Source: Rhytidiadelphus loreus (taxonomy: Eukaryota > Streptophyta > Bryopsida > Hypnales > Hylocomiaceae). Taken from it: a DNA stretch of 64,000 nucleotides. The position numbers and the translations under genes are program-made. Below the pieces are notes generated by a model that was given only the letters and a program-made list of their open reading frames with translations, was not told the DNA's origin and did not search any database. The stretch is taken from contig OX344763.1 in the NCBI GenBank assembly GCA_947034895.1, forward strand, positions 66,297,093 to 66,361,092, read 5' to 3'. Below, piece by piece: positions 1 to 64,000 of this stretch (position 1 is the first letter of the stretch; the number at the start of each line of letters is the position of its first letter).

Positions 1-990
1 GCATTTCTCTTTTAATTTTCTCTTAAAAAATGTATTGTAAGAAGAAGAATTAAAGTATGAAATAGTGATTGACTCAAAAAATGTGCACATCATGATGTAC
101 TAAGAACTTTAAATAAAATTAGTACTTTCTAGGGGCTTCTTAAGCTTGTACTGTAATTGAAGAAGTAGGTAGTGCAAATGTCTTCATGAATGAAATTGAT
201 TCCGAGCATTGGATTCATAAATTTTATTAGTGTTAGTTCTATTTGTAAACTACATGGGTGCCTTTATCAGCACTCGAAGTGTTTTGGGATTCAATAGCAC
301 ATGAGCATGTTTTAGCTAAAATAAATGAAGGATACCTTGTAATTAACAAAAAAAAAGGTATATGTTATTAATCATAAATGTAATTATGGTGAAGATATTT
401 TGACAATTATATATTAAATTGTTGATTGAGTGACTCTAATTCAAATGGAACATTCTTCTTTTCTTAAGTAGTAGAGAGTACTAGGCCCTCAAAGAAACCT
501 TAGTAATTGTTTTGATTGGGTACCTTCATTGGATCATAAAGAAATGAAAACAATTGTCTATAGGGGAATGAATTTTTTTCCATAGTTTCAATCTTGTTGC
601 ATATAAAGATGTTTAGGAAGGTGCAAGCTTTTGATTGCACAATAGGACATTAGGAACAAATTTATGTATATGTTTTTGTATTTGCATTATCATATGTGGC
701 CTAAAAAGAGTAGTGTAGTATAGTAAGAATAGAGGGGCTTTAAAAGATTAAAAAAAAATTCCAATGTTGTATGTGCATTGAATTGTGAAATGAATTGCAA
801 TTTAATAGTTTTTTGTTTAGTAGAATGATATTCAATTCCTTGCATATTTATAGTTTACAATTTTAATAGGTATAACGTAGTGGTCTTTTTTTATGTCCTA
901 TTATTTATATATATGAATGAAGAAGATGTTAGCATTAATAAATGAGATGTCACTATTGTACTAAGATGCAATGTTTTTCTTTCCAAGTAG
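1..990. other. AT-rich non-coding DNA
   Basis: No convincing coding region or structured repeat was seen. The stretch is AT-rich with short poly-A and poly-T runs. It leads into a pyrimidine-rich tract ending in TAG at 988-990, which reads as a splice acceptor for the exon that follows, so it may be the upstream intron or leader of that transposon gene. Confidence 0.5.
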
Positions 991-1144
991 GACTCATTGA
1001 TATAAACAAGCACAATAGCATGGCTTCTGAGATCACTGAGTACGAGAGGTTGAGAAAGGAAAAAATTGAAAGAAACTCACAGAAATTGAGTGATCTAGGC
1101 TTGTTGGACATTGCGGCGCAGTTGACAAACCTCAGAGAAGCGAG
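991..1144 (+). pseudogene. First recognisable exon of the Transposase_24/DUF8039-like transposon gene
   Basis: An exon-like segment has an acceptor (ttccaagtag) before it and a donor (GAG|GTAAGA) after it. An ATG at 1020 opens a short reading frame containing the piece EYERLRKEKIERN and then SDLGLL. A 'YE.LR...I.RN...L..LGL' pattern is, from memory, common near the start of plant transposon proteins and of other DUF8039-containing proteins. The rest of the gene appears to continue in pieces at 4.9, 6.4, 7.8, 8.4, 9.7 and 10.5 kb. Element A lies in the intron that follows. The family assignment rests on remembered motifs, so it is moderate; the splice borders are visible. Confidence 0.5.
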
Positions 1145-1672
1145 GTAAGACACTTGTCGCACGCGCAGTCTAGGCGTAAGTATCTTTAACACCACAAAAG
1201 CGTTAAGATGACACGAGTTATCGTCCCAGGGAATCTCAGATGTTGTCGCAATAGATATGTTTCCGGAACTACGGATCTACCCAGAAATGACAATCCGCTG
1301 TATGATCCGGCACAAAACAAACACCAAGTTCCAGATATACTATTTTCCGGAATCAAATCCGGATCCACCTTGATCCGGATTTCTACTTCTCCTATCCGTA
1401 ACACCGGTTTTTGGTACCTCTGTTTTACCCTCAGAGGGTCCTCACTTGCTCTTTCCGAGGGGTGGGGAACATCACCACTCAAGTAACATACGTATCAACT
1501 CCTAAACAACAAACACACATCCGTCCTCAAAGTCCTCAGTCTGGTAAGGAGAAAAGATGGTCCCTCTCACAACTTTCCGGGTGGCCACCCGGAAGGTAGG
1601 TCACACAGAGATACACCCTCACCCGCCCTTACTACAACGACACTCAGTTATTTTCCGGATTAAGCTTTCGCC

Positions 1673-2028
1673 TACTCCTGAGGTTGGCAGACCTTTCGGT
1701 GGTTTGGGAATATTCCACTAGGTGGTTGCCGACTTCCGCATGGAACTACTCTCGAGTTCCGGACTAGCTCCCTAACCACTACCGGATCCCACCGGATCAC
1801 CGTTCCAGCAATTTAAAGGCACTGCGCATAGCTCCTCACTTGTAAACTAGATTCAACCGCAAAACAACCGCGGATAGTTGGATTCCGGAACTAAAGGACT
1901 TGCTTTCTAGATGTCGACTACTCCTGAGGTTGGCAGACCTTCCGATGGTTTCGGAATGTTCCTCTTGGCGGTTGTTGACTTTCGCACAGAACTATTCAAG
2001 AGTTCCGGACTAGCTCCCTGACCACTAG
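1673..2028. repeat. Direct repeat pair of about 110 bp, spacing 245 bp
   Basis: The segment starting at 1673 (ctactcctgaggttggcaga...) is repeated starting at 1918 with scattered substitutions. Both copies run to 'ggactagctccct.accacta'. They lie in the 3' non-coding part of element A and contain TCCGGA words. The second copy differs mainly by transitions. Confidence 0.8.
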
Positions 2029-2302
2029 CTCAGATTGAATGACACAAAATGGAATGACAGGCTACAAGCCGGCCTGCCCTTTAAAAAGCAAAACAACACG
2101 ACCAAAACGGTCCAAAGAAAAAGCGGCCAATGGCCAGCTGAAAATACGGACAACGACCAGATGACTGTTCCGGGAAAAACGGAAAGCCGTTAAGTCCTAG
2201 AATTCCGGAACTTCCTAAAATTCTGGATCAGCGGGTCCCATATCCGAAAAACCCGCGTCGGAAACAAAACACCAAAACTAACAAACCAACTGCACTACTA
2301 AG

Positions 2303-4217
2303 TCACCTGTCCTTCCGGGCCTTCTTCGCTGACGTTCCGCCCTTGGAAACCCGAGTTGCCGCTTTCTGTCGGATCTGCTTCGTTGGGGTGGTCTTTGTCG
2401 CGGATCACGTCCTTGGCGGACCCGGATCCGTCTCCGCGTACTTCGATCCGGAAGAGGAGTTGGTTACTGCTTCCTCCTCTTCTGACTCCAGAACCTCTTC
2501 CAGATCACTAGGAACTTTTCGCCTAGTGGCCTTCTTCTTTTCCAGGTCTATGACCTCAATAGGGGTTGTCGGAGGAGGCCGTGGAGGAGTATGTTGCTGC
2601 ATGTGGGTGAACTCTTCCGGGTGGGTCCGAGCCGGATTCTGAATTCCATCGGGAATCTCCGTCATCGCAGTAACTTCTGCAGAGGAAACCGGAAGAGGTG
2701 GGAAGAGATTTACCGAAGTGTTCCGTGGCATCAGAACCGGATCCGGAATCCTCCTCCCATCCGTAACCTCCTTCTGCACCGAGGATCTTCCGAGTGCTGG
2801 CTGGGTCGACGTCCGCGCTCCAAGGTTGAGCTGAGTCGTCTCCGTGAACTCCCCTCCGGGTATTTCCGGAAATATGGAGGCGTCTAATCCCATGAGCGGA
2901 TCGAAGTGGCCCACCAACTGGCGCAATCTCGATCCGTACCTCGAAGTCTACCAAGATCTTGACAACCTTGGTTCCGGTGATGTGACCTTCCCGGCTCATC
3001 TGGTTGTTCCAGAGTGCGGATCTGGTGATGACATCTGCCGGCGGGTCGATGAGGTCCCTCAGTTTTCGGACAAGCTCCGTCGCATCCGTTGCCCGTTTGT
3101 TGGCGGTGTTCATCTCCCCCTCCGCCCAGGTCGCGCGGTTTTGAAGATGATTCCGCTCAGCCTCCAGAGTCTTGATCCGGCCCTCCAGCAGGCGAACCAT
3201 CTCTGGATCTGGTCTGCTATTGATTGCTTCGACAATCTCTGTCTCGTCCGCTACCTACAACGTCGCGCAGACGCTCCGGATCAGAGTGGCCATCCGTTCG
3301 TTTGTTGCCTTCTGATTCCATAACCAAGCGATCATGGACTCGAATATATCTTGGTCCGGCTCAATGTTCCGGAATGGAACAGGGTCCGAAAGATGGCCCT
3401 TCCCCCTTGAATCTGGATCCGTACTCTTTCGGCGGGAGTCGTGCCTACCCGGCGAGTCGTGCTCCGGTTCCGGCTTCTCTTCCTCTTTTGATTCATGATC
3501 CACCGGATCTGGTTCCGAGGGAAGACAGTACCGCATCAAGCTATCCCCTTGCCGGTAGATGATGTCTTCCGGATCACTAAGTACCTCCTGCTTGTGGTAC
3601 AAGTAGAGGAGGTACGGACTGATGGGGCTCGATTTCTTCCCCGCTAGGTTTCCGGAAAGCTTCTCCACGATGGAGTGGAAAACAAGCCCCCAACTAACTG
3701 GTCAAGGGGCCGATTTTCCTCTCTCCCCTAAGGCTCCGAAAACTGTATTTGCCACAATGACTATAATCCGGCTAGGCTTTTCTGGATACAAGATGGGATT
3801 GAGAAACTCCAACAGTCTCTAATCCCTAGGATTCCGGCAGTCGGATGCGGTGTAACCCTCCTTCGGATCGGCCGGGTTCCGGAATCTATCCGCCACAAAC
3901 TTCTCCGGCCGGCCGGCCCATCCGGATCCCCTAGAGGACGCGAAGAAAATACCCGCCCACATTTCTACAGTCCAAGACTTTGGACGACCCTTGACGGTGA
4001 GATGGCACTGGTTGGGAGTACTGTATACTATCTCGTCTATCATGTCCTCGCTCCGAATGTTCCAAGGTCTTTTCAGGAACCCCAGACACCCCATATCCAT
4101 CAAATCGTCCTCTAGTTGCCGGTGGTGTTCCGGATTCTCAGGGATTTCCGGACTAATCATCCGGGCGGTGATCCCTGACTTCCGTTGCACACTCGGCCCT
4201 GCCATAACTACCGACAT
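2303..4217 (-). pseudogene. Element A protein, copy 1 (unknown family, possibly gag-like), broken
   Basis: ATG at 4217 opens a frame running to TGA at 2305-2303, broken by in-frame stops at 3821 (TAG), 3704 (TGA), 3257 (TAG) and 2407 (TGA) and by one frameshift near 2.92-2.95 kb. I recognise no domain. The protein is homologous to that at 12410-14050. Shared landmarks are 'MGCLG....PW', 'SPISPYL..LY', a coiled-coil-like Glu/Lys/Arg-rich middle, 'IL.DF....EIA' and 'IDLE' near the acidic C-terminus. A basic Lys/Arg-rich tail follows the 2407 stop, so that stop is probably a mutation. A gag-like or other structural transposon protein is possible but unproven. It is the only gene of the element. 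Confidence 0.6.
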
Positions 4218-4640
4218 ATTCCGTCCTCACTTCCAACTCACTTCCGCTAATCTTTCCGCTAACCTTCCGCTAATCTTCCGTCGCCAGTTCCGCCTTACTT
4301 CCGTCCTACTTTCCGGTGCGATCAACACCGGCCTCCCCTTCTCTCCCTAACGTGTTCCTATCTCACCACACTTTCACTCACTAAGCGTCATCGCGATAAT
4401 CCCGCGGAGGAAGAGGAAGAATGAAGGAGACAACGGGGATTAAGTAGCTTTCGGGGTCGGCGTTCCCGTAAGTTCCCTAGCCGGACTAGGCTCTAGGGCC
4501 TACTCGGCCGGAACTTTCTGGTTTCCGGATTAGGATTAGGGTTTCCGAATAGGGTTTCCGGATCCAACTGTAACCCTAATTACAGTTTAAGGTTTTCCGT
4601 GAAGGCTCTAATTCCTATTTCTGTTTTTGGGCTTCCTATT

Positions 4641-4907
4641 CCCTACTTGTTATGGAAAATTTGAAAATTTCTACTCTATATAATTACTATTATCTATTAT
4701 TTTTATTTATCTAGATGTTGCGTACTTCCACAACACTAAGCTATACCTACTATTTAAAAAATTAATGGATTGATTTCTAGGAGTTTAGTGAAGTTATAAC
4801 TATTGTCCCTTGTCGTGATTAATGAATGAATATGTTGAAGTTAATTATAGAGAAGTGTGATTACTTTGTAACAAATGGATAAGCCTGCATTCTGTGACTT
4901 AAATCAG
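4641..4907. other. Intron remainder between element A and the next exon
   Basis: AT-rich sequence without a reading frame. It includes an imperfect inverted repeat around 4714-4734 (tgttgcg...cacaaca) that could mark the border of element A. It ends in an acceptor-like aaatcag. Confidence 0.4.
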
Positions 4908-5284
4908 TCACATCAGGGCTTTGGGATTGAGAACTATGGAGAATATCTTGGCAAATATGACAAGACAGATAGCTAATCTGCCAGATGATGTGCAAGTGGA
5001 ATTGTTTCGTACAATTGCTAGTTTTCCAGCAATTACGTTTCCTATATTGGAAATGACTTCTAATGAACTTGCGGGGATTTTTGAGAGCAGCCGCAACGTG
5101 CCCCTTGAGAAGCCACAAGCACTAAAGCAAGGAAAAGCAGAGGAGAGATCTGGCACTGTCTTCCCAGCATTTGAGAGGCAGACACAAGCAACAAAGAGGA
5201 GGGCATTGGTGGGGGGGAGTTCTGACGCTAACTCAGGAGGTAGTGACAAAGAAATAGAGGAAGAGGCATTGGAGGAGAAGTGCT
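4908..5284 (+). pseudogene. Second exon of the Transposase_24/DUF8039-like gene
   Basis: The open frame begins after an acceptor-like tract and ends at a donor (GCT|GTAAGT at 5285). It encodes a mostly helical segment (LPDDVQVELFRTIASFP) followed by a low-complexity Ser/Gly/Glu-rich linker (GGSSDANSGGSDKEIEEEALEE). No catalytic motif is visible. Position and strand fit the gene that begins at 991. The exon start could be a few bases downstream, at another AG. Confidence 0.45.
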
Positions 5285-6355
5285 GTAAGTTGAAGGTTAG
5301 CTTAATTCCCTTCTAATTGCAATTAATAATACTATAGAAATGCATGTAATGAAGTTCCGAAAAAATTTCCCATCATTGTTGAAACATTGCTTTATTGCAA
5401 TTGCCATATGTATATGGATTATTGTACATGACAATTTTTTTCTTTAACAATGATGTCATGTATGAGACTTATAATTTGTCTTGAAGAATTTGGTCTTGGT
5501 CATTTTTGACTTTATGTAGTTTTGAAGGTGGATTTCTAAGACAATCAAGCCAGAAAAAAAAGTTTTAAGTCATTTTAGTCTCATATGAGCACATGTGACT
5601 CATGAGAGTTAAAGGAAGTTAAGTAAGAATAAGTGCTTGTAAGAAGGACCAATTAAGATAGATTCTAGTCAGAAATGACCATTTGTTAGTGACTCTAGTC
5701 ATGATTGACCAGATTTGGTTGACTTCCGACTTAAAGATTATGTTATTGGACTGTTTGTAGTCAATGTTGATGTATTGTGAGTTTTTGGCAGTCAATATTG
5801 ATCTATTATAATTGTTTGTAGTGATGTATGATATATTGTGACTGTTTGCAATTGCAAATGATGTTTTACGACTGAAAGCAGAGTCACAAATGGTCTTTGG
5901 TGATTGTCTCAGTCGCAAATGATCTTTTGTGACTATCTCCAGTCACAAATGATCCTTAATGACTGTTTGCAGTCACAAATGGTCTTTGGTGATTGTCTCA
6001 GTCGCAAATGATCTTTTGTGACTATCTCCAGTCACAAATGATCCTTAATGACTGTTTGCAGTCACAAATGATCTTCTATGACTGTTTGCAATTAGAAGAG
6101 GCTAATTGGAGAACACCATATGCAGTAATGACCATTTATGATTGACAGTAGAAAAAAATTTGAAGTCGACACTTTTCTTAGTCAAATGACGTCATTACAA
6201 AGTGTTTGTTTCAAAAAATGCCTTGGAAGTTGAACTTCGTTCCCTTCAATATGCATTTCTCAATAGTTGTAGTTGGTTTTATTCTTTAGGGGCATAAAAG
6301 GCATTGTTGGGCATCTTATAGTGATATAATAAGTTGTTTTATTTTGTATTCACAG
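5285..6355 (+). repeat. Intron filled with GACT/AGTCA palindromic words
   Basis: This intron is bounded by GTAAGT and a CACAG acceptor. From about 5590 to 6140 it is almost wholly built of 'gactgtttgcagtcacaaatgatc'-like units, i.e. TGACT, a 5-7 base spacer, then AGTCA. An 89 bp unit starting at 5882 is tandemly repeated at 5971. The same word fills other non-coding parts of this gene (7.5-7.65, 8.88-9.4 and 11.25-11.69 kb) but not its exons. Confidence 0.8.
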
Positions 6356-7228
6356 GTGCTTCAATATCAACATCATCACCCTAGGCCGTGGCCCAAGGAA
6401 GCCAGAAGGAAGAGCAAGATGACTTCAGCAAGCGACGTGATGGTCACATCACAAGTGGAAGAGGATAATTTGTTATTTGATGACACAGACGAGACAATGA
6501 TGGGGGAGGAATCAAAAGAAGACATAGACAAGCACTTCAGTGCGGAGGAGGATGTAGATGGCCTAAGTGAAGAGCTTTTCAACGATGTAGTGGATGAGTT
6601 GGAGCTCCGAGAAGTGAGCATACCCATGGCAAAGAGTGGAGCAAACCCAAAGCAAGTATGCGAGAAGATGCGAAAGTTGAGTAGAACTAAAGGGAAGGAA
6701 GTTGGCAATGTGGACAGAAGTCCAAGTCTTCAACGGCAATCTACTTTGAAGCAATTCAAGAGGAATCAACAGAAGGTTGATGACAGAGATTGGATTGAAG
6801 TAGACCTTGTGGGTTGTCCCACAGGAGTGCATAGGGCGGACTAGTTGACAAAGATTCGTGGATATTCTCGTGACTTGGATTGGAGTGTGGATGACTTCAA
6901 TTCACATCCTCGACCTCTACTTTTAGCAATCAAGGAGAAAATGGTGTCAAAGTTTGAGTATCGTGGTGGGAAAGGCGATGTTCTTGAAAATGTCTTCTTC
7001 CGCATTCTAAGGTCACAAATGAAGATGAAGAGGGCAAACATGAAGAAATTGATAGAGGCCGACGCTCCCATCCCCACAACTGTGAAGCCACACCACGTGA
7101 AGAATTTCAAATAGCTCATCAAGAGGATAGAAAAAGTAGCATATGTTGAACATATGAAGATTGCCCGGCAGATTGTGCAGAATGTGTCCTATAGTGGGCA
7201 GTCTGAGGGAGAAGTGAAATCACGCTTG
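6356..7228 (+). pseudogene. Main exon of the Transposase_24-like plant transposon gene, with two in-frame stops
   Basis: The exon lies between a clear acceptor (tattcacag) and donor (TTG|GTAAGT). It encodes an acidic region (DDTDETMMGEESKED), a basic Ser-rich stretch, then 'GVHRAD*LTKIRGYSRDLDW', 'LAIKEKMVSKFEY' and a helical basic segment with 'RILRSQMKMKRANMKK'. This order (G..G....L....R, then a W-x-I-style FE segment, then R/K-rich helices) is what I recall of plant Transposase_24-type proteins associated with CACTA-like elements. TAG at 6841-6843 and TAG at 7112-7114 interrupt one unbroken frame; the second is plausibly a mutated Trp codon. Confidence 0.5.
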
Positions 7229-7808
7229 GTAAGTGAAAGAGATGTCTGCACTTTTGTCATTTTAGTTTACGCATGTGATTGTAGATGAACATTTGTAGTC
7301 ATTGTTTTATTGAGTATTATTTTTATAACCGTGAAATCTTGAATTGAGCATCTATATGAGGTAAAATTTTTTGGTAATATGACAATGTTTAGCCACAAGT
7401 AGGACATGTTCAAGAAAACAAGGAATGATGAATAGGATGAAGGTGTGAGTACTTGCATTCATAATGAACATAAACTTTGATGTACGTGAAATTATATTTC
7501 AATTGTATTGTGACTAATTGTAGTCACATGTAGCGCTACATGTGACTACACGTAGTCATATTTGGATACAGTGGTGACTATGTATAGTTAGATGTAGCTA
7601 GTCATATTACTACGTGCAGTCATATTTGGTCACTAATATGACAACTTACATTTGTAAACAGTAATTTATGTTAGTAGTAATAGTTGTAATTGGACACGTA
7701 CGTGACAACATGCAATTGTATATTGTTTGTCAATGTTTTTTGGTGTATTCACTAGGGTTGAATGTCTTGGTCTTGAAATTTACACATGTAGGGTTGCCTT
7801 CATTGCAG
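7229..7808 (+). repeat. Intron with ATGACTA-type palindromes
   Basis: The intron-like stretch carries 'gtgactacacgtagtcatatttgg' and similar words between about 7500 and 7640, a variant of the GACT/AGTC word used throughout this gene. It ends in the acceptor ttcattgcag. A small extra exon near 7.4 kb is possible but not supported. Confidence 0.55.
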
Positions 7809-8293
7809 GTTGCACAATTAGGTAGACCCCTACTCAAATGGAAGTGGAAGTAGAACTTGCTTCATTGGACAAATCAGTGCACACTCGCTCGTCAAATTCA
7901 AGAGGGGCAGTGAGTAATTCAAGGAGGGCCGGTAAAGGCATAGAAGAAGTGCGAAACAAATTGAATTCGTTCAAAGAGTCTATGAGGGGTGAATTAAGCA
8001 AAATGAGTAACCTAATGAAGCAACTTTTATTCAATGTGAAGAAGTTGAATGGAAGAAAGACACACCCTTCAAGTTCCGAAATAGGCACCACAATGCCGGA
8101 AGTTGCGGGTGGTGAGGAGATGATGGAGGGATTTGTAATTTTGAGCACCCCTGACTCTCTAAAAACACGGAAAGAAGCAGCCGGAGAACCACATGCAGTG
8201 AATGTGTTGAAATGTGCTGAGGTAGTAGATGCGGCAATAGAGGTTTGTGCAAAGATCATAAGCCCTTCAATGTCATTCAACATAATTGAGTAG
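7809..8293 (+). pseudogene. Coiled-coil exon of the same transposon gene
   Basis: The open frame follows a clear acceptor. It starts with a Ser/Arg-rich segment and continues into a helical region (IEEVRNKLNSFKESMRGELS, then MSNLMKQLLFNVKKL) likely to form a coiled coil, ending in 'SPSMSFNIIE' and a TAG. A splice donor near 8242 (GAG|GTTTGT) could end the exon earlier. No enzymatic motif was recognised. Confidence 0.4.
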
Positions 8294-8369
8294 GTTTTCT
8301 TGCCATTATATTTGTTTAGAATTGCATGTTAATTGAGGGTGTTAAGTATAAAATCCCAACAACTGAATT

Positions 8370-8640
8370 ATGGATGTCATTGTGACTTTGAAGGAAAAAG
8401 GCGCTATTGATAAGTTGGGAAATGTAAAGCAAACTGGGATTACTTTGCCAACGGTTGAGACAGTTGAGAAACGAGTAGGCGGTACAAAAGGAAAGAAGGA
8501 ACAAGGAATTGTTAAGAAGAGGAAGGGTGAGGCTGAGAAATTGTGGGTAGACAAAAGTCTTCACTCCAGCCGTGCAGCATTGATTGTAGAGAAGGTTGGT
8601 GAGAAGGTGAAGGAGGTGTAAGAGGATCCAAAGGTTTGTA
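8370..8640 (+). pseudogene. Lys-rich exon of the same transposon gene
   Basis: A plus-strand open frame begins at an ATG and is rich in Lys, Glu and Val (VEKRVGGTKGKKEQG, KRKGEAEKLW). It ends at TAA (8619-8621), which continues in frame into 'EDPK', so the stop may be a mutated CAA. Function unknown; it is assigned by position and by the surrounding palindromic word. Confidence 0.35.
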
Positions 8641-9670
8641 GGACTTGCATGAGTGTATTTTGTGTATGTAAAAGAGAGTTGTTTAAAAAAGTAAGATTCT
8701 TTTAGGAAAAAAATGAGGTACCAATTGAGTGATTGTGTAATGCAAGAAGAAACACTATTGTAGAAAAGGTTTGGAGGTCAATGTTATAGAGTATGTGGTC
8801 TATGTTTATGATTTGGGTTTGACATGTATGTGGATTAGAGGAGCACACGTAAACATACTTATGTGTATATAACTGAAAGCATTAATATTTCTTAGAATGC
8901 AACTAATGGCAGTCATATTTTTTAGTATGTAATTAGGGGCAATCTTGTTTTTGAGTATGTGACTAAAGGCAGTTATATTTTTTAGTATGTGACTAGGGGC
9001 AATCATATCTTTGAGTATGTAACTAGAGACAATCATATCTTTGAGTATGTAACTAGAGACAATCATAATATATAGTATATGACTGTTGGCAGTCAATTTC
9101 TCTAGATTATGACTGATGGCAGTCATAATTAATAATATATGACTAATGGCAGTCATAATTTCTAATATATTATTGATGGTAGTCATAATTTATAGTGTAT
9201 GACTGATGGGAGTCATATTCTATAGTATATAACTGATGGTAGTCATATTTTGTAGTGTATAGTAGATGTCAATTGTATTTTTTAGTATATAACTAATGGA
9301 AGTTGTAATTCGTAGTATGTAACTATGTGGAGTCATATTAATGTTTATGTAAGTTGTAGCAATCATATGTCTTTGTATCTAACTTTCTGAAGTCATTATT
9401 ATTTGTATGTTGTATAGGGGGGGATCTAAGAGGATCCTTTTGTATTATAGTATGTATAAATATACTCGTATTTCTCATTATGTGAATGTGGTCAAGTATA
9501 TTTCATTGCTTACTATGGGGGCCAATAATTTTTTAGTATTTGTGAAGAAGGGTACTAAAATTTTAATATGTATAACCATGGGTAATTAGAGTAACCTTTG
9601 TTGTATGTGTTGACCTTATAATTGGTGAATAGCATGGCAATGAATGCTAATTTGTTGATATACATGTAGA
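8641..9670 (+). repeat. Intron or spacer with about 20 ATGACT...AGTCAT units
   Basis: From about 8870 to 9400 the sequence is a chain of 'tatgactgatggcagtcataat' units. Each is ATGACT, a 6-base spacer and AGTCAT at roughly 30-60 bp spacing, degenerating toward both ends. The remainder is AT-rich, without supported genes, up to an acceptor-like tacatgtag. Confidence 0.8.
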
Positions 9671-10400
9671 TTGGAGTAGAAGGGTCACGGGAACAACATT
9701 TGAAAAAAGATTCCGAATTCATAGAAGAGGAGCCTATTAGAAGGAGGGGGGCAATGAAGGCCGCTAAGGTTGGCAAAGGTTCAAAGAAGAAAAATATGTC
9801 AAGGAAGCTGAAGTTTCCACCGGTGAGAGTTTTGGATGATTCACGTAGAAAGATACTTGTGTTGAATGTCCTAGGTTTTCTTTGTGACATCTAACTACTA
9901 GACGACACTAAAGAGTGTTGTAGGATGGTATGATCCATTATGAGAGAGAGTTTAAAGTAAAAATTAAGAAACGGGCTAAGTGTGCGACTTTTGTGACAAT
10001 GCTACATTCTCGATTTGATGTCGGGATATGGGCTCCGATTGGAGAGGCCCTTCTACAAGTAGTGGCTCAATTCCTAACTCATGGGACACCTATGAAGTAG
10101 TGTTTTTTGTAGAGAAGGGAAACTGGTGGTGGAAGGAGAGACCTGCATGATTTATTTGACATGATTCCAGATCCAACCCATGGCTCGGCTAGGGTCCTTC
10201 AAGTGGATTGAGATTCCACAGTTACTTGTGACTCACCTAATATGAATGTAGTAAACATAAGTACATGGGATCCTTTAGCTTCACGACACAGAATAACTTC
10301 CTAAAAACTATAAAAGGACCCTTTGAAGTTTTTAGTCGCAATCCTTCCGACATCGAGTATTGTGTGATGTTCTTGGACAAGGCAATCAGTCAAGCATAGA
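9671..10400 (+). pseudogene. Decayed exon(s) of the transposon gene
   Basis: After the acceptor, an open frame holds basic sequence (IRRRGAMKAAKVGKGSKKK) and then 'RVLDDSRRKILVLNVLGFL' up to TAA at 9892. A shifted frame from about 9924 to 10100 encodes 'MIHYEREFKVKIKKRAKCAT' and 'FDVGIWAPIGEALLQVV'. Further coding-like fragments with stops (HDLFDMIPDPTHGSARVLQV) follow. The segment is clearly degraded by stops and at least one frame change or unseen intron. I cannot assign a domain. Confidence 0.35.
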
Positions 10401-10513
10401 ATCCACTACGTACGGTATGTATTTTTGAACATATTGTTTGTCTTCCAGTTAAACTAGTGAAACTAAAGCTTCATTGTTTGTGTACTAAATGTCTACATTT
10501 ATTGTAAATGTGA

Positions 10514-10895
10514 ATGCAAAATGCACAAGGTGGAAAGACATCACTTGAAGGTTCTTGGAGCTCAAAGAATCCAAGCCCTCTCCTCTTGATTGTAGGATCA
10601 AAGGTAAAAGTGTTTGACGTGGACGATGACAAGAAGGCCAAAGAAGATGTAATTGCACATGGAGTCATTGTGAATGTTGCAGGAGGTTCACTTCATGGAC
10701 GGCTCATTGAAGAGGGAAATGTATCTATTAGCATAACATTTGTAGTTACTTACTGGATCAGAAATGGTTCTTCTATATGAGGGAAACCATAACGACAACC
10801 CTCCTATGGTGCATGTAGGCGATGCTGTGAAGTCAATGACAAAGTGGTCGATAAAAGCCTTGGCTTCTTCAAACGAATGAATGAAGCCATGAAAT
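10514..10895 (+). pseudogene. DUF8039-like domain remnant
   Basis: The frame encodes 'VKVFDVDDDKKAKEDVIAHG', then 'GGSLHGRLIEEGNVSISI'. After a frame change near 10770, another frame gives 'VHVGDAVKSMTKWSIKAL'. The order 'G.V......LHG..L......V.I..V' followed by 'VGDAV...I.WP...L' is what I recall of DUF8039, found in many plant transposon proteins. Here it would be the C-terminal part of the gene that starts near 1 kb. The frame change and stops mark it as non-functional. The assignment is from memory and needs a profile search. Confidence 0.55.
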
Positions 10896-11829
10896 AGTGG
10901 ATTGCACACTCCAATATAAGGTTAGACGTGTGTGTATATGTGTTCACAGTGTGAATGTTTTTCATGTGTGTTTTGAACTTGAGTAATAAATGTCATTGAA
11001 GTGCATCTTTGAATTTTTGTACATGTTTGAAAATTAGAAGAGTTGCAAAATCATGTTTAGGATGTAATGTTGGAGAGTCATGCTTGTTCATTTTGCATGG
11101 AAGAAGATGTATGATTTCTTATTAGAAAAGTATAAGTGGATAGCAATGACAAATAGAAATCAATAATCCACAAAATATGCTTAGGTATTCTACAACCGTT
11201 GTATGATTTGTTCAATTTATAGTTCAAAATACATATCAATAAAAAAATGACTACTTGGAGTCACAAAATGATTATAATAATTTCCAAAAAATGACTAGGT
11301 ACTCTCAATATGACTGAAAAGTATAACTAAGAAGAGTCGTTTTACAAACCATCAAAAAATATGACTCTCCGCAGTCATATTCCACATGATTGCAAAATAT
11401 GACTCACCGCAATCATATTTCACATGACTGCATAATATGACTCACCGTAGTCATATTCCACATGACTGTAAAATATGACTCACCATAGTTATATTCCACG
11501 TCATCAAAAAATATGACTCAATGCAGTCATATTCCATAGTAATAAAAAAATGACTAACCTCAGTCATATTCCACATCATCTAAAAATATGACTGAATGCA
11601 GTCATATTCCACAAAATATGACTGACCACAGTTATATTCCACGTCATCAAAAAATATGACTCAACGCAGTCATATTCCACGTAGGATTTTTTCATTTATC
11701 TGAAGAGTTGAAGAAAAAGTCAAAGAAAGTCAAAATATATGCTTTGTTGGCATACTATGGCTAATTATGGGTATTTATACCCCTCAACTTATATGACTAC
11801 CAATATGACTGATGTCTGAAGTGTTGCGA
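10896..11829. repeat. 3' flank with ATATGACT...AGTCATAT palindromes
   Basis: From about 11255 to 11690 the sequence is a run of 'atatgactcaccgcagtcatattccacat' units, the same word as in the introns upstream, here with perfect ATATGACT/AGTCATAT arms around CACCGC-like spacers. No gene is visible. The word ends where element A copy 2 begins and reappears weakly at 15245-15345, consistent with insertion of element A into this flank. Confidence 0.75.
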
Positions 11830-12127
11830 CCTAAATTTTTGATTTTGTTTGAATTATCCAAAATTTGGATTAAAATTCTTTACCAGGAATCATAATCCAG
11901 TTTAGGAATAAGGTCCAACCAAAAATAAGCCAAGGAAGTGAAGTAGTATCCAAACCGGATCTAATCCAGTTCTAACACAGAAACGGAATCTGGCCGGAAT
12001 AGGTTATAACAGGAATAAGTATGTCCAGATTCTGTCATGAGCGGATTAGGCTTAGAGTGGATACGTTGAAGACCAGATTAGGTCAGAACGGATTGAGTCA
12101 TGATGACCTAATCAGGGGTCCCCCATA

Positions 12128-12136
12128 GCTATATAA
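12128..12136 (+). promoter_or_regulatory. TATA-box-like site of element A copy 2
   Basis: The sequence 'agctatataaagg' sits about 280 bp before the ATG at 12410. It resembles a plant TATA box in position and sequence. Confidence 0.4.
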
Positions 12137-12409
12137 AGGTTGGCTAGTCCAAGGGATCCCATTTACCACCTTGCTTGCTGAGACGTTCTTTCACGTGTAT
12201 TACGTTTTCTGTCTCAGCACTATGCTATCTTTGTGTGTGCAAAGTATAGAATACCTGCTCGCGCGGATGTGTGTGTAATTTTTGTGCGTTGTAGGGTTTT
12301 AGGGTGTTCCGGTTGAAATCGAAAGAGAGACAGTGAAGAACGAAACGTGTGGCTAGAAGAGAAAAGTAAGGTAGAATTGGAAAGGTATCCGAGTGACCAA
12401 GCCGTGTCC

Positions 12410-14050
12410 ATGCCTCAACTGAGAAAAAGCAAACCTTCCAGTGCCAATGAGGTGAAGCTCTGGAAAGTAGTTCCGGTCATTCCCTCCACAGAACCGGAAT
12501 GAAGCCAGTTGATAGACGATCTCACCGCCATGGGTTGCCTAGGGTTGGCAGACAAACCATGGGAATTCAAGGAGGATCGGATGGTGAGGGAATTGATTGG
12601 AAAGTTGTCAAACTAGTTTGACAACACGGTCCGGGGGAGTCCGTCTCGCTGGAAGGAAGACATGTTTCGGGCAATGTACAACTTCCAAATGGCAGGCCTG
12701 AGGATGGCGAGCTGGAAGGATGAGTACATCAAAGGAAAGTTTCGAGGACCAGTAAACCCGAAAGATGGATAAGTAGTGAAAGATTGCGAGGATGAGTGGA
12801 ACCGAAACTTATTAAAGTTCTTGATTCTGATCCTGCATCTCGAAAAGCCAACAAGGGTCACTATCTCCTTTGGCAACACGATTTTTGGTTCTTTAAGCGG
12901 AGACCGGAAAGCGGATTGGGCCCGAATCATTTTTGATCTGGTGTTCCAACTGGTAGGTAGGGTGGGAAAGAGTAGGGCTACACCAATCAGCCCCTACCTA
13001 TTCCACCTCTACTACCATAATCAGCTCTTGACGGATACGAAGGAGAGGACCTGGAAGGTGCAAGAAACTATCTTGAAATACAAAGAGTCCGAGACTGACG
13101 AGGAGGAAGAAGAAGGATCCGGATCCGATCCGGAGACGGAAAAAGAAAACGAGGAGGAGGGTGCCAGGTTGTTCAAGAGGCACAAGATGCCACCACCGCA
13201 CGGGAGGGGGACACCTCCGATAGAGAAGTCCGCTCCGGAGAAGAGACCGGAAGTCAAGAAGCTGGACTCGGAAGAGATGGAATCCGAGGATCCATTCGAC
13301 AACCTCATCTCCATCCTCTCCAACATTCGAGGGGATTGGAAATGCAAGTAGATCAATCTTGCAATGATTGCAAAGATAGTAGGAGCGGCATCGGACAGCA
13401 TGCTCCCAAGATGAGTTGTAGACTACATCTCCAATTCGGAGGAGAACCGGAAAAGGGAGGCAAATATCCGGCGACTTTAGGAGGAAGCTGATTCCTTGAG
13501 AGCGGAGAATCTTACCTTCAAAGAGGATATAGCCGCCACACGGGATATGGTGGCGGAAATTTAGAAGGTCGCAAAACAAGTGAAGGCGACTTTTGGAGAA
13601 ACCAGATCGACAATTGCTAAGGCCAAGCTGTTCGATGAAGGGTGGTTCCAGGACAAGAAACCATACGGTTCCCGGATGGCACGGATTTTGACAGACTTCA
13701 CTGACCAGGTGGAGATAGCGATGGCGAGAGCACAGGAGGCTACCAACCAGATGGAGGAGTGCAACTAGTGGTTGACCGGATCTCTAATCCATCTCTCCGA
13801 CATTTCTTTACCGGAATTGTTCCTGGAAGGAACGGAAACTAAGGAGGAGAAGAGTTTTATTCCTCAGTCTAAGAAGAATGAACGGAGTACTGCACAGACT
13901 GGACCGATAGATCAATTGATTGATCTAGAGACGGAACCTGAAAGTTCAGATCATGCAACGGGAGAGCGGAATCGAGATCTATCTAAGGTGTTCAACCAAC
14001 TAAGGGAAGAATCCGGAAGTCCCACGTTAAATGTAGGAATTGCGGAGTAG
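12410..14050 (+). pseudogene. Element A protein, copy 2: one frame with eight internal stops
   Basis: From ATG at 12410 a single frame of 547 codons runs to TAG at 14048. It is interrupted by TGA 12500, TAG 12614, TAA 12770, TAG 13349, TGA 13412, TAG 13478, TAG 13562 and TAG 13766, with no frameshift. The translation aligns with copy 1: 'MGCLG...KPW', 'TPISPYLFHLYY', an acidic Glu-rich tract, a coiled-coil-like middle, 'ILTDFTDQVEIAMARAQ' and 'QLIDLE'. The TAG at 12614 aligns with a CAG (Gln) codon in copy 1, a C-to-T change. Function unknown. The complete lack of indels among so many stops is unusual for ordinary pseudogene decay. Confidence 0.7.
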
Positions 14051-15150
14051 TTAGGAAACACTATATTTTGTAAAATATAACCAGGACTGGACTGGATGGC
14101 CAAATAGTTAAGAACTAGCTGAAAGTTCTGTGTAGACTTTTGGGGGCACTTTTGCCTTTGTACAGTTTTCAAATGTATATAAAATCATTCTCTGCAAAGG
14201 AGAAAGGAGATGATCTTTTTTGGAATTTCGTTGTGTATTCTATTTGCTCTTCTTTAAGCATCTTTCTGGTTGTTAGCAGAGATGTGTGGTGAGGAGTTAG
14301 GAGCGTACATGCTTGTTTTGGAGTAATCTTCTCCCTTTGGTGTTGTGGTTTGAATCTAAGTGTACGTGAGTGGGTAGTAAGAGTTAGGAGTGGATTCCAG
14401 TTCCTCAACGATTCTAAGGTAAAGTATTACAGGTGAGAGAGCCGTTGTTAGGCTAGGCGAATAGGGAGGGATTCTTTAGTTGCTCTAGAACTCCTGGGTG
14501 GGAAATCCGGTTGAATGTCCAAACTTTTGTGAGATCTCACTGTCTTAATTGGTGAATGGAAAGGCTTTAGTTGTCATTGGAACGGATGAGTACACTTGTA
14601 ATTACCCGACTTCGTACGGATAGAACTTAATATCAAGGTCGTTGTAGTATGAGCGGATTGTAAGGGGGGTCTTTGTGTGACCTGTAAGTTAAATTACCAT
14701 CTGGTTTACTGTGAAGGATCAAACCGGATCCGGATTAGAGTAGGAGATTGGAGGATAGGATAGTGGTCTTCAGCAACTATAAATCACGGAAGGAATGGCG
14801 GGCCTTCCACTCTCAAAATCAAGCGGCGAACCCTCTGATGGTGAAACAGAGGTAAAACTAAACCGGATAGGATACTGGAGTAAGCGAGAGTAGACTAGAA
14901 GTCTAGAACAGATCAGTCTAAGGGTAGTATTTCAGGACCGGAAGTTAGAAGGTTCTGGTATTGCTACAGTTTGACGGACCAGATCATGTCCTGGACCGGA
15001 AGTTGAAGACGGTCTAGTCATAATTTTTGTTGGTTGTGTTGTTTCCGGTTGCAGTACTAGGACCGGAAAGGTAGAGTTTGTAGACTAACTGAGCTTAGAA
15101 TCATAAATAGGGCAGATACTTCACAGAATCTTGTAGGTTCGATCTTTAGA

Positions 15151-16190
15151 GTCACTTTTGTTATGCTTTAGAGTGGTTTTGGGGAGTATAACAGGGAAAT
15201 TGCTTGCCCTGTGCTACGACATGAAGCGATTGCTTCTAAACAACTGCAGTCAGTCATATTCCGAGTCATCTATAGTGATTTCAGCACGAGTCATATTTTT
15301 TTTATTTTATGAATCACTGCAGTCCTTTTTTGGAGTCATAAAACTCTGTTTTTGTTGTAGTAGAAAGTCTGAACCAAAATTTTTGAAACACAAGTGTCAG
15401 ATTCGCGCACAAGCAAAACCACAAAGAAAACTTTGAAAACACAAAGAACAACAACTAGAAATCCATAGACTCCAAATCCGCAGCCACACGGCTCATCAAA
15501 TGAATACAATGTCAGGAACATCGTTAAGCTTTGCCCTGACGCTGCAGGGTTGTAAGTAGTTGTTATCGAGGTCTTCCTCCCAACCAACGATCAGCCACTC
15601 CTTTGACAATCAGATCTCTCCCTTTTTCTCCTTTATGAACGTTAGTCCAGGAAACTCTGCTCCCAAATTGGGACCTAAAAGCCTAAATATGTACAAAAAA
15701 GTCCAAAGCAGCTCCAGCGGACCTAGAACTGAGAAAATTATTCAAGTTCAAAAAAAAGGACAAGGGAGAAAAAGAACTTATAAGATGCAAGGTAAATAAA
15801 GTATTTCAAAAGTCTTTTTCTAACATTCCATACACATTTATAAATTAATATTATAATTTCTTAAACATTTACCAAAACACCCACTAGAATTATAGTCCTT
15901 TATATTCACTTAGGTGATTAAACCATCTCTAAAAAGTCCTTGAAAAATTTGTTGCCAACAGATTTGTCACACTTATGTATTTTTAAAAGTCCTCCACACT
16001 TCCATAAAATGTTTTTAGTAATATTCAACAACATGATTCTAATTACAATGAGGTTTACTTTAAGTCAATGGATTTTTTTTTTTTTTTACAATTATTCAAT
16101 ATACCTATAAGGCGTTTCAAAATTGGGGGAGTGCAGTTTTTGATAGTGTGACAAGATTTTGAGCCACTCAACCATGCATCCACCCAAACG
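15151..16190. other. Non-coding spacer with weak GACT/AGTC word
   Basis: A few agtcatatt words (15245-15345) link this stretch to the transposon upstream. Small open frames here are short, lack recognisable motifs and are probably chance. The rest is AT-rich with a poly-T run near 16072. Confidence 0.45.
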
Positions 16191-16194
16191 GTTA

Positions 16195-16370
16195 AACCGA
16201 TCTGATGGCATCTTCGGATGATCTGATCCGATGGCCTCATCGGACGGCCACGTCCAATCCAACGGCCTCATCGGACAACTAGGTCCAATCCGACGGCCAA
16301 AAGGCGGACGGATTGAGGTCCGGGACTGAATCTGGATTAGGTTTGGTTTCGAACGGCTATATGATCGGAC
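16195..16370. repeat. Cluster of ATCCGA(T/C)GGCC / CATCGGAC words
   Basis: Six or so overlapping copies of 'gatccgatggcc', 'ctcatcggac' and 'gtccaatccgacggcc' occur on both strands in a GC-rich island in otherwise AT-rich DNA. The island lies about 200-380 bp upstream of the truncated WCHI-domain gene at 16579. Its position matches that of the GACCGCGG-like clusters upstream of the full-length relatives, but the word is different. Confidence 0.7.
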
Positions 16371-16578
16371 GGGCTTTTCATTTTGATTCACTTCTTCTCT
16401 CCAAGCTTGCTAAGTCAGTTGTGTTGTTATTGCCTCTAGCGCTAGTTGTTCTTACTTGGTGGAGAGAAGGGGTCCAACATATTTTATTATGGTGTGACTT
16501 TGGCAGATTTATATACACATATATTTCAATTGACCAAATTTTTTATTTTGAATTGCTCTTCAATTCAAAGTATCAACC

Positions 16579-16812
16579 ATGGCCACAGAATGTAATAGAG
16601 AGGCTACTAGGATGACTTTAGCATATCCTCCGCCAAAGAAAATTAAAACAAGAGGGGCCGGACATGTGTTGCAATATAACATTTTAGATGATCCGAACAT
16701 CAAAGCGGAGCTTGACTGGGAGAAAGAAGAGACAAAATATTGGAGCTCTAAATTGTGCAAACAATTTATCAAAATGTACCACATTGACAAGTTGTGGCCC
16801 TGGGATTTGTGA
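16579..16812 (+). pseudogene. Truncated WCHI-domain protein
   Basis: The ATG in good context (ccATGG) opens a 77-codon frame ending in TGA. The end of the translation (KQFIKMYHIDKLWPW) resembles the 'C..Y..WCHI.K.FP' signature of the proteins at 18924, 24855 and 34534, and the upstream 'WS' spacing also fits. It stops where the relatives continue for hundreds of residues, so it is either truncated or a first exon whose continuation I cannot find. Function unknown. Confidence 0.5.
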
Positions 16813-16934
16813 GTGTTTCTAACTCCACCCTTAAGTCAGAAAATTGCACATAGGTTCTAGCGGCATAAGTTAATGATTCCAATGGGTGAATTGTAAACTT
16901 AGTGTTCTTTGGCCTTCCAAGCAATGGACACTTT

Positions 16935-17204
16935 CACTATAAGAAACCCCCGTTTTAGGTGACGAGCCCTAATTTTTTATAACGGATTTCAAGTGATGTC
17001 AATGTTGACAACCCAAAAATTTTATGTCAACAAAAATGTCCAACGTAATATCAATGTTGACATAAAAACATTGGATTGTCAATATTGATGTTACATTGGA
17101 CATTTTTGTTGACATAAAAAATTTTGGTTGTCAACATTGACATCACCTAAAATCCGTTATAAAAAATTAGGGCTCGTCACCTAAAACGGGAGTTTCTTAT
17201 AGTG
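16935..17204. mobile_element. CACTA-type MITE with full-length foldback
   Basis: The 270 bp element begins CACTATAAGAAAC and ends with its inverse. The arms pair over about 60 bp at each end (CCGTTTTAGGTGACGAGCCC and its complement) and, less perfectly, through the centre (TTGACAT...ATGTCAA). It is flanked by TTT at 16932-16934 and 17205-17207, a 3 bp target-site duplication. CACTA termini and a 3 bp duplication are the defining marks of En/Spm-type elements. It is non-coding and must be moved in trans. Confidence 0.92.
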
Positions 17205-17207
17205 TTT

Positions 17208-18395
17208 GTTTGTTATGGTGATAATCTAATTCTATTTATTTTAAAACAATCTAAATGTTAAAGGTTCAAGACCTTGATGAGTAAGTAAAATCCAATCCAA
17301 TATAAAAATCTATCTGAATTAAAGTGTAGAATGCACTTTGCCCTTTCCAAAATGGTAAAGCAAGTTGAATTCTAATGTTCCTATTAAAAGATATTGATGG
17401 TTGAAATTTGTCCCTAATTCTATCCTAAAAACTTCATCCATTAACTAAAAATAGCACATGAATTCTAAATGAATCTAAATTTTAGGGTTAATTTGTTAAT
17501 TAATTTAACTAATGGATTTTTGAGAGAAAACCTAGTTTTAACCTAATTTTAGATTTTTCATCCAAATTTAAGTCAAACATCATCCACACTTAACTCCTTT
17601 AAAATCAAAGTAATTTTAAAGTAAAAGTTGGTAATCTTCAAAAGATTCCCTAAACGATTCTAGTCTCAAAAGATTCCTTAGTTATTCTTTAAAAATATTC
17701 CTAATTGTTCTTGTATTAATCCTACTTCTAAGCCTTGGAATGAGAAACAAATTTAAAGAAAAAACAAAGTGAGAAATCATACCTCAGTATCAAAGATGTT
17801 GGTGGATCCGTTGTCGCAAAATACCATCATAATTGTCTCCCTAAAGTCCTCCATTGTCTTTCATGAATTTGCAAAGTTCTAATGAGATTTTGATTAATTG
17901 TTGTTGAATTATCGTCCTAAAAAACTATCTAAAAAGTCCAATTTGTTAGTTTTGAAAATAATAATTTTGTTTTAGAGTTTTTATTGTAAATTAGTTAATT
18001 CATTTAAATTCTCTAATTCTAATGAATAGTGATATTATTCTTTTGTCAATTGTTTAATAGTTTTTAGTTTAATATTCCAAAGTTATTAGTTGTTTTTAGT
18101 TTTTATCTATTTGGCTTATTAGCCTAATAAAACAAAACTCTAAACAACAATTTTGGCCAACTAATACAATTGGAATCCCAATTAATAACTACCAAACAAC
18201 TAAATGAATAGCAAATAGAATAAAAACAGGGTTGTCTACTTGGACAACTCAACAACTCGACAAACTCGACGTCAAAGACGTCTAGTAGATGATCCCATCC
18301 GTCTAATAGAGTCAACTTTATCCTTTGTCTTTTTTGGAATTTACCCCCCATTTACCTAGGCTTATCTAGCTGCCATGTGGCAGCTGCGTGGCAAA
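17208..18395. other. AT-rich spacer
   Basis: No coding region is supported on either strand. The sequence is about three-quarters A+T with simple repeats of 'ttaattt'. It precedes the GC-rich motif cluster of the next gene. Confidence 0.5.
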
Positions 18396-18690
18396 TGTAG
18401 GGTGACTTCGGGTGGAGGTGACTTCGGGTATGGGGCGACTACAGGTCTAAAGCAAACACGGGTACTAGGTCGCGGTCGCCCCTACCCGCACCCGTAGTCG
18501 CACTTGCCTTCATCCAAGCCTCGCACTAGCCCTTCGTCACCTGCATGTGCCCCCCCCAAAACCTGCGGTCGCCCCTCTAGAACCCGTGGTCGCCTCTCCA
18601 GGACCCGAGGTCGCCCCACCAAGACCCGTGGTCGCCCTCCAGGACCGCTGGTCGCCCCTCCAGAACCGTTGGTCGCCTAAGTGATCCACA
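18396..18690. promoter_or_regulatory. GACC(C)GCGGTCGCC-like motif cluster upstream of the WCHI-RING gene
   Basis: At least ten copies of 'gaccCGNGGTCGCC' and its complement ('gcgacttcgggt') lie in a GC-rich island that ends about 230 bp before the ATG at 18924. The half-sites GACC and GGTC are near-palindromic around a CG/GC core. The same word is clustered at the 5' side of four other genes in this window (24.8, 28.7, 34.5 and 37.7 kb). A transcriptional or chromatin role is inference. A TATA-like 'ctatatatgaag' follows at about 18722. Confidence 0.65.
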
Positions 18691-18923
18691 CGCGCCCATT
18701 TTGCATCCACACCCTGGTTCGCCTATATATGAAGTCGCCGAATCTTCATTCTCTCATGTTCATCACTAAGGCTTCTTGGCTTGTATCCCTTTCTAGCTAC
18801 ATGCATAAGCATTTGGTGTTGAAAATTTACTATTGACTACTTTCATCTAAGGTTCTTTTTCTGGTGGTTTGATTTCAACAATCCCTCTACATTTTTTTGG
18901 CACCTTCATTTCAACAATCTAGC

Positions 18924-21404
18924 ATGGCTAGTGGAGACAATACCATTGGAGAATTTCTTGCTGAAACCCCTCCATCGGCTCCAGGTCCACGTCGTGGTTT
19001 GGGATTGCGAAAGATTCAAAAAGACAAGGAACGGAAGCGTAGGGGTACTTGTCACTGAAAGCGGTTGCATGTGTTGAATAGTGCTGACCACATTGCTTTC
19101 AAGGGGTGGAACGAGGAGCTTGAGCCATGGTCAATACAAACTTGCGAAGATTACATTGAGTGGTGCCACATCAGCAAGTTTTTTCCAGCATGGCGTCATC
19201 ATCATCATCCACACACCAACAAGGCAAACTTGAAGTTCTGTGAGATTGAAATATTTGTGAACAGATGCATTGAATTGTGGCAAGCTCTCTACAATACGGC
19301 CTTTGTAGAAAGGAATGAGGCCCCTCTTTTCCTTGTGAGAGGAGCCTATGTTGAAGTGACATTGAAGAAAGAGGTCGATTGGAGCACGATCAAATCCAGT
19401 CCTCACGTAAAACATCCAGAGGACGGATGCATACCAAAAGGAATTCTCCTTTTTCTAGAAGGTGGATTGGGTCCTTTTCGAAGTATTCCTAGGAATCAGG
19501 CCCCAGTTGAAATTAACAGAGAGTCATCAGAAGAGGATGACAATTCAGATGGTACGCAGGTTCTTCGAGTAGAACGAGCCATGGAACTACCTATTGGCCT
19601 CCCCCCAAATCAGAATGAAATTGTCCACGGTGTCGAAACATCACGGGGACGTAAATCTGGACAATCATCAAGAGTGCGACATTCCACTACACAAATTAGA
19701 CCACAAGGGGCTTCTCCATCAGCTTTGAATCCACCATTGCCTGCACAAAACCCAAGTGATGTCTTCGAATTTAGTTGCAACGATGAAGGGCTTAGTGAAA
19801 CAATTGTTCGTGCACCAGCTCTTCAATCCCGAGTGGATGTAGGTTACAACACTATGACCCTAGCAAAGGCTCAAAACCTCTTACAAATCAAAGACAACAA
19901 GATTGCTTCATTGGAAAGTGACTTGAAGAAATTGCAAGGACAGTGCAAACTGAAAGATGCTCTCATTGCACGACAATCTACCGAGCTTCAAGCCCTCCGA
20001 GAAAATCAGGCTGGCACTTTCACTTTGTCGGATATGGATGAGGCTTTTATTGACCATGATCCACATCATCTAGACAAAGTTGTGGGGGACCTTACCGACG
20101 ATGTTCCTTACCATCCACCTCTTTCCAAGCATACTAAGATTTTACAAAATAATCGAAGTGCGTTCCTCACTACAATTGGCGGAGACACGACCACTGACAT
20201 GAACGATATTCATGGGACCCAAGATTCACTCTCATTTCCAACAGTTCATCAATCAAAGCAGAGTGACAAAGAAAGAAACCTTGAAAAGCAAAACGAAAAG
20301 CTTCAACGACGGTTGGATCAATTAGTTGCCACGAACTACCATTGGAAGGTGGCGTGCATTCTCTCCGTGGACAGATCGCAGCAAATAGCCAAGGAATTAG
20401 ATAAGGTTTCAAAGAATTTTGTTGCAGCTTTACCTAAACGTGAGAATGGACTCATGTCCTGGGCACTCTTAGATGACATGTTTCTTGAAAACATGCCAAT
20501 GTTGCCAAACACATATATTATAGATTGGGCACAACAGGGCTAGGACCATGCAAAGCAAATGTCTAGTCACATGGAGGTGAAGAACCAAAAGCTACTATGG
20601 CCACAACCTGCAGCTTTTGTACTCCACCATACAAAATGCCCCATTTGTCAAGAGCAATTTGGCCCTAAAGGTAGTTGGGCTCTCGGGTCATGTGCACATG
20701 TGTACCATCCTCAATGCCTCCTTATGGGATGCCTCATTAGACGACGTTGTGTACTTTGTTCAGCACCATTCTATGATCGCTTGTATGCCATGTTCAACTT
20801 GATGACGTACATGCCACCTTCTTGGAAACATAGCGTTGAAACGACGACTAATACGACATTGTGGGGTCGTGACCTCGTTTGGAGCTGGCGTCAAGGGCTA
20901 CATGATGATGAAAAGGCACCTAGTAGCTCTCAATTGAACTGGGAAACTGACCCGGCGGAGATTGTCAAAGTGGCACCGAAGTTGATGGGAAAAGGTCCAC
21001 ACAATGAAGGGAAAAGGGCATTCTTCTACCAATGCCTTGGTGGATACTTCGAGAAGAGCTCGGGAGAATTCAAATGGGGTCCTCATCCGGAAGGACACCG
21101 TTGGGATAATGAAGGTAAAAGGGGACTTGATCGCAATCAATTTGCCTCTCTTGAAGACATGACTAACATGGCTTGCATGGACTCTACGTATGGACCTTAT
21201 TACCAAAGTCAAGCATTAGACTATCTTTTGGAAGCACATTCTCCACAAATGACAAGGACCCTACAAGCTCTCCAAGATTCTAACGTTCTGGAATTCATTT
21301 TGAATGCGGAAGGACCAGCTTCACGAACTCGTGCAAAGAAGAAGATAGTCCTTCAGGAGGCACTTCAACATTCACATGGTGAAGCAAGTTCTTCTAAGAA
21401 GTAA
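18924..21404 (+). pseudogene. WCHI-domain / coiled-coil / RING-H2 protein with two in-frame stops
   Basis: One frame runs from ATG 18924 to TAA near 21404 (about 826 codons), broken only by TGA 19056-19058 and TAG 20540-20542. Residues ~50-160 hold the family domain (FKGWNEELEPWS, EWCHISKFFP, then 'VDW.TI'). A low-complexity Ser/Pro region and a coiled coil (~320-370) follow. After the TAG comes a RING-H2 finger with CPIC, CAHVYHPQC and RRCVLC, giving C3H2C3 spacing, then a Trp-rich C-terminal region. RING-H2 proteins are usually E3 ubiquitin ligases; that role here is inferred. The N-terminal domain is unknown to me. Relatives at 24.8 and 34.5 kb lack the RING. The two stops may be mutations, or the gene may now encode two proteins. 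Confidence 0.7.
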
Positions 21405-22244
21405 AAACAATCCAAATATATTTGACGTCTGAGAATTTAAAGATGGACTTCATTTCTCCTTTGGTTATTTGGTTTACGTCCAAGGATATATAATGTCAAA
21501 CCCCTAGTATATAGAAGCATATTTTATATGATAGAAGCGTGTAGCTCTCAGTGTTTTTGTTTTGTTGCTCATAGGCCAACTTTGAGCCTTCTATGATTGT
21601 GTGCTACACATTTGTATTGCAATATTACCGAGAATATTACAGTGCCTTCATTTTTGAAATATATTCTACATTATTTTCTACTCCAAATACTTCACTATCT
21701 TCAAACAAAATAAAATATGTGGTACAACTGATTGTATGAAGCTTATTATCAAAGAGCTGAAGTTGAAGTTCACTTTGACATTGTCATTTGCATTGACATT
21801 TAAGCTTCTAAAATTAGTTCAACTCTAAACCTTAAATTTTATTTATTAGAATTCAAAATTGTATATCATTGTAAGCAATCCCATTATCTCAATTCATTTC
21901 ATGGAAGATTGTAATTGTTATCATTTTAGTTGCATAAATAAAAAAAGTGAACATGATGAACCCCTTAAGTCCCATTGTACCTTCTACAGACAATTTGGAA
22001 TTTGGGTACGTTTCTATGGGCTGAAATTGTACCCTAATTTTTTGAAACTTTTTTGAAAAGAGAAAATCTGATAAGCTTTGAGGGAATATAATTTCTATTT
22101 CAAATGGTGTCTAGAAGCAAAAGTTACGCCACAAAATACCTAGAACTAAACTGGGCAGGCAGTACAAAAAATATTGCAAAAGTTCAAAATAGATTTAATT
22201 TTGTTTTTGTTTTTGCTAACCTTATGTTTTTGTCTACATAAAAA
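21405..22244. other. Intergenic AT-rich DNA
   Basis: No supported gene. This is the 3' flank of the RING-containing gene. Short open frames here lack motifs and codon structure. Confidence 0.45.
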
Positions 22245-22290
22245 ACTTTGATTCATTCCATTTTGATTAGTGATGTGCAAGTTAAGAACT
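22245..22290 (-). repeat. Conserved 3'-flank block, copy 1
   Basis: Read on the minus strand this matches blocks at 31253-31296 and 36810-36853 ('cacatcactaatc.aaatggaatgaatcaaag'). It lies about 1.1 kb past the end of the minus-strand gene 24855-23362, as the other two lie 0.8-0.9 kb past the ends of their genes. It marks a shared 3' end of these units. Confidence 0.7.
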
Positions 22291-23361
22291 CTCTTATTTT
22301 TAAGGCAATCTAAACAAATCTTTGAAAAAATAACTTATAGGATTCATTTGAAAATGCAACTTTCAAATATTCTCAAACTTGTTTATTTTAAAAGGGGAAG
22401 TTTGCTTCCTACAACAATCTCACCGTTGGGACTAACGGATTATTGTGTTTCAATCCCATGTAAGAGCTATTATCAATTTAGTTTTTCTTTCAATCTTGGA
22501 CCTACTTCTACTTGACAATTTTTTGAAGTATGAAAATGAAGTTGTTATTTTTTGAATTCTTTTTCCTACACTCCCAACTCAATTCTTCAACACAATAAAT
22601 TTTAAATTCAAATTCCATAGTGCACATTTTTGGAAGAAATAGCAATCAAAGTCATCTGAAAGTGTAGTCCAGTGTTGCAAAAAACTTGCTTCTTGAACTT
22701 TGAATGCTCATATCTCTAAATCTGTACAGTCAAACATCATACAATTTTAACCACAAAATCTTAAACAAGTGAAGTTCAAGATCCTATGCTTGAGTTCTAC
22801 AAAAGTTTAGTTTTTCCTTTGGACAAACGCAATAGAAATGGCAGTTTTGATTTTTTCTTCACAGAAAAATGGCCTTGGGACTTTAGGGGTTAAAAAAAAA
22901 CTGAAAATGGAAAAAACCTATTGGAATTATTTGAAAATTCACCAAGCTATGCAAGTAGCAATGGAAATTAGTTAGAAAAAGAAGCAATTGGTTATTTAAC
23001 CTGTATAGGGTTAGGTCTTTAGGGCTATGTTTTCACTTTTCACCCAATAAATACCAAGATAAACATTTCTAGTACAAATTCAAAATATAACTACATAACA
23101 AAATTGATTTGAGCAACATTAGGTCTTGTGTTCTTGTACTACATTGATTTGAAAAGATGTAACAAAATATTTTGCGAATACACTAAATTCATAGATCTGG
23201 AACACACATTACGAAGTGTACTATAATTATTAAAAAACCATGTCAACTTTGAAAGCCCAAAAAATTGTAGCATTTTCTTTACTAAGTCATGAGAGAGCCG
23301 CAATATCCAAAATTGGGGCTTATTTACAAATTTACAATAGTGTTCACCAAAATGCTTTACA
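22291..23361. other. 3' flank of the minus-strand WCHI gene
   Basis: AT-rich, with no coding region supported. It lies between the conserved 3' block and the end of the gene on the minus strand. Confidence 0.45.
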
Positions 23362-24855
23362 CTACTTTCTAGAAACCTCTTTTTGGTTTAGGAAGTCACT
23401 CATATTAGGAGGAGGATCCACTTTCTCGTATTCTTCACCTGTCTTTCCCATTGTATCCTTATTCCACTTCATCCATTGCGTATAATACTCGCTTTCGGCT
23501 CTCATATCCACAAACTCGTCTTTCAGCACTTGTACTTTGGTCTCATGGAACTTCACCAAATTTCGAAGCATTTCTAACTCCTTTGGAAGATTACCGTATG
23601 TCGAGGCCATTGCCAAAACCTCCACCTCCTTGACCTGTTTTTGGGCCGCATTGTAATATTTCTTTTCCTCTTTAGTAATTTGCACATGCAGTGCTCACCG
23701 CTCATTCTCTACTTTCCTACATCTACATTGTAAGGTTTCCAATTTTGATTTCTAGAGTAAACAATGGTCAGCTTGCGACAATTTTCCGGTGCTCTGCTTA
23801 GCTAAATACTAGTCTCCATTCTTCTTGAAAGCAACAAAATCGTCATCTCTCTCTTTGAGTATTTCGTTGAGAGACCTCAATTGTTGCTTCAAATAAGCTT
23901 CAGTGGGAGAAGACACTTTGCGTTCCTTCAAATTCTTTAATTCCTCACACTTTGTACTCAACGATAAACGTGCACTCTTGATTTTGGCAATCAAGGTCTC
24001 CTCATTGTCTGATGAATCACTATCACCTTCTAGCATCGCACGCTCCTCTGTGGAAAAGTCCTCCACTTCCATGGGGTCAACTTTTTCCAAGACTTCTTCA
24101 TGGGGATTTGAGGTAATGGGCTCTTTTCCACGTTCTTTCTTCTTGTGAAGGCCCACATCCAAAGACTTCCTGGACTCGGTGACGAAAACATCTTCATCAT
24201 TGCTAGAGAAGGAATATCCGTTGTACTCATGGGTGTGCTCGTCTGAGGAAGATGTGGAAGACCAAACTACTTCTTCATCAGCAACAAATGATGCTCCATG
24301 CTTAATTGGTGTCATCATCTTGCTTATATCAAGAGGATCCTTTGCCCACAAGTTGGAGGCTTCCTCCCTTTTTTTTTTGTCCGGACGGACTGCGATAGGC
24401 ATTTCTGGGAGTGTTGTCCAATCCACTACCTTCTTCAAAACAACTTCAGCATACACCATTCGTACAAGAAAGAAACTGAATTTATTGTTTCTGTACACTT
24501 TAGTCTCCAAATATAGAAGAGTCCATACTTCGCAGCATCTCCGCATGAACCTTGTGTCCGTAGCATACACAAGGTTAACCTTCTGGTTTTGTACATGCAA
24601 AGGGTGACAACACAACGAAAATAACTTGCTGATGTGGCACCAATCCACATACTTTGCAATAATCCGGTAACTCCAAGGCTCTGGTTCATGCCTCCAACCC
24701 TTAAAAGCCTTAATCTTAGGATGAAGAAATATGGCCACATGCTTCTTGTGCTTTTTGCGTGACCGTTTTCGACCCTTGTCCTTCATCGCCCTTTTCTATT
24801 GTGGAGTCAATGGAGTAGGTATGGTAGGAGGAGATGGCGAGGTCGTATGCTCCAT
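23362..24855 (-). pseudogene. WCHI-domain coiled-coil protein, minus strand, four in-frame stops
   Basis: From ATG 24855-24853 a single frame runs to 23362. It is interrupted by TAG just before the 24786 ATG, TAG at 23811-23809, another TAG and a TGA before 23685, with no frameshift. A Lys/Arg-rich leader (KGRKRSRKKHKKH) precedes the family domain (FKGW...EPWS, DWCHISKLF, 'VLKKVVDWTTL'). Then come a Ser/Asp/Glu-rich middle and a coiled-coil C-terminal half (TKCEELKNLKERK, then KQVKEVEVLAM). Unlike the 19-21 kb relative it has no RING. The basic leader could be a nuclear targeting signal. Function unknown. It has the motif cluster at its 5' side (25.2-25.45 kb) and the conserved 3' block at 22245. 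Confidence 0.7.
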
Positions 24856-25199
24856 GTTTTAACAACGTATGTATAACTAAGCAATATATACTATATAAAA
24901 GTCTTGATGCCAAAATACTTACTCTAACTAAGTGAAACTAGTAATCATACGTGTGTTACATTTACAAATATAGAAGCAAAAGTAGATGTTCAAGATTAAA
25001 AGATCGTAGCGGATATTTTCAGGTTTACAAAACACCGCAATTTAGACATGCATGGAATGACAAGAATGGAATCCCTTCATTCCCCAATCCTTGCTTCATA
25101 CACATGTAGCCAGCTACTTGAAGATGGATGACAGCCTTCGCACAGAAGCAGAGGGACTGACGATTGCAAGTCCACCCCACCCCATTTCTACATGGACTA
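24856..25199. other. 5' flank of the minus-strand WCHI gene
   Basis: Non-coding; includes an A/T-rich stretch 'aatatatactatataaaag' at about 24882-24900. It lies between the ATG and the motif cluster. Confidence 0.4.
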
Positions 25200-25450
25200 G
25201 TGGTCGCACAAGGGTGAGTGCGGGTCCTCGAGTCAAGGCGACTTCGGGTCTCCTCAAACGCACACGGGCGACTGCGGATGCGGGTACCCAAGCGACCACA
25301 GATCCATAGGGCGACCGTGGGTGCAGGTACCTAGGCGACCATGGGTCCACAGGGCGACCGCAGGTGCAGGTACCCAGGCGACCATGGGTCCACAGGGCGA
25401 CTTCGGCTGCGGGTACATGAGCGACCTCAGGTGCAGGTACCTGGGTAACT
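25200..25450. promoter_or_regulatory. GCGACC(G)(C)GGGT-type motif cluster upstream of the minus-strand WCHI gene
   Basis: About twelve tandem-like copies of 'gcgaccatgggtccacag', 'gcgaccgcaggtgcaggtac' and 'gcgacttcgg' occur about 350-600 bp upstream of ATG 24855. They read as variants of the word at 18.4-18.7 kb in inverse orientation, matching the gene's orientation. Open frames through the cluster are products of its repeat structure. Confidence 0.65.
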
Positions 25451-25452
25451 TC

Positions 25453-27658
25453 AGGTGATTTTTCAGGCAAAGAAAAATAAAAAAGGAATCTAACACAAGT
25501 GGTTACATATTTTTTGAAGTATTTTTTAATTACTTATAAATTTCCAAAGGACTTGTGTCATAGGTCCCTACTTATGCCCCTAGGTCTTCCGTAAAACATT
25601 CACTTGCAACTTCTAAAGAAAAATGGGAAAGTAAAGAGAATGGATTGGCTCTTACAATTGATAATTTTTTGTTCTTGAATCATTTAATGATTATGGAGGT
25701 CAATTTATAAACTACAGTTTGTCCATTTCAAAGCCACTTATAGGGACCATTTTTAATGCCCGCTCCATTTCAGAGCCTTCTATTTTATCTTTACTTTCAC
25801 ATCCTCACAAATGGAGAGAGGAACCCTCTTTGAAATCCAATGGACGTTGGATTTGGGGAAACTCCCCAACTAAAAAAATATTTACAATAGTGTTTCCTTG
25901 AGTGTCAAATGCTTCAATGCACACTCTTGCTTGAGCAAAAAAATATATGTATCAATGAATAGGTGGTAGTGAAATCGTGGGCCACAAGAATTAAAAATAT
26001 TTCCAAAGTGTAATGAGTTTAATAGCTTTTCAAGTGATATTAAGTTTTGGAAGAGAACATTTTAGTGTGCCAATATAATTTGTAGTTCTTCATTTCACCT
26101 CCAATCCCAATTTTTTTTTATAAGCAATACATTCAAAGTAGAAAATATAGATTTTTTTGGTTATTATCTCACAACTCTTATCCAATTTTGCACTCAAAGG
26201 AAACGAGCATACTAATACACAAGCTAATTAAACATTCATATGGTTAGATTTTTGTTTCATAAAACTTGCTTCAATGGAAATAACTATAAGTCCATGCTCT
26301 TTTCAGATAGGAAAAATACACTTGGAAAGGCTTAGGCACTTAGGGGTTCATTAGTAATGCATTCTAATTGTTAAGTAAACTTATCTTTTGACTCTAAATA
26401 GATTATGCAAACACCTTTCTTGTAAAATCAAATTTCATTCGCAAGTACTTATTCGTCATTGTCCATAATGACGAACAATTCTAATTAAATAAAGATTTAG
26501 CACAATTGAATTCTAAAATATCTATATCATTACAAATTAGTTACTTTAAAGTTTTAAAAAATCCCGTGAAGACCTCGGTATAGGCTAGGTGACGTGCTTC
26601 GAAGGTTTGACCAAAGACCTCTTCGACATCCGCAGTGAGATGTTTTTTATCTCACTTCGGAGGTCAAAGAGGTCCTTGATTGAACCCATAAGACCAAACC
26701 AGAACCTCGTACATCATGTACACCGGGTTGGGAATCAAACCACAGACCTCCCAAACTCCATTTGAGTTCGAAGAAGTCGACCCTTATGTGAGAATCCCTT
26801 CCACTACTTCACCTTCCCGTTGGTCACACCGGGAATCACCTTTGATGCACTCCTCCTTCTCCATCCCATCTTTATTTTATTTTTTCCTTTGATTCTATGG
26901 TGCTTCAAAATACCACCAATCGCCCAATAGAAAATAGTCTCCCCGTTTTGGACCCGCGGTCGCCCCAGCACCGCAGAAAGAAGTCCCAAATTTCCCCTTT
27001 CTTTGGACCCATTGTCGCCCCACCTACGGTCGCCCCTACATCAGTATTTGAAAGAGTCACTTACAGAAGATTGTTGTAATGGTAGGTGAGATCATAGAAT
27101 ATTTTCTAGATAGCTTACAATTATATCACATGATCATTTTATTAAATGGTCCCTAACAAGGCTTCAATATCCACAAGCCCTACAATCACAAACTGAAAAC
27201 TTTACAAAACCCTCGCAAACTAGAACCCTAGAACCCTAGAACCCAAATCTAAACCCTTAAATGCCCAACGCATTTTTTGATGTTTTATGAATTTGTTGTA
27301 ACTTGAACAAGAAGTCAACATTTTGAATTATAGAATCAATTTCTTTGTACTTCTTCATTTCAACTCCAATCCCAAAAAACTTTACTTGTGCAAATTTTAA
27401 AATTGTTGTAGAGAGGGATAATACACTCGAAGTAAAAAATGTACATTTCTCTTGTTATAAGCTTACAACTCTTATGCAATTTTGCACTCAAAATAAATGT
27501 GCCTACTAACAAGCAAGTTGTTTAAACATTCATATGGTTAGATTAAAAAATAAATAGGAAATTTGCTTCAATGGGAATTACTATAAGTCCATGCTCAATT
27601 TTCATAGGAAAAATACAAGAGGGAAAGGCTTAGGCACTTAGGACTTAATTAGTAATGC
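25453..27658 (+). repeat. Left arm of a 2.2 kb inverted repeat
   Basis: This arm is the near-exact reverse complement of 31339-33544; paired positions always add up to 58997, so there is no net indel over 2.2 kb. Short open frames in one arm are mirrored in the other. It contains a hairpin (26617-26673), a tRNA-like B-box remnant (26731-26741) and a GACCCGCGGTCGCC word (about 26948-27030). The few differences I noticed are single bases, so the duplication is recent or maintained. The kinase gene lies between the arms. Confidence 0.93.
26617..26673. other. Conserved hairpin, copy X
   Basis: ACCTCTT pairs with AAGAGGT and AGTGAGAT pairs with ATCTCACT around a TGTTTTTT-like loop, with a partly paired middle. 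It corresponds to copy Y at 27920-27970 and is present again, inverted, at 32324-32380. Confidence 0.7.
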
Positions 27659-27859
27659 ACTCTAATTGTTAAGTTAAATTTATCTTTTGACTCTAAATAG
27701 ATTACGCAAACACCCCTCTTGTAAAATCAACTTTCATTCATAAGTACTTATTCGTCATTGTCCATAATGACTAACAATTTTAATGAAATAAAGATTTAGT
27801 ACAATTGAATTCTAAAATACTCTATATCATTACAAATTAGTTACTTTAAAGTTTCAAAA

Positions 27860-28150
27860 AATTCCGTGAAGACCTCGGTATAGGCCACGTGATGTGCTCC
27901 GAGGATTGGGCCAAGGATAACTTTGAGTTTAGAACCGAGATGTTTTTCATCTCACTTCTGAACTCAAAGTGGTCCTTGACCAAATCCGTAAGACCAAACT
28001 AGAACCTCGTACATCATGCACATTTGGTTGGGAATCGAACCGCAGACCTCTCAGACTCCAATTCAGTTTGAAGAAGTCGACCCTTGTGTGAGAATCCCTT
28101 TCACTACTTCACCTTCCCGTTGGTCACATCGGGAATCACCTTTGATGTAC
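27860..28150 (-). repeat. SINE-like segment with tRNA-type B box
   Basis: On the minus strand, 28041-28031 reads GGTTCGATTCC, a perfect RNA polymerase III B box, with an A-box-like 'tgaagtagtgaaagg' about 60 nt upstream. The spacing would suit a class II tRNA ancestor with a long variable arm. Homologous segments in the inverted-repeat arms (26731-26741 minus, 32256-32266 plus) carry a GGTTTGATTCC version, so their B box is mutated. The element's ends and poly-A tail were not found. Its conserved hairpin (27920-27970) lies further in the same unit. Confidence 0.5.
27920..27970. other. Conserved hairpin, copy Y
   Basis: ACTTTGAGTT at the start pairs with AACTCAAAGT at the end, and GAGATG pairs with CATCTC around a short T-rich loop, about 22 bp of stem. 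The aligned position in the other repeat (26617-26673) forms an equally long hairpin whose outer stem has a different sequence. Confidence 0.7.
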
Positions 28151-28299
28151 CACTCCTTGTCCATCCCATCTTTATTCTTTTTTTTTCTTTGATTCTATGG
28201 GCTTCAAAATACCATCAGCTGCCCAACACAAAATAGTCTCAAAGTTGCCCCCCCCAAAGTCGCCCAAGCCCCCCCAAAGAGGGAATTACAAATGCGTGA

Positions 28300-28520
28300 A
28301 TTTTCTGTCGTTTCTGGACCCGCGGTTGCGCCACCTGAAGTCGCCTACCCCATGTTGCCTACCCGATGTCGCCCCAGCACTCCAAAAGCTGGAAATCCCA
28401 AGTTCCAGGGCGACCACGAGTGTACAGGGTGACCTCGGGTCCATTGTTTTAGGGTCGCTTTGGTACCCACGGTCGCCCCACACCCGCACGCGCCCCTATG
28501 GCGACCGCGGGTACTTAAGC
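28300..28520. promoter_or_regulatory. GACCCGCGGTCGCC-like cluster upstream of the kinase gene
   Basis: About ten copies of the word (ggacccgcggttgcg, gaagtcgcc, gcgaccgcgggt, gcgacctcgggt) lie 180-400 bp before ATG 28697. Copies occur in both orientations. Same word and placement as the other four clusters. Confidence 0.65.
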
Positions 28521-28696
28521 GGTCACCCTCACCCGCATTCGCCACTCTTGGTCCTGTGCTACGGCTTTCATCCACCTTGAAGTAGCTGAATGCGAGCTTG
28601 TGGGCCAAGGTGGTGATTGAGGGGTGGACTTGTTGCCTTTTTTTTCCACGACTCTATTTATTCATCGACTGTGGGTAACTTTTTGAAGGAAGAACT

Positions 28697-30337
28697 ATGT
28701 CTACTCCAGGGGAAGGGAGTACTGCAATGCGTCCGTTCCTATGGGATATTAACCACAATGACCCTCGGGAATGGGAGAATGCTACAAGGAAATATGTAAG
28801 GGGCACCGACCTTGACAATCCCGCGGAGTTCCAAGTGACTATTGACTCGTATGAGTCAACGAGTGGAGAGTCATCATCAAAGTCGAAGAAGTCAAAGACG
28901 GCACATGATAAGGACCCAACTTATCCTCCACGAGATTATTCAATATTTGCACAGCGAGTGTATTTCGAATGGTACGAGGAACGCACTATAGAAATCCTGG
29001 AGTCTATATACTTGAGGCATAAAGAATCAGGCATCATTAAGTTGAAGAGAGATCTGAGCACTTTTATTCTGAAAAAGTGCAAAGAATCCCCAAAATATGC
29101 TAACGTGAATGAAACATACTTTGGCAACTACGAGAAGTGGATGGAGAACGTGCTCATGGAAATCATTTTCAATACCAAAAAATTCATTGTAGAGCACCGA
29201 CCTATAGTCCCTAGGTGTGAAAATAAGGAGACCATTGAATTCCACACAAAAATGGCATGGTGGCAGAAAGCGGCTTCTCATCTATCGAAGACTGTATCTA
29301 GGGCGATGGGGTGGCAGTTGGACGCATTGAAGGCTGCTCTTTCTCAAAACAGTGGATCGTCTCTCATGTGGATCAATTCTACTGCAAAGGTGGTTCCGCT
29401 TAGTGGATATGACCAACAAAGGGGGTATGGAAAGGTGCGTAAGGTATACATTGATGGCATGTCTACAATACCCAAGCATGTACATTTTGCGGGGAAGGTG
29501 TCAAAGCAAACAAACACGCGTGATGCGAGATACGAACGATCCATTGAGGCCTTGGTGTGTCCTTTAAATCACCCAGCCATTGTTAAATTTGTGGCTATCC
29601 ACGCCAATACAATGGAAGCCTACACGTTGTGGTGGAATGGTGGTAATTTGAACAAACTTCTTCGCTTGAATGAGAAGATTGTGCCACATGCCAATTGGCA
29701 CGAAATCAAGTTGGTGAAGGAACTTCGAGAAGACCAGATGAAGCAAATTAGCCTCTTTCGAAGGCACAAGGCGAAGTTGGCACGAGCCCTTGTTTATGTG
29801 ACAAGTCTTGTACACAATGAAGGTGTTCTACACAACGATTTGTCTCCCAACAACATATTAATCCATTATTTGCTGTACTCGGATGATGTTATAAACATTG
29901 GGATTTGCGATTGGAGAATTGCCAGTCATATACAAGAGGGAGCTTCCTCACATTTTGGATACAAAACCACGAAAGAGAGGGATGACATGTTGAAAGGTAG
30001 ATGGTGGGTGGCTCTAGAGTTGTTCTATGTGTTTGGGCCAAAGGGTTCAAAAACGAGCCTTAACAAGATGTAAGCCATGCACAAGTATACGGTTAAGTCT
30101 GATTTGTTTTCTATTGGTAAATTGATTTGGAACATGAAAATTGGTTATATGGGTGAATATGATTGGGAACTATTCAAAAACCCTGAGTTAGGGAAGTTCT
30201 TTACAATGAAGTTACGTGCGCTTATGGATGCTGACATACAGATGAGACTCACATGTTCTGAGGTGGTAGCTTCATTCATGATTCGACCCTGGAATATGAA
30301 GCCTCCAGAATTAGTTTTTTGGGACTCCGTGTTGTAG
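28697..30337 (+). pseudogene. Divergent protein kinase-like protein with one in-frame stop
   Basis: One frame runs from ATG 28697 to TAG about 30335-30337 (546 codons), broken only by TAA 30071-30073. The N-terminal third has no known domain. The kinase region shows 'HFAGK' (candidate ATP lysine), 'LNHPAIVKF', 'WWNGGNLNKLL', the catalytic loop 'VLHNDLSPNNIL' (HND for HRD; Asp and Asn kept), 'IGICDW' (CDW for DFG; Asp kept) and 'WWVALELF' at the APE position. After the stop, 'KSDLFSIGKLIW' is the expected D..S.G helix F. Similar kinases occur, from memory, in mosses, lycophytes and charophytes. Catalytic residues are largely retained, so activity cannot be excluded apart from the stop. It shares 5' motif and 3' block with WCHI genes, suggesting cargo of the same mobile unit. 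Confidence 0.75.
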
Positions 30338-31252
30338 TGTGATAGAAGAATACCATAGTATCATTTTGGAGTAGTACTTCTAGTACATGTAATCAAATTT
30401 TAATATGAAGTGCCATTTTTCCAAAATTGGCAATATTGTGGATCTAGTCTTCATGGTATGTTGTATTGAATCTCTCATATCAATGTCTATATTTTGTTGC
30501 AATGAATGAATTAAATAGGCTCAATGTTCTAGTAAGATATCCTATAGTAAGATATATAGCCTTGGAATAATGGAGCCCATTTTCCTTCTAAAAAGCATTG
30601 ACAATCGGCACTTGTATTGGTTCATCCGAGAAAAAAGGATGACTTTCTTATAATCTTAATAGGTTTTTGGCAATAAAAACGACAGTTCTCAATTGGTTTG
30701 AATGGGCCAGAAAAAATGGGAACAGAAGGGTTAAATGCGTTACACCATTTTTAGGTGAAATTAATTTAACCCTTATATGTAGAAATTCCGTTTTCTCTCG
30801 ACAAAACCATTTTGGTCCGCAAATTAAAAATTAAATTTTGTATTTTCCTTTTAATGTTTCACAAAACATTTTTACACAGAGTACCTTGAAGGCTTTCTCT
30901 ACGTTCATTACTTTTGAGTACATGGTCAAAAAGTTATTGCAAGATCTATATGTTTCAGCCATGATAAAAAACTAATAAAAGCTTCTTTAGATGTGAGTTT
31001 AACCCCTGAAATCCGAAGGCCATTTTAGGGTCAAAACCACTCAAAACTATCACTTTGGCGAGTTTCAACTATGAAATAATTTTTTAAAATAATTTTTATA
31101 ATCTAAATGTAGCATCTTTTTCTACACTTGTTTCAAATGATGTAATGATTTTCTGGTAATGCTTGACCCTATACATTGAAAGATATTAGCATTCAAAGTG
31201 GAAGCTCAAAAAATCTTTCAAGAAGTTACTAGTTGCCCACAAAACAAGAAGC
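30338..31252. other. 3' flank of the kinase gene
   Basis: AT-rich, no supported gene. It separates the kinase stop from the conserved 3' block at 31253. Confidence 0.45.
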
Positions 31253-31296
31253 TTCATAACTTTCACATCACTGATCCAAATGGAATGATTCAAAGC
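31253..31296 (+). repeat. Conserved 3'-flank block, copy 2
   Basis: 'tcataactttcacatcactg' begins a 44 bp block that matches 36810-36853 at nearly every base and the minus strand of 22245-22290. It lies about 0.9 kb after the kinase gene, just before the right inverted-repeat arm. Confidence 0.75.
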
Positions 31297-31338
31297 TTCC
31301 CATTTAGAAAAAATCTTGAAGTGCATTACACTTAGATT

Positions 31339-33544
31339 GCATTACTAATTAAGTCCTAAGTGCCTAAGCCTTTCCCTCTTGTATTTTTCCTATGAAAATT
31401 GAGCATGGACTTATAGTAATTCCCATTGAAGCAAATTTCCTATTTATTTTTTAATCTAACCATATGAATGTTTAAACAACTTGCTTGTTAGTAGGCACAT
31501 TTATTTTGAGTGCAAAATTGCATAAGAGTTGTAAGCTTATAACAAGAGAAATGTACATTTTTCACTTCGAGTGTATTATCCCTCTCTACAACAATTTTAA
31601 AATTTGCACAAGTAAAGTTTTTTGGGATTGGAGTTGAAATGAAGAAGTACAAAGAAATTGATTCTATAATTCAAAATGTTGACTTCTTGTTCAAGTTACA
31701 ACAAATTCATAAAACATCAAAAAATGCGTTGGGCATTTAAGGGTTTAGATTTGGGTTCTAGGGTTCTAGGGTTCTAGTTTGCGAGGGTTTTGTAAAGTTT
31801 TCAGTTTGTGATTGTAGGGCTTGTGGATATTGAAGCCTTGTTAGGGACCATTTAATAAAATGATCATGTGATATAATTGTAAGCTATCTAGAAAATATTC
31901 TATGATCTCACCTACCATTACAACAATCTTCTGTAAGTGACTCTTTCAAATACTGATGTAGGGGCGACCGCAGGTGGGGCGACAATGGGTCCAAAGAAAG
32001 GGGAAATTTGGGACTTCTTTCTGCGGTGCTGGGGCGACCGCGGGTCCAAAACGGGGAGACTATTTTCTATTGGGCGATTGGTGGTATTTTGAAGCACCAT
32101 AGAATCAAAGGAAAAAATAAAATAAAGATGGGATGGAGAAGGAGGAGTGCATCAAAGGTGATTCCCGGTGTGACCAATGGGAAGGTGAAGTAGTGGAAGG
32201 GATTCTCACATAAGGGTCGACTTCTTCGAACTCAAATGGAGTTTGGGAGGTCTGTGGTTTGATTCCCAACCCGGTGTACATGATGTACGAGGTTCTGGTT
32301 TGGTCTTATGGGTTCAATCAAGGACCTCTTTGACCTCCGAAGTGAGATAAAAAACATCTCACTGCGGATGTCGAAGAGGTCTTTGGTCAAACCTTCGAAG
32401 CACGTCACCTAGCCTATACCGAGGTCTTCACGGGATTTTTTAAAACTTTAAAGTAACTAATTTGTAATGATATAGATATTTTAGAATTCAATTGTGCTAA
32501 ATCTTTATTTAATTAGAATTGTTCGTCATTATGGACAATGACGAATAAGTACTTGCGAATGAAATTTGATTTTACAAGAAAGGTGTTTGCATAATCTATT
32601 TAGAGTCAAAAGATAAGTTTACTTAACAATTAGAATGCATTACTAATGAACCCCTAAGTGCCTAAGCCTTTCCAAGTGTATTTTTCCTATCTGAAAAGAG
32701 CATGGACTTATAGTTATTTCCATTGAAGCAAGTTTTATGAAACAAAAATCTAACCATATGAATGTTTAATTAGCTTGTGTATTAGTATGCTCGTTTCCTT
32801 TGAGTGCAAAATTGGATAAGAGTTGTGAGATAATAACCAAAAAAATCTATATTTTCTACTTTGAATGTATTGCTTATAAAAAAAAATTGGGATTGGAGGT
32901 GAAATGAAGAACTACAAATTATATTGGCACACTAAAATGTTCTCTTCCAAAACTTAATATCACTTGAAAAGCTATTAAACTCATTACACTTTGGAAATAT
33001 TTTTAATTCTTGTGGCCCACGATTTCACTACCACCTATTCATTGATACATATATTTTTTTGCTCAAGCAAGAGTGTGCATTGAAGCATTTGACACTCAAG
33101 GAAACACTATTGTAAATATTTTTTTAGTTGGGGAGTTTCCCCAAATCCAACGTCCATTGGATTTCAAAGAGGGTTCCTCTCTCCATTTGTGAGGATGTGA
33201 AAGTAAAGATAAAGTAGAAGGCTCTGAAATGGAGCGGGCATTAAAAATGGTCCCTATAAGTGGCTTTGAAATGGACAAACTGTAGTTTATAAATTGACCT
33301 CCATAATCATTAAATGATTCAAGAACAAAAAATTATCAATTGTAAGAGCCAATCCATTCTCTTTACTTTCCCATTTTTCTTTAGAAGTTGCAAGTGAACG
33401 TTTTACGGAAGACCTAGGGGCATAAGTAGGGACCTATGACACAAGTCCTTTGGAAATTTATAAGTAATTAAAAAATACTTCAAAAAATATGAAACCACTT
33501 GTGTTAGATTCCTTTTTTATTATTCTTTGTCTGAAAAATGATCT
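31339..33544 (-). repeat. Right arm of the 2.2 kb inverted repeat
   Basis: Reverse complement of 25453-27658 with constant coordinate sum 58997. It contains a mirrored motif word (31960-32046), B-box remnant (32256-32266) and hairpin (32324-32380). Beyond 33544 the homology stops. Confidence 0.93.
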
Positions 33545-33616
33545 AAAAATATTTTCATTTAAGTAAATACATGAAAAAGGGAGATCAGTCCTGAGATGAG
33601 CCATTTCTAAGGGCCG

Positions 33617-34033
33617 GGGTTAATTGCCCCGCTCATCGCCCCTCCAAGGCAAGCCGTGGAATTTTTTGTTTGCAAGGCTTAATTTTTTTTTTAAATTTTG
33701 AATTCATATTTGCAATCAAAGGCTCCGAATTACTTTTGGGAGATGCAAGAATTACCAAAAAATTGGCACAACATAGGGGGCTTTTTTTTCAAACCTAAGT
33801 TGATTGGGGCAATGAGGCGCAGGGAGGATTGACCCCCTCATTGCCCCGGTCAACTTAGGTTTGAAAAAAAAGCCCCCTATGTTGTGCCAATTTTTTGGTA
33901 ATTCTTGCATCTCCTTAGAGTAATTTGGGGCCTCTGATTGCAAATATGAATTCAGAATTCCAAAAGAAAATTAAGCCTAGCAAATAGAAAATTCCAGGGT
34001 TTGCCGTGGAATGGCAATGAGGGGGTCAATTCA
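33617..34033. mobile_element. Foldback (MITE-like) element, about 417 bp
   Basis: The two halves are reverse complements around about 33825. Arms of nearly perfect pairing include 'ttggcacaacatagggggc' with its inverse, and GGGGCAATGAG (33804) with CTCATTGCCCC (33836). Outer arms (aattgcccc.ctcat and its inverse) are diverged. An extra 'ggcaatgagggggtcaatt' copy follows to about 34070. No target-site duplication was identified with confidence. The open frame through it is a by-product of the palindrome. Confidence 0.85.
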
Positions 34034-34083
34034 CCTTGGCCGGCAATGAGGGGGTCAATTCTCCCTGCGCATTTATGAGTCTA

Positions 34084-34225
34084 CTACCTTTCCCTGGATC
34101 CGCGGTCGCCCTGAAGCCATGCGCGCCCTTCCTGGACTCGCGGTCCTATGAATTTCCGGGACCTGTGGTTGCCCCACTTACCGCACTCGCCCCCTAAACC
34201 CTGATCGCGCACGCGCCCAGGGCGA
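34084..34225. promoter_or_regulatory. GACCCGCGGTCGCC-like cluster upstream of the third WCHI gene
   Basis: Copies include 'ggatccgcggtcgccc', 'ggactcgcggtcc', 'acctgtggttgcccc' and 'gcgacttcgggt'. They lie about 200-350 bp upstream of the coding region beginning near 34428. Same word and placement as at the other units. Confidence 0.6.
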
Positions 34226-34427
34226 CTTCGGGTACAAATGCAGTTGCTAGGGATGTGAGCTGCCACTTTCTTTTCTAGTGCTGTGCATCAGCTTCCATAT
34301 GCCTTCAAGCGTCTAGATTCGTGTTCGTGCACTGGAATCTTGTGTCTAGACACTTTTTGTTCTGTCGCCAATTGTAGAAGACCATACTTTTTGAGCATTT
34401 GGAGGATACCAACACATCCTATATATA

Positions 34428-35994
34428 CCATGCCCCCCCATTGAAGAAGGCAAAGAAGAAAGGAAAGCACCATAGTCGTAATATAGCCATCATTTTGGAC
34501 CCAACAGCAAGGGCATTTCCAAATTAGCAAAACATGCAATCGGATTGGACGTTCAACACTTGCAAGGCATACGTAGGGTGGTGCCATATCGATAAGCTAT
34601 TCCCTTACTTCCGGCACAATGTCCATATTAGCCAAAACAATGCTAATCTTCACTACTGCAGAGATGATGCATTTGTGCAACGATGCATCGAAGTTTACCG
34701 GACATTATATCAAAAATCAACAATGAAGGGGAGCCAAGTTTCATTAGGTATATGCCAAATGATCTATGCAAAGCTACAATTGCGACGAACGGTGGATTGG
34801 AGGACCATTAAGAAAACCACCAATAGCATAGTTCCCACTACCAAAGACATTCCAAGGGCAGATCCATCAAATAATCCAAGGGATGATTTAGGGCCCAAAA
34901 AACATTTCAAAGAAGAAGTGTTAGATGAAGACTACGATTGGGGCCAGTCGTCCACCTCCACCGACTTGGATGAAGAAGACATTGCAAACCCTATGCCTCC
35001 AAATGAAGATCCAATACTTGAAGAAAATATGGCAGCGGTGGTACCTTTTGTTGGAGACTCAGAAGGGGCAGTAGCATTGCATGTCACGCCTCTTAGATCG
35101 TTGGAGCCAATGCGATTCCGTCATCTTGAAGAAGACGAAGTTCTTCAACATGTATATGCACGCGTGCGAGAAATGGAAGAAGACAAGGAGGATGGCGAGA
35201 TCGAGTTGCAACAAGATGCTGAACAAGCACTGGTGATTTTTCATTCATGTGAAGAACTACCTCTTCAAGAAGCAAGAAGGGAAGTATTATATCTTGAAGA
35301 CACGAGGAGGCAAGGAAAAAAAGCTTATAAAGCCTAGTTGAAGGCTATTCTTGCTAGACTAGTAGAAATAGAAATGGAATGTAAAAGCGAGCGTGAATGC
35401 AATGGTGGTGACATTTAGGCCAACGATGTGCACACCCTTGAAGCACTAATCATAAGCGGGAAAGTTCGTTTGTCAGTTCAACAAAAGGAAATGGACGAGC
35501 TGGAGGAATTTTATTTGAAATTCAATAAAGGCAAAGATGGAGGCTCCACCTCAAATTCCAACCCGTTCTTGAACAAACAAATGGCTAGAATAATGGAAGA
35601 GTCCAAGGCAGAAGAAAACTGATTGAATACCGAAAGGAAAGTTGTGGAGGAGGTGCAGTCAAGGTTGAATGACCTAAAAGAAACCATGGTTGTAGGCCTC
35701 ATTGACCTTCCAATGGCTTTGGATGCATTGTTAGTAGATGAAGAGCATTGTGTGCTGACATCAGAGGTAGCTTCCTTGAAGCAAAAGTTAGTTTATTTGA
35801 AGAAGCTTGAACACCAATTTCATGAGCACATAGAGTGCCTCGGTTTTGCGAGAATGTTCGAGAATTTTTGGATAAAATACAAGATGTGGAACTATGACCT
35901 AACCCTTTTGAAGAGTGCTCAGAGAATTGCGGCCCATGAGCTTGAAGTCATGAAGAAGAAAAGTGAAGAGGAGGGCAATATGGATGTTGCATGA
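34428..35994 (+). pseudogene. WCHI-domain coiled-coil protein, four in-frame stops and one probable frameshift
   Basis: A start near ATG 34428 is separated from the main frame by a run of seven C residues, probably a one-base slip. The main frame then runs to TGA at 35992-35994 with internal TAG at about 34525, TAG 35335, TAG 35416 and TGA 35620. The leader (KKAKKKGKHHSRNIAIILDP) aligns with the basic leader of the 24.8 kb relative. The family domain shows 'WTFNTCKAYVGWCHIDKLFP' and 'LRRTVDWRTI'. An acidic middle and long coiled-coil regions (VLTSEVASLKQKLVYLKK) follow. No RING or enzyme domain was seen. Function unknown; a chromatin or structural role is only a guess. Confidence 0.65.
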
Positions 35995-36809
35995 TTTTGG
36001 GCTAAAGGTAGTCTTCTAGTAATAGACTAATAGGTAGTTGTTTTTCTAAACTTGTGTGTATCAGAAGGGTTGCTTTCACCTTTAGAACCACCTCATATTG
36101 TACAATGGGGTCCATATTTTTTTTCTTCAATAAAGATATATATATTCCTATCTAAATCAACCTTCATGTGTTTTGAAGATCTAATTCTTGATGATTAGAC
36201 ACATGTCAAATACATTTATTGCATGTGTTGTAGGTCAATTTTCTACATAGACTTTTGTGCTTTAATTTACACAAGATACCAACAATGTTATAATACAATT
36301 GTCTTTTTAAGAAATTCATACCGAACGTCCAAACAATTATTTATATTTGAACAACTTCATACAATTTCTAGTTTGCCATGTACATCAATTGCAAGATCTT
36401 CCTACGATGTGAAAATAAATAAAGTTTACTATAGATTTGAAGATTCCTAATTCCTAAATCTGTAAGGAGTGAAATAGTTTGTTTTGGCATCATAGTGATA
36501 TTTAGAAGGGAAACATGAATCGAATTTGTAGTAATTTCCTTTGGCACAACATTTTTTAAAGGATTAAATTTGAAGCCTACTAATTTTTAGAACTTCTCAC
36601 TACGTGGTTCGAAAGTTTTTGTATGATAAGTAGTTTTCACTACTTGGCATTCAGTTGGTCCCATAAAAAATTAATGATATTCTTCACAAATCACAAAGCA
36701 TTTCAAAAAATAAAATTGATATTGAAATTGGTTCTTAATTTCTTATGATTTATATCTATATGAAAAGCTTTGAATAATTTCATTTTGATTGCTCGAAAAA
36801 AAACATTGT
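35995..36809. other. 3' flank of the third WCHI gene
   Basis: AT-rich and without supported genes; contains poly-A-signal-like 'caataaag' near 36128. Confidence 0.4.
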
Positions 36810-36853
36810 TCATAACTTTCACATTACTAATCCAAATGGAATGAATCAAAGCT
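36810..36853 (+). repeat. Conserved 3'-flank block, copy 3
   Basis: 'tcataactttcacattacta' begins a block nearly identical to 31253-31296. It lies about 0.8 kb after the 34.4-36.0 kb gene. Confidence 0.75.
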
Positions 36854-37180
36854 ACACATGTAGACAAAAATATGACCTTTTAGAAGAAAAAAATTAAAAA
36901 ATTAATTTCAAATTCTTGTAGATTTTTTTTCTGCCCGGAGACGTTCCTTACAAATTATGTTAAAGATGCCATAATTTTTGTTTTTGGGCACCAATTGAAA
37001 CAAAATTTATATTTCCATAAAGGTAATCTCTTCTCGTATATTATGAGAAAGTTTCCAAAAAATTCATCAAAAATTGAGATCATAGGAACCTGCCCAAAAT
37101 CCATTTTGTCCCTCGAGGGGACAATGGTCCTTTAGGGGTTAAGTTAATCTTTATGCACATGAAGTTGTCCTTCTTTCCCC
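36854..37180. other. Spacer before the hAT unit
   Basis: AT-rich, nothing recognised. Confidence 0.4.
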
Positions 37181-37184
37181 CAAG

Positions 37185-37400
37185 GTTGCCCATGGCACTC
37201 GAAGTCTCCCATGAAACCCGAAGTCGCCCATCTGGGACCCGAAGTCGCCCTCCCTGGACCCGCGTTTGCCCTATTTCGGACCCGAAGTCGCCTGCCGGAC
37301 TCGCGTTCGCACCATGTGACCCGAAGTCAACTCCTGCAAAGGCGTGCGCCTCCATATGCCTGGAGGTGGACCAACGATCGGGTGGGCGACCTTGGGTGTA
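37185..37400. promoter_or_regulatory. GACCCGAAGTCGCC-like cluster upstream of the hAT transposase gene
   Basis: About nine copies of 'acccgaagtcgcc', 'gacccgcgtttgcc' and 'gactcgcgttcgc', mostly in one orientation, end about 300 bp before ATG 37694. The GAAGTC form of the core dominates here. Confidence 0.65.
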
Positions 37401-37693
37401 ATACAGTTTTGTAGCAGCGACCTAAAACCATCTTTGGAGCGTGTGGAGGGCAAGACCGAAAGCACTATAAAGGTAGAGGAACAATATTAGATTTTCATTG
37501 CTTTGTTGATGAACATATGGCTTGGATCTTTTCAAGAGGCTTCATGCAATGTTATATTCTTCAAAGGGCAACAACCTTGCTTTGAGTGGTTAGAAAACTA
37601 CTCGAAGTGGTGGTTTTGTCATAACTTCTTTTTTCGAAGCACTTGGGTAGATACACGTTTCGGATTGGAATAGCACACATTAGATAAAAAAAT

Positions 37694-40687
37694 ATGGCAA
37701 ATTGAGGTGCGGGGAGGAGGACAAACATAAATGATACTCGAAGAGCCACAAAGGAGTGGGATCCATGCTTGGTTATTGAAACAAACTCCGCTCGTTCCGC
37801 AAATATGAGGACTTGTATTTTTTGTGGTTGGAACAAAGTTTTCGTGCGGAAGCGGGCATTTGGTCACTTTGGTTACCCCCATACATCAACAGTGGAACGT
37901 TGTAAATGTATTCCATCGACAGTCCTCGAATTATTCAGGAACTGTGAAGGGATTGTACCAAAAGAAATGAGTTTGGAGGAGATGCATGGAGCAGATCCTG
38001 AGGTTGATGTTGTTGCTCAGTCCGTTGCGGGGTATACTGTGGATGCATCAGTTGAAGGGTCTGTGGACCCAAGCGACAGGACAGAAGCACCTAATGCACC
38101 GCCTCGTAATCTAGATTCAACGAATTCTACTCTTGTGACGGTGAGAAGGATGCAATCAACTTTGATTTCTCGTCAACAAAGCATGGATGAATCATTCCGG
38201 GTCAATGAAAGACAAAACTTGGACAGACTATGAGCTTCTTTCTTTTATGAGGCTAACATTGCATTCAATGTAGTGCGGCACCCAACCTTTGTGAATGCTG
38301 TGAAAGCAACTTCGACATGTGGATTTCCATATTCTCCACCATCGTACAATGCGGTGCGCACTAAACTACTTGATGTGAAGAAGCAGGCTGTTACGAAAAT
38401 GGTTAGTAGTCAAATAAAGAGTTCTATTGCCCAATATGGAGCCACTATCTATTCGGATGGATGGTCAGATACGAATCACCGTCCCTTGTTGAATATGATG
38501 CTCGTCTGCCCTGCGGGTGATGTCTTCCTGGGATCGGTTGACATCACAGGAGAGAGGAAAGACATGGCGTATAGGGTGAATACAATGGCTACCTACATAG
38601 AGCAGGTGGGACCAGGAAATATTGTCCAATTGTGTACAGACAATGCTTCCATAATGATAGGGTCAATGCGCGAGTTGCAAGCAAGGTATCCCCACATGTA
38701 TACGCAAGGATGTGCCGCACATATATTGGACTTACTTTTGGAAGACTGGGGAAAGGAAAAAAGGATCAAAGATCTAGTGGATAAGGCCAGGGCAATTGTG
38801 AAGTTTATAAAAAAGTACCACTTGACTTTGGGTCTCTTCCATAAGTACTCACCGAAGAAGTCATTGAGACTTCCCGCGGCCACACGCTTCGCAGTGCATT
38901 TTCTCATGAAAGACCGTTTGGTAGAGTGCAAACAAGCGCTTCAATTCGTGGTGGGGAACGAGACGTATATGCCATTTGAGAATAGTTTGGTTAGCAGAAC
39001 AAACGGACTCATTACAAGAGAGTGGGCCCATAAAGCGCGAGAGGACATAGTTTCGGAAGTGTTTTGGGTGGAATGTGGTAATTTCCAGCACATGGTTCTT
39101 CCAATGATTCTTGCTCTGCGCCAGTTCAATGGCAAAATACCGGTGATGCCGAAAGCTTGAATAATAATGAGTAGCCTTCGTCAGCACGTGTGCACTTTAA
39201 AGGAGGCTCCGTTCTTTCTTGATGAGCAGACCGCGACGAAGTTCCTAAAACAATTTGATGCTCGTTGGAAGTTGATGCGCACAGACCTCCATTATGCAGG
39301 GGCATTGTTGAACCCGTATTTGACAGATGTGGAAGAGCTTCATAACAACGGAGAGGCAAAGCGGGCATTGAATCGAGTCATCAGAAAATTGAGCGGACCA
39401 TTGAATGTGGATGAAGATGAAGCAATTGCTGAGTTGACGGAATTTGAAGAGAAGTCGGGTCCCTTTGATCCATTACAAGAGGCTCCAGATGTTACTCGAT
39501 GTAACTTGTTGCCTCATCATTGGTGGAGTCGTGTGGGTGGGAACGCTCTTCCAAAAATAGCAAGGAGAGTTTTGTCTCTGACATGCTCAGCATCATCTTG
39601 TAAAAGAAATTGGAGCATGTATTCGTTTGTACACGATAAAGTGTGTAATTGCCTAACTACAAAGAAGGTTGAGATGTTGGTGTATATCTACACCAACAGC
39701 AAATTGGAACATGAAAAGCAAGGACACAATCCAGCACTATTTTACGAAAAGTTCCTTGTAGATGGAGATATAGATGAAGAGAATGAGGAACCATATTCTT
39801 CAAGGGACGAAGATGAAGTTAGGTTTAGAGATTTGAGAGAAGAACAAAGACGTGTGGTAGTAGAGGAACGCCTTCGTGGAAATAGGTGGGTTGGTATAGT
39901 GTCCCGTGTAGGTAGTCCTCCATGAGGACAATACCACAACACATTCTTGGGTGATGATGATGGATTCAACTCTTTAGAGGCGGAGGCAGAAACTAGGGTG
40001 TACGATTCAGATGCGCCATTGCAAGTGGTATTCAACGAGACCCGTACCCGTGGGTTCAATCGCCCTGCAAGTGTAGACATTGCCACAACATCGAGGATTG
40101 TACCAACTCCTCTAACAAGGTCGCCGACACATAATGATCTACAACAGATCGTTGATGAAGGAGTGCATGGCTCAGCTCCACAACCTACTCCAGTCTCATT
40201 GATGTCAGAACCTGGAGAGTCATCCAGGCGATTGCGTGAACACTCCAAATCAAGAAATAAACGAACCCGCAAGACGCAAGATAGAGTGACACGAAACACC
40301 AAGCGTCAAAACTATGCTATCCATCCATTTGTCATTGGAGAACGAAATTCCACTCGAAATCCTTGGCCATCAAGCGCTGCAGCGAGAGTGGAGCGTCAAC
40401 ATGTTGGGCAGCAGGCGCTTGAGCGGCCGACTGGCCCTATTATCAATGGAACCACTGATGCATCGAGGCCGACAAAACGATTAGTGCTAGCCGAAGGTGT
40501 TGGCGGTTTAGAAACACAAGTGCGAAATTTGAACTCTAAGGTCGAACGTGAGGTGATCCTTCAACCTACAAGCAGAGAGGATGATGAAAACGAGGTCTCA
40601 GGAGCTAGTAACAGTAGTGGGCCACATGAAGACACCAACCCCGATGCAGATGAAGCAAAAAGCAATTCTACCAGGTTCACAATGTAA
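37694..40687 (+). pseudogene. hAT-family transposase (BED finger, DUF659, hAT dimerisation), four in-frame TGA stops
   Basis: One frame from ATG 37694 to TAA 40685 (about 997 codons) is interrupted only by TGA at 37703, 38231, 39158 and 39923. Order of parts: a BED-type zinc finger (CIFCGW, then HFGYPH); the DUF659 region starting at 'FNVVRHPTF', with 'SDGWSDTNHRPLLN', 'CTDNAS' and 'CAAHILDLLLED'; the C-terminal hAT dimerisation motif 'CKRNWSMYSFVHDK' with 'KKVEMLVYIYTNSKL'; and an unusually long Ser/Arg-rich tail of about 300 residues. hAT transposases cut and paste DNA through an RNase H-like DDE core. At least three stops are plausible CGA or TGG mutations. It shares the upstream word of the WCHI and kinase units, so it may have served as their transposase (inference). 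Confidence 0.9.
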
Positions 40688-41180
40688 TGCGTTGCATTAT
40701 AGATGTGGAGGCCTTCAAATAGTACTATAAGGATTTAACATCAATACCTTGTAGTGAAGATTTGTTGCCAAAGCTTGTAGTGAAATAGCTAGATTTTGAA
40801 TTTTGTGTAGTCCATCATTTGGCTTCACAAAGTCAGAAAGATTGTAAGAGGTACTTTGGTGTTGACGATAATGATTAATGAAGGTATCCGTAGTTTTTGC
40901 AAACAAGTGTGCAATTTCAAATAGGACTGGTCCTCGTACTCAATTGTGAAGATCATCCCTATGTATGTATGTAGTTCCATTTAAATTAATATGATTATTG
41001 TGCTTATTTTTATAATTATTATGTTTAGGTTATGAATTGATTGTCCTATGATATGTCATTACATTATGCCAGTTCATTTGCTTTGGTACGTATCGAGCAC
41101 ATAATTCAATGCTTATATATTGCCATGGAATGTGTTGGTTGAAGAATAAATATTGGAAATGAAATGTTGTAGGGGCCCCA
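40688..41180. other. 3' flank of the hAT gene
   Basis: AT-rich, no coding region supported. Confidence 0.4.
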
Positions 41181-41184
41181 GACT

Positions 41185-41245
41185 TGTAGCCAGGTCGCCC
41201 TAGATTTCGGACCCGCAGTCGCCCCTACCCGCGCTTGCCCCTCAA
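41185..41245. repeat. Small GACCCGCAGTCGCC-like cluster downstream of the hAT gene
   Basis: Three or four copies (caggtcgccc, ggacccgcagtcgcc, acccgcgcttgcc) lie about 500 bp after the hAT stop. With the cluster at 37.2 kb they bracket the gene. Confidence 0.5.
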
Positions 41246-41352
41246 GAAGTACGCCACGTCATAGCCACATAGGACAGTCCGTTTTACCTAAGGGTAAAAA
41301 ATTTTGAAATCCGAAATCCATACACGACAACAAAAACTGCCCATACTCGACG

Positions 41353-41523
41353 ACTAGAAGAAAACTACGTTGATGTCAACAAAATCAATTTGACATTTTT
41401 CTGCGATTCTGTTTTTCCATCGCAAAATCTACGTTTCTAAAAGGCAGATTTTGTGTTGGAAAACAGAAATCGCAGAAAAATGTCAAATTGATTTTGTTGA
41501 CATCAACGCAATTTTCTTCTAGT
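41353..41523. mobile_element. Short foldback MITE, 3 bp target-site duplication
   Basis: The 171 bp element begins ACTAGAAGAAAA and ends with the inverse. The arms pair for more than 60 bp on each side (TTGATGTCAACAAAATCAAT and its inverse). It is flanked by ACG on both sides (41350-41352 and 41524-41526). No coding capacity. The central stem resembles the TTGACAT/ATGTCAA stem of the CACTA MITE at 16.9 kb. Confidence 0.85.
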
Positions 41524-41526
41524 ACG

Positions 41527-42546
41527 ACAACTCAACAATTCGACATGCGACATGCGACATCTATTAGACGCGAAAACCCGAAATTTGTCAGACAAGACAA
41601 CCCTAAATAAAAACTAACAACAAGCAAAAAGCAAATAGTAAGATTCCTTTTAAAATGAATTTTTTAATATAACATTTCCCACGTTTTGAAACTCCTTTCT
41701 ATTCCATCCCTTCTTCTTCTTTCTTCTCAACTCTTTTTATTTGTGTTTTGAAGATTGAAGAGTTTAGTGTTAACCAAGAGAGAAGATGAGTGTGGAATGA
41801 GGAAGTTTTGATTTCAAGTGTCAAAGTGCAACTTTGAGCTTTGAAAATTAAAAACTTGGTGTGGCAAGCAACGGCCAACCTTTGGTTGAGTTTAGTTTCG
41901 TGATTCTTAAATCAATTGGCATATGAGCTTATTGAAATTTGTTTGAACCCTTGATTTTGTTGAACTGTGAGACCGTTGTTGCACTGCTTGGACCTTACAG
42001 GAGCCCTTTGCTACACTACTTGGACCTTCGGGAGCCCTTGCTGCACCCCGGTGCCTGCCACGTGGCAAGGTGTTACTGGTCCTCATCCCTTGTGCTCAGT
42101 CGCGGTTCAATCGTTCTCCAACGTCATATCCCAGCATTGTTTTGTTGTTTTCCCTTGCCTTCGGGTACTCCCAGCTATCTTTGCCTTTGGCTTCCTGAAC
42201 TTATACTAACCATTGAAATTTTGAAAAAAATAAAACTAACCTTGATGGACTGAAATTTTTAATAATTTTAGAAATACTCAATTTTTAATAAAAGATTAAG
42301 CACTTCTAAATTAACAATTAAGAGAGAGTTAGTTTTATAAATTTGATAAAAGCAATAATAACAAACAATTTTGATGAAATTTAAAAGGAAGAAACAAAAC
42401 AATCTAAATAAACCCAACAACTAATGGCAAGATTAGAGACCAAATACCTCCACCACGTGTACAACTCAAAAATGAGAGATATCAACAGAGTTTGGCCTTC
42501 AAATAAGTTTCCAAAGAATCTTATTTTGTTGATTTTTATTTGGTAA
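41527..42546. other. Spacer without supported genes
   Basis: Small overlapping frames around 41.94-42.25 kb (Leu/Cys/Pro-rich) show no family motifs. The local GC rise ('tggaccttcgggagcccttgc') could be an old exon fragment, but I cannot support it. Confidence 0.35.
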
Positions 42547-42830
42547 GTCAAAGCTTCGCCGTGCGGGAGCAACCCCAGCAAATATCAAACAATTAAAGTT
42601 TTAAGTACCCGTTTCCAGGTTTCCAAAGTCAAAGCTCCGCTGTGCAGGAGCAACCCCAGGAAACAATGAACAATTAAAGTTTCAAGTACCCGTTTCTAGG
42701 TTTCCAAAGTCAAAGCTTTGCCGTGCGCGAGCAACCCCAAGAAATAACGAACAATTAAAGTTTCAAGTACCCGTTTTCAGGTTTCCAAAGTCAAAGCTCC
42801 ATCGTGTGGGAGCAACCCCAAGAATAAATG
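42547..42830. repeat. Tandem repeat, 81 bp unit, about 3.5 copies
   Basis: 'gtcaaagct' recurs at 42547, 42628, 42709 and 42790, exactly 81 bp apart. Each unit includes 'gtgcgggagcaaccccag', 'caattaaagttt' and 'caagtacccgttt'. Units differ at scattered positions. Confidence 0.92.
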
Positions 42831-44221
42831 GTATCCAAGGACCAAACTAGTATTTTGAAAACTTAATTTTTTAAGGAAGTACACATGACAGTGTGTAACC
42901 AAATATAAAAAACTAATTCCCAAAATTTCAAACAAAGTTCTAAGTTTAATCACTAAAGGAGGTATACATGACAGTGTTTAACCAAACATTAGCAATTAGT
43001 CAAACCAAACACCCGTTATACAACGAGTTTTGGCATGTAATCATGCCCAAAACCTTTTGGCAAAGTCTAGCCTTGCCGCTTTAAAGTTTTGAGTTCATAA
43101 GCTGTTATCAATTCGCACAATAGTTGGTTGGTATCCAAAAGAACAATAAAATCAATTTAGAGTTTGGGAACTATTCTCACAACTCTCAAAATACCAAAGT
43201 TTTGAGGCTTGAAGCCTCAAATTCAATAAAGAAGTTAGTTAACTCAAACAACAATAGAGTTAGGGGATTTCCACCTCTTAAACTCTTGAAAATTAAAGTT
43301 TTGGGGCTTGAAGCCTCCAAATTCAAACAAGAAAAGAAAACAAAGCTTTGAAGGGGCCCTTCGGAGCTTCAAAGTACAAGAAATAGAAAGAAATGGCCAA
43401 AATTCGGCTGAAAAAGTGCTCCGACAAGTGTCGGTAGCACAACAAGAGCAACAACAAGAATGAAACAAGAGAATGAGGGCCACGAACAACCTCGAGAACA
43501 TGCCTTATATACTCGCTTCCGGCCCCCCTCAGTAAGTTGTTCGTAAATATTTTTTTACTTTCAATCTAGATATTTTGCTGAACTAACCTAACGCGTTTTC
43601 TAAATAATCTTTGTTTAATGACAAGGAAGGTCCTCAAGCAAGTTCCTTCTAGGCCCTAAATGGCCTTTGAATATTCCGCAAATCAAATATTAGATTTTTT
43701 TCAAAGATATTTTGAAAACCTACTTAATTAACCGAGATATTTCGCAAATTAATCTAAGGTTAGTTTCAAATTGTCTTTCTTTAGTTCAAAAGATGGCTTC
43801 TTACACAAGACAAGTATCTTGAGCAAATCCAATCTTCGATTTTCCAAAAGATATTTGTAAAATCAACCTAGATTAATCCAAAATTACCTTAAAAAAGTCA
43901 AACTAAGGGCTGACCCTCTCTATCTTTTGAGGGACAATTTGAAACTGAAAACAAACTGCGCCATTGCGTTCAGAAGATCCCAATTAGCCAAAGAGACCCA
44001 TACCTCCCCAGCCGTTTTAAAGCGCAAATTTGAGTTACGGTAATTGTGAACAAAAGTCAAAAATCTAACTTTTGGAGTTTGCGATTTTTGATGAAATTGT
44101 CCGGCTTGGGTGGTTTAGAATATTCATAGGAGTAAGAATTGACCCTTGAATCGCTCCATTCGGACACCGTTAGCTCTTGGTACGCCGATCAACCCGCCGC
44201 CAAATTATAAATTCTTGTAAA
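42831..44221. other. Non-coding region with two GAGGCTTGAAGCCTC palindromes
   Basis: At about 43203 and 43300, 'gaggcttgaagcctc' or 'ggggcttgaagcctcc' is followed by 'aaattcaa', a local duplicated palindrome. Otherwise no gene or known repeat was seen. Confidence 0.45.
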
Positions 44222-44262
44222 AAGGCCTTATTCATTAAATTGAGACAAGTTAGAGTCTCATT
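44222..44262 (+). repeat. AAGGCCTTATTCATTA terminus-like sequence
   Basis: The first 16 bases match both ends of the MITE at 47604-47857. Positioned 0.5 kb past the end of the DUF7869 gene and facing the opposite way to the MITE's right end, it could be the left terminus of the autonomous element that encodes that gene. Flanking 4 bp do not match the right side, so this is not proven. Confidence 0.5.
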
Positions 44263-44753
44263 TTCATACCTCCTATATTTAGAACATAATTAGTGTTCAT
44301 TAAATTGAGACTTTTCAATAATTTGTGATTCAAAATATCAAAACACTATTTTATATATTTTGCTAGAGTTAAGCAAAATAGCAAAACCTTACAATTAGCA
44401 TTTTCATATTTTAATTTCATTATAAACATAGGAATAAAATATACCAAGAAGTTATAAAGTAAAGACATTTTTTGAAATCGAATGTTCTATATGTCAAAAC
44501 AATAAACTACAAACATATGATACCAAATTTCATTTGAAAGAAATATTAACCAAATTTAAAAAAAAAAAAATAGCAATTGCATTATTTACAAATTGATTGA
44601 CAAGAATAAAATTTACTATTAATAGAAATCAATATTCTTACATATCAATAATAGAAATGACACAATATACACTTACAATATCTCAAAAACTATAAATGCA
44701 AAAGTGCATTCTACTTATATATAACAAGAGTGGTATACTAACACAACTATGAA

Positions 44754-47576
44754 CTAATCTTCTGCTTCTGCCGAGGATGCATCATTGTTGGAAATAGACA
44801 TAAAGGCAACCACTAATGATTTGATGATGGCAATCTGTGGTTTGGAAATTTTAACTCTTGTGTTAATTTGAGGTCGATCTTCAACCTCCATTTTACCACG
44901 TGCCTTAAAAGCTGTCATGATACAGTCCGTATTTGACCAACATGGGGGGATTGCACGATCTTCGCGCCACACATTCCCTGCTTTCGTGTCCCATCCAACA
45001 TATGTATCCATATGAACGTGACGATCTGAAGCAGGTGACCAATATTGGATTTGGATCAAATGAACGTGCCCTGGATCTGGATTTGGGTTTGTCAGTGCCC
45101 TAGCAAGCCAAAACGGCTTTGGATCATCATCAGCGGGACGCACCACGACAAAATAACCTGCATACACATCACGAGCAACACGAAACGAAGGACGTGGACG
45201 ATCACGCCTACGCCCAACGAAAGGTGCATCTTCAGCAAAGTCTTCATGCATTGTGCCATCCTATTGCATTGTATCTTCCGGTTCATTGGTGATCCTTGAA
45301 GCCGGCCAAAATCCATCCTTCAATGTCTCACACACCACTAGAGGTTCATCTAAAGCAGTTCTCACACCTTTCCAATAATCCTTTATAGGATCATTCAAAC
45401 GCCTGAATTCTCCTAACTCTTCGTTGTTTGCCATTCTACTCCAGTGTGCAATGAAACCATCCAAACCCTTTTTGATCTCACCAAATGAACGCATCTATTG
45501 TGGAGGCAAAGGTGGTGGACTACCACTTGGTAGTTTGGGACGCCCATCTTCAGTCTCAGACCACAACCAAATCCCCCTACCATGCTCTGGTTGCCACTTC
45601 ACATCTGTACATAGATTTTTATACTCCATCAAGGACCATCCACTTGAATCCATGTAGAACTTGAACTGTTGGGATGTAGAATGGCCTTCCAAGAAGTCCT
45701 CACCTGCACCCAAGTATCCATGTACAAATCTCTTGAAATCAGGCACTTCTTCGATGAGATGAGGAATTACCAGATGACTTTTACAATCCATGAAGGATTT
45801 CATAAGTCTTGGAAGTGTCGGATAGTTATTCGTCTTCAACATGGTGCTCCATCAACCAAAAAGAGCATCAATGTCTTCATGAGTGTGGCCAACAATGAGA
45901 AAGTTGATGTATATCTCGCGGAAAATGCCTTTGAATACCAGTAGAGAACAAAAAGCAAAAACCCATCGGTTCTTATTGTTTCTTGATGCATTGTCAAGTT
46001 GTAGAGCCAAGATAGGTGGTAGAAGGCGAGAAGGGATTGGCTCTTCTGGCAGTGGAAGGAGAGAATCCAAGCAAATGTCTGAGCCCATCAACATTGCTTT
46101 TGTTAATGTAGATTGCCCCTCCTCCATTGAAAATAATGTATGTGAAGAATTCTTCGCTGGTCCTTCAAGATCACGCAACAACCTTGTAATGGACCCAATA
46201 GTATGATTTGAGTCAGTTGGAAAAATGTCTAGCCCATAGTGCGCATATCGAATGTCGCCATGACCATGGGCAATCATACTTGTAACAGCTATAGGCATCT
46301 TCATGAAAGAATCCGTTGCTTTTGTCTTGTGAGAGAAGTGAGGAGAAGCAGTCTTCAAGTGATCCATTTTATCATGGATGATGCACAACATCTTCTCAGG
46401 GTATTCTTCAGAAATATATCGATTTGCATAATACAATTCTCTATGGGCCTTCTGTCCTCCAAGGTGACTATTCAAAATCTTGGACCACTTGTCTTGTGCA
46501 TTAGAAAGTGGAGTGCAGGCACTTTTCAATTGCCTGTATGTATCACATAATCCACACCTTGAAAAAGTATCTCCACGAGACTTTGGAGCAAATTCAGGAA
46601 AAGAAGCTCGCCGAATATTGCTCAAGCCACTAGAAGAAAGAGGTGGCAAATTGAACGCGGCATTGGCCTCATTGATTTTTGGTAATTGATCACTCCAACG
46701 GAACGCTGATGGCAAGACCATTGCGGGAACTTACTCTCCTGATTCCAGCGTTCTCGATTTGTGTGGCATTTTGTCAACTGCACTCGAAAGCAATGTCCGA
46801 AGTGTGGCGGTAGCTTGCACAGTATGCATACGTGGTTTCTTGGACCCTAAATTCCCATGCTCCTCTGCTTGTTTTCCATCTTTGGCCATGTGCTTGAACT
46901 TGTAGAAGGTAGCTTTTGAAATCCCGTGGATGGTCCACCACGCGGTGAGACACACATCATTGTTCTTCAAAGTTATCCATTCCTTCCCGTCAGGGTCTTT
47001 GTGTGTTTGCCTGTGTGCTTCAAGAAGGCAAAGCTTGCGGACATACACTCCACCATTTACATGCAATTGAGAACGTATGGCTTCAATTTCGCCACGCGGA
47101 AAATGTTGCAAGCAATTCTTACGGCAACATGGTTTGGTGGACACTTCAATGATTGATTGTGCTATGAAAAGGGATTCCTTTTGGGGAGGAAGGTTAGGAT
47201 CCCTTTTCTCATGAAAAGTTTCATATGAACGAACTCCTATTCGATTACGACGACTAGAGGCAGCCAAAGCACTGTTGTAAATATGGATTTGGTCATGATT
47301 GTATAGACTCACACCATTCAAAAACACTAGCTTAATGTGCCAAGAGTGCATTGACCACATCCAAGTCGATGGAACTTCTGCCTCACATAAAGACTGCAAT
47401 TTGAATTGCAACTTGGTCATCACCAAGTGGTTGCCCATCCATGTCAATGATAAGATCTACATCAACACTCCTACAAATTCCTTTGGCAACGTCATCACCA
47501 ATTTCATTCCTCAAGATGACACACTTTGTATTCCAAGAGTCTCGGGGAATACCATCACAATTTGCGACACCCACAG
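44754..47576 (-). pseudogene. DUF7869-type transposase-like gene with four in-frame stops
   Basis: From about 47447 to 44754 one minus-strand frame of roughly 900 codons is broken only by TAA 46731, TGA 45852, TAG 45495 and TAG 45261. A coding piece at 47576-47390 ('IIDMDGQPLGDDQVAIQI') needs one frame change to join. The hallmark is 'LQLDNASRNNKNRWVFAF...GIFREIYINFLIVGHTHEDIDALFG', the DUF7869 signature; its acidic residues (LDN, HTHEDID) would suit a DDE-like RNase H fold (inference). A Cys-rich finger (CGLCDTY) precedes it. After the signature the family, from memory, reads FGRW, so TGA at 45852 probably replaces CGA. The C-terminal 'AGYFVVVRP...PFWLARAL' resembles a BAH/Tudor-like reader but is unassigned. 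Confidence 0.7.
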
Positions 47577-47603
47577 GAAGAACTGGTATAGGGATAGCAA
47601 AGT

Positions 47604-47857
47604 AAGGCCTTATTCGTTATATTTGGACAAATGGTAGTCTCAATTTTATCTTCGAGTCGAAGATAAATAGTCATAACTATTCAATTCTGAAACTATCTGG
47701 AAATTTGAGACTTTAAAATATTACTATGCATAAAAACCTTTCACTGCCAAAAGGTTGCAGTCTCAACTTATCCTCGACTCAAGGATAACTCCATAAAATT
47801 GTTTTAGGGCAAAAGTCTCAAAATCTGTCGATTGTCCAATTATAATGAATAAGGCCT
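47604..47857. mobile_element. MITE with AAGGCCTTATTC termini and AAGT target-site duplication
   Basis: The 254 bp element has about 27 bp inverted termini (AAGGCCTTATTCRTTATA, then WTTGGACAA). It is flanked by AAGT at 47600-47603 and 47858-47861. Inside it are two copies of the TATCYTCGA-TCGARGATA word (about 47648 and 47770). It abuts the 5' end of the DUF7869 gene, and a matching terminus occurs at 44222, so the DUF7869 protein is a candidate mover (inference). Confidence 0.9.
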
Positions 47858-48119
47858 TAAGTCGTCTGGGCCATGGATATCCATCCTACAAATCATACAA
47901 GTAAACAATGTCAGATATTAGCAATAAATAAAAATAAAATGATTACTATTATATGCGAGTGTCAGACTGAAAAAAATAAGTATTCGAATGGAAGGCAATT
48001 GAAACGGACATGATATATCATTGATTCGAAATTAAAAAATTGTCTAGCACTTTGTAAATAAGAAAATTTGTTTCAAATTGACTAACAAACAAAAAAATTG
48101 AACAGGACATTATGTACAA

Positions 48120-49310
48120 ACTACTAAAGTGTAGCTTATGCTCGAGTCTAAATTTTATCATCAACTCGAAGATATGGTCACTTGGTTCAAGACCATAAAT
48201 TATATCATCGACCCAAAAATATGGTTATATGTTCAGAAGTCTACATATTATCTATGACTCGAAGATATGGTTAACTGAGAACGAGTCTGAATTTCACCTT
48301 TAACTCAAAATATATGGATAAGTGTGTACAACACTAAATTTTATCTTCGGCTCGAAGATATGGTGACATGATTAAGAGTCCCAATTATTATATTACTAGA
48401 TGATCAAATTACCTGTACATTAGTCTACATTTTATCTTTGACTCGAAGATATGATTACTTGGTTCAGGAATCTAAATTCTATCCTCGACTCAAAGATATG
48501 GTTATTTGGTTCATGAATCTAAGTTTTATCTTCGGCTCGAAGATATGGTTACCTGGATCAAGGGTCTAAATATTATCATGGACTCGAAGATATGGTTACA
48601 CGGTTCAAGAGTCTCAATATTATATTAGACACAAAGATATGGTTACTTGTTCAAGAGTCGTAATATTATCTTCGACTCGAAGATATAGTTTCCCAGTTCA
48701 AGAGTCTCAATGTTATTATTGACTCGAAGATATGGTTACACGGTTCAAGAGTCTCAATATTATATTAGACACAAAGATATGGTTACTTGTTCAGGAGTCG
48801 TAATATTATCTTCGACTCGAAGATATAGTTTCCCAGTTCAAGAGTCTCAATGTTATTATTGACTCGAAGATATGGTTACCCGGTTCATGGGTCTAAATGT
48901 TATCTTTGACTCGAAGATATATTTTCCCAATTCAAGAGTCTCTCAACCTTATCTTTGACTCGAAGATGTGGTTACACGGTTCAAGAGTCTCAATATTATA
49001 TTAGACACAAAGATATGGTTACTTGTTCAAGAGTTGTAATATTATCTTCGACTCGAAGATTCTCTACCTTTTTAGATTGAATGATGATGTTCAGCATACT
49101 TATTCAAAAGTTGACATGCACATCACAAATACTCCTTGAACTCTCTAGAGTATCTTCGTCTCGAAGATAAAAATGCACAACTATTCTAACGATATTCAGT
49201 TAATTACCTAACACGACATGGAAGTACATGATTCCACTGCCGCATAATGAATAGTTATTACTTAAGATGGATTAGTTTTCTTCGAGTCGAGGATGATATC
49301 AAATTCATCG
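48120..49310. repeat. Array of TCTTCGANTCGAAGA palindromes
   Basis: About twenty units, each 'tatcttcgactcgaagatatggtta' followed by 'cggttcaagagtct.aat', occur at 50-65 bp spacing with variants such as ttagacacaaagata. A block of about 139 bp (from about 48590) is tandemly duplicated (from about 48729), with a partial third copy near 48970. The palindrome can form a hairpin in DNA or RNA. The same word occurs in the MITE at 47.6 kb and in introns of the gene at 58-63 kb. Confidence 0.88.
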
Positions 49311-52300
49311 ATGACAATAGATTCCCTCCGACTCTTGGTTCAATACTCTATTACTTATGAACAATAAGAAGATCATGTTCCCGAAAAATACGGCAACATT
49401 ATCGGAGAGTCCTACTTTACTAAAACAATGCAAATAACAACACTCGGATATGCACAAGTGAATATCAGAGCTTCTATGCTTCATTGAATTCCTAATAATG
49501 CTACAAATGTAACGTATACTTCATGAAAGACAGTGGTACACAACAAGAGTAGATAACATAACCGTCTGAGGAAACTACTGCACGCAAAGAAGAACTCACC
49601 AGAAAGCTACTAGAAAGAGAAATCTCAAGATTATTCAAGCATTCTCAATGTAACATACTTGCAAAGAAAGGACGAAACATTGAAGGACGACAATACCTGC
49701 AAACAAAGTGTAGGAGAGATAGAGAAGCAATGGAATGACAAAAATGAAGGACTCTCTAACTGAGCAGAGAGGACACACTTGCAATACTAAGTTGCCGTGG
49801 ACAAGGAGGGAAACTCTTGTGCATGATGGGGCGGGAAATCACATAGCGCAAAAAGCTTGAAATTCAAACTTCAACGGAATCAACGGCACATGCGCAGACA
49901 TCCCGTATACTTTCTGAGATTCCATCCAAAAAAGTCGCATTCAACGGATGCTTTCCCACAGTTTGGGGCGAAAAAGTTCTCCCACCACTAAGAAGTAGCC
50001 CAAGAAAGCCTTCCTCAACTAATTTAAACTTAATACCATTAATGAATTCAGTTGACTTATATGCCACATACTTTGTTGTTTGCATTTCAACCACATGTTC
50101 ATTTTCAAACTTAGAAATCCAAAAAATTAAAAGTCTTGCGACCCTTTACTTCTAAACCCTAATCCTACATGTTGAACCCTTCACCATAAACATTGAATTT
50201 GGAACAAACAACTGTAAACCCTATATGTTGAACCCTACACCTTAAATTTTGAATCTTTTGCCCTAAATTCTAAACGGAAAATTGGAAACCTTAAACCTTT
50301 AAATTTGGCACCATAAAATCTAAACCATAAACTATGAACAAATTTTAAATGTTTTGAGAATTATTTGATATCATCATTTAAAAAAAAATTAGATGAGTAA
50401 CAAACTAAATTAACTCTTTCTTGAGATTTAAAGACATTGCCGTATTAATATGACGTATAGAACTTCTATGTATTAGTATAAGAAAAAAAAAAGGTCAATA
50501 TCCACAAATACCATTCTTTTTTAAAGTTCTTTATTCAAACCAGTTTCTTCTTATGTTTTGTAATTTATATACATCTTGAAAGTATTTTGAAATTCACATG
50601 ATTTCTCTCTTTAATGACCAAATTAAATTTTAAACATGGACTAATTTTTTCCAATTCCAATTTCATGCATAGAAATCATGAGCCATGTTGTGAAGGTTAA
50701 AACATCACATGTCAAATGCCTCAAGATTTGCATGTGAAAGAAGGATAACTTTTTTCTCGTACAATATGAAAATACTTAGAAAATGTTGGATTTATGACCA
50801 AATTAAATATGAACCACTAATTTTTTTCATTGTCAATGAAATGCACAGAAATCATGAATTGGAGCTCCATTTTGAAAAGCTTCTAATTCATTTCTATGGT
50901 GGTTTATAAAGAAATTTCTTTAAAAATAAATTTGAAATTAAAAAAGTCCCTAAAGAAATATGTAACTTTTCAAAGAAATACAAATGATATTCATAAACAT
51001 GATGGTGAAATTTTCCTTGAGCTCAAGTGAAAAGATATTTAATAGAAGAAGTTTGAAAGTGATGTACTTTGAAGCTTCAAAATGCTCTCATCAAAGTTTA
51101 TAAAAGATTAGAAGTGAAGGGTTTAAGGCTTTTGGAAAATTAATAAAAATGTGTTAAAAAGTACATTATAGGAACTAAGAAACCCAAGGATAATGTGTGA
51201 AAAAATAATGTGGAAAAAGTACATCATTAATTCATTACAACTATAACTTCTTAGTTTAATTTAAATGCATTTGAAATAAAGAAGTTCGTGTTAAAATAAA
51301 GTTTCACTTCGAAAATGTAATTTGAATGGTCAATTAATTGAACTTTTTCAACATTATGAAGTAAATAAGAAGATTAACAAATTCTCAACTTTATAAAAGA
51401 AGGAAATCAATGAAATTTTAATTACAACTCAACATTTATGAGTCCAAAATAATCAAAGGCCTTAGATTGTGGTGAATGCTTTTTAAATATAAAAGAATTA
51501 GCCTTGGAATGTTTAATTGATTCTAGTCCTTTCTGTCCCCTTTTTTTTAACTTAATGTGTATCTTGCATTGCACCAACAAAGTTTTAAAAAAAGTTAAAA
51601 ATCGGACAAGGTGGTTAACTTTAAAATTTGCTTTCATATAGATGTGATTGGAATCTTTAATTTGAATTGTTTTACAATGAACACTACTTAGTTTAGAATG
51701 CATGAAGTGAATTGTTGAAAGCTAGAATTGCATTATTTTTAGATTTAAACATGTTGTACTAACGAAATAAAGCTATCTAAATACAATTTACTAATAGAAA
51801 TGATGAAATTATATATAAATTAAACTAGGATTTAGTGATTTTGAATCTTTATTTCATACAAGTGCATCAATTGCACTACAATATGTCCAACTGTAGTTTG
51901 GATTTCACTTTCGCAATTCATTATAGCAATTTGTGCAATTATACAATATATTTTGTCATTATTGTGATTATTGTATTTTTATTCTTTTTCAAACCTATTA
52001 ATAGCTTAAAATAACCTTTATTTTCTAGTAAACTTGTACTTCTCACATTTTTCATGAGTGATAATGAAGTTGCTTTCTTAAATAAAATTGTCTATACTAT
52101 CCACTCCATTTCTAATTAAATTCAAAATAGAAAGTGGCAACCATCGAAAGGTACATGGTTTAGCACTTCATTGAAGTATAATTGAACCTCTATCATGTAC
52201 TAAAATAATTACCAAAAATTAACGACAACTTTTACTGATTTAAATATTTAACTACAAGAAGAACTACATCTTAGAGAGGCATTAACTCACATGTATTTAT

Positions 52301-52640
52301 ATTAATTTGACATTTGTTGATGTCATTTTTAAATGCCCTAAAAAAAACTTTCAACCCATAAGGTTCTAAATTTGAAAACTATAATTTTAACACAAACTTT
52401 GTCTTATATAATAGTTTGTGGTCACAGTTTTAGGATCTATTATTGCTTTTATCTATTAATATAAGTTAAAGTCCTAGATATTTTAATTGATCCAAGTAAA
52501 AGTTCGTAGTCATCTATTAACATCTTCATCTTGTATTTGGACTTGTTCAACACTTGAACTTAAAGTTCTTTAGCTTTAATATAAAAGTAAAAGAGTTATT
52601 TTACTTTTTAAAATTAGGGATCTTTTGGACTATAAATTGT
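49311..52640. other. Long non-coding AT-rich region
   Basis: No supported gene over 3.3 kb. Around 50.15-50.33 kb there are degenerate 'aaccctaa/aaaccctat' words, a common plant sequence style that does not form a telomere array. A few isolated open frames (e.g. 51.4-51.7 kb minus) show no motif. Confidence 0.45.
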
Positions 52641-52649
52641 CATCAAGTA

Positions 52650-52815
52650 CCTTCTTCTTATATTATCATTTCACTTGCATCATATTCCAAATAACTTCTT
52701 TTTATATTATCATTTCACTTGCACTTTATCAAGTAACTTCTTTTTATATTATCATCTCACTTGCATTATATCAAATAACTTCTTATATTATCATTTTATT
52801 TGCATTTTATTTGCA
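52650..52815. repeat. Tandem repeat of about 45 bp, about 3.5 units
   Basis: 'cttcttttatattatcatttcacttgcat' recurs four times with small changes just upstream of ATG 52869. Its position suggests a promoter or 5' leader of the dioxygenase gene. Confidence 0.8.
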
Positions 52816-52868
52816 TTCTAGTTATATTCACCAAAAATTATTCAATTATTCTGTTCAATTATATTGTC

Positions 52869-53321
52869 ATGGCATCTTCACAATCAATTGGTAGAAAAAG
52901 AGAAAGAGAAGAAGGAAGAAATTACAAAGACCGAAATTTTGAAAAAAATAAACTAACTTCATGGAATTTACTGAAGGAGGAGAACCTTATTGAATTAAAT
53001 TATGATGGAGATGGAGCCAAGGGATGTACATATAGTACACATGCTACACAATATAAAAATAAAAAAATGTATATCATTCCTTGCCAATTTACACTACAAC
53101 ATGATGTTTTTGTAGATGCATTTTATAGAGAGTATAATAGTTTATTTACGCGTGGGCATCAATCACAATGTTGCCATAGAGTTTGTGCAAATTGCTTGCC
53201 TAAGTTTTTTGAAGAAGGAAGTAAATGTAAGAAGTGTCCCAATGTAAAGAATATAGTATATTCTGGAAATTGTGTTGAGATATTGGGATTGTGGAATTGT
53301 AGGGATTTTGTAGTCACTTGA
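52869..53321 (+). CDS. First exon of the TET/JBP-like gene: Cys-rich (zinc-finger-like) protein segment
   Basis: ATG 52869 opens a frame with a basic start (GRKREREEGRNYKDRNFEKN), then 'LIELNYDGDGAKGC' and a Cys-rich segment (CCHRVCANCLPKFF, then SKCKKCPNVKN) with CxxC pairs like a zinc-binding knuckle. The frame reaches a TGA at 53321, but possible donors lie just before it (AAT|GTAGGG near 53298; TTT|GTAGTC near 53310), so the segment probably splices to 55796. Same strand as the dioxygenase exon; exon spacing and the motif-filled intron support one gene. Cys-rich fingers often accompany chromatin-acting dioxygenases. The link between the exons is inferred. Confidence 0.55.
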   Translation: MASSQSIGRKREREEGRNYKDRNFEKNKLTSWNLLKEENLIELNYDGDGAKGCTYSTHATQYKNKKMYIIPCQFTLQHDVFVDAFYREYNSLFTRGHQSQCCHRVCANCLPKFFEEGSKCKKCPNVKNIVYSGNCVEILGLWNCRDFVVT

Positions 53322-55795
53322 TTTTTCTTTTTTCTTGACAATTCGTCTTTGGTAGTGTAAATAGGACCAATTGCCAATTTAAACTCTTACTGTTAGCACA
53401 ATATAGACGATTTGTCTTTATAAAGCAGGTTTGGAACGATGTGATTGATTTGGCCTGTAGTGTTGTAGATGTGAATAGTTGTCTACTATAGTGCATATAG
53501 CCCAGACAATTCGTCATTTTCTTTGACCAATTTTTATCTTTCTAAGTCTTGAACAAATTGTCGTGTACTTATATATATATATATATCTTGCAATCGAATT
53601 GTAATTTCTAACTATTTGCCGATTTTGTTTGTTGTGCGTTAATTGTTTAAAATCCAGTGATTGGATACTTATTTGGCTTGGGAGTTTGCCAAGCTGCGGG
53701 CCGTGACACCAGTGATTGGGTCACATTTCTTGACAAATTGTCAAGTTGTTATTGCGATCCAGTGATTGGATGCAAGTGTGTCTGGAAATTTGTTTGGAAA
53801 TATTCGGGTGATAAATTGTAGTTGTGTAAGTGTGTGTAACTGAAATACTGTGTATGACGAATTGATTTGGAATTGCTGAGTTGTTTGATGTGTGTTGGTA
53901 TTGTTTGTACATCAACTCGCTATGACTGTGAGTATGTGCGAGGACAGAGACAATTTGTCAAGCTTTATAGTTTCGGTAGATTGTTGTAGTTATGATATCA
54001 GTTAAAGACAATTTGTCGGAGTATGCTGTGATTGCGTGAGGACAATTTGTCAAGTTAACTGGTCATCATTGTAGTAGACAAATTGACTGTGTTGTTAATA
54101 GAAACGATCGAGATAAATTGTTATATTGGTTACTTCGATGGGAAGCATACAAATTGGTGGAAAGAGAAAGACAAATTGTCATCAGTGATCACGATTGCTG
54201 CCAAGAAATGGGAGTTCAAATCAAGAAAGACAAGTTGCCGCGGAGTTAAAATCGTTTGATAGACAATTTGACAATTCTTTAGCGATACAGATAAGTACAG
54301 AAGTTCTTCAAGTTGTAATTGTGATAATTTGTTTTCGATACTTGAATTGAAGTCTTTTGCTGCCTAAGATAGAATTGTTTATAGGATAAGTTTCGAGTGT
54401 TGAATATGAAAATTGATTTTGTCAAGTTGTTTTATTGAACAATGAAAGAATCGATATGGAAGTCTGAATAGGAATTTCCAAAATTTGAAATAGTGTAACG
54501 ACAAATTGTCTAAAGAGTTACACAGTTATATTACCATTAATTGCAACGCATTGAATAACCAAATTATTATTCGAATAGGTTTCGTTGGAAAGGAAAACTG
54601 GACTTGGAATCAAGGTAAGACAAATTGTCGTGAATTTATGTTTATTGATTTTATATCACTTTGAAATTATCTGTATACTTTTAAGTATAGTTGATTGATA
54701 TGGAACTGATATGGAAACAACAATTTGTCATAGTGTATGAATTGTTTTGAATTAATTCCAATTCTGGAAGGGAAACTATTAATTTAGGGATTACTGAAAA
54801 GACAAATTGTTTTGACTCTTGGTATTCAAACCACACCTGGTTGACCTTTAAATTGACAATTTGTCTCTGATTACAAAAAGATACCAAGCTGAGAAGACAA
54901 TTTGCCTTTGTGGTTTTCTCTCTCTTATCGACTAATGAACTGATTAAATCGATTACTGTAAGACAATTTGTCATGAACCGGGACTGTACTGAGTGAACAG
55001 AGAGGGACAATTTGTCAAAGAATTCGATGTGGTTAACGACAATTTGTCCTGGTTGTTTGTTGTAAATAAATTGAAATGCGTATTGTGTATAATAGATGAA
55101 TGTATAGTTTTGGAATGCAAATAGGCTCAAGGTATTAAAAGAAGAGATTGGAATAAATATTGAATTGTATTGTGATGATGTGTCAAATAGAATTGCCTTG
55201 TGTTGTTGTTATTGTTGTAAATGTAATGCATCACACACTCATGCCCTTGCATTTAGTTAAAGACAATTTGTCGTAGGACTGAGACGGATTTCCTACTCAT
55301 GATAATTTAGTAAATAGGCTAAATAAATAGTGACTGCCCGACAATTTGTCTCACACGATAAAAGATCACTTTAATTAACAAACATATATCTCTATACATA
55401 TCTATATATTATTTGCACTTAAAGGTCTAGATCATGCATGACAATTTGTGGTCTATCTTGACAATTTGTCAGAAATACCCCTAGAACACTAGTCTAGGAC
55501 TGGGATTGCATTCATATGTCCAATAGCATTATTAATGGACTGCCACCCAAATTGATTCTTGGGAATAAGAGTGAAATCTACGTATTTACCCTTTGTTTGT
55601 GTATTTTAGTAGTATTTACCCATAAATCCCACATCATTCTAGAAAACAAGTGACCTCAGCCACAATACATTAGACTATTTGATCAATCCCTAGAAATAGA
55701 ACCCCTATACTATATTCTTGGGTTTTTGGGTTGAAGCAAAAACCTAGTTTACAGATTTCCAAATTGATAGTATATTAGAATTTCACGAACTATTG
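53322..55795 (+). repeat. Intron packed with GACAA(A/T)TTGTC palindromes
   Basis: Between about 53330 and 55475 I see roughly a dozen exact GACAATTTGTC or GACAAATTGTC sites (e.g. near 54006, 54041, 54170, 54855, 54962, 55008, 55040, 55263, 55339 and 55461) and at least as many one-mismatch versions. The core is a perfect palindrome apart from the central A/T. It is in both orientations, irregularly spaced, and absent from the flanking exons. The stretch ends in the acceptor actattgcag. Confidence 0.85.
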
Positions 55796-56884
55796 CAGGG
55801 ATGTAGAAAATTCACTAAATCAAAAAGTGATTTAATAGTCCAATGTGTTATATCAAAATCTAGTATTTTATATAGAAATACATTGCAAAGATTGAACTTA
55901 CCTAAAAATGTAGAACTTCACATAAGTTATTTGAGTATTCCAAATAGTAGTGCTTCAACGGGTAATGAACCATTTTGGAAACACAAAAATTTTAACAACG
56001 ACAAGTTGAAGTGGCAAAACATATACAAACAAGATAAACTAGTGAAGACTACTTCGATAGCGTTGGCTATTTTTGATGGATCAAAAATTCCTCCATCAAC
56101 CTTGCAATTGGAATTATCCTACATTGTAGCTCTTTATATTCCAAATGCATTTATAACAAGTTCATATGAAATGACATCAAGACTAGTGAATTAATATTAT
56201 GAAACAACACCACCATATGGTCAAATCAAATATAAAAATACATCATTGCGTGGAAATTACAAGAATAGAAGCCACGGTTATTCAACAAATGCAGGAGAGG
56301 GTGTAGGAGATATTGTCCTGTACCACAATTCAAAGATATCATTGGCAACAGAGAAGGCATTTAAGGATTTGGGTGATCAATGCGCATCAAACATTTGGAA
56401 AAGTCTTATGCCACATTTTGGAATACAAATCAATAATTATTTTGAAAACCAAAGTAGTCCTGCTCGCTGTTTGTGTATTGGTGATAAAGAGAATCCAACC
56501 AATGTCATTCAAATGCACATTAGCAAAAATTCTTATATCAAGCCCCACATTGATCTTAATGATTTGGAATCATCAATTATCACATGGTTCACTGAAGGTC
56601 ATCCGGAAGGAGCAGAATTTGGGTTGTTTCAAATGTTATACAAATTTTCTACAAACAATGGTTCAGGTTTATTTCTTAGGAGTCTAGAGTATGTACATGG
56701 TACTTTAGAAATTGATACAATGGGAGATGAATTAGAAAATTACACTTTAGGAGTTGCATTGACAAATAAAAAAGGGTTAATGACTAGGTCAACCAATGAA
56801 TTGAATGCACGTACCAAATATCCTAGAGGAATTCCTTCTTCCAAACATTGGTATACTATTGATCCAAGACACTTAGGAGATTAA
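55796..56884 (+). pseudogene. TET/JBP-like 2OG-Fe(II) dioxygenase exon, one in-frame stop
   Basis: After the acceptor at 55795 one frame runs to TAA 56882, broken only by TAA 56192-56194, plausibly a CAA (Gln). The second half carries the dioxygenase pattern: 'KPHIDLND' (iron ligands His and Asp), 'EGAEFGLFQM', 'SGLFLRSLEYVHGT' (distal iron His) and 'YTLGVAL' as the following strand. This order (H.D, GGEF-like, LF.RS...H, then a hydrophobic strand) matches the TET/JBP family, which oxidises 5-methylcytosine or thymine in DNA in animals, fungi, algae and trypanosomes, sometimes encoded by transposons. A downstream Arg (TRSTNEL) may bind 2-oxoglutarate. Activity is unproven; another 2OG oxygenase subfamily is possible. 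Confidence 0.6.
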
Positions 56885-57069
56885 AAAAAATTGCTCAAAC
56901 TCCTTATTTTTACAATGATATATGAGCAAAAATAGTATTAGTTACCACTATTAGAACTGTACATTTCGTATCTAAAGAAAATTTTCTTTTGTAAAAGTTA
57001 CACACATTAAAAGAAAATTAAAAATTAAAATTAAAAAATTAAAATTGATTTTAAAGTTCATTGAAAATT

Positions 57070-57230
57070 ATTGTTTATTTTGTGTGTCACTAAGTGCACC
57101 AAATATCCTATTGTAGAGCAATTCCTTCTTTCAATTATTTGTATACTATTGATTGAAGACAATTGGGTGATTACCAAAAAAATTGCTCAAACTCCTTTCT
57201 CTTACAATGATATAAGAGGAAAACAATATT
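57070..57230 (+). repeat. Partial duplicate of the 3' end of the dioxygenase gene
   Basis: 57117-57230 repeats 56825-56935, i.e. the last coding bases and 3' flank ('attccttctt..aa..ttggtatactattgat', 'aaattgctcaaactcctt', 'tacaatgatata'), with changes including lost coding potential. It suggests a nearby tandem duplication of the gene end. Confidence 0.8.
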
Positions 57231-57234
57231 CCTT

Positions 57235-57540
57235 TTTTTGCTAATATCACATGTCATTAAGTGCACTAATCCCCAAAATACATGTTAGTGCACTTCGTGA
57301 TACATGATCTTAGCCAAAATAGATCAGGTGTCACTAAGTGCACTAACATGTATTTTGGGGGATTAGTGCACCTAGTGACATATGATCTTTTTTTGTTAAA
57401 ATCATGTGTCATTAAGTGCACTAACATGTATTTGGGGGGTTAGTGTACTTAGTGACACATGATCTTTTTTTGCTAAGATCATGTGTCACTAAGGGCACTA
57501 ACCCCCCAAATACATGTTAGTGCACTTAATGACACATGTA
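57235..57540. repeat. Cluster of nested palindromes (GTGTCACTAAGTGCACTAAC...)
   Basis: Four or five copies of 'atcatgtgtcactaagtgca' followed by 'ctaacatgtattttgggg' alternate in orientation, so each adjacent pair forms a palindrome of about 65 bp per arm pair. It looks like tandem foldback (MITE-like) units. A single 'gtgtgtcactaagtgcacca' also lies at 57080. Confidence 0.85.
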
Positions 57541-57900
57541 CACACAAAAGAGAGTTTAAAAGAAGGAGCCAATCATTGGCCTTCATTTCTTGAAATCACT
57601 TTCAAACTTGCAAGAGCATGCATTTTAGGAGATTTAGGATCGCAAAAGTTACCTTAAATAAAAATCTTTAAAAATTCATCTTTAATTCAAATAATAGTAC
57701 AATAAATATGAAACCAACTCCTTATCTTCCATTCGGCATCAAATTTTCTTTCAATGAAAAAAACATATAAATATCTAATTATGTTAATACAAACCTATGA
57801 AAAAGGCGGACCAACCTTTAAATGGCTACTTGAAGTCTATAATTACTCAACTTAATTTCCGTCCTATTTGAATTAAAATTTCAAACTTAAGTATGACTTA
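57541..57900. other. AT-rich spacer
   Basis: No gene supported. It lies between the palindrome cluster and the GC-rich leader of the next gene. Confidence 0.4.
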
Positions 57901-58446
57901 CTTTGTTACCGAGCCGTAGGGTTGGGACAACCAACCTTGATTTCGGCGGCTGGGCAACAGGTCCGGCAGTCATCTCCCTCCCCATGTCGAGTTTGCGTCT
58001 TGCTGCATCGGTGAAGCGTCTCCCTCCCACGTCGAGCTTGCGTTTTTTCTTTCCCGCGTTCATCTTGCATCTCCCTCCCTCATCAAGATTGCGTGTCCTT
58101 GTGTGTGAAGTTCGCATCTTCCTACCGCGGCGAAATCACATCTCCCTCTGTGCAGCGCGGTCACATTCTCTCCCGTCGCCTAGGTCATTTCTCCCTCGCA
58201 TAGCACTTGTTTTCTTCCTTGTGAGTGCTTTTCTTTTTGTTTCCGAGCATTGCGCTCATTGTTCATTTTCCTACGTCGGTGCAGAATTCACAGGATTTGT
58301 CTTCGAGAGGGTTTGTCTGGGTCTTCTGAAGTCTTGGCGGCGGAGACGGTTTAAAGGTTTCGTGGTTTCAATTCGTCGTCGCGCGGACAAGCTTGTACAA
58401 CGACGGAGGAAGTAGTTGCTGCGGGTGCGGTTTCTTCGGTTCAGGT
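57901..58446 (+). promoter_or_regulatory. GC-rich promoter / 5' leader region of the ParB-methyltransferase-like gene
   Basis: GC-rich sequence with repeated 'tctccctccc' words in AT-rich surroundings ends in a good donor (GGTTCAG|GTATTC at about 58446). It resembles a first non-coding exon or promoter. The open frame through it (57903-58415) is Ser/Arg/Pro-rich, lacks motifs and is probably not translated. Confidence 0.45.
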
Positions 58447-60120
58447 ATTCTTTCACTGCTTTCTTATACGAGATCTTTTATTTGGCAACGACAATTGCGG
58501 TATGATTAAAAACCTCTTTTTTTCTAGCTGGATTGTTTAGAATCTATTTGTTGCAATATGGTAATTACAGTTTCTGTGCTTCTTTGATGTTTAGGGTTAG
58601 CTTCCTTTGGTGTTTAGGATGGTCATAGTCATTATTGTTTCTATGCTTGTTTGATGTTTACGATTAGCTTGCTTTGGTGTTTAGGGTGCTCACAACTCAT
58701 GGAGTCACGGTATTCTTGCTTGGATGCTTGCATGTGTGGTTCATGGAGTCACGTTGCTTGGATGCTTGCATGTCTGGTTCACGTTGTCACGTTGTTATTG
58801 CTTGGATGCTTGCATGTCTAGTTTGCCGGCTTTCTATCAATCTTTTGTACATTGTTTTTTTAGTTTTACGGTTCAATTCCGTTGGTTTACAAACTGTTGT
58901 AAACCAATGTAAGTTTAGAAGCTGCTTGTTCAAAACATTGGTTGAACTGTAAGTAAACCAAATTGCAAGTTCATTCAACAATTCAGAAGCTGCTTGTTCA
59001 GTGTAAGGATCTAGGATTCAAGTAATTGTATTCAAATACAGTGAAAAAATCATTATATATGATCTACATTGTTAGGTGAGACTTCTAGTAAGAAGGTTTT
59101 GTTGATAAAATGTACTAACAATGCATTCTTGTGTCTATGGTGTAGGATACAAGTGCAGAACTTTTGAAATTTCACCTACAGGCGGGTTGCCAGTACAAAG
59201 AAATCAAATATGAGGTCCATAACTTCCTCAATTGAAATTAGGGTTTAAAGACAGAATCTTAGGGTTTATGGACCAAATTTTAGGGTTTAGTGACACCAAT
59301 TTAGGGATTAGAACAACAATTAAAATTGTAGGGCTTCTAGACAATAAGGAATTTCAGCCATTCTGCCATCTATCTTCGTTTCGAAGATAAATATCCTCGA
59401 GGCGAGGATAAATATCCTCGAGGCGAGGGTACATATCCTCGAGGCGAAGATAATGAAAACATAGATCCGTTCCAATATCCTCGAGACGAAGATAATATAA
59501 ATGAAATCCAACAATACTTGTAGAAAAAATTAAAAATAAACAACAGATTATAAATAAGAACATAAAAAGGCCCAAAAAATATGGATTCTAAAACATAGCC
59601 AACAAAACATGTATCATCCACGTTATCACGTTAAGAGAAGATTAAAAAAATCACTCTAATTGTCTTTCTGTCACAGAAAGAAAATAGACAGAACAAACAC
59701 TATTATCTTTGAGGCGAAGATAATATTGAATTTGTAAACAATGAATAATAAAAATTAGAATAATTGATATACGTCTCCTTAGTGAACGGGAGAAAATAAT
59801 TTAAATTAGGAATCCACTTACATCAATAGTAAATGAAGGATGTCATGCATGACTATATAAAAAAACTGGGTAGTAAATGCCCCAAAAATATCCTCGACTC
59901 GAAGATCAAGAACCATGACTGACTGGCATTACCATTGAAACACGTTGCTTTATTTATTTACGCTCCCTTGAGTTATCTTCGCATCGAAGATAACTTGTGT
60001 CGCAAAAATAGAAGTGAAGTTCATAGAACATGGTAATTGACATACTTGCCATATGCAATGGTTATCCTCGACTCGAAGTAAAGTCTTGCTTATGCTTACA
60101 TGGTTAACTGAACTGTGCAG
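58447..60120 (+). repeat. Leader intron with TATCYTCGAGGCGAGGATA palindromes
   Basis: Between the leader and the acceptor ctgtgcag at 60120 lie at least eight palindromes of the TATCTTCGA/TCGAAGATA type: a tight group of five at 59374-59495 and singles at about 59703, 59887, 59973 and 60063. Also present is a short tandem repeat, 'gcttggatgcttgcatgt' three times at 58717-58820. No coding exon is supported inside. Confidence 0.7.
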
Positions 60121-60130
60121 GTATTTGCCA

Positions 60131-61560
60131 ATGGAGCAAGAGGATGGATATGACTACTTGACAGTAGAGCCCTTTTTTGAGCCGTTTGAGAATCCGCTCG
60201 GGGTCGAGCCATTTATTGATGAAATGGCAGATTCATACGGAAGACTTTGGCAATTCAAGGAGCACATTGTAGCGTGGACGTTTGGGATTGCTCGATTCCA
60301 AGACTATGTCTTCATTCGCTACCGAGTAAAAGAGCAGCCGTCATTCTTTCCCTTACACCTACACTCCAGGAAAAAGTAACAATGATTGAACACCACCACT
60401 CGGATTTTGTTGTAATTGTTGTGCGGGAAGTCAATAAGGATGGCAAGCCAGGGAACCACTGTCATTCAATTGTCATGAATTTGAAGGATGACCGAGCAAA
60501 ATTTGACGTGCAGTTCCTCATAACATCTCTAGAGGAGTCCCAGACGCAGTATCTAATTAAGGAATTTGAGGATGCGCAATATGTTCCCTGGGAAGACAAG
60601 ACCGCAAATGTGAACTCCAGAAGATTGAATAGAATCTGGGCATCACTCGATCGGCATGCTATTAAGCATGTGAACATTGTGCCGTCTCTAGTACGAAACA
60701 AGAATCAAAAGTGCCGTCCTGCAAATGAAGGAGGTCACAGTGGGTCTGCTCCTCCAATGTCGATTAGCAGGAGCATTGGCCAAGGTCAAATTCAGTCAGA
60801 ATCTCGCAAGCGCGATGACACTGAAGAACGAAGAGCCGGGGCAACAACAAAGAGAGTGCGAAAATCAAATGTGCCTGCTATTGTGACAACGGTAGGAAGT
60901 TCTGGATCGATTCTAACAAGTGTTGAACCCACCCCAACAACCACCCAGAAATCCATGGAGGATCATGTCGTGCACGCCTTATCACAACAAGAATTCTGGG
61001 ACAAGCACGGTTCGTGCTATATATTGGGTTTGGATCCATTCCCAGTGACCATCAAGCAATGCATTGCTGCGAAGGATGAATACATCATTTGAAAGCTAGA
61101 GACTCGCACTGTAGAGAGCACAAAGAAGCAACTGCTAATGCTTGGAGACGTAATGCAACGGCAACGTATTTGCTTAACGCCGGTGGATGCCAACAAGCAA
61201 TTATTGAAATCCCCGCCGAAAGATTGGGCTGAGATAAAGCATGGTCTGTTTATAATTATAAATGGACAGCACAGCATTGCCGCATCAAAGTTGCTCCAGC
61301 TAGGAGGCTGTGGTAATAAACGAAAGCAGGAGTTGTCAACTTGGAATGCCTTCATTGTGTGGTCATTGGATCCAACAAAGTTGAGAAACATTTCGCAATT
61401 CTACAACCTTACGAATCATATAGAGCACCAGCAACCAACTTGGGGGACACAGATTCTGGGATTACGAAATGTCTGGATCCACTTCTCGCGACCTACAAAT
61501 ATTGCCAAGGAACTTGTGATCCGATGGAATGGTGTAGTCCTAATTGAACGCCAGTACAAA
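60131..61560 (+). CDS. ParB-like exon of a ParB / DNA methyltransferase-like gene (one in-frame TGA)
   Basis: ATG 60131 follows a strong acceptor. The first part (EQEDGYDYLTVEPFFEPFEN) is acidic. Near 60325 the frame must change: either a frameshift or a 44 nt intron (CGA|GTAAAA...CTCCAG|GAA). The next frame continues to donor AAA|GTAAGT at 61561, with one TGA at 61090 (plausible Trp). Its centre is Ser/Arg-rich. Near the end comes 'CLTPVDANKQLLKSPPKDW' followed by 'GLFIIINGQHSIAASKLL', resembling the ParB/sulfiredoxin fold motif '(I/V)(I/V).G.HR..A...L'. In bacteria and phages such domains are often fused to DNA methyltransferases, consistent with the exons that follow. Specificity is unknown; an eroded or diverged His-Arg pair (GQHS) is odd. 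Confidence 0.5.
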
Positions 61561-61722
61561 GTAAGTCGTAGTGCAATTGTATTAAGTATCCTCGAGTCGA
61601 AGATCCTCACTACCTATACCATTTTAATAGGTGTTGCTAATGAATGGGATGCATTTCCTTCGAGTTCTGAATAACATAGCGATGATTGAAACCACTAATG
61701 TGTCTACTGTTGGGTCTTGTAG
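61561..61722 (+). other. Intron with the TATCCTCGAGTCGAAGAT word
   Basis: GTAAGT to GTCTTGTAG; phase 0 on both sides. The palindromic word lies at 61587-61604, about 26 bp after the donor. Confidence 0.75.
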
Positions 61723-63045
61723 GACTTCACAGATCATGTTGTTAGTCGGTTTAGAAATATTAATCCTGAGAGAGAAGGTGCAACCATAAAGTCTGTGAGC
61801 GACTTGAAATGTGAGATAAAGATAATAACCCTGCATGATGCATTGTGGAAGTATTGGAAGGAGTTCCTCACGAAGCACGCTCAGGGGGATCTGATCGATC
61901 CTGTCACACAAGAAAAATTCCGGGATGCAAAAGGCTTCAAATCAAAGAACATGAGCTTGAAAAGAGAGTTCTTTAAGCACATGGGCCACTTCACAGATAG
62001 AGACATCGGAAGATTAGCGATGCACTTGCTAAATCAAACTCCGGGTCGTGATGCGGCTTACCCCAAGGTGTCCGTCCTGAAAGCAAAGTACTTGGTGCCC
62101 GATAACCAGGTTGCGTCTGAGTGGGTCGAACGAAGGAAGAAGAAAAAAATCGTTCTAGAGGAGCTCATGGACATTAAGCCGAGCCTCAAGTTGCGTGATG
62201 CCTATGGAAATGTCATCACTGACAAGTGGAGGCCGTGGAAGAAGAGGCACTTCTTCACGTCATCAACTTGGGATCTCTTTATTTCCCAGCCAAAGTTGAC
62301 ATTATTTACGAAACGGCTTACGAATGAGGCAAAGAACAAGAGGGCAAAAGAACTTGGGAAGAAATTCACAGACGAAGCGACATTTTTCCAGAGATTCATG
62401 AAGTCTAAGTATAGACTAAGTGATACTCATGGAGAAGTGTCATTAATCAGATTAGATATTGTTGTGAGGGCAATTGTGAAAAGTGATCACTACAAGTATG
62501 AACGGAGACCTCTAAACCTCACTATTCTTGATGTCCGTGAAATGGTGAAACCTGTCGACTCTCAGGAGGTGCTTCCGTTGGAGCCATTTTTGACTTTCTT
62601 GGCTAGGCAGTTGGAACCAGCAACAACAGATGCAAGTGTGTGGCTGTGGATTCTTCGTGGGGACGAAGACAAGCGAATTGCAATAGCATTCGCAGCTTCC
62701 AATATGTCACAGTACGATTGTCAGCAATCCTCCTATCTCCCCTGTAAGGCTAAGCGATTGAATCACTCGACGACAAGAGGGAACATGCCTCCAGTGCCAC
62801 TCCTCTTTCTATTCAAGAAGTCAAGTAGCCATGCCAATTCTGTCCGTGACAGAATGAAGTTAGGATACCATGCAGCTGACATTTTGTATTACAATGACCC
62901 ATACAAGAATAATGAAGCAAAATGGAGACTCTATGCTAGTGAATTCAGAATGGAGTTCTATTTAGAGATCCTCCAATGCTTCGCGAAGGCCAATGAGAAC
63001 GTCCTTGGAATCTTCGTTGGATCAAAGTGCATTCTTGCAGCCAAG
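61723..63045 (+). CDS. Methyltransferase-like exon (beta-class order of motifs)
   Basis: The frame is open over the whole exon and in phase with both neighbours. Early residues are basic and helical. At the end, 'GYHAADILYYNDPYKNN' is followed by 'WRLYASEFRMEFYLEILQCF' and 'ENVLGIFVGSKCILAAK', which the next exon continues with 'MFGAFFYGVCDER'. This matches the beta-class amino-methyltransferase plan: DPPY-like motif IV first, then a helix carrying W....E...YLE, then the SAM-binding motif (VLD.FAGSGTT..AA...G....G.E). Deviations are NDPYK for DPPY and GSKC for GSGT, so catalysis is uncertain. Such enzymes make N6-methyladenine or N4-methylcytosine. Another Rossmann methyltransferase, or a catalytically dead relative, is possible. 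Confidence 0.5.
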
Positions 63046-63213
63046 GTACGTCTATCTTCGCCTTGAGGATAATCCTAGACCTTTTATTCAGTTGGTTGAG
63101 CTTTTGTGTCCTTAACAATGTTCATTTCTAATCTCCAAAATTGACCATGTACATGATGATATGTACTATGAATGACTTCCTCACAAATCAATGTTTTTGC
63201 TTGTGTGCTGTAG
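63046..63213 (+). other. Intron with a degenerate TATCTTCG...GAGGATA word
   Basis: GTACGT to GTGCTGTAG, phase 0. 'ctatcttcgccttgaggata' starts 5 bp after the donor. Confidence 0.75.
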
Positions 63214-64000
63214 ATGTTTGGAGCGTTCTTTTACGGCGTGTGCGATGAGAGGCTCACAAACAAACATCGGTTTGTTGCAACATTCGCGGATACAATGGAC
63301 ATGAATGACTTCCTGCCTTCAAATTCACCATATTCAGCAAACTATCTTCGGCCTCTTTACGTGGATCCACCGTTGTTGACCTCCGTGTCCCTACCAAGTG
63401 ACAAGAATTTACTTTCTCCAACTACTCCCGTAGGTGAGGGCTCTGGTAGACATGCACGTGTGGAAGAGCCTGTGAGGGACAAAGTATTGTCTACTGAAGG
63501 GTTGCAAGGGATTGATGAATATGGGAGCAATGCAACAAATATGGAGCGATGGGAAGTTGCTCCTTGTCAACTTGGTAGAACATCAAATGATCTAGTTGAG
63601 GATGTGGAATCGGACCCGGAATTTGACGAGCTTCGATACCAAGCAAGCCTACAAGAGCAGGGTGTATCTCATCCGGATCCAGTTGCGCCTGGGACAGATC
63701 CTGCAAGAGAAGCCGATAATTCTGGCAATGAATCGGACGAGGATGCAGTTCCTTCAGAATGGAAGAGAAAGTCCAAGGAAGTTGCGGAAACTGAGGTCCT
63801 GGATTTATCGGACTACAATACAGACGATCTCCCCCATTCCTCTGATGATGACGACAAGGACAGTGAAGATGAAAGCCATCCAGTTGTGCCTTGTAGTGTT
63901 TCTACGGATGCACTTCATGACCCCATTAGCCCTTCAGCTGAACCTGTAGGCGCCGTGGTCTCTGTGAAGCAAGAAGTTGACTTCTGGACAAAAGTTGAAG
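63214..64000 (+). CDS. Last visible exon of the ParB / methyltransferase-like gene (open at window end)
   Basis: In phase with the preceding exon, it starts with 'MFGAFFYGVCDERLTNKHRF', completing the SAM-motif region, where the Asp-Glu pair would lie near the SAM ribose. It then enters a long acidic Ser/Asp/Glu-rich tail ('DDDDKDSEDESH') without stop codons to position 64000. Acidic low-complexity tails are common in nuclear chromatin proteins. The gene continues beyond the window. Confidence 0.6.
   Translation, partial: MFGAFFYGVCDERLTNKHRFVATFADTMDMNDFLPSNSPYSANYLRPLYVDPPLLTSVSLPSDKNLLSPTTPVGEGSGRHARVEEPVRDKVLSTEGLQGIDEYGSNATNMERWEVAPCQLGRTSNDLVEDVESDPEFDELRYQASLQEQGVSHPDPVAPGTDPAREADNSGNESDEDAVPSEWKRKSKEVAETEVLDLSDYNTDDLPHSSDDDDKDSEDESHPVVPCSVSTDALHDPISPSAEPVGAVVSVKQEVDFWTKVE

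Follow-up and report, generated by a model that had tools for sequence, protein, structure and literature searches.

The question raised by this 64,000-nucleotide stretch of the Rhytidiadelphus loreus genome (the window) is to whom the short words that crowd its non-coding DNA belong, and what they are for. An earlier note had assigned each word to its own gene or gene family. The clustering is real: counts per element for the words A, B, C, E, and F lie well above those in shuffled sequence, and each of the elements A1, B, C, E, and F has its word among its most enriched k-mers. In an unbiased scan for gapped palindromes with a half-site of 5, the three commonest were B (19 copies), F (14), and E (13), against a maximum of 8 across 20 local dinucleotide shuffles; with a half-site of 6, the top counts were 11 (E) and 9 (B), versus 3 in shuffles. 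The words are element specific and, with the exception of A, largely absent from coding sequence, and counts in exons and non-coding DNA (using gene models of A, B, C, and F drawn by hand) bear out, for B, C, E, and F, the claim that they fill introns and flanks and mostly avoid exons. The assignment by gene, in contrast, is mostly wrong. The owner of a word is a mobile element (a hAT transposon, a DUF7869 element, or an LTR retrotransposon), not a gene family.

The C word illustrates this most directly. The five genes to which it had been attributed all sit in one hAT transposon of 23,379 bp (18227..41605, forward strand; ends CAGGGTTGTCT...AGACAACCCTA), flanked by the 8-bp TSD AATAAAAA on the left (18219..18226) and on the right (41606..41613). 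In the TIR/TSD script, this pair has 3 mismatches in 13, and the same rules also turned up a number of long pairs whose ends are low-complexity or repeat sequence, which were taken as chance; the script by itself is not decisive, and the assignment is made because of the internal domains and because the match to other copies begins at 18227 (L054 and L055) or stops at 41604 (L044). The genes encode a RING-finger protein of a large family (18923..21404, plus strand, with two in-frame stops in the window copy), a relative of its N-terminal part (23362..24856, minus strand), a protein-kinase-like protein (28697..30338, plus strand; Pfam PF00069, E 5.9e-08), a third, broken relative of the RING N-terminal part (34470..35994, plus strand), and the hAT transposase (37695..40686, plus strand, with in-frame stops), which carries DUF659 (E 2.9e-37) and the C-terminal dimerization domain Dimer_Tnp_hAT (E 4.8e-07). 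An inverted repeat of 2,220 bp (99.4%; left arm 25450..27669, right arm 31328-33547) surrounds the kinase-like gene.

All 37 C words in the window (up to 3 mismatches) fall between 18 and 41 kb, and the word is an oriented, bipartite ACCCG-n2-GTCGCC, so that its description as a strict palindrome had to be given up. An array lies 5' of each gene: three distal reverse and six proximal forward words before the RING gene (18401..18656), eight words, all reverse, before its minus-strand relative (25213..25409), five forward and three reverse before the kinase-like gene (28317..28543), two forward and one reverse before the third relative (34097..34234), and five forward and one reverse before the transposase gene (37215..37398). 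Of 41 C words, 34 lie within 600 bp upstream of the five ATGs, and none lies in the 10.1 kb of coding sequence. Exact C words number 3651 (reversed control, 0). C arrays are found upstream of all four RING-family genes fetched, two of them more distant, and one array has expanded in tandem (11 words in L044 versus 1 in the window). Eight of the ten C-word regions first selected were examined; six belong to the C element family, and two (L046 and L051) lie in another element. Pfam gave no useful match for two open reading frames from C-word regions, and a search for further RING clades with P0056 recovered mostly the same clade.

The F word had been read as the word of a dioxygenase intron. That intron is an insertion, a solo LTR of 2,445 bp (53309..55753, plus strand; TGTAGT...TTTACA, TSD GATTT) with 24 F words, lying between the first coding part (52869..53308, plus strand) and the remainder (55754..56881, plus strand, with an in-frame stop at 56192) of the dioxygenase-like gene. 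We rejected F as a word of this gene, since in all five other copies examined the first part is continuous with 55754 onward (empty site, 5/5) and none contains an exact F word. All 24 F words in the window (up to 1 mismatch) lie at 53-55 kb, none in exons. Besides the empty site, the LTR has TG...CA ends and a 5-bp TSD, and same-strand pairs of it elsewhere lie at fixed distances (five spacings of 15,878-15,968 bp). In four LTRs, F-word columns are 94% invariant versus 82% elsewhere, a value reached in none of 5000 mask shifts; within their LTR, the F words are the part that is preserved best. As for the dioxygenase-like protein, its HxD motif is conserved (invariant in 13 rows), the segment at 55754-56881 has no Pfam match and no convincing PDB match, and structure prediction gave no usable fold (pLDDT 32).

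The left part of the window holds a B element remnant (1021..15420, plus strand; limits approximate, from a hand model) with B words in its introns and 3' flank. The word TATGACT/AGTCATA occurs 35 times in non-coding DNA and never in 3.2 kb of exon, and the variant GTGACT/AGTCAC occurs 20 times in non-coding DNA and twice in exon. The B gene had been called Transposase_24/DUF8039-like; Pfam gave neither such a match nor any other useful one in the four open reading frame pieces scanned. Nested in B are the TCCGGA-rich insert A1 (1146..4735, minus strand) and its distant relative A2 (11850..15235, plus strand), both with approximate limits. They had been taken for two copies of one element, which is ruled out by a protein identity of about 33% and the lack of a long DNA match; TCCGGA occurs 22 times in A1 and 5 times in A2, where ACCGGA leads. 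Half of the A1 sites (11/22) fall in its coding sequence, and element A is the exception to exon avoidance that it was said to be. The proposed word D of a truncated relative was rejected: ATCCGATGGCC is a 2.4-copy tandem repeat with one exact occurrence in the window and three at up to 1 mismatch, one of those at 31 kb.

The E word, a 19-bp dyad, allowed the widest tests. All 28 E words in the window (up to 3 mismatches) lie at 47-49 and 59-63 kb. The word marks an element of several genes (DUF7869, dioxygenase-like, and methyltransferase-like) as well as a MITE, and it is not a matter of single genes: one element contains both the DUF7869 gene and the dioxygenase-like gene, and the methyltransferase-like gene is close to them. 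From left to right, the DUF7869 gene (44754..47456, minus strand; Pfam PF25273, E 2.9e-31) has in-frame stops, the MITE (47604..47858, ends AAGGCCTTATTC, absent from L019) has E words at 47647 and 47769, and an array with a 47-bp unit (48144..49060) separates the DUF7869 gene from the rightward genes. Further E words lie 5' of the methyltransferase-like gene (59371..60081), in its first intron (61587..61605), and in its second intron (63053..63071). Elsewhere, E-type words are absent from the C-element loci (24.4 kb), and the part of the window beyond E (51.8 kb) has a single one.

The methyltransferase-like gene (plus strand) comprises a first coding part with a weak ParB-like motif and, in the window copy, a frame break and a TGA (60131..61556), a main exon (61723..63043), and, judging from the sequence, a next exon that continues past the window end (63212..64000). 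The main exon encodes a helical part followed, at residues 235-444, by the fold of a beta-class N6-adenine DNA methyltransferase. The catalytic motif [DNS]PP[YFW] (DPPY) is present in none of 33 aligned rows; D-x-R stands in its place. Six of eight sequences of the first exon match DUF6551, which we take to be ParB-like, at E values of 0.013-0.26, below cut-off.

Exact E words number 207 (reversed control, 0). Of 20 regions of 10 kb centered on exact E words (all on C1), 19 contain methyltransferase and/or DUF7869 coding sequence, DUF7869 relatives included, and the twentieth (L012), judged by reading the sequence, represents another E MITE; all 20 regions thus belong to the family. Proximity was scored for 93 of the 95 methyltransferase places (two C5 fragments were omitted; the 95 are the best-scored of 1036 candidates), of which 35 lie where the list of exact E words is complete. 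Among paralogs at 78-100% identity, 5 of 6 have an exact E word no more than 15 kb away; at 54-58% the count is 16 of 18, and at 48-53% it is 0 of 11. By chance, about 0.9% of sequence would lie that close, a figure that is rounded because C2 entered the calculation at 86.0 Mb instead of its true 89.9 Mb. Within 28 copies of the gene, introns contain 99 E words in 12.9 kb and exons contain none in 42.9 kb, where a length of 330 bp was assigned to the downstream intron if the next exon start was unrecognized and 12 of the copies had been found via the E word itself; no E word arose in 20 shuffles per stretch (of letters, not dinucleotides). Both flanking introns carry E words in 27 of the 28 copies.

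Paralogs at 48-53% identity whose introns were read hold variant E words, and a clade at 44-46%, found via the word, has the exact words that the 48-53% clades lack; the E word does not simply track protein distance. T-poor E words mark every row in a supported clade of 12 (words were compared for 27 of 28 rows, those over 300 amino acids) and also in L032, outside it. On sequence comparison, E-word variants appear to follow protein clades, as plain inheritance with the gene would give even without co-evolution.

These observations suggest that several unrelated mobile elements each maintain an address in DNA that is theirs alone, placed in their promoters, LTRs, and introns. The word would be bound by a candidate protein of the same element, E as a dimer on its dyad, and binding would keep the element's own copies, MITEs included, transcribed and clear of silencing marks. 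In favor of the dyad, arm positions 5 and 15 of the E word complement each other in 108 of the 180 distinct words, compared with a mean of 71 and a maximum of 92 in 2000 shuffles; against it, many variants are asymmetric, with 72 of the 180 non-complementary at these positions. For E, the candidate binder is the methyltransferase-fold protein, which, having lost its catalytic motif, would serve as a DNA-addressing factor rather than as a methylase; the DUF7869 gene shares the E arrays, and its protein could itself be the binder. We give an even chance to this view, in which proteins encoded by the elements recognize the elements' non-coding DNA and act as VANC does in Arabidopsis although they are unrelated to it, the binding and anti-silencing steps being putative.

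The alternative that survives best, though we consider it unlikely, is that each element borrowed and multiplied host transcription factor sites as promoters or enhancers and encodes no binder of its own. C arrays a few hundred bp 5' of ATGs, the TATATA stretch that follows the last C words in L052 and L053, and F words that fill an LTR, a known promoter region, would all suit host factors, as would the identity of the E words of the 44-46% clade with those of the window. A fixed host factor does not, however, explain why exact E words are missing near 11/11 paralogs at 48-53% or why those with introns read hold variants instead, and E words in both introns around the main exon in nearly every copy also speak against it. 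Spm and Ac have subterminal repeats that serve as transposase-binding sites for cut-and-paste, and the words might likewise be transposase sites, which we hold to be improbable. The first C word is about 170 bp and the last about 380 bp away from its hAT end, and MITEs retain the E word, but another four C arrays are 4-10 kb distant from whichever hAT end is nearer, E words occupy internal introns, and F resides in an LTR retrotransposon, a class without cut-and-paste transposase.

An RNA-level function, in which word hairpins in introns or leaders control splicing or RNA stability, has a very small probability. E words are intronic and could form hairpins, and changes in one arm are in part compensated in the other, as the counts for positions 5 and 15 show. 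In mismatched arms, however, G-T (sum 100) is not clearly favored over A-C (sum 86), which indicates no RNA-hairpin bias and led us to reject hairpins as the main cause; moreover, E arrays also lie 5' of the DUF7869 gene, C arrays lie 5' of the TATA-like stretch, and the C word has no self-complementarity. Least probable of all is a neutral origin, with tandem repeats carried along as the elements were copied. Tandem repeats do make up many arrays, but E words are retained in introns, otherwise unalignable, of paralogs that are only 44-58% identical in protein (with words masked, 0/56 same-side pairs among eight clade representatives align) and F columns are better conserved than the rest of their LTR.

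The preferred reading, element-encoded addressing of the element's own DNA, finds its closest parallel in VANC of the Arabidopsis VANDAL elements, a sequence-specific anti-silencing system of a transposon (PMC5735166, PMC10398659). As described in the accessible parts of these reports, VANDAL motifs are short and family specific, form dense, mainly non-coding arrays (in introns and upstream), differ between related families, and are gained rapidly as tandem repeats. The elements studied here share with them the dense family-specific words in non-coding DNA that avoid exons (B, C, E, and F; not A), the rapid tandem gain, and the motif variation between related families. Unlike VANDAL in those accounts, the carriers are a hAT, a DUF7869 element, and an LTR retrotransposon with other proteins, the E word is a 19-bp dyad, and demethylation is putative. 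Pfam found no DUF1985 (VANC-type) match among the 26 window open reading frame pieces scanned and no MULE transposase in the pieces scanned; the C element has hAT domains instead, and the E element has DUF7869. The interpretation of the earlier note is partly supported: its VANC-like layout survives the wider tests of E and C (non-coding arrays, family confinement, tandem expansion of an array, and, for E, variants that appear to follow protein clades), and its base-modification half is weaker, given that DPPY is missing throughout and F is not the word of the dioxygenase-like gene.

We tentatively raise a bolder possibility, itself doubtful: that at least three unrelated orders (hAT, DUF7869 element, and LTR retrotransposon) independently built sequence-addressed anti-silencing, in one case out of a DNA adenine methyltransferase that has lost its catalysis. 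The 19-bp dyad targeted by this protein would shift from clade to clade and so provide many natural pairs of protein and word. The same layout in unrelated elements with other proteins would make sequence-specific anti-silencing a general strategy. As the 28 methyltransferase-fold copies examined, from a family represented by the best 95 of 1036 candidate matches in the genome, carry readable word variants, it could be possible to learn a code by which residues of the protein recognize bases of the word, and to use it for addressable epigenome tools.

In the open-license literature, DUF7869 literature included, whose coverage is weak, we found no report of such a word system beyond VANC. Relatives were sought in viral_contigs and genome_contigs, where none were found, and the sequences of A1, A3, and exon a had no convincing match in the PDB. 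Fungal DNA transposons carry TET/JBP dioxygenases (PMC12730594), a DNA transposon with a possible base-modifying gene beside its transposase being the shared feature; the accessible part of that description includes no word system, and the gene here has neither a Pfam nor a convincing PDB match, as noted above. The main exon shares its fold with the beta-class DNA adenine methyltransferases M.BceJIV, RsrI, and CcrM, from which it differs in lacking DPPY, in being borne by a transposable element, and in its identity of about 10%. Ac-like hAT transposons have CAGGG/TAGGG ends, an 8-bp TSD, DUF659, and a hAT dimerization domain. The C element has all of these and, unlike Ac-like hATs, spans 23 kb with five genes, kinase-like and RING-finger genes among them, each with its own word array.

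The words are element-specific and mostly non-coding. In mismatch-tolerant counts of the window, the 19-bp dyad E is found at 47-49 and 59-63 kb (28/28 sites), F at 53-55 kb (24/24), and C as clusters spread over 18-41 kb (37/37). Of the six words listed in the earlier note, these three are sharply confined, but D, only a 2.4-copy tandem repeat, is not retained as a word. A gapped-palindrome scan of the window, run independently of the existing word list, was topped by B (TGACT-n6-AGTCA, 19), F (GACAA-n1-TTGTC, 14), and E (ATCTT-n7-AAGAT, 13), while no palindrome exceeded 8 copies in any of 20 local dinucleotide shuffles; enrichment over shuffled sequence is therefore confirmed, and per-element k-mer tests gave agreeing enrichment for A1, B, C, E, and F. 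“Mostly palindromic” describes B, F, and E, whereas C is oriented and bipartite (ACCCG-n2-GTCGCC). TCCGGA, assigned to both copies of element A, is enriched in the A1 insert (22 observed versus 2.0 expected), but A2 is related to A1 only distantly; the word also occurs inside coding sequence, as expected if element A is the exception to exon avoidance. B words flank both A inserts (1021-15420), and only 1 of the window's 42 lies inside them; being nearly missing there, the words mark nested insertions.

The five C-word genes sit in one hAT transposon (18227-41605). A search for inverted ends and duplications found CAGGGTTGTCT...AGACAACCCTA with 8-bp target-site duplications, AATAAAAA; because this search also returned chance-like rows, the assignment draws in addition on the hAT transposase domains inside and on copy boundaries (two copies, L054 and L055, start matching at exactly 18227, and the match of a third, L044, ends at 41604). 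Among its cargo are one gene for a kinase-like protein and one for a RING-finger protein, whose N-terminal part has two relatives within the element. With up to 2 mismatches, 34 of 41 C sites lie within 600 bp upstream of the hAT's five ATGs; of the 7 others, the final 600 bp of the hAT hold 1, its remaining sequence holds 5, and 1 lies outside it. None occurs in 10.1 kb of coding sequence. In two more distant RING-family genes (L052 and L053), the upstream array is split, with the distal half in one orientation and the proximal half in the other, and is followed by a TATATA stretch. Sites so placed could be those of host transcription factors, a possible but less probable reading; that the words are transposase sites is unlikely.

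Genome-wide, C has 3,651 exact copies (reversed control, 0). Six of eight regions sampled around listed C words could be matched either to the window's hAT or to some relative of one of its genes; L046 and L051 belong to another element. L044 carries an 11-word array where the window has 1 word, the same kind of tandem expansion of motif arrays as is reported for the targets of VANC.

Within the hAT, a 2,220-bp inverted repeat (25450-27669 and 31328-33547, 99.4% identity) surrounds the kinase-like gene. The RING gene (18923-21404) has 2,376 first-look candidate places genome-wide; the 87 scored and listed show 88-100% identity, and many of them keep a reading frame open over 800-1000 aa. A tandem repeat of 81 bp that lies just beyond the hAT (42545-42824) is likewise found next to the CAGGGTTGTT end in L053 and is perhaps a common target repeat. 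Foldback MITE-like inverted repeats lie at 16935-17204, 33612-34041, 41353-41523, and 57243-57538.

The exact E 19-mer has 207 copies genome-wide (reversed control, 0). The 20 regions centred on it, each on C1, were all examined: 19 contain methyltransferase-like (MTase) or DUF7869 coding sequence, and the twentieth (L012) is, by our reading, a copy of the E MITE. L019 can be aligned across the E array and the two genes on either side of it, DUF7869 and dioxygenase-like, and roughly 10 kb beyond lies an MTase match; thus, one element subfamily appears to carry all three genes, although its outer ends were not found. The DUF7869 flank, the MITE, and the MTase gene do carry E, as noted earlier, but the dioxygenase-like gene, then given another word, shares the same element. 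The 255-bp MITE with E words is absent from L019.

E and F words persist where neighbouring sequence does not. Among 28 MTase copies (the window's, 15 found by protein match alone, and 12 from E-word regions), all have a relaxed E word in the upstream intron and 27 have one in the downstream intron (15/15 and 14/15 for those picked by protein alone). Such words number 99 in 12.9 kb of intron, whereas 37.3 kb of the main exon (b) and 5.6 kb of the first coding part (exon a) contain none, so that exon avoidance is borne out for E as for C. Once the words are masked, no alignment is obtained for any of 56 same-side intron pairs from eight clade representatives; the words are therefore what the introns share.

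For the MTase exon, 95 matches are listed, the top-scoring ones among 1,036 candidates. Within the part of the genome with a complete exact-E list, an exact E word lies within 15 kb of 5/6 MTase paralogs at 78-100% identity, 16/18 at 54-58%, and 0/11 at 48-53% (chance background, about 0.9%). A clade at 44-46%, found through the word, has exact E words, which speaks against a simple relation of word to protein identity. Word variants nevertheless group with protein clades: arm position 5 is usually T in certain clades, whereas others have C, G, or A there, and T-poor words occur in both introns in all 12 rows of one supported clade, and also in L032 outside it. Arm changes are often, though not always, symmetric; complementarity between positions 5 and 15 holds for 108 of 180 distinct words, where shuffling gave a mean of 71.3 and at most 92. 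Since G-T and A-C mismatches occur in comparable numbers, the dyad resembles a site that works at the DNA level, and RNA hairpins, for which paired arms might argue, are very improbable. Across 47647-63071 and L009-L043, the least variable arm positions are 2, 4, 6, and 8 (A, C, T, G), and 1, 3, 5, 7, and 9 are more variable.

We infer that an element-encoded protein binds the words of its own element. For E, the best candidate would be the pseudo-methyltransferase, because every copy examined has the word in its own introns. Binding might further counteract silencing, as is reported for VANC of VANDAL elements (PMC5735166), the nearest system by working principle. By membership the present elements fall outside that family, as neither DUF1985 nor a MULE transposase was found in the window pieces scanned, in agreement with the claim that the proteins differ. 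Among transposons carrying genes that may modify bases, the closest case is that of fungal transposons bearing TET/JBP (PMC12730594); listings of open-licence papers yielded no description of the present elements.

The F word is real but is a property of an LTR, not of the dioxygenase intron to which it had been ascribed. L019, a C1 copy of the E element, is uninterrupted where the window's dioxygenase-like gene is broken, and the same empty site is seen in four more copies with identities of up to 98%; exact F words are absent from all five loci. The inserted sequence (53309-55753) is bounded by TG...CA and flanked by a duplicated GATTT. Among its 41 listed matches, the window's own included, some share a strand at spacings of 15,878-15,968 bp (three pairs and one triplet), which identifies it as a solo LTR belonging to a long LTR retrotransposon. 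F words number 23-25 in each of three other LTRs, and F-word columns are 94% conserved versus 82% in the rest of the LTR, a value reached by 0/5,000 shifted masks; that the words are merely neutral repeats is hardly credible. On C3, three consecutive F-family LTRs (G000:C3:63695798-63730054), each 15,909 bp apart, suggest a tandem retrotransposon array.
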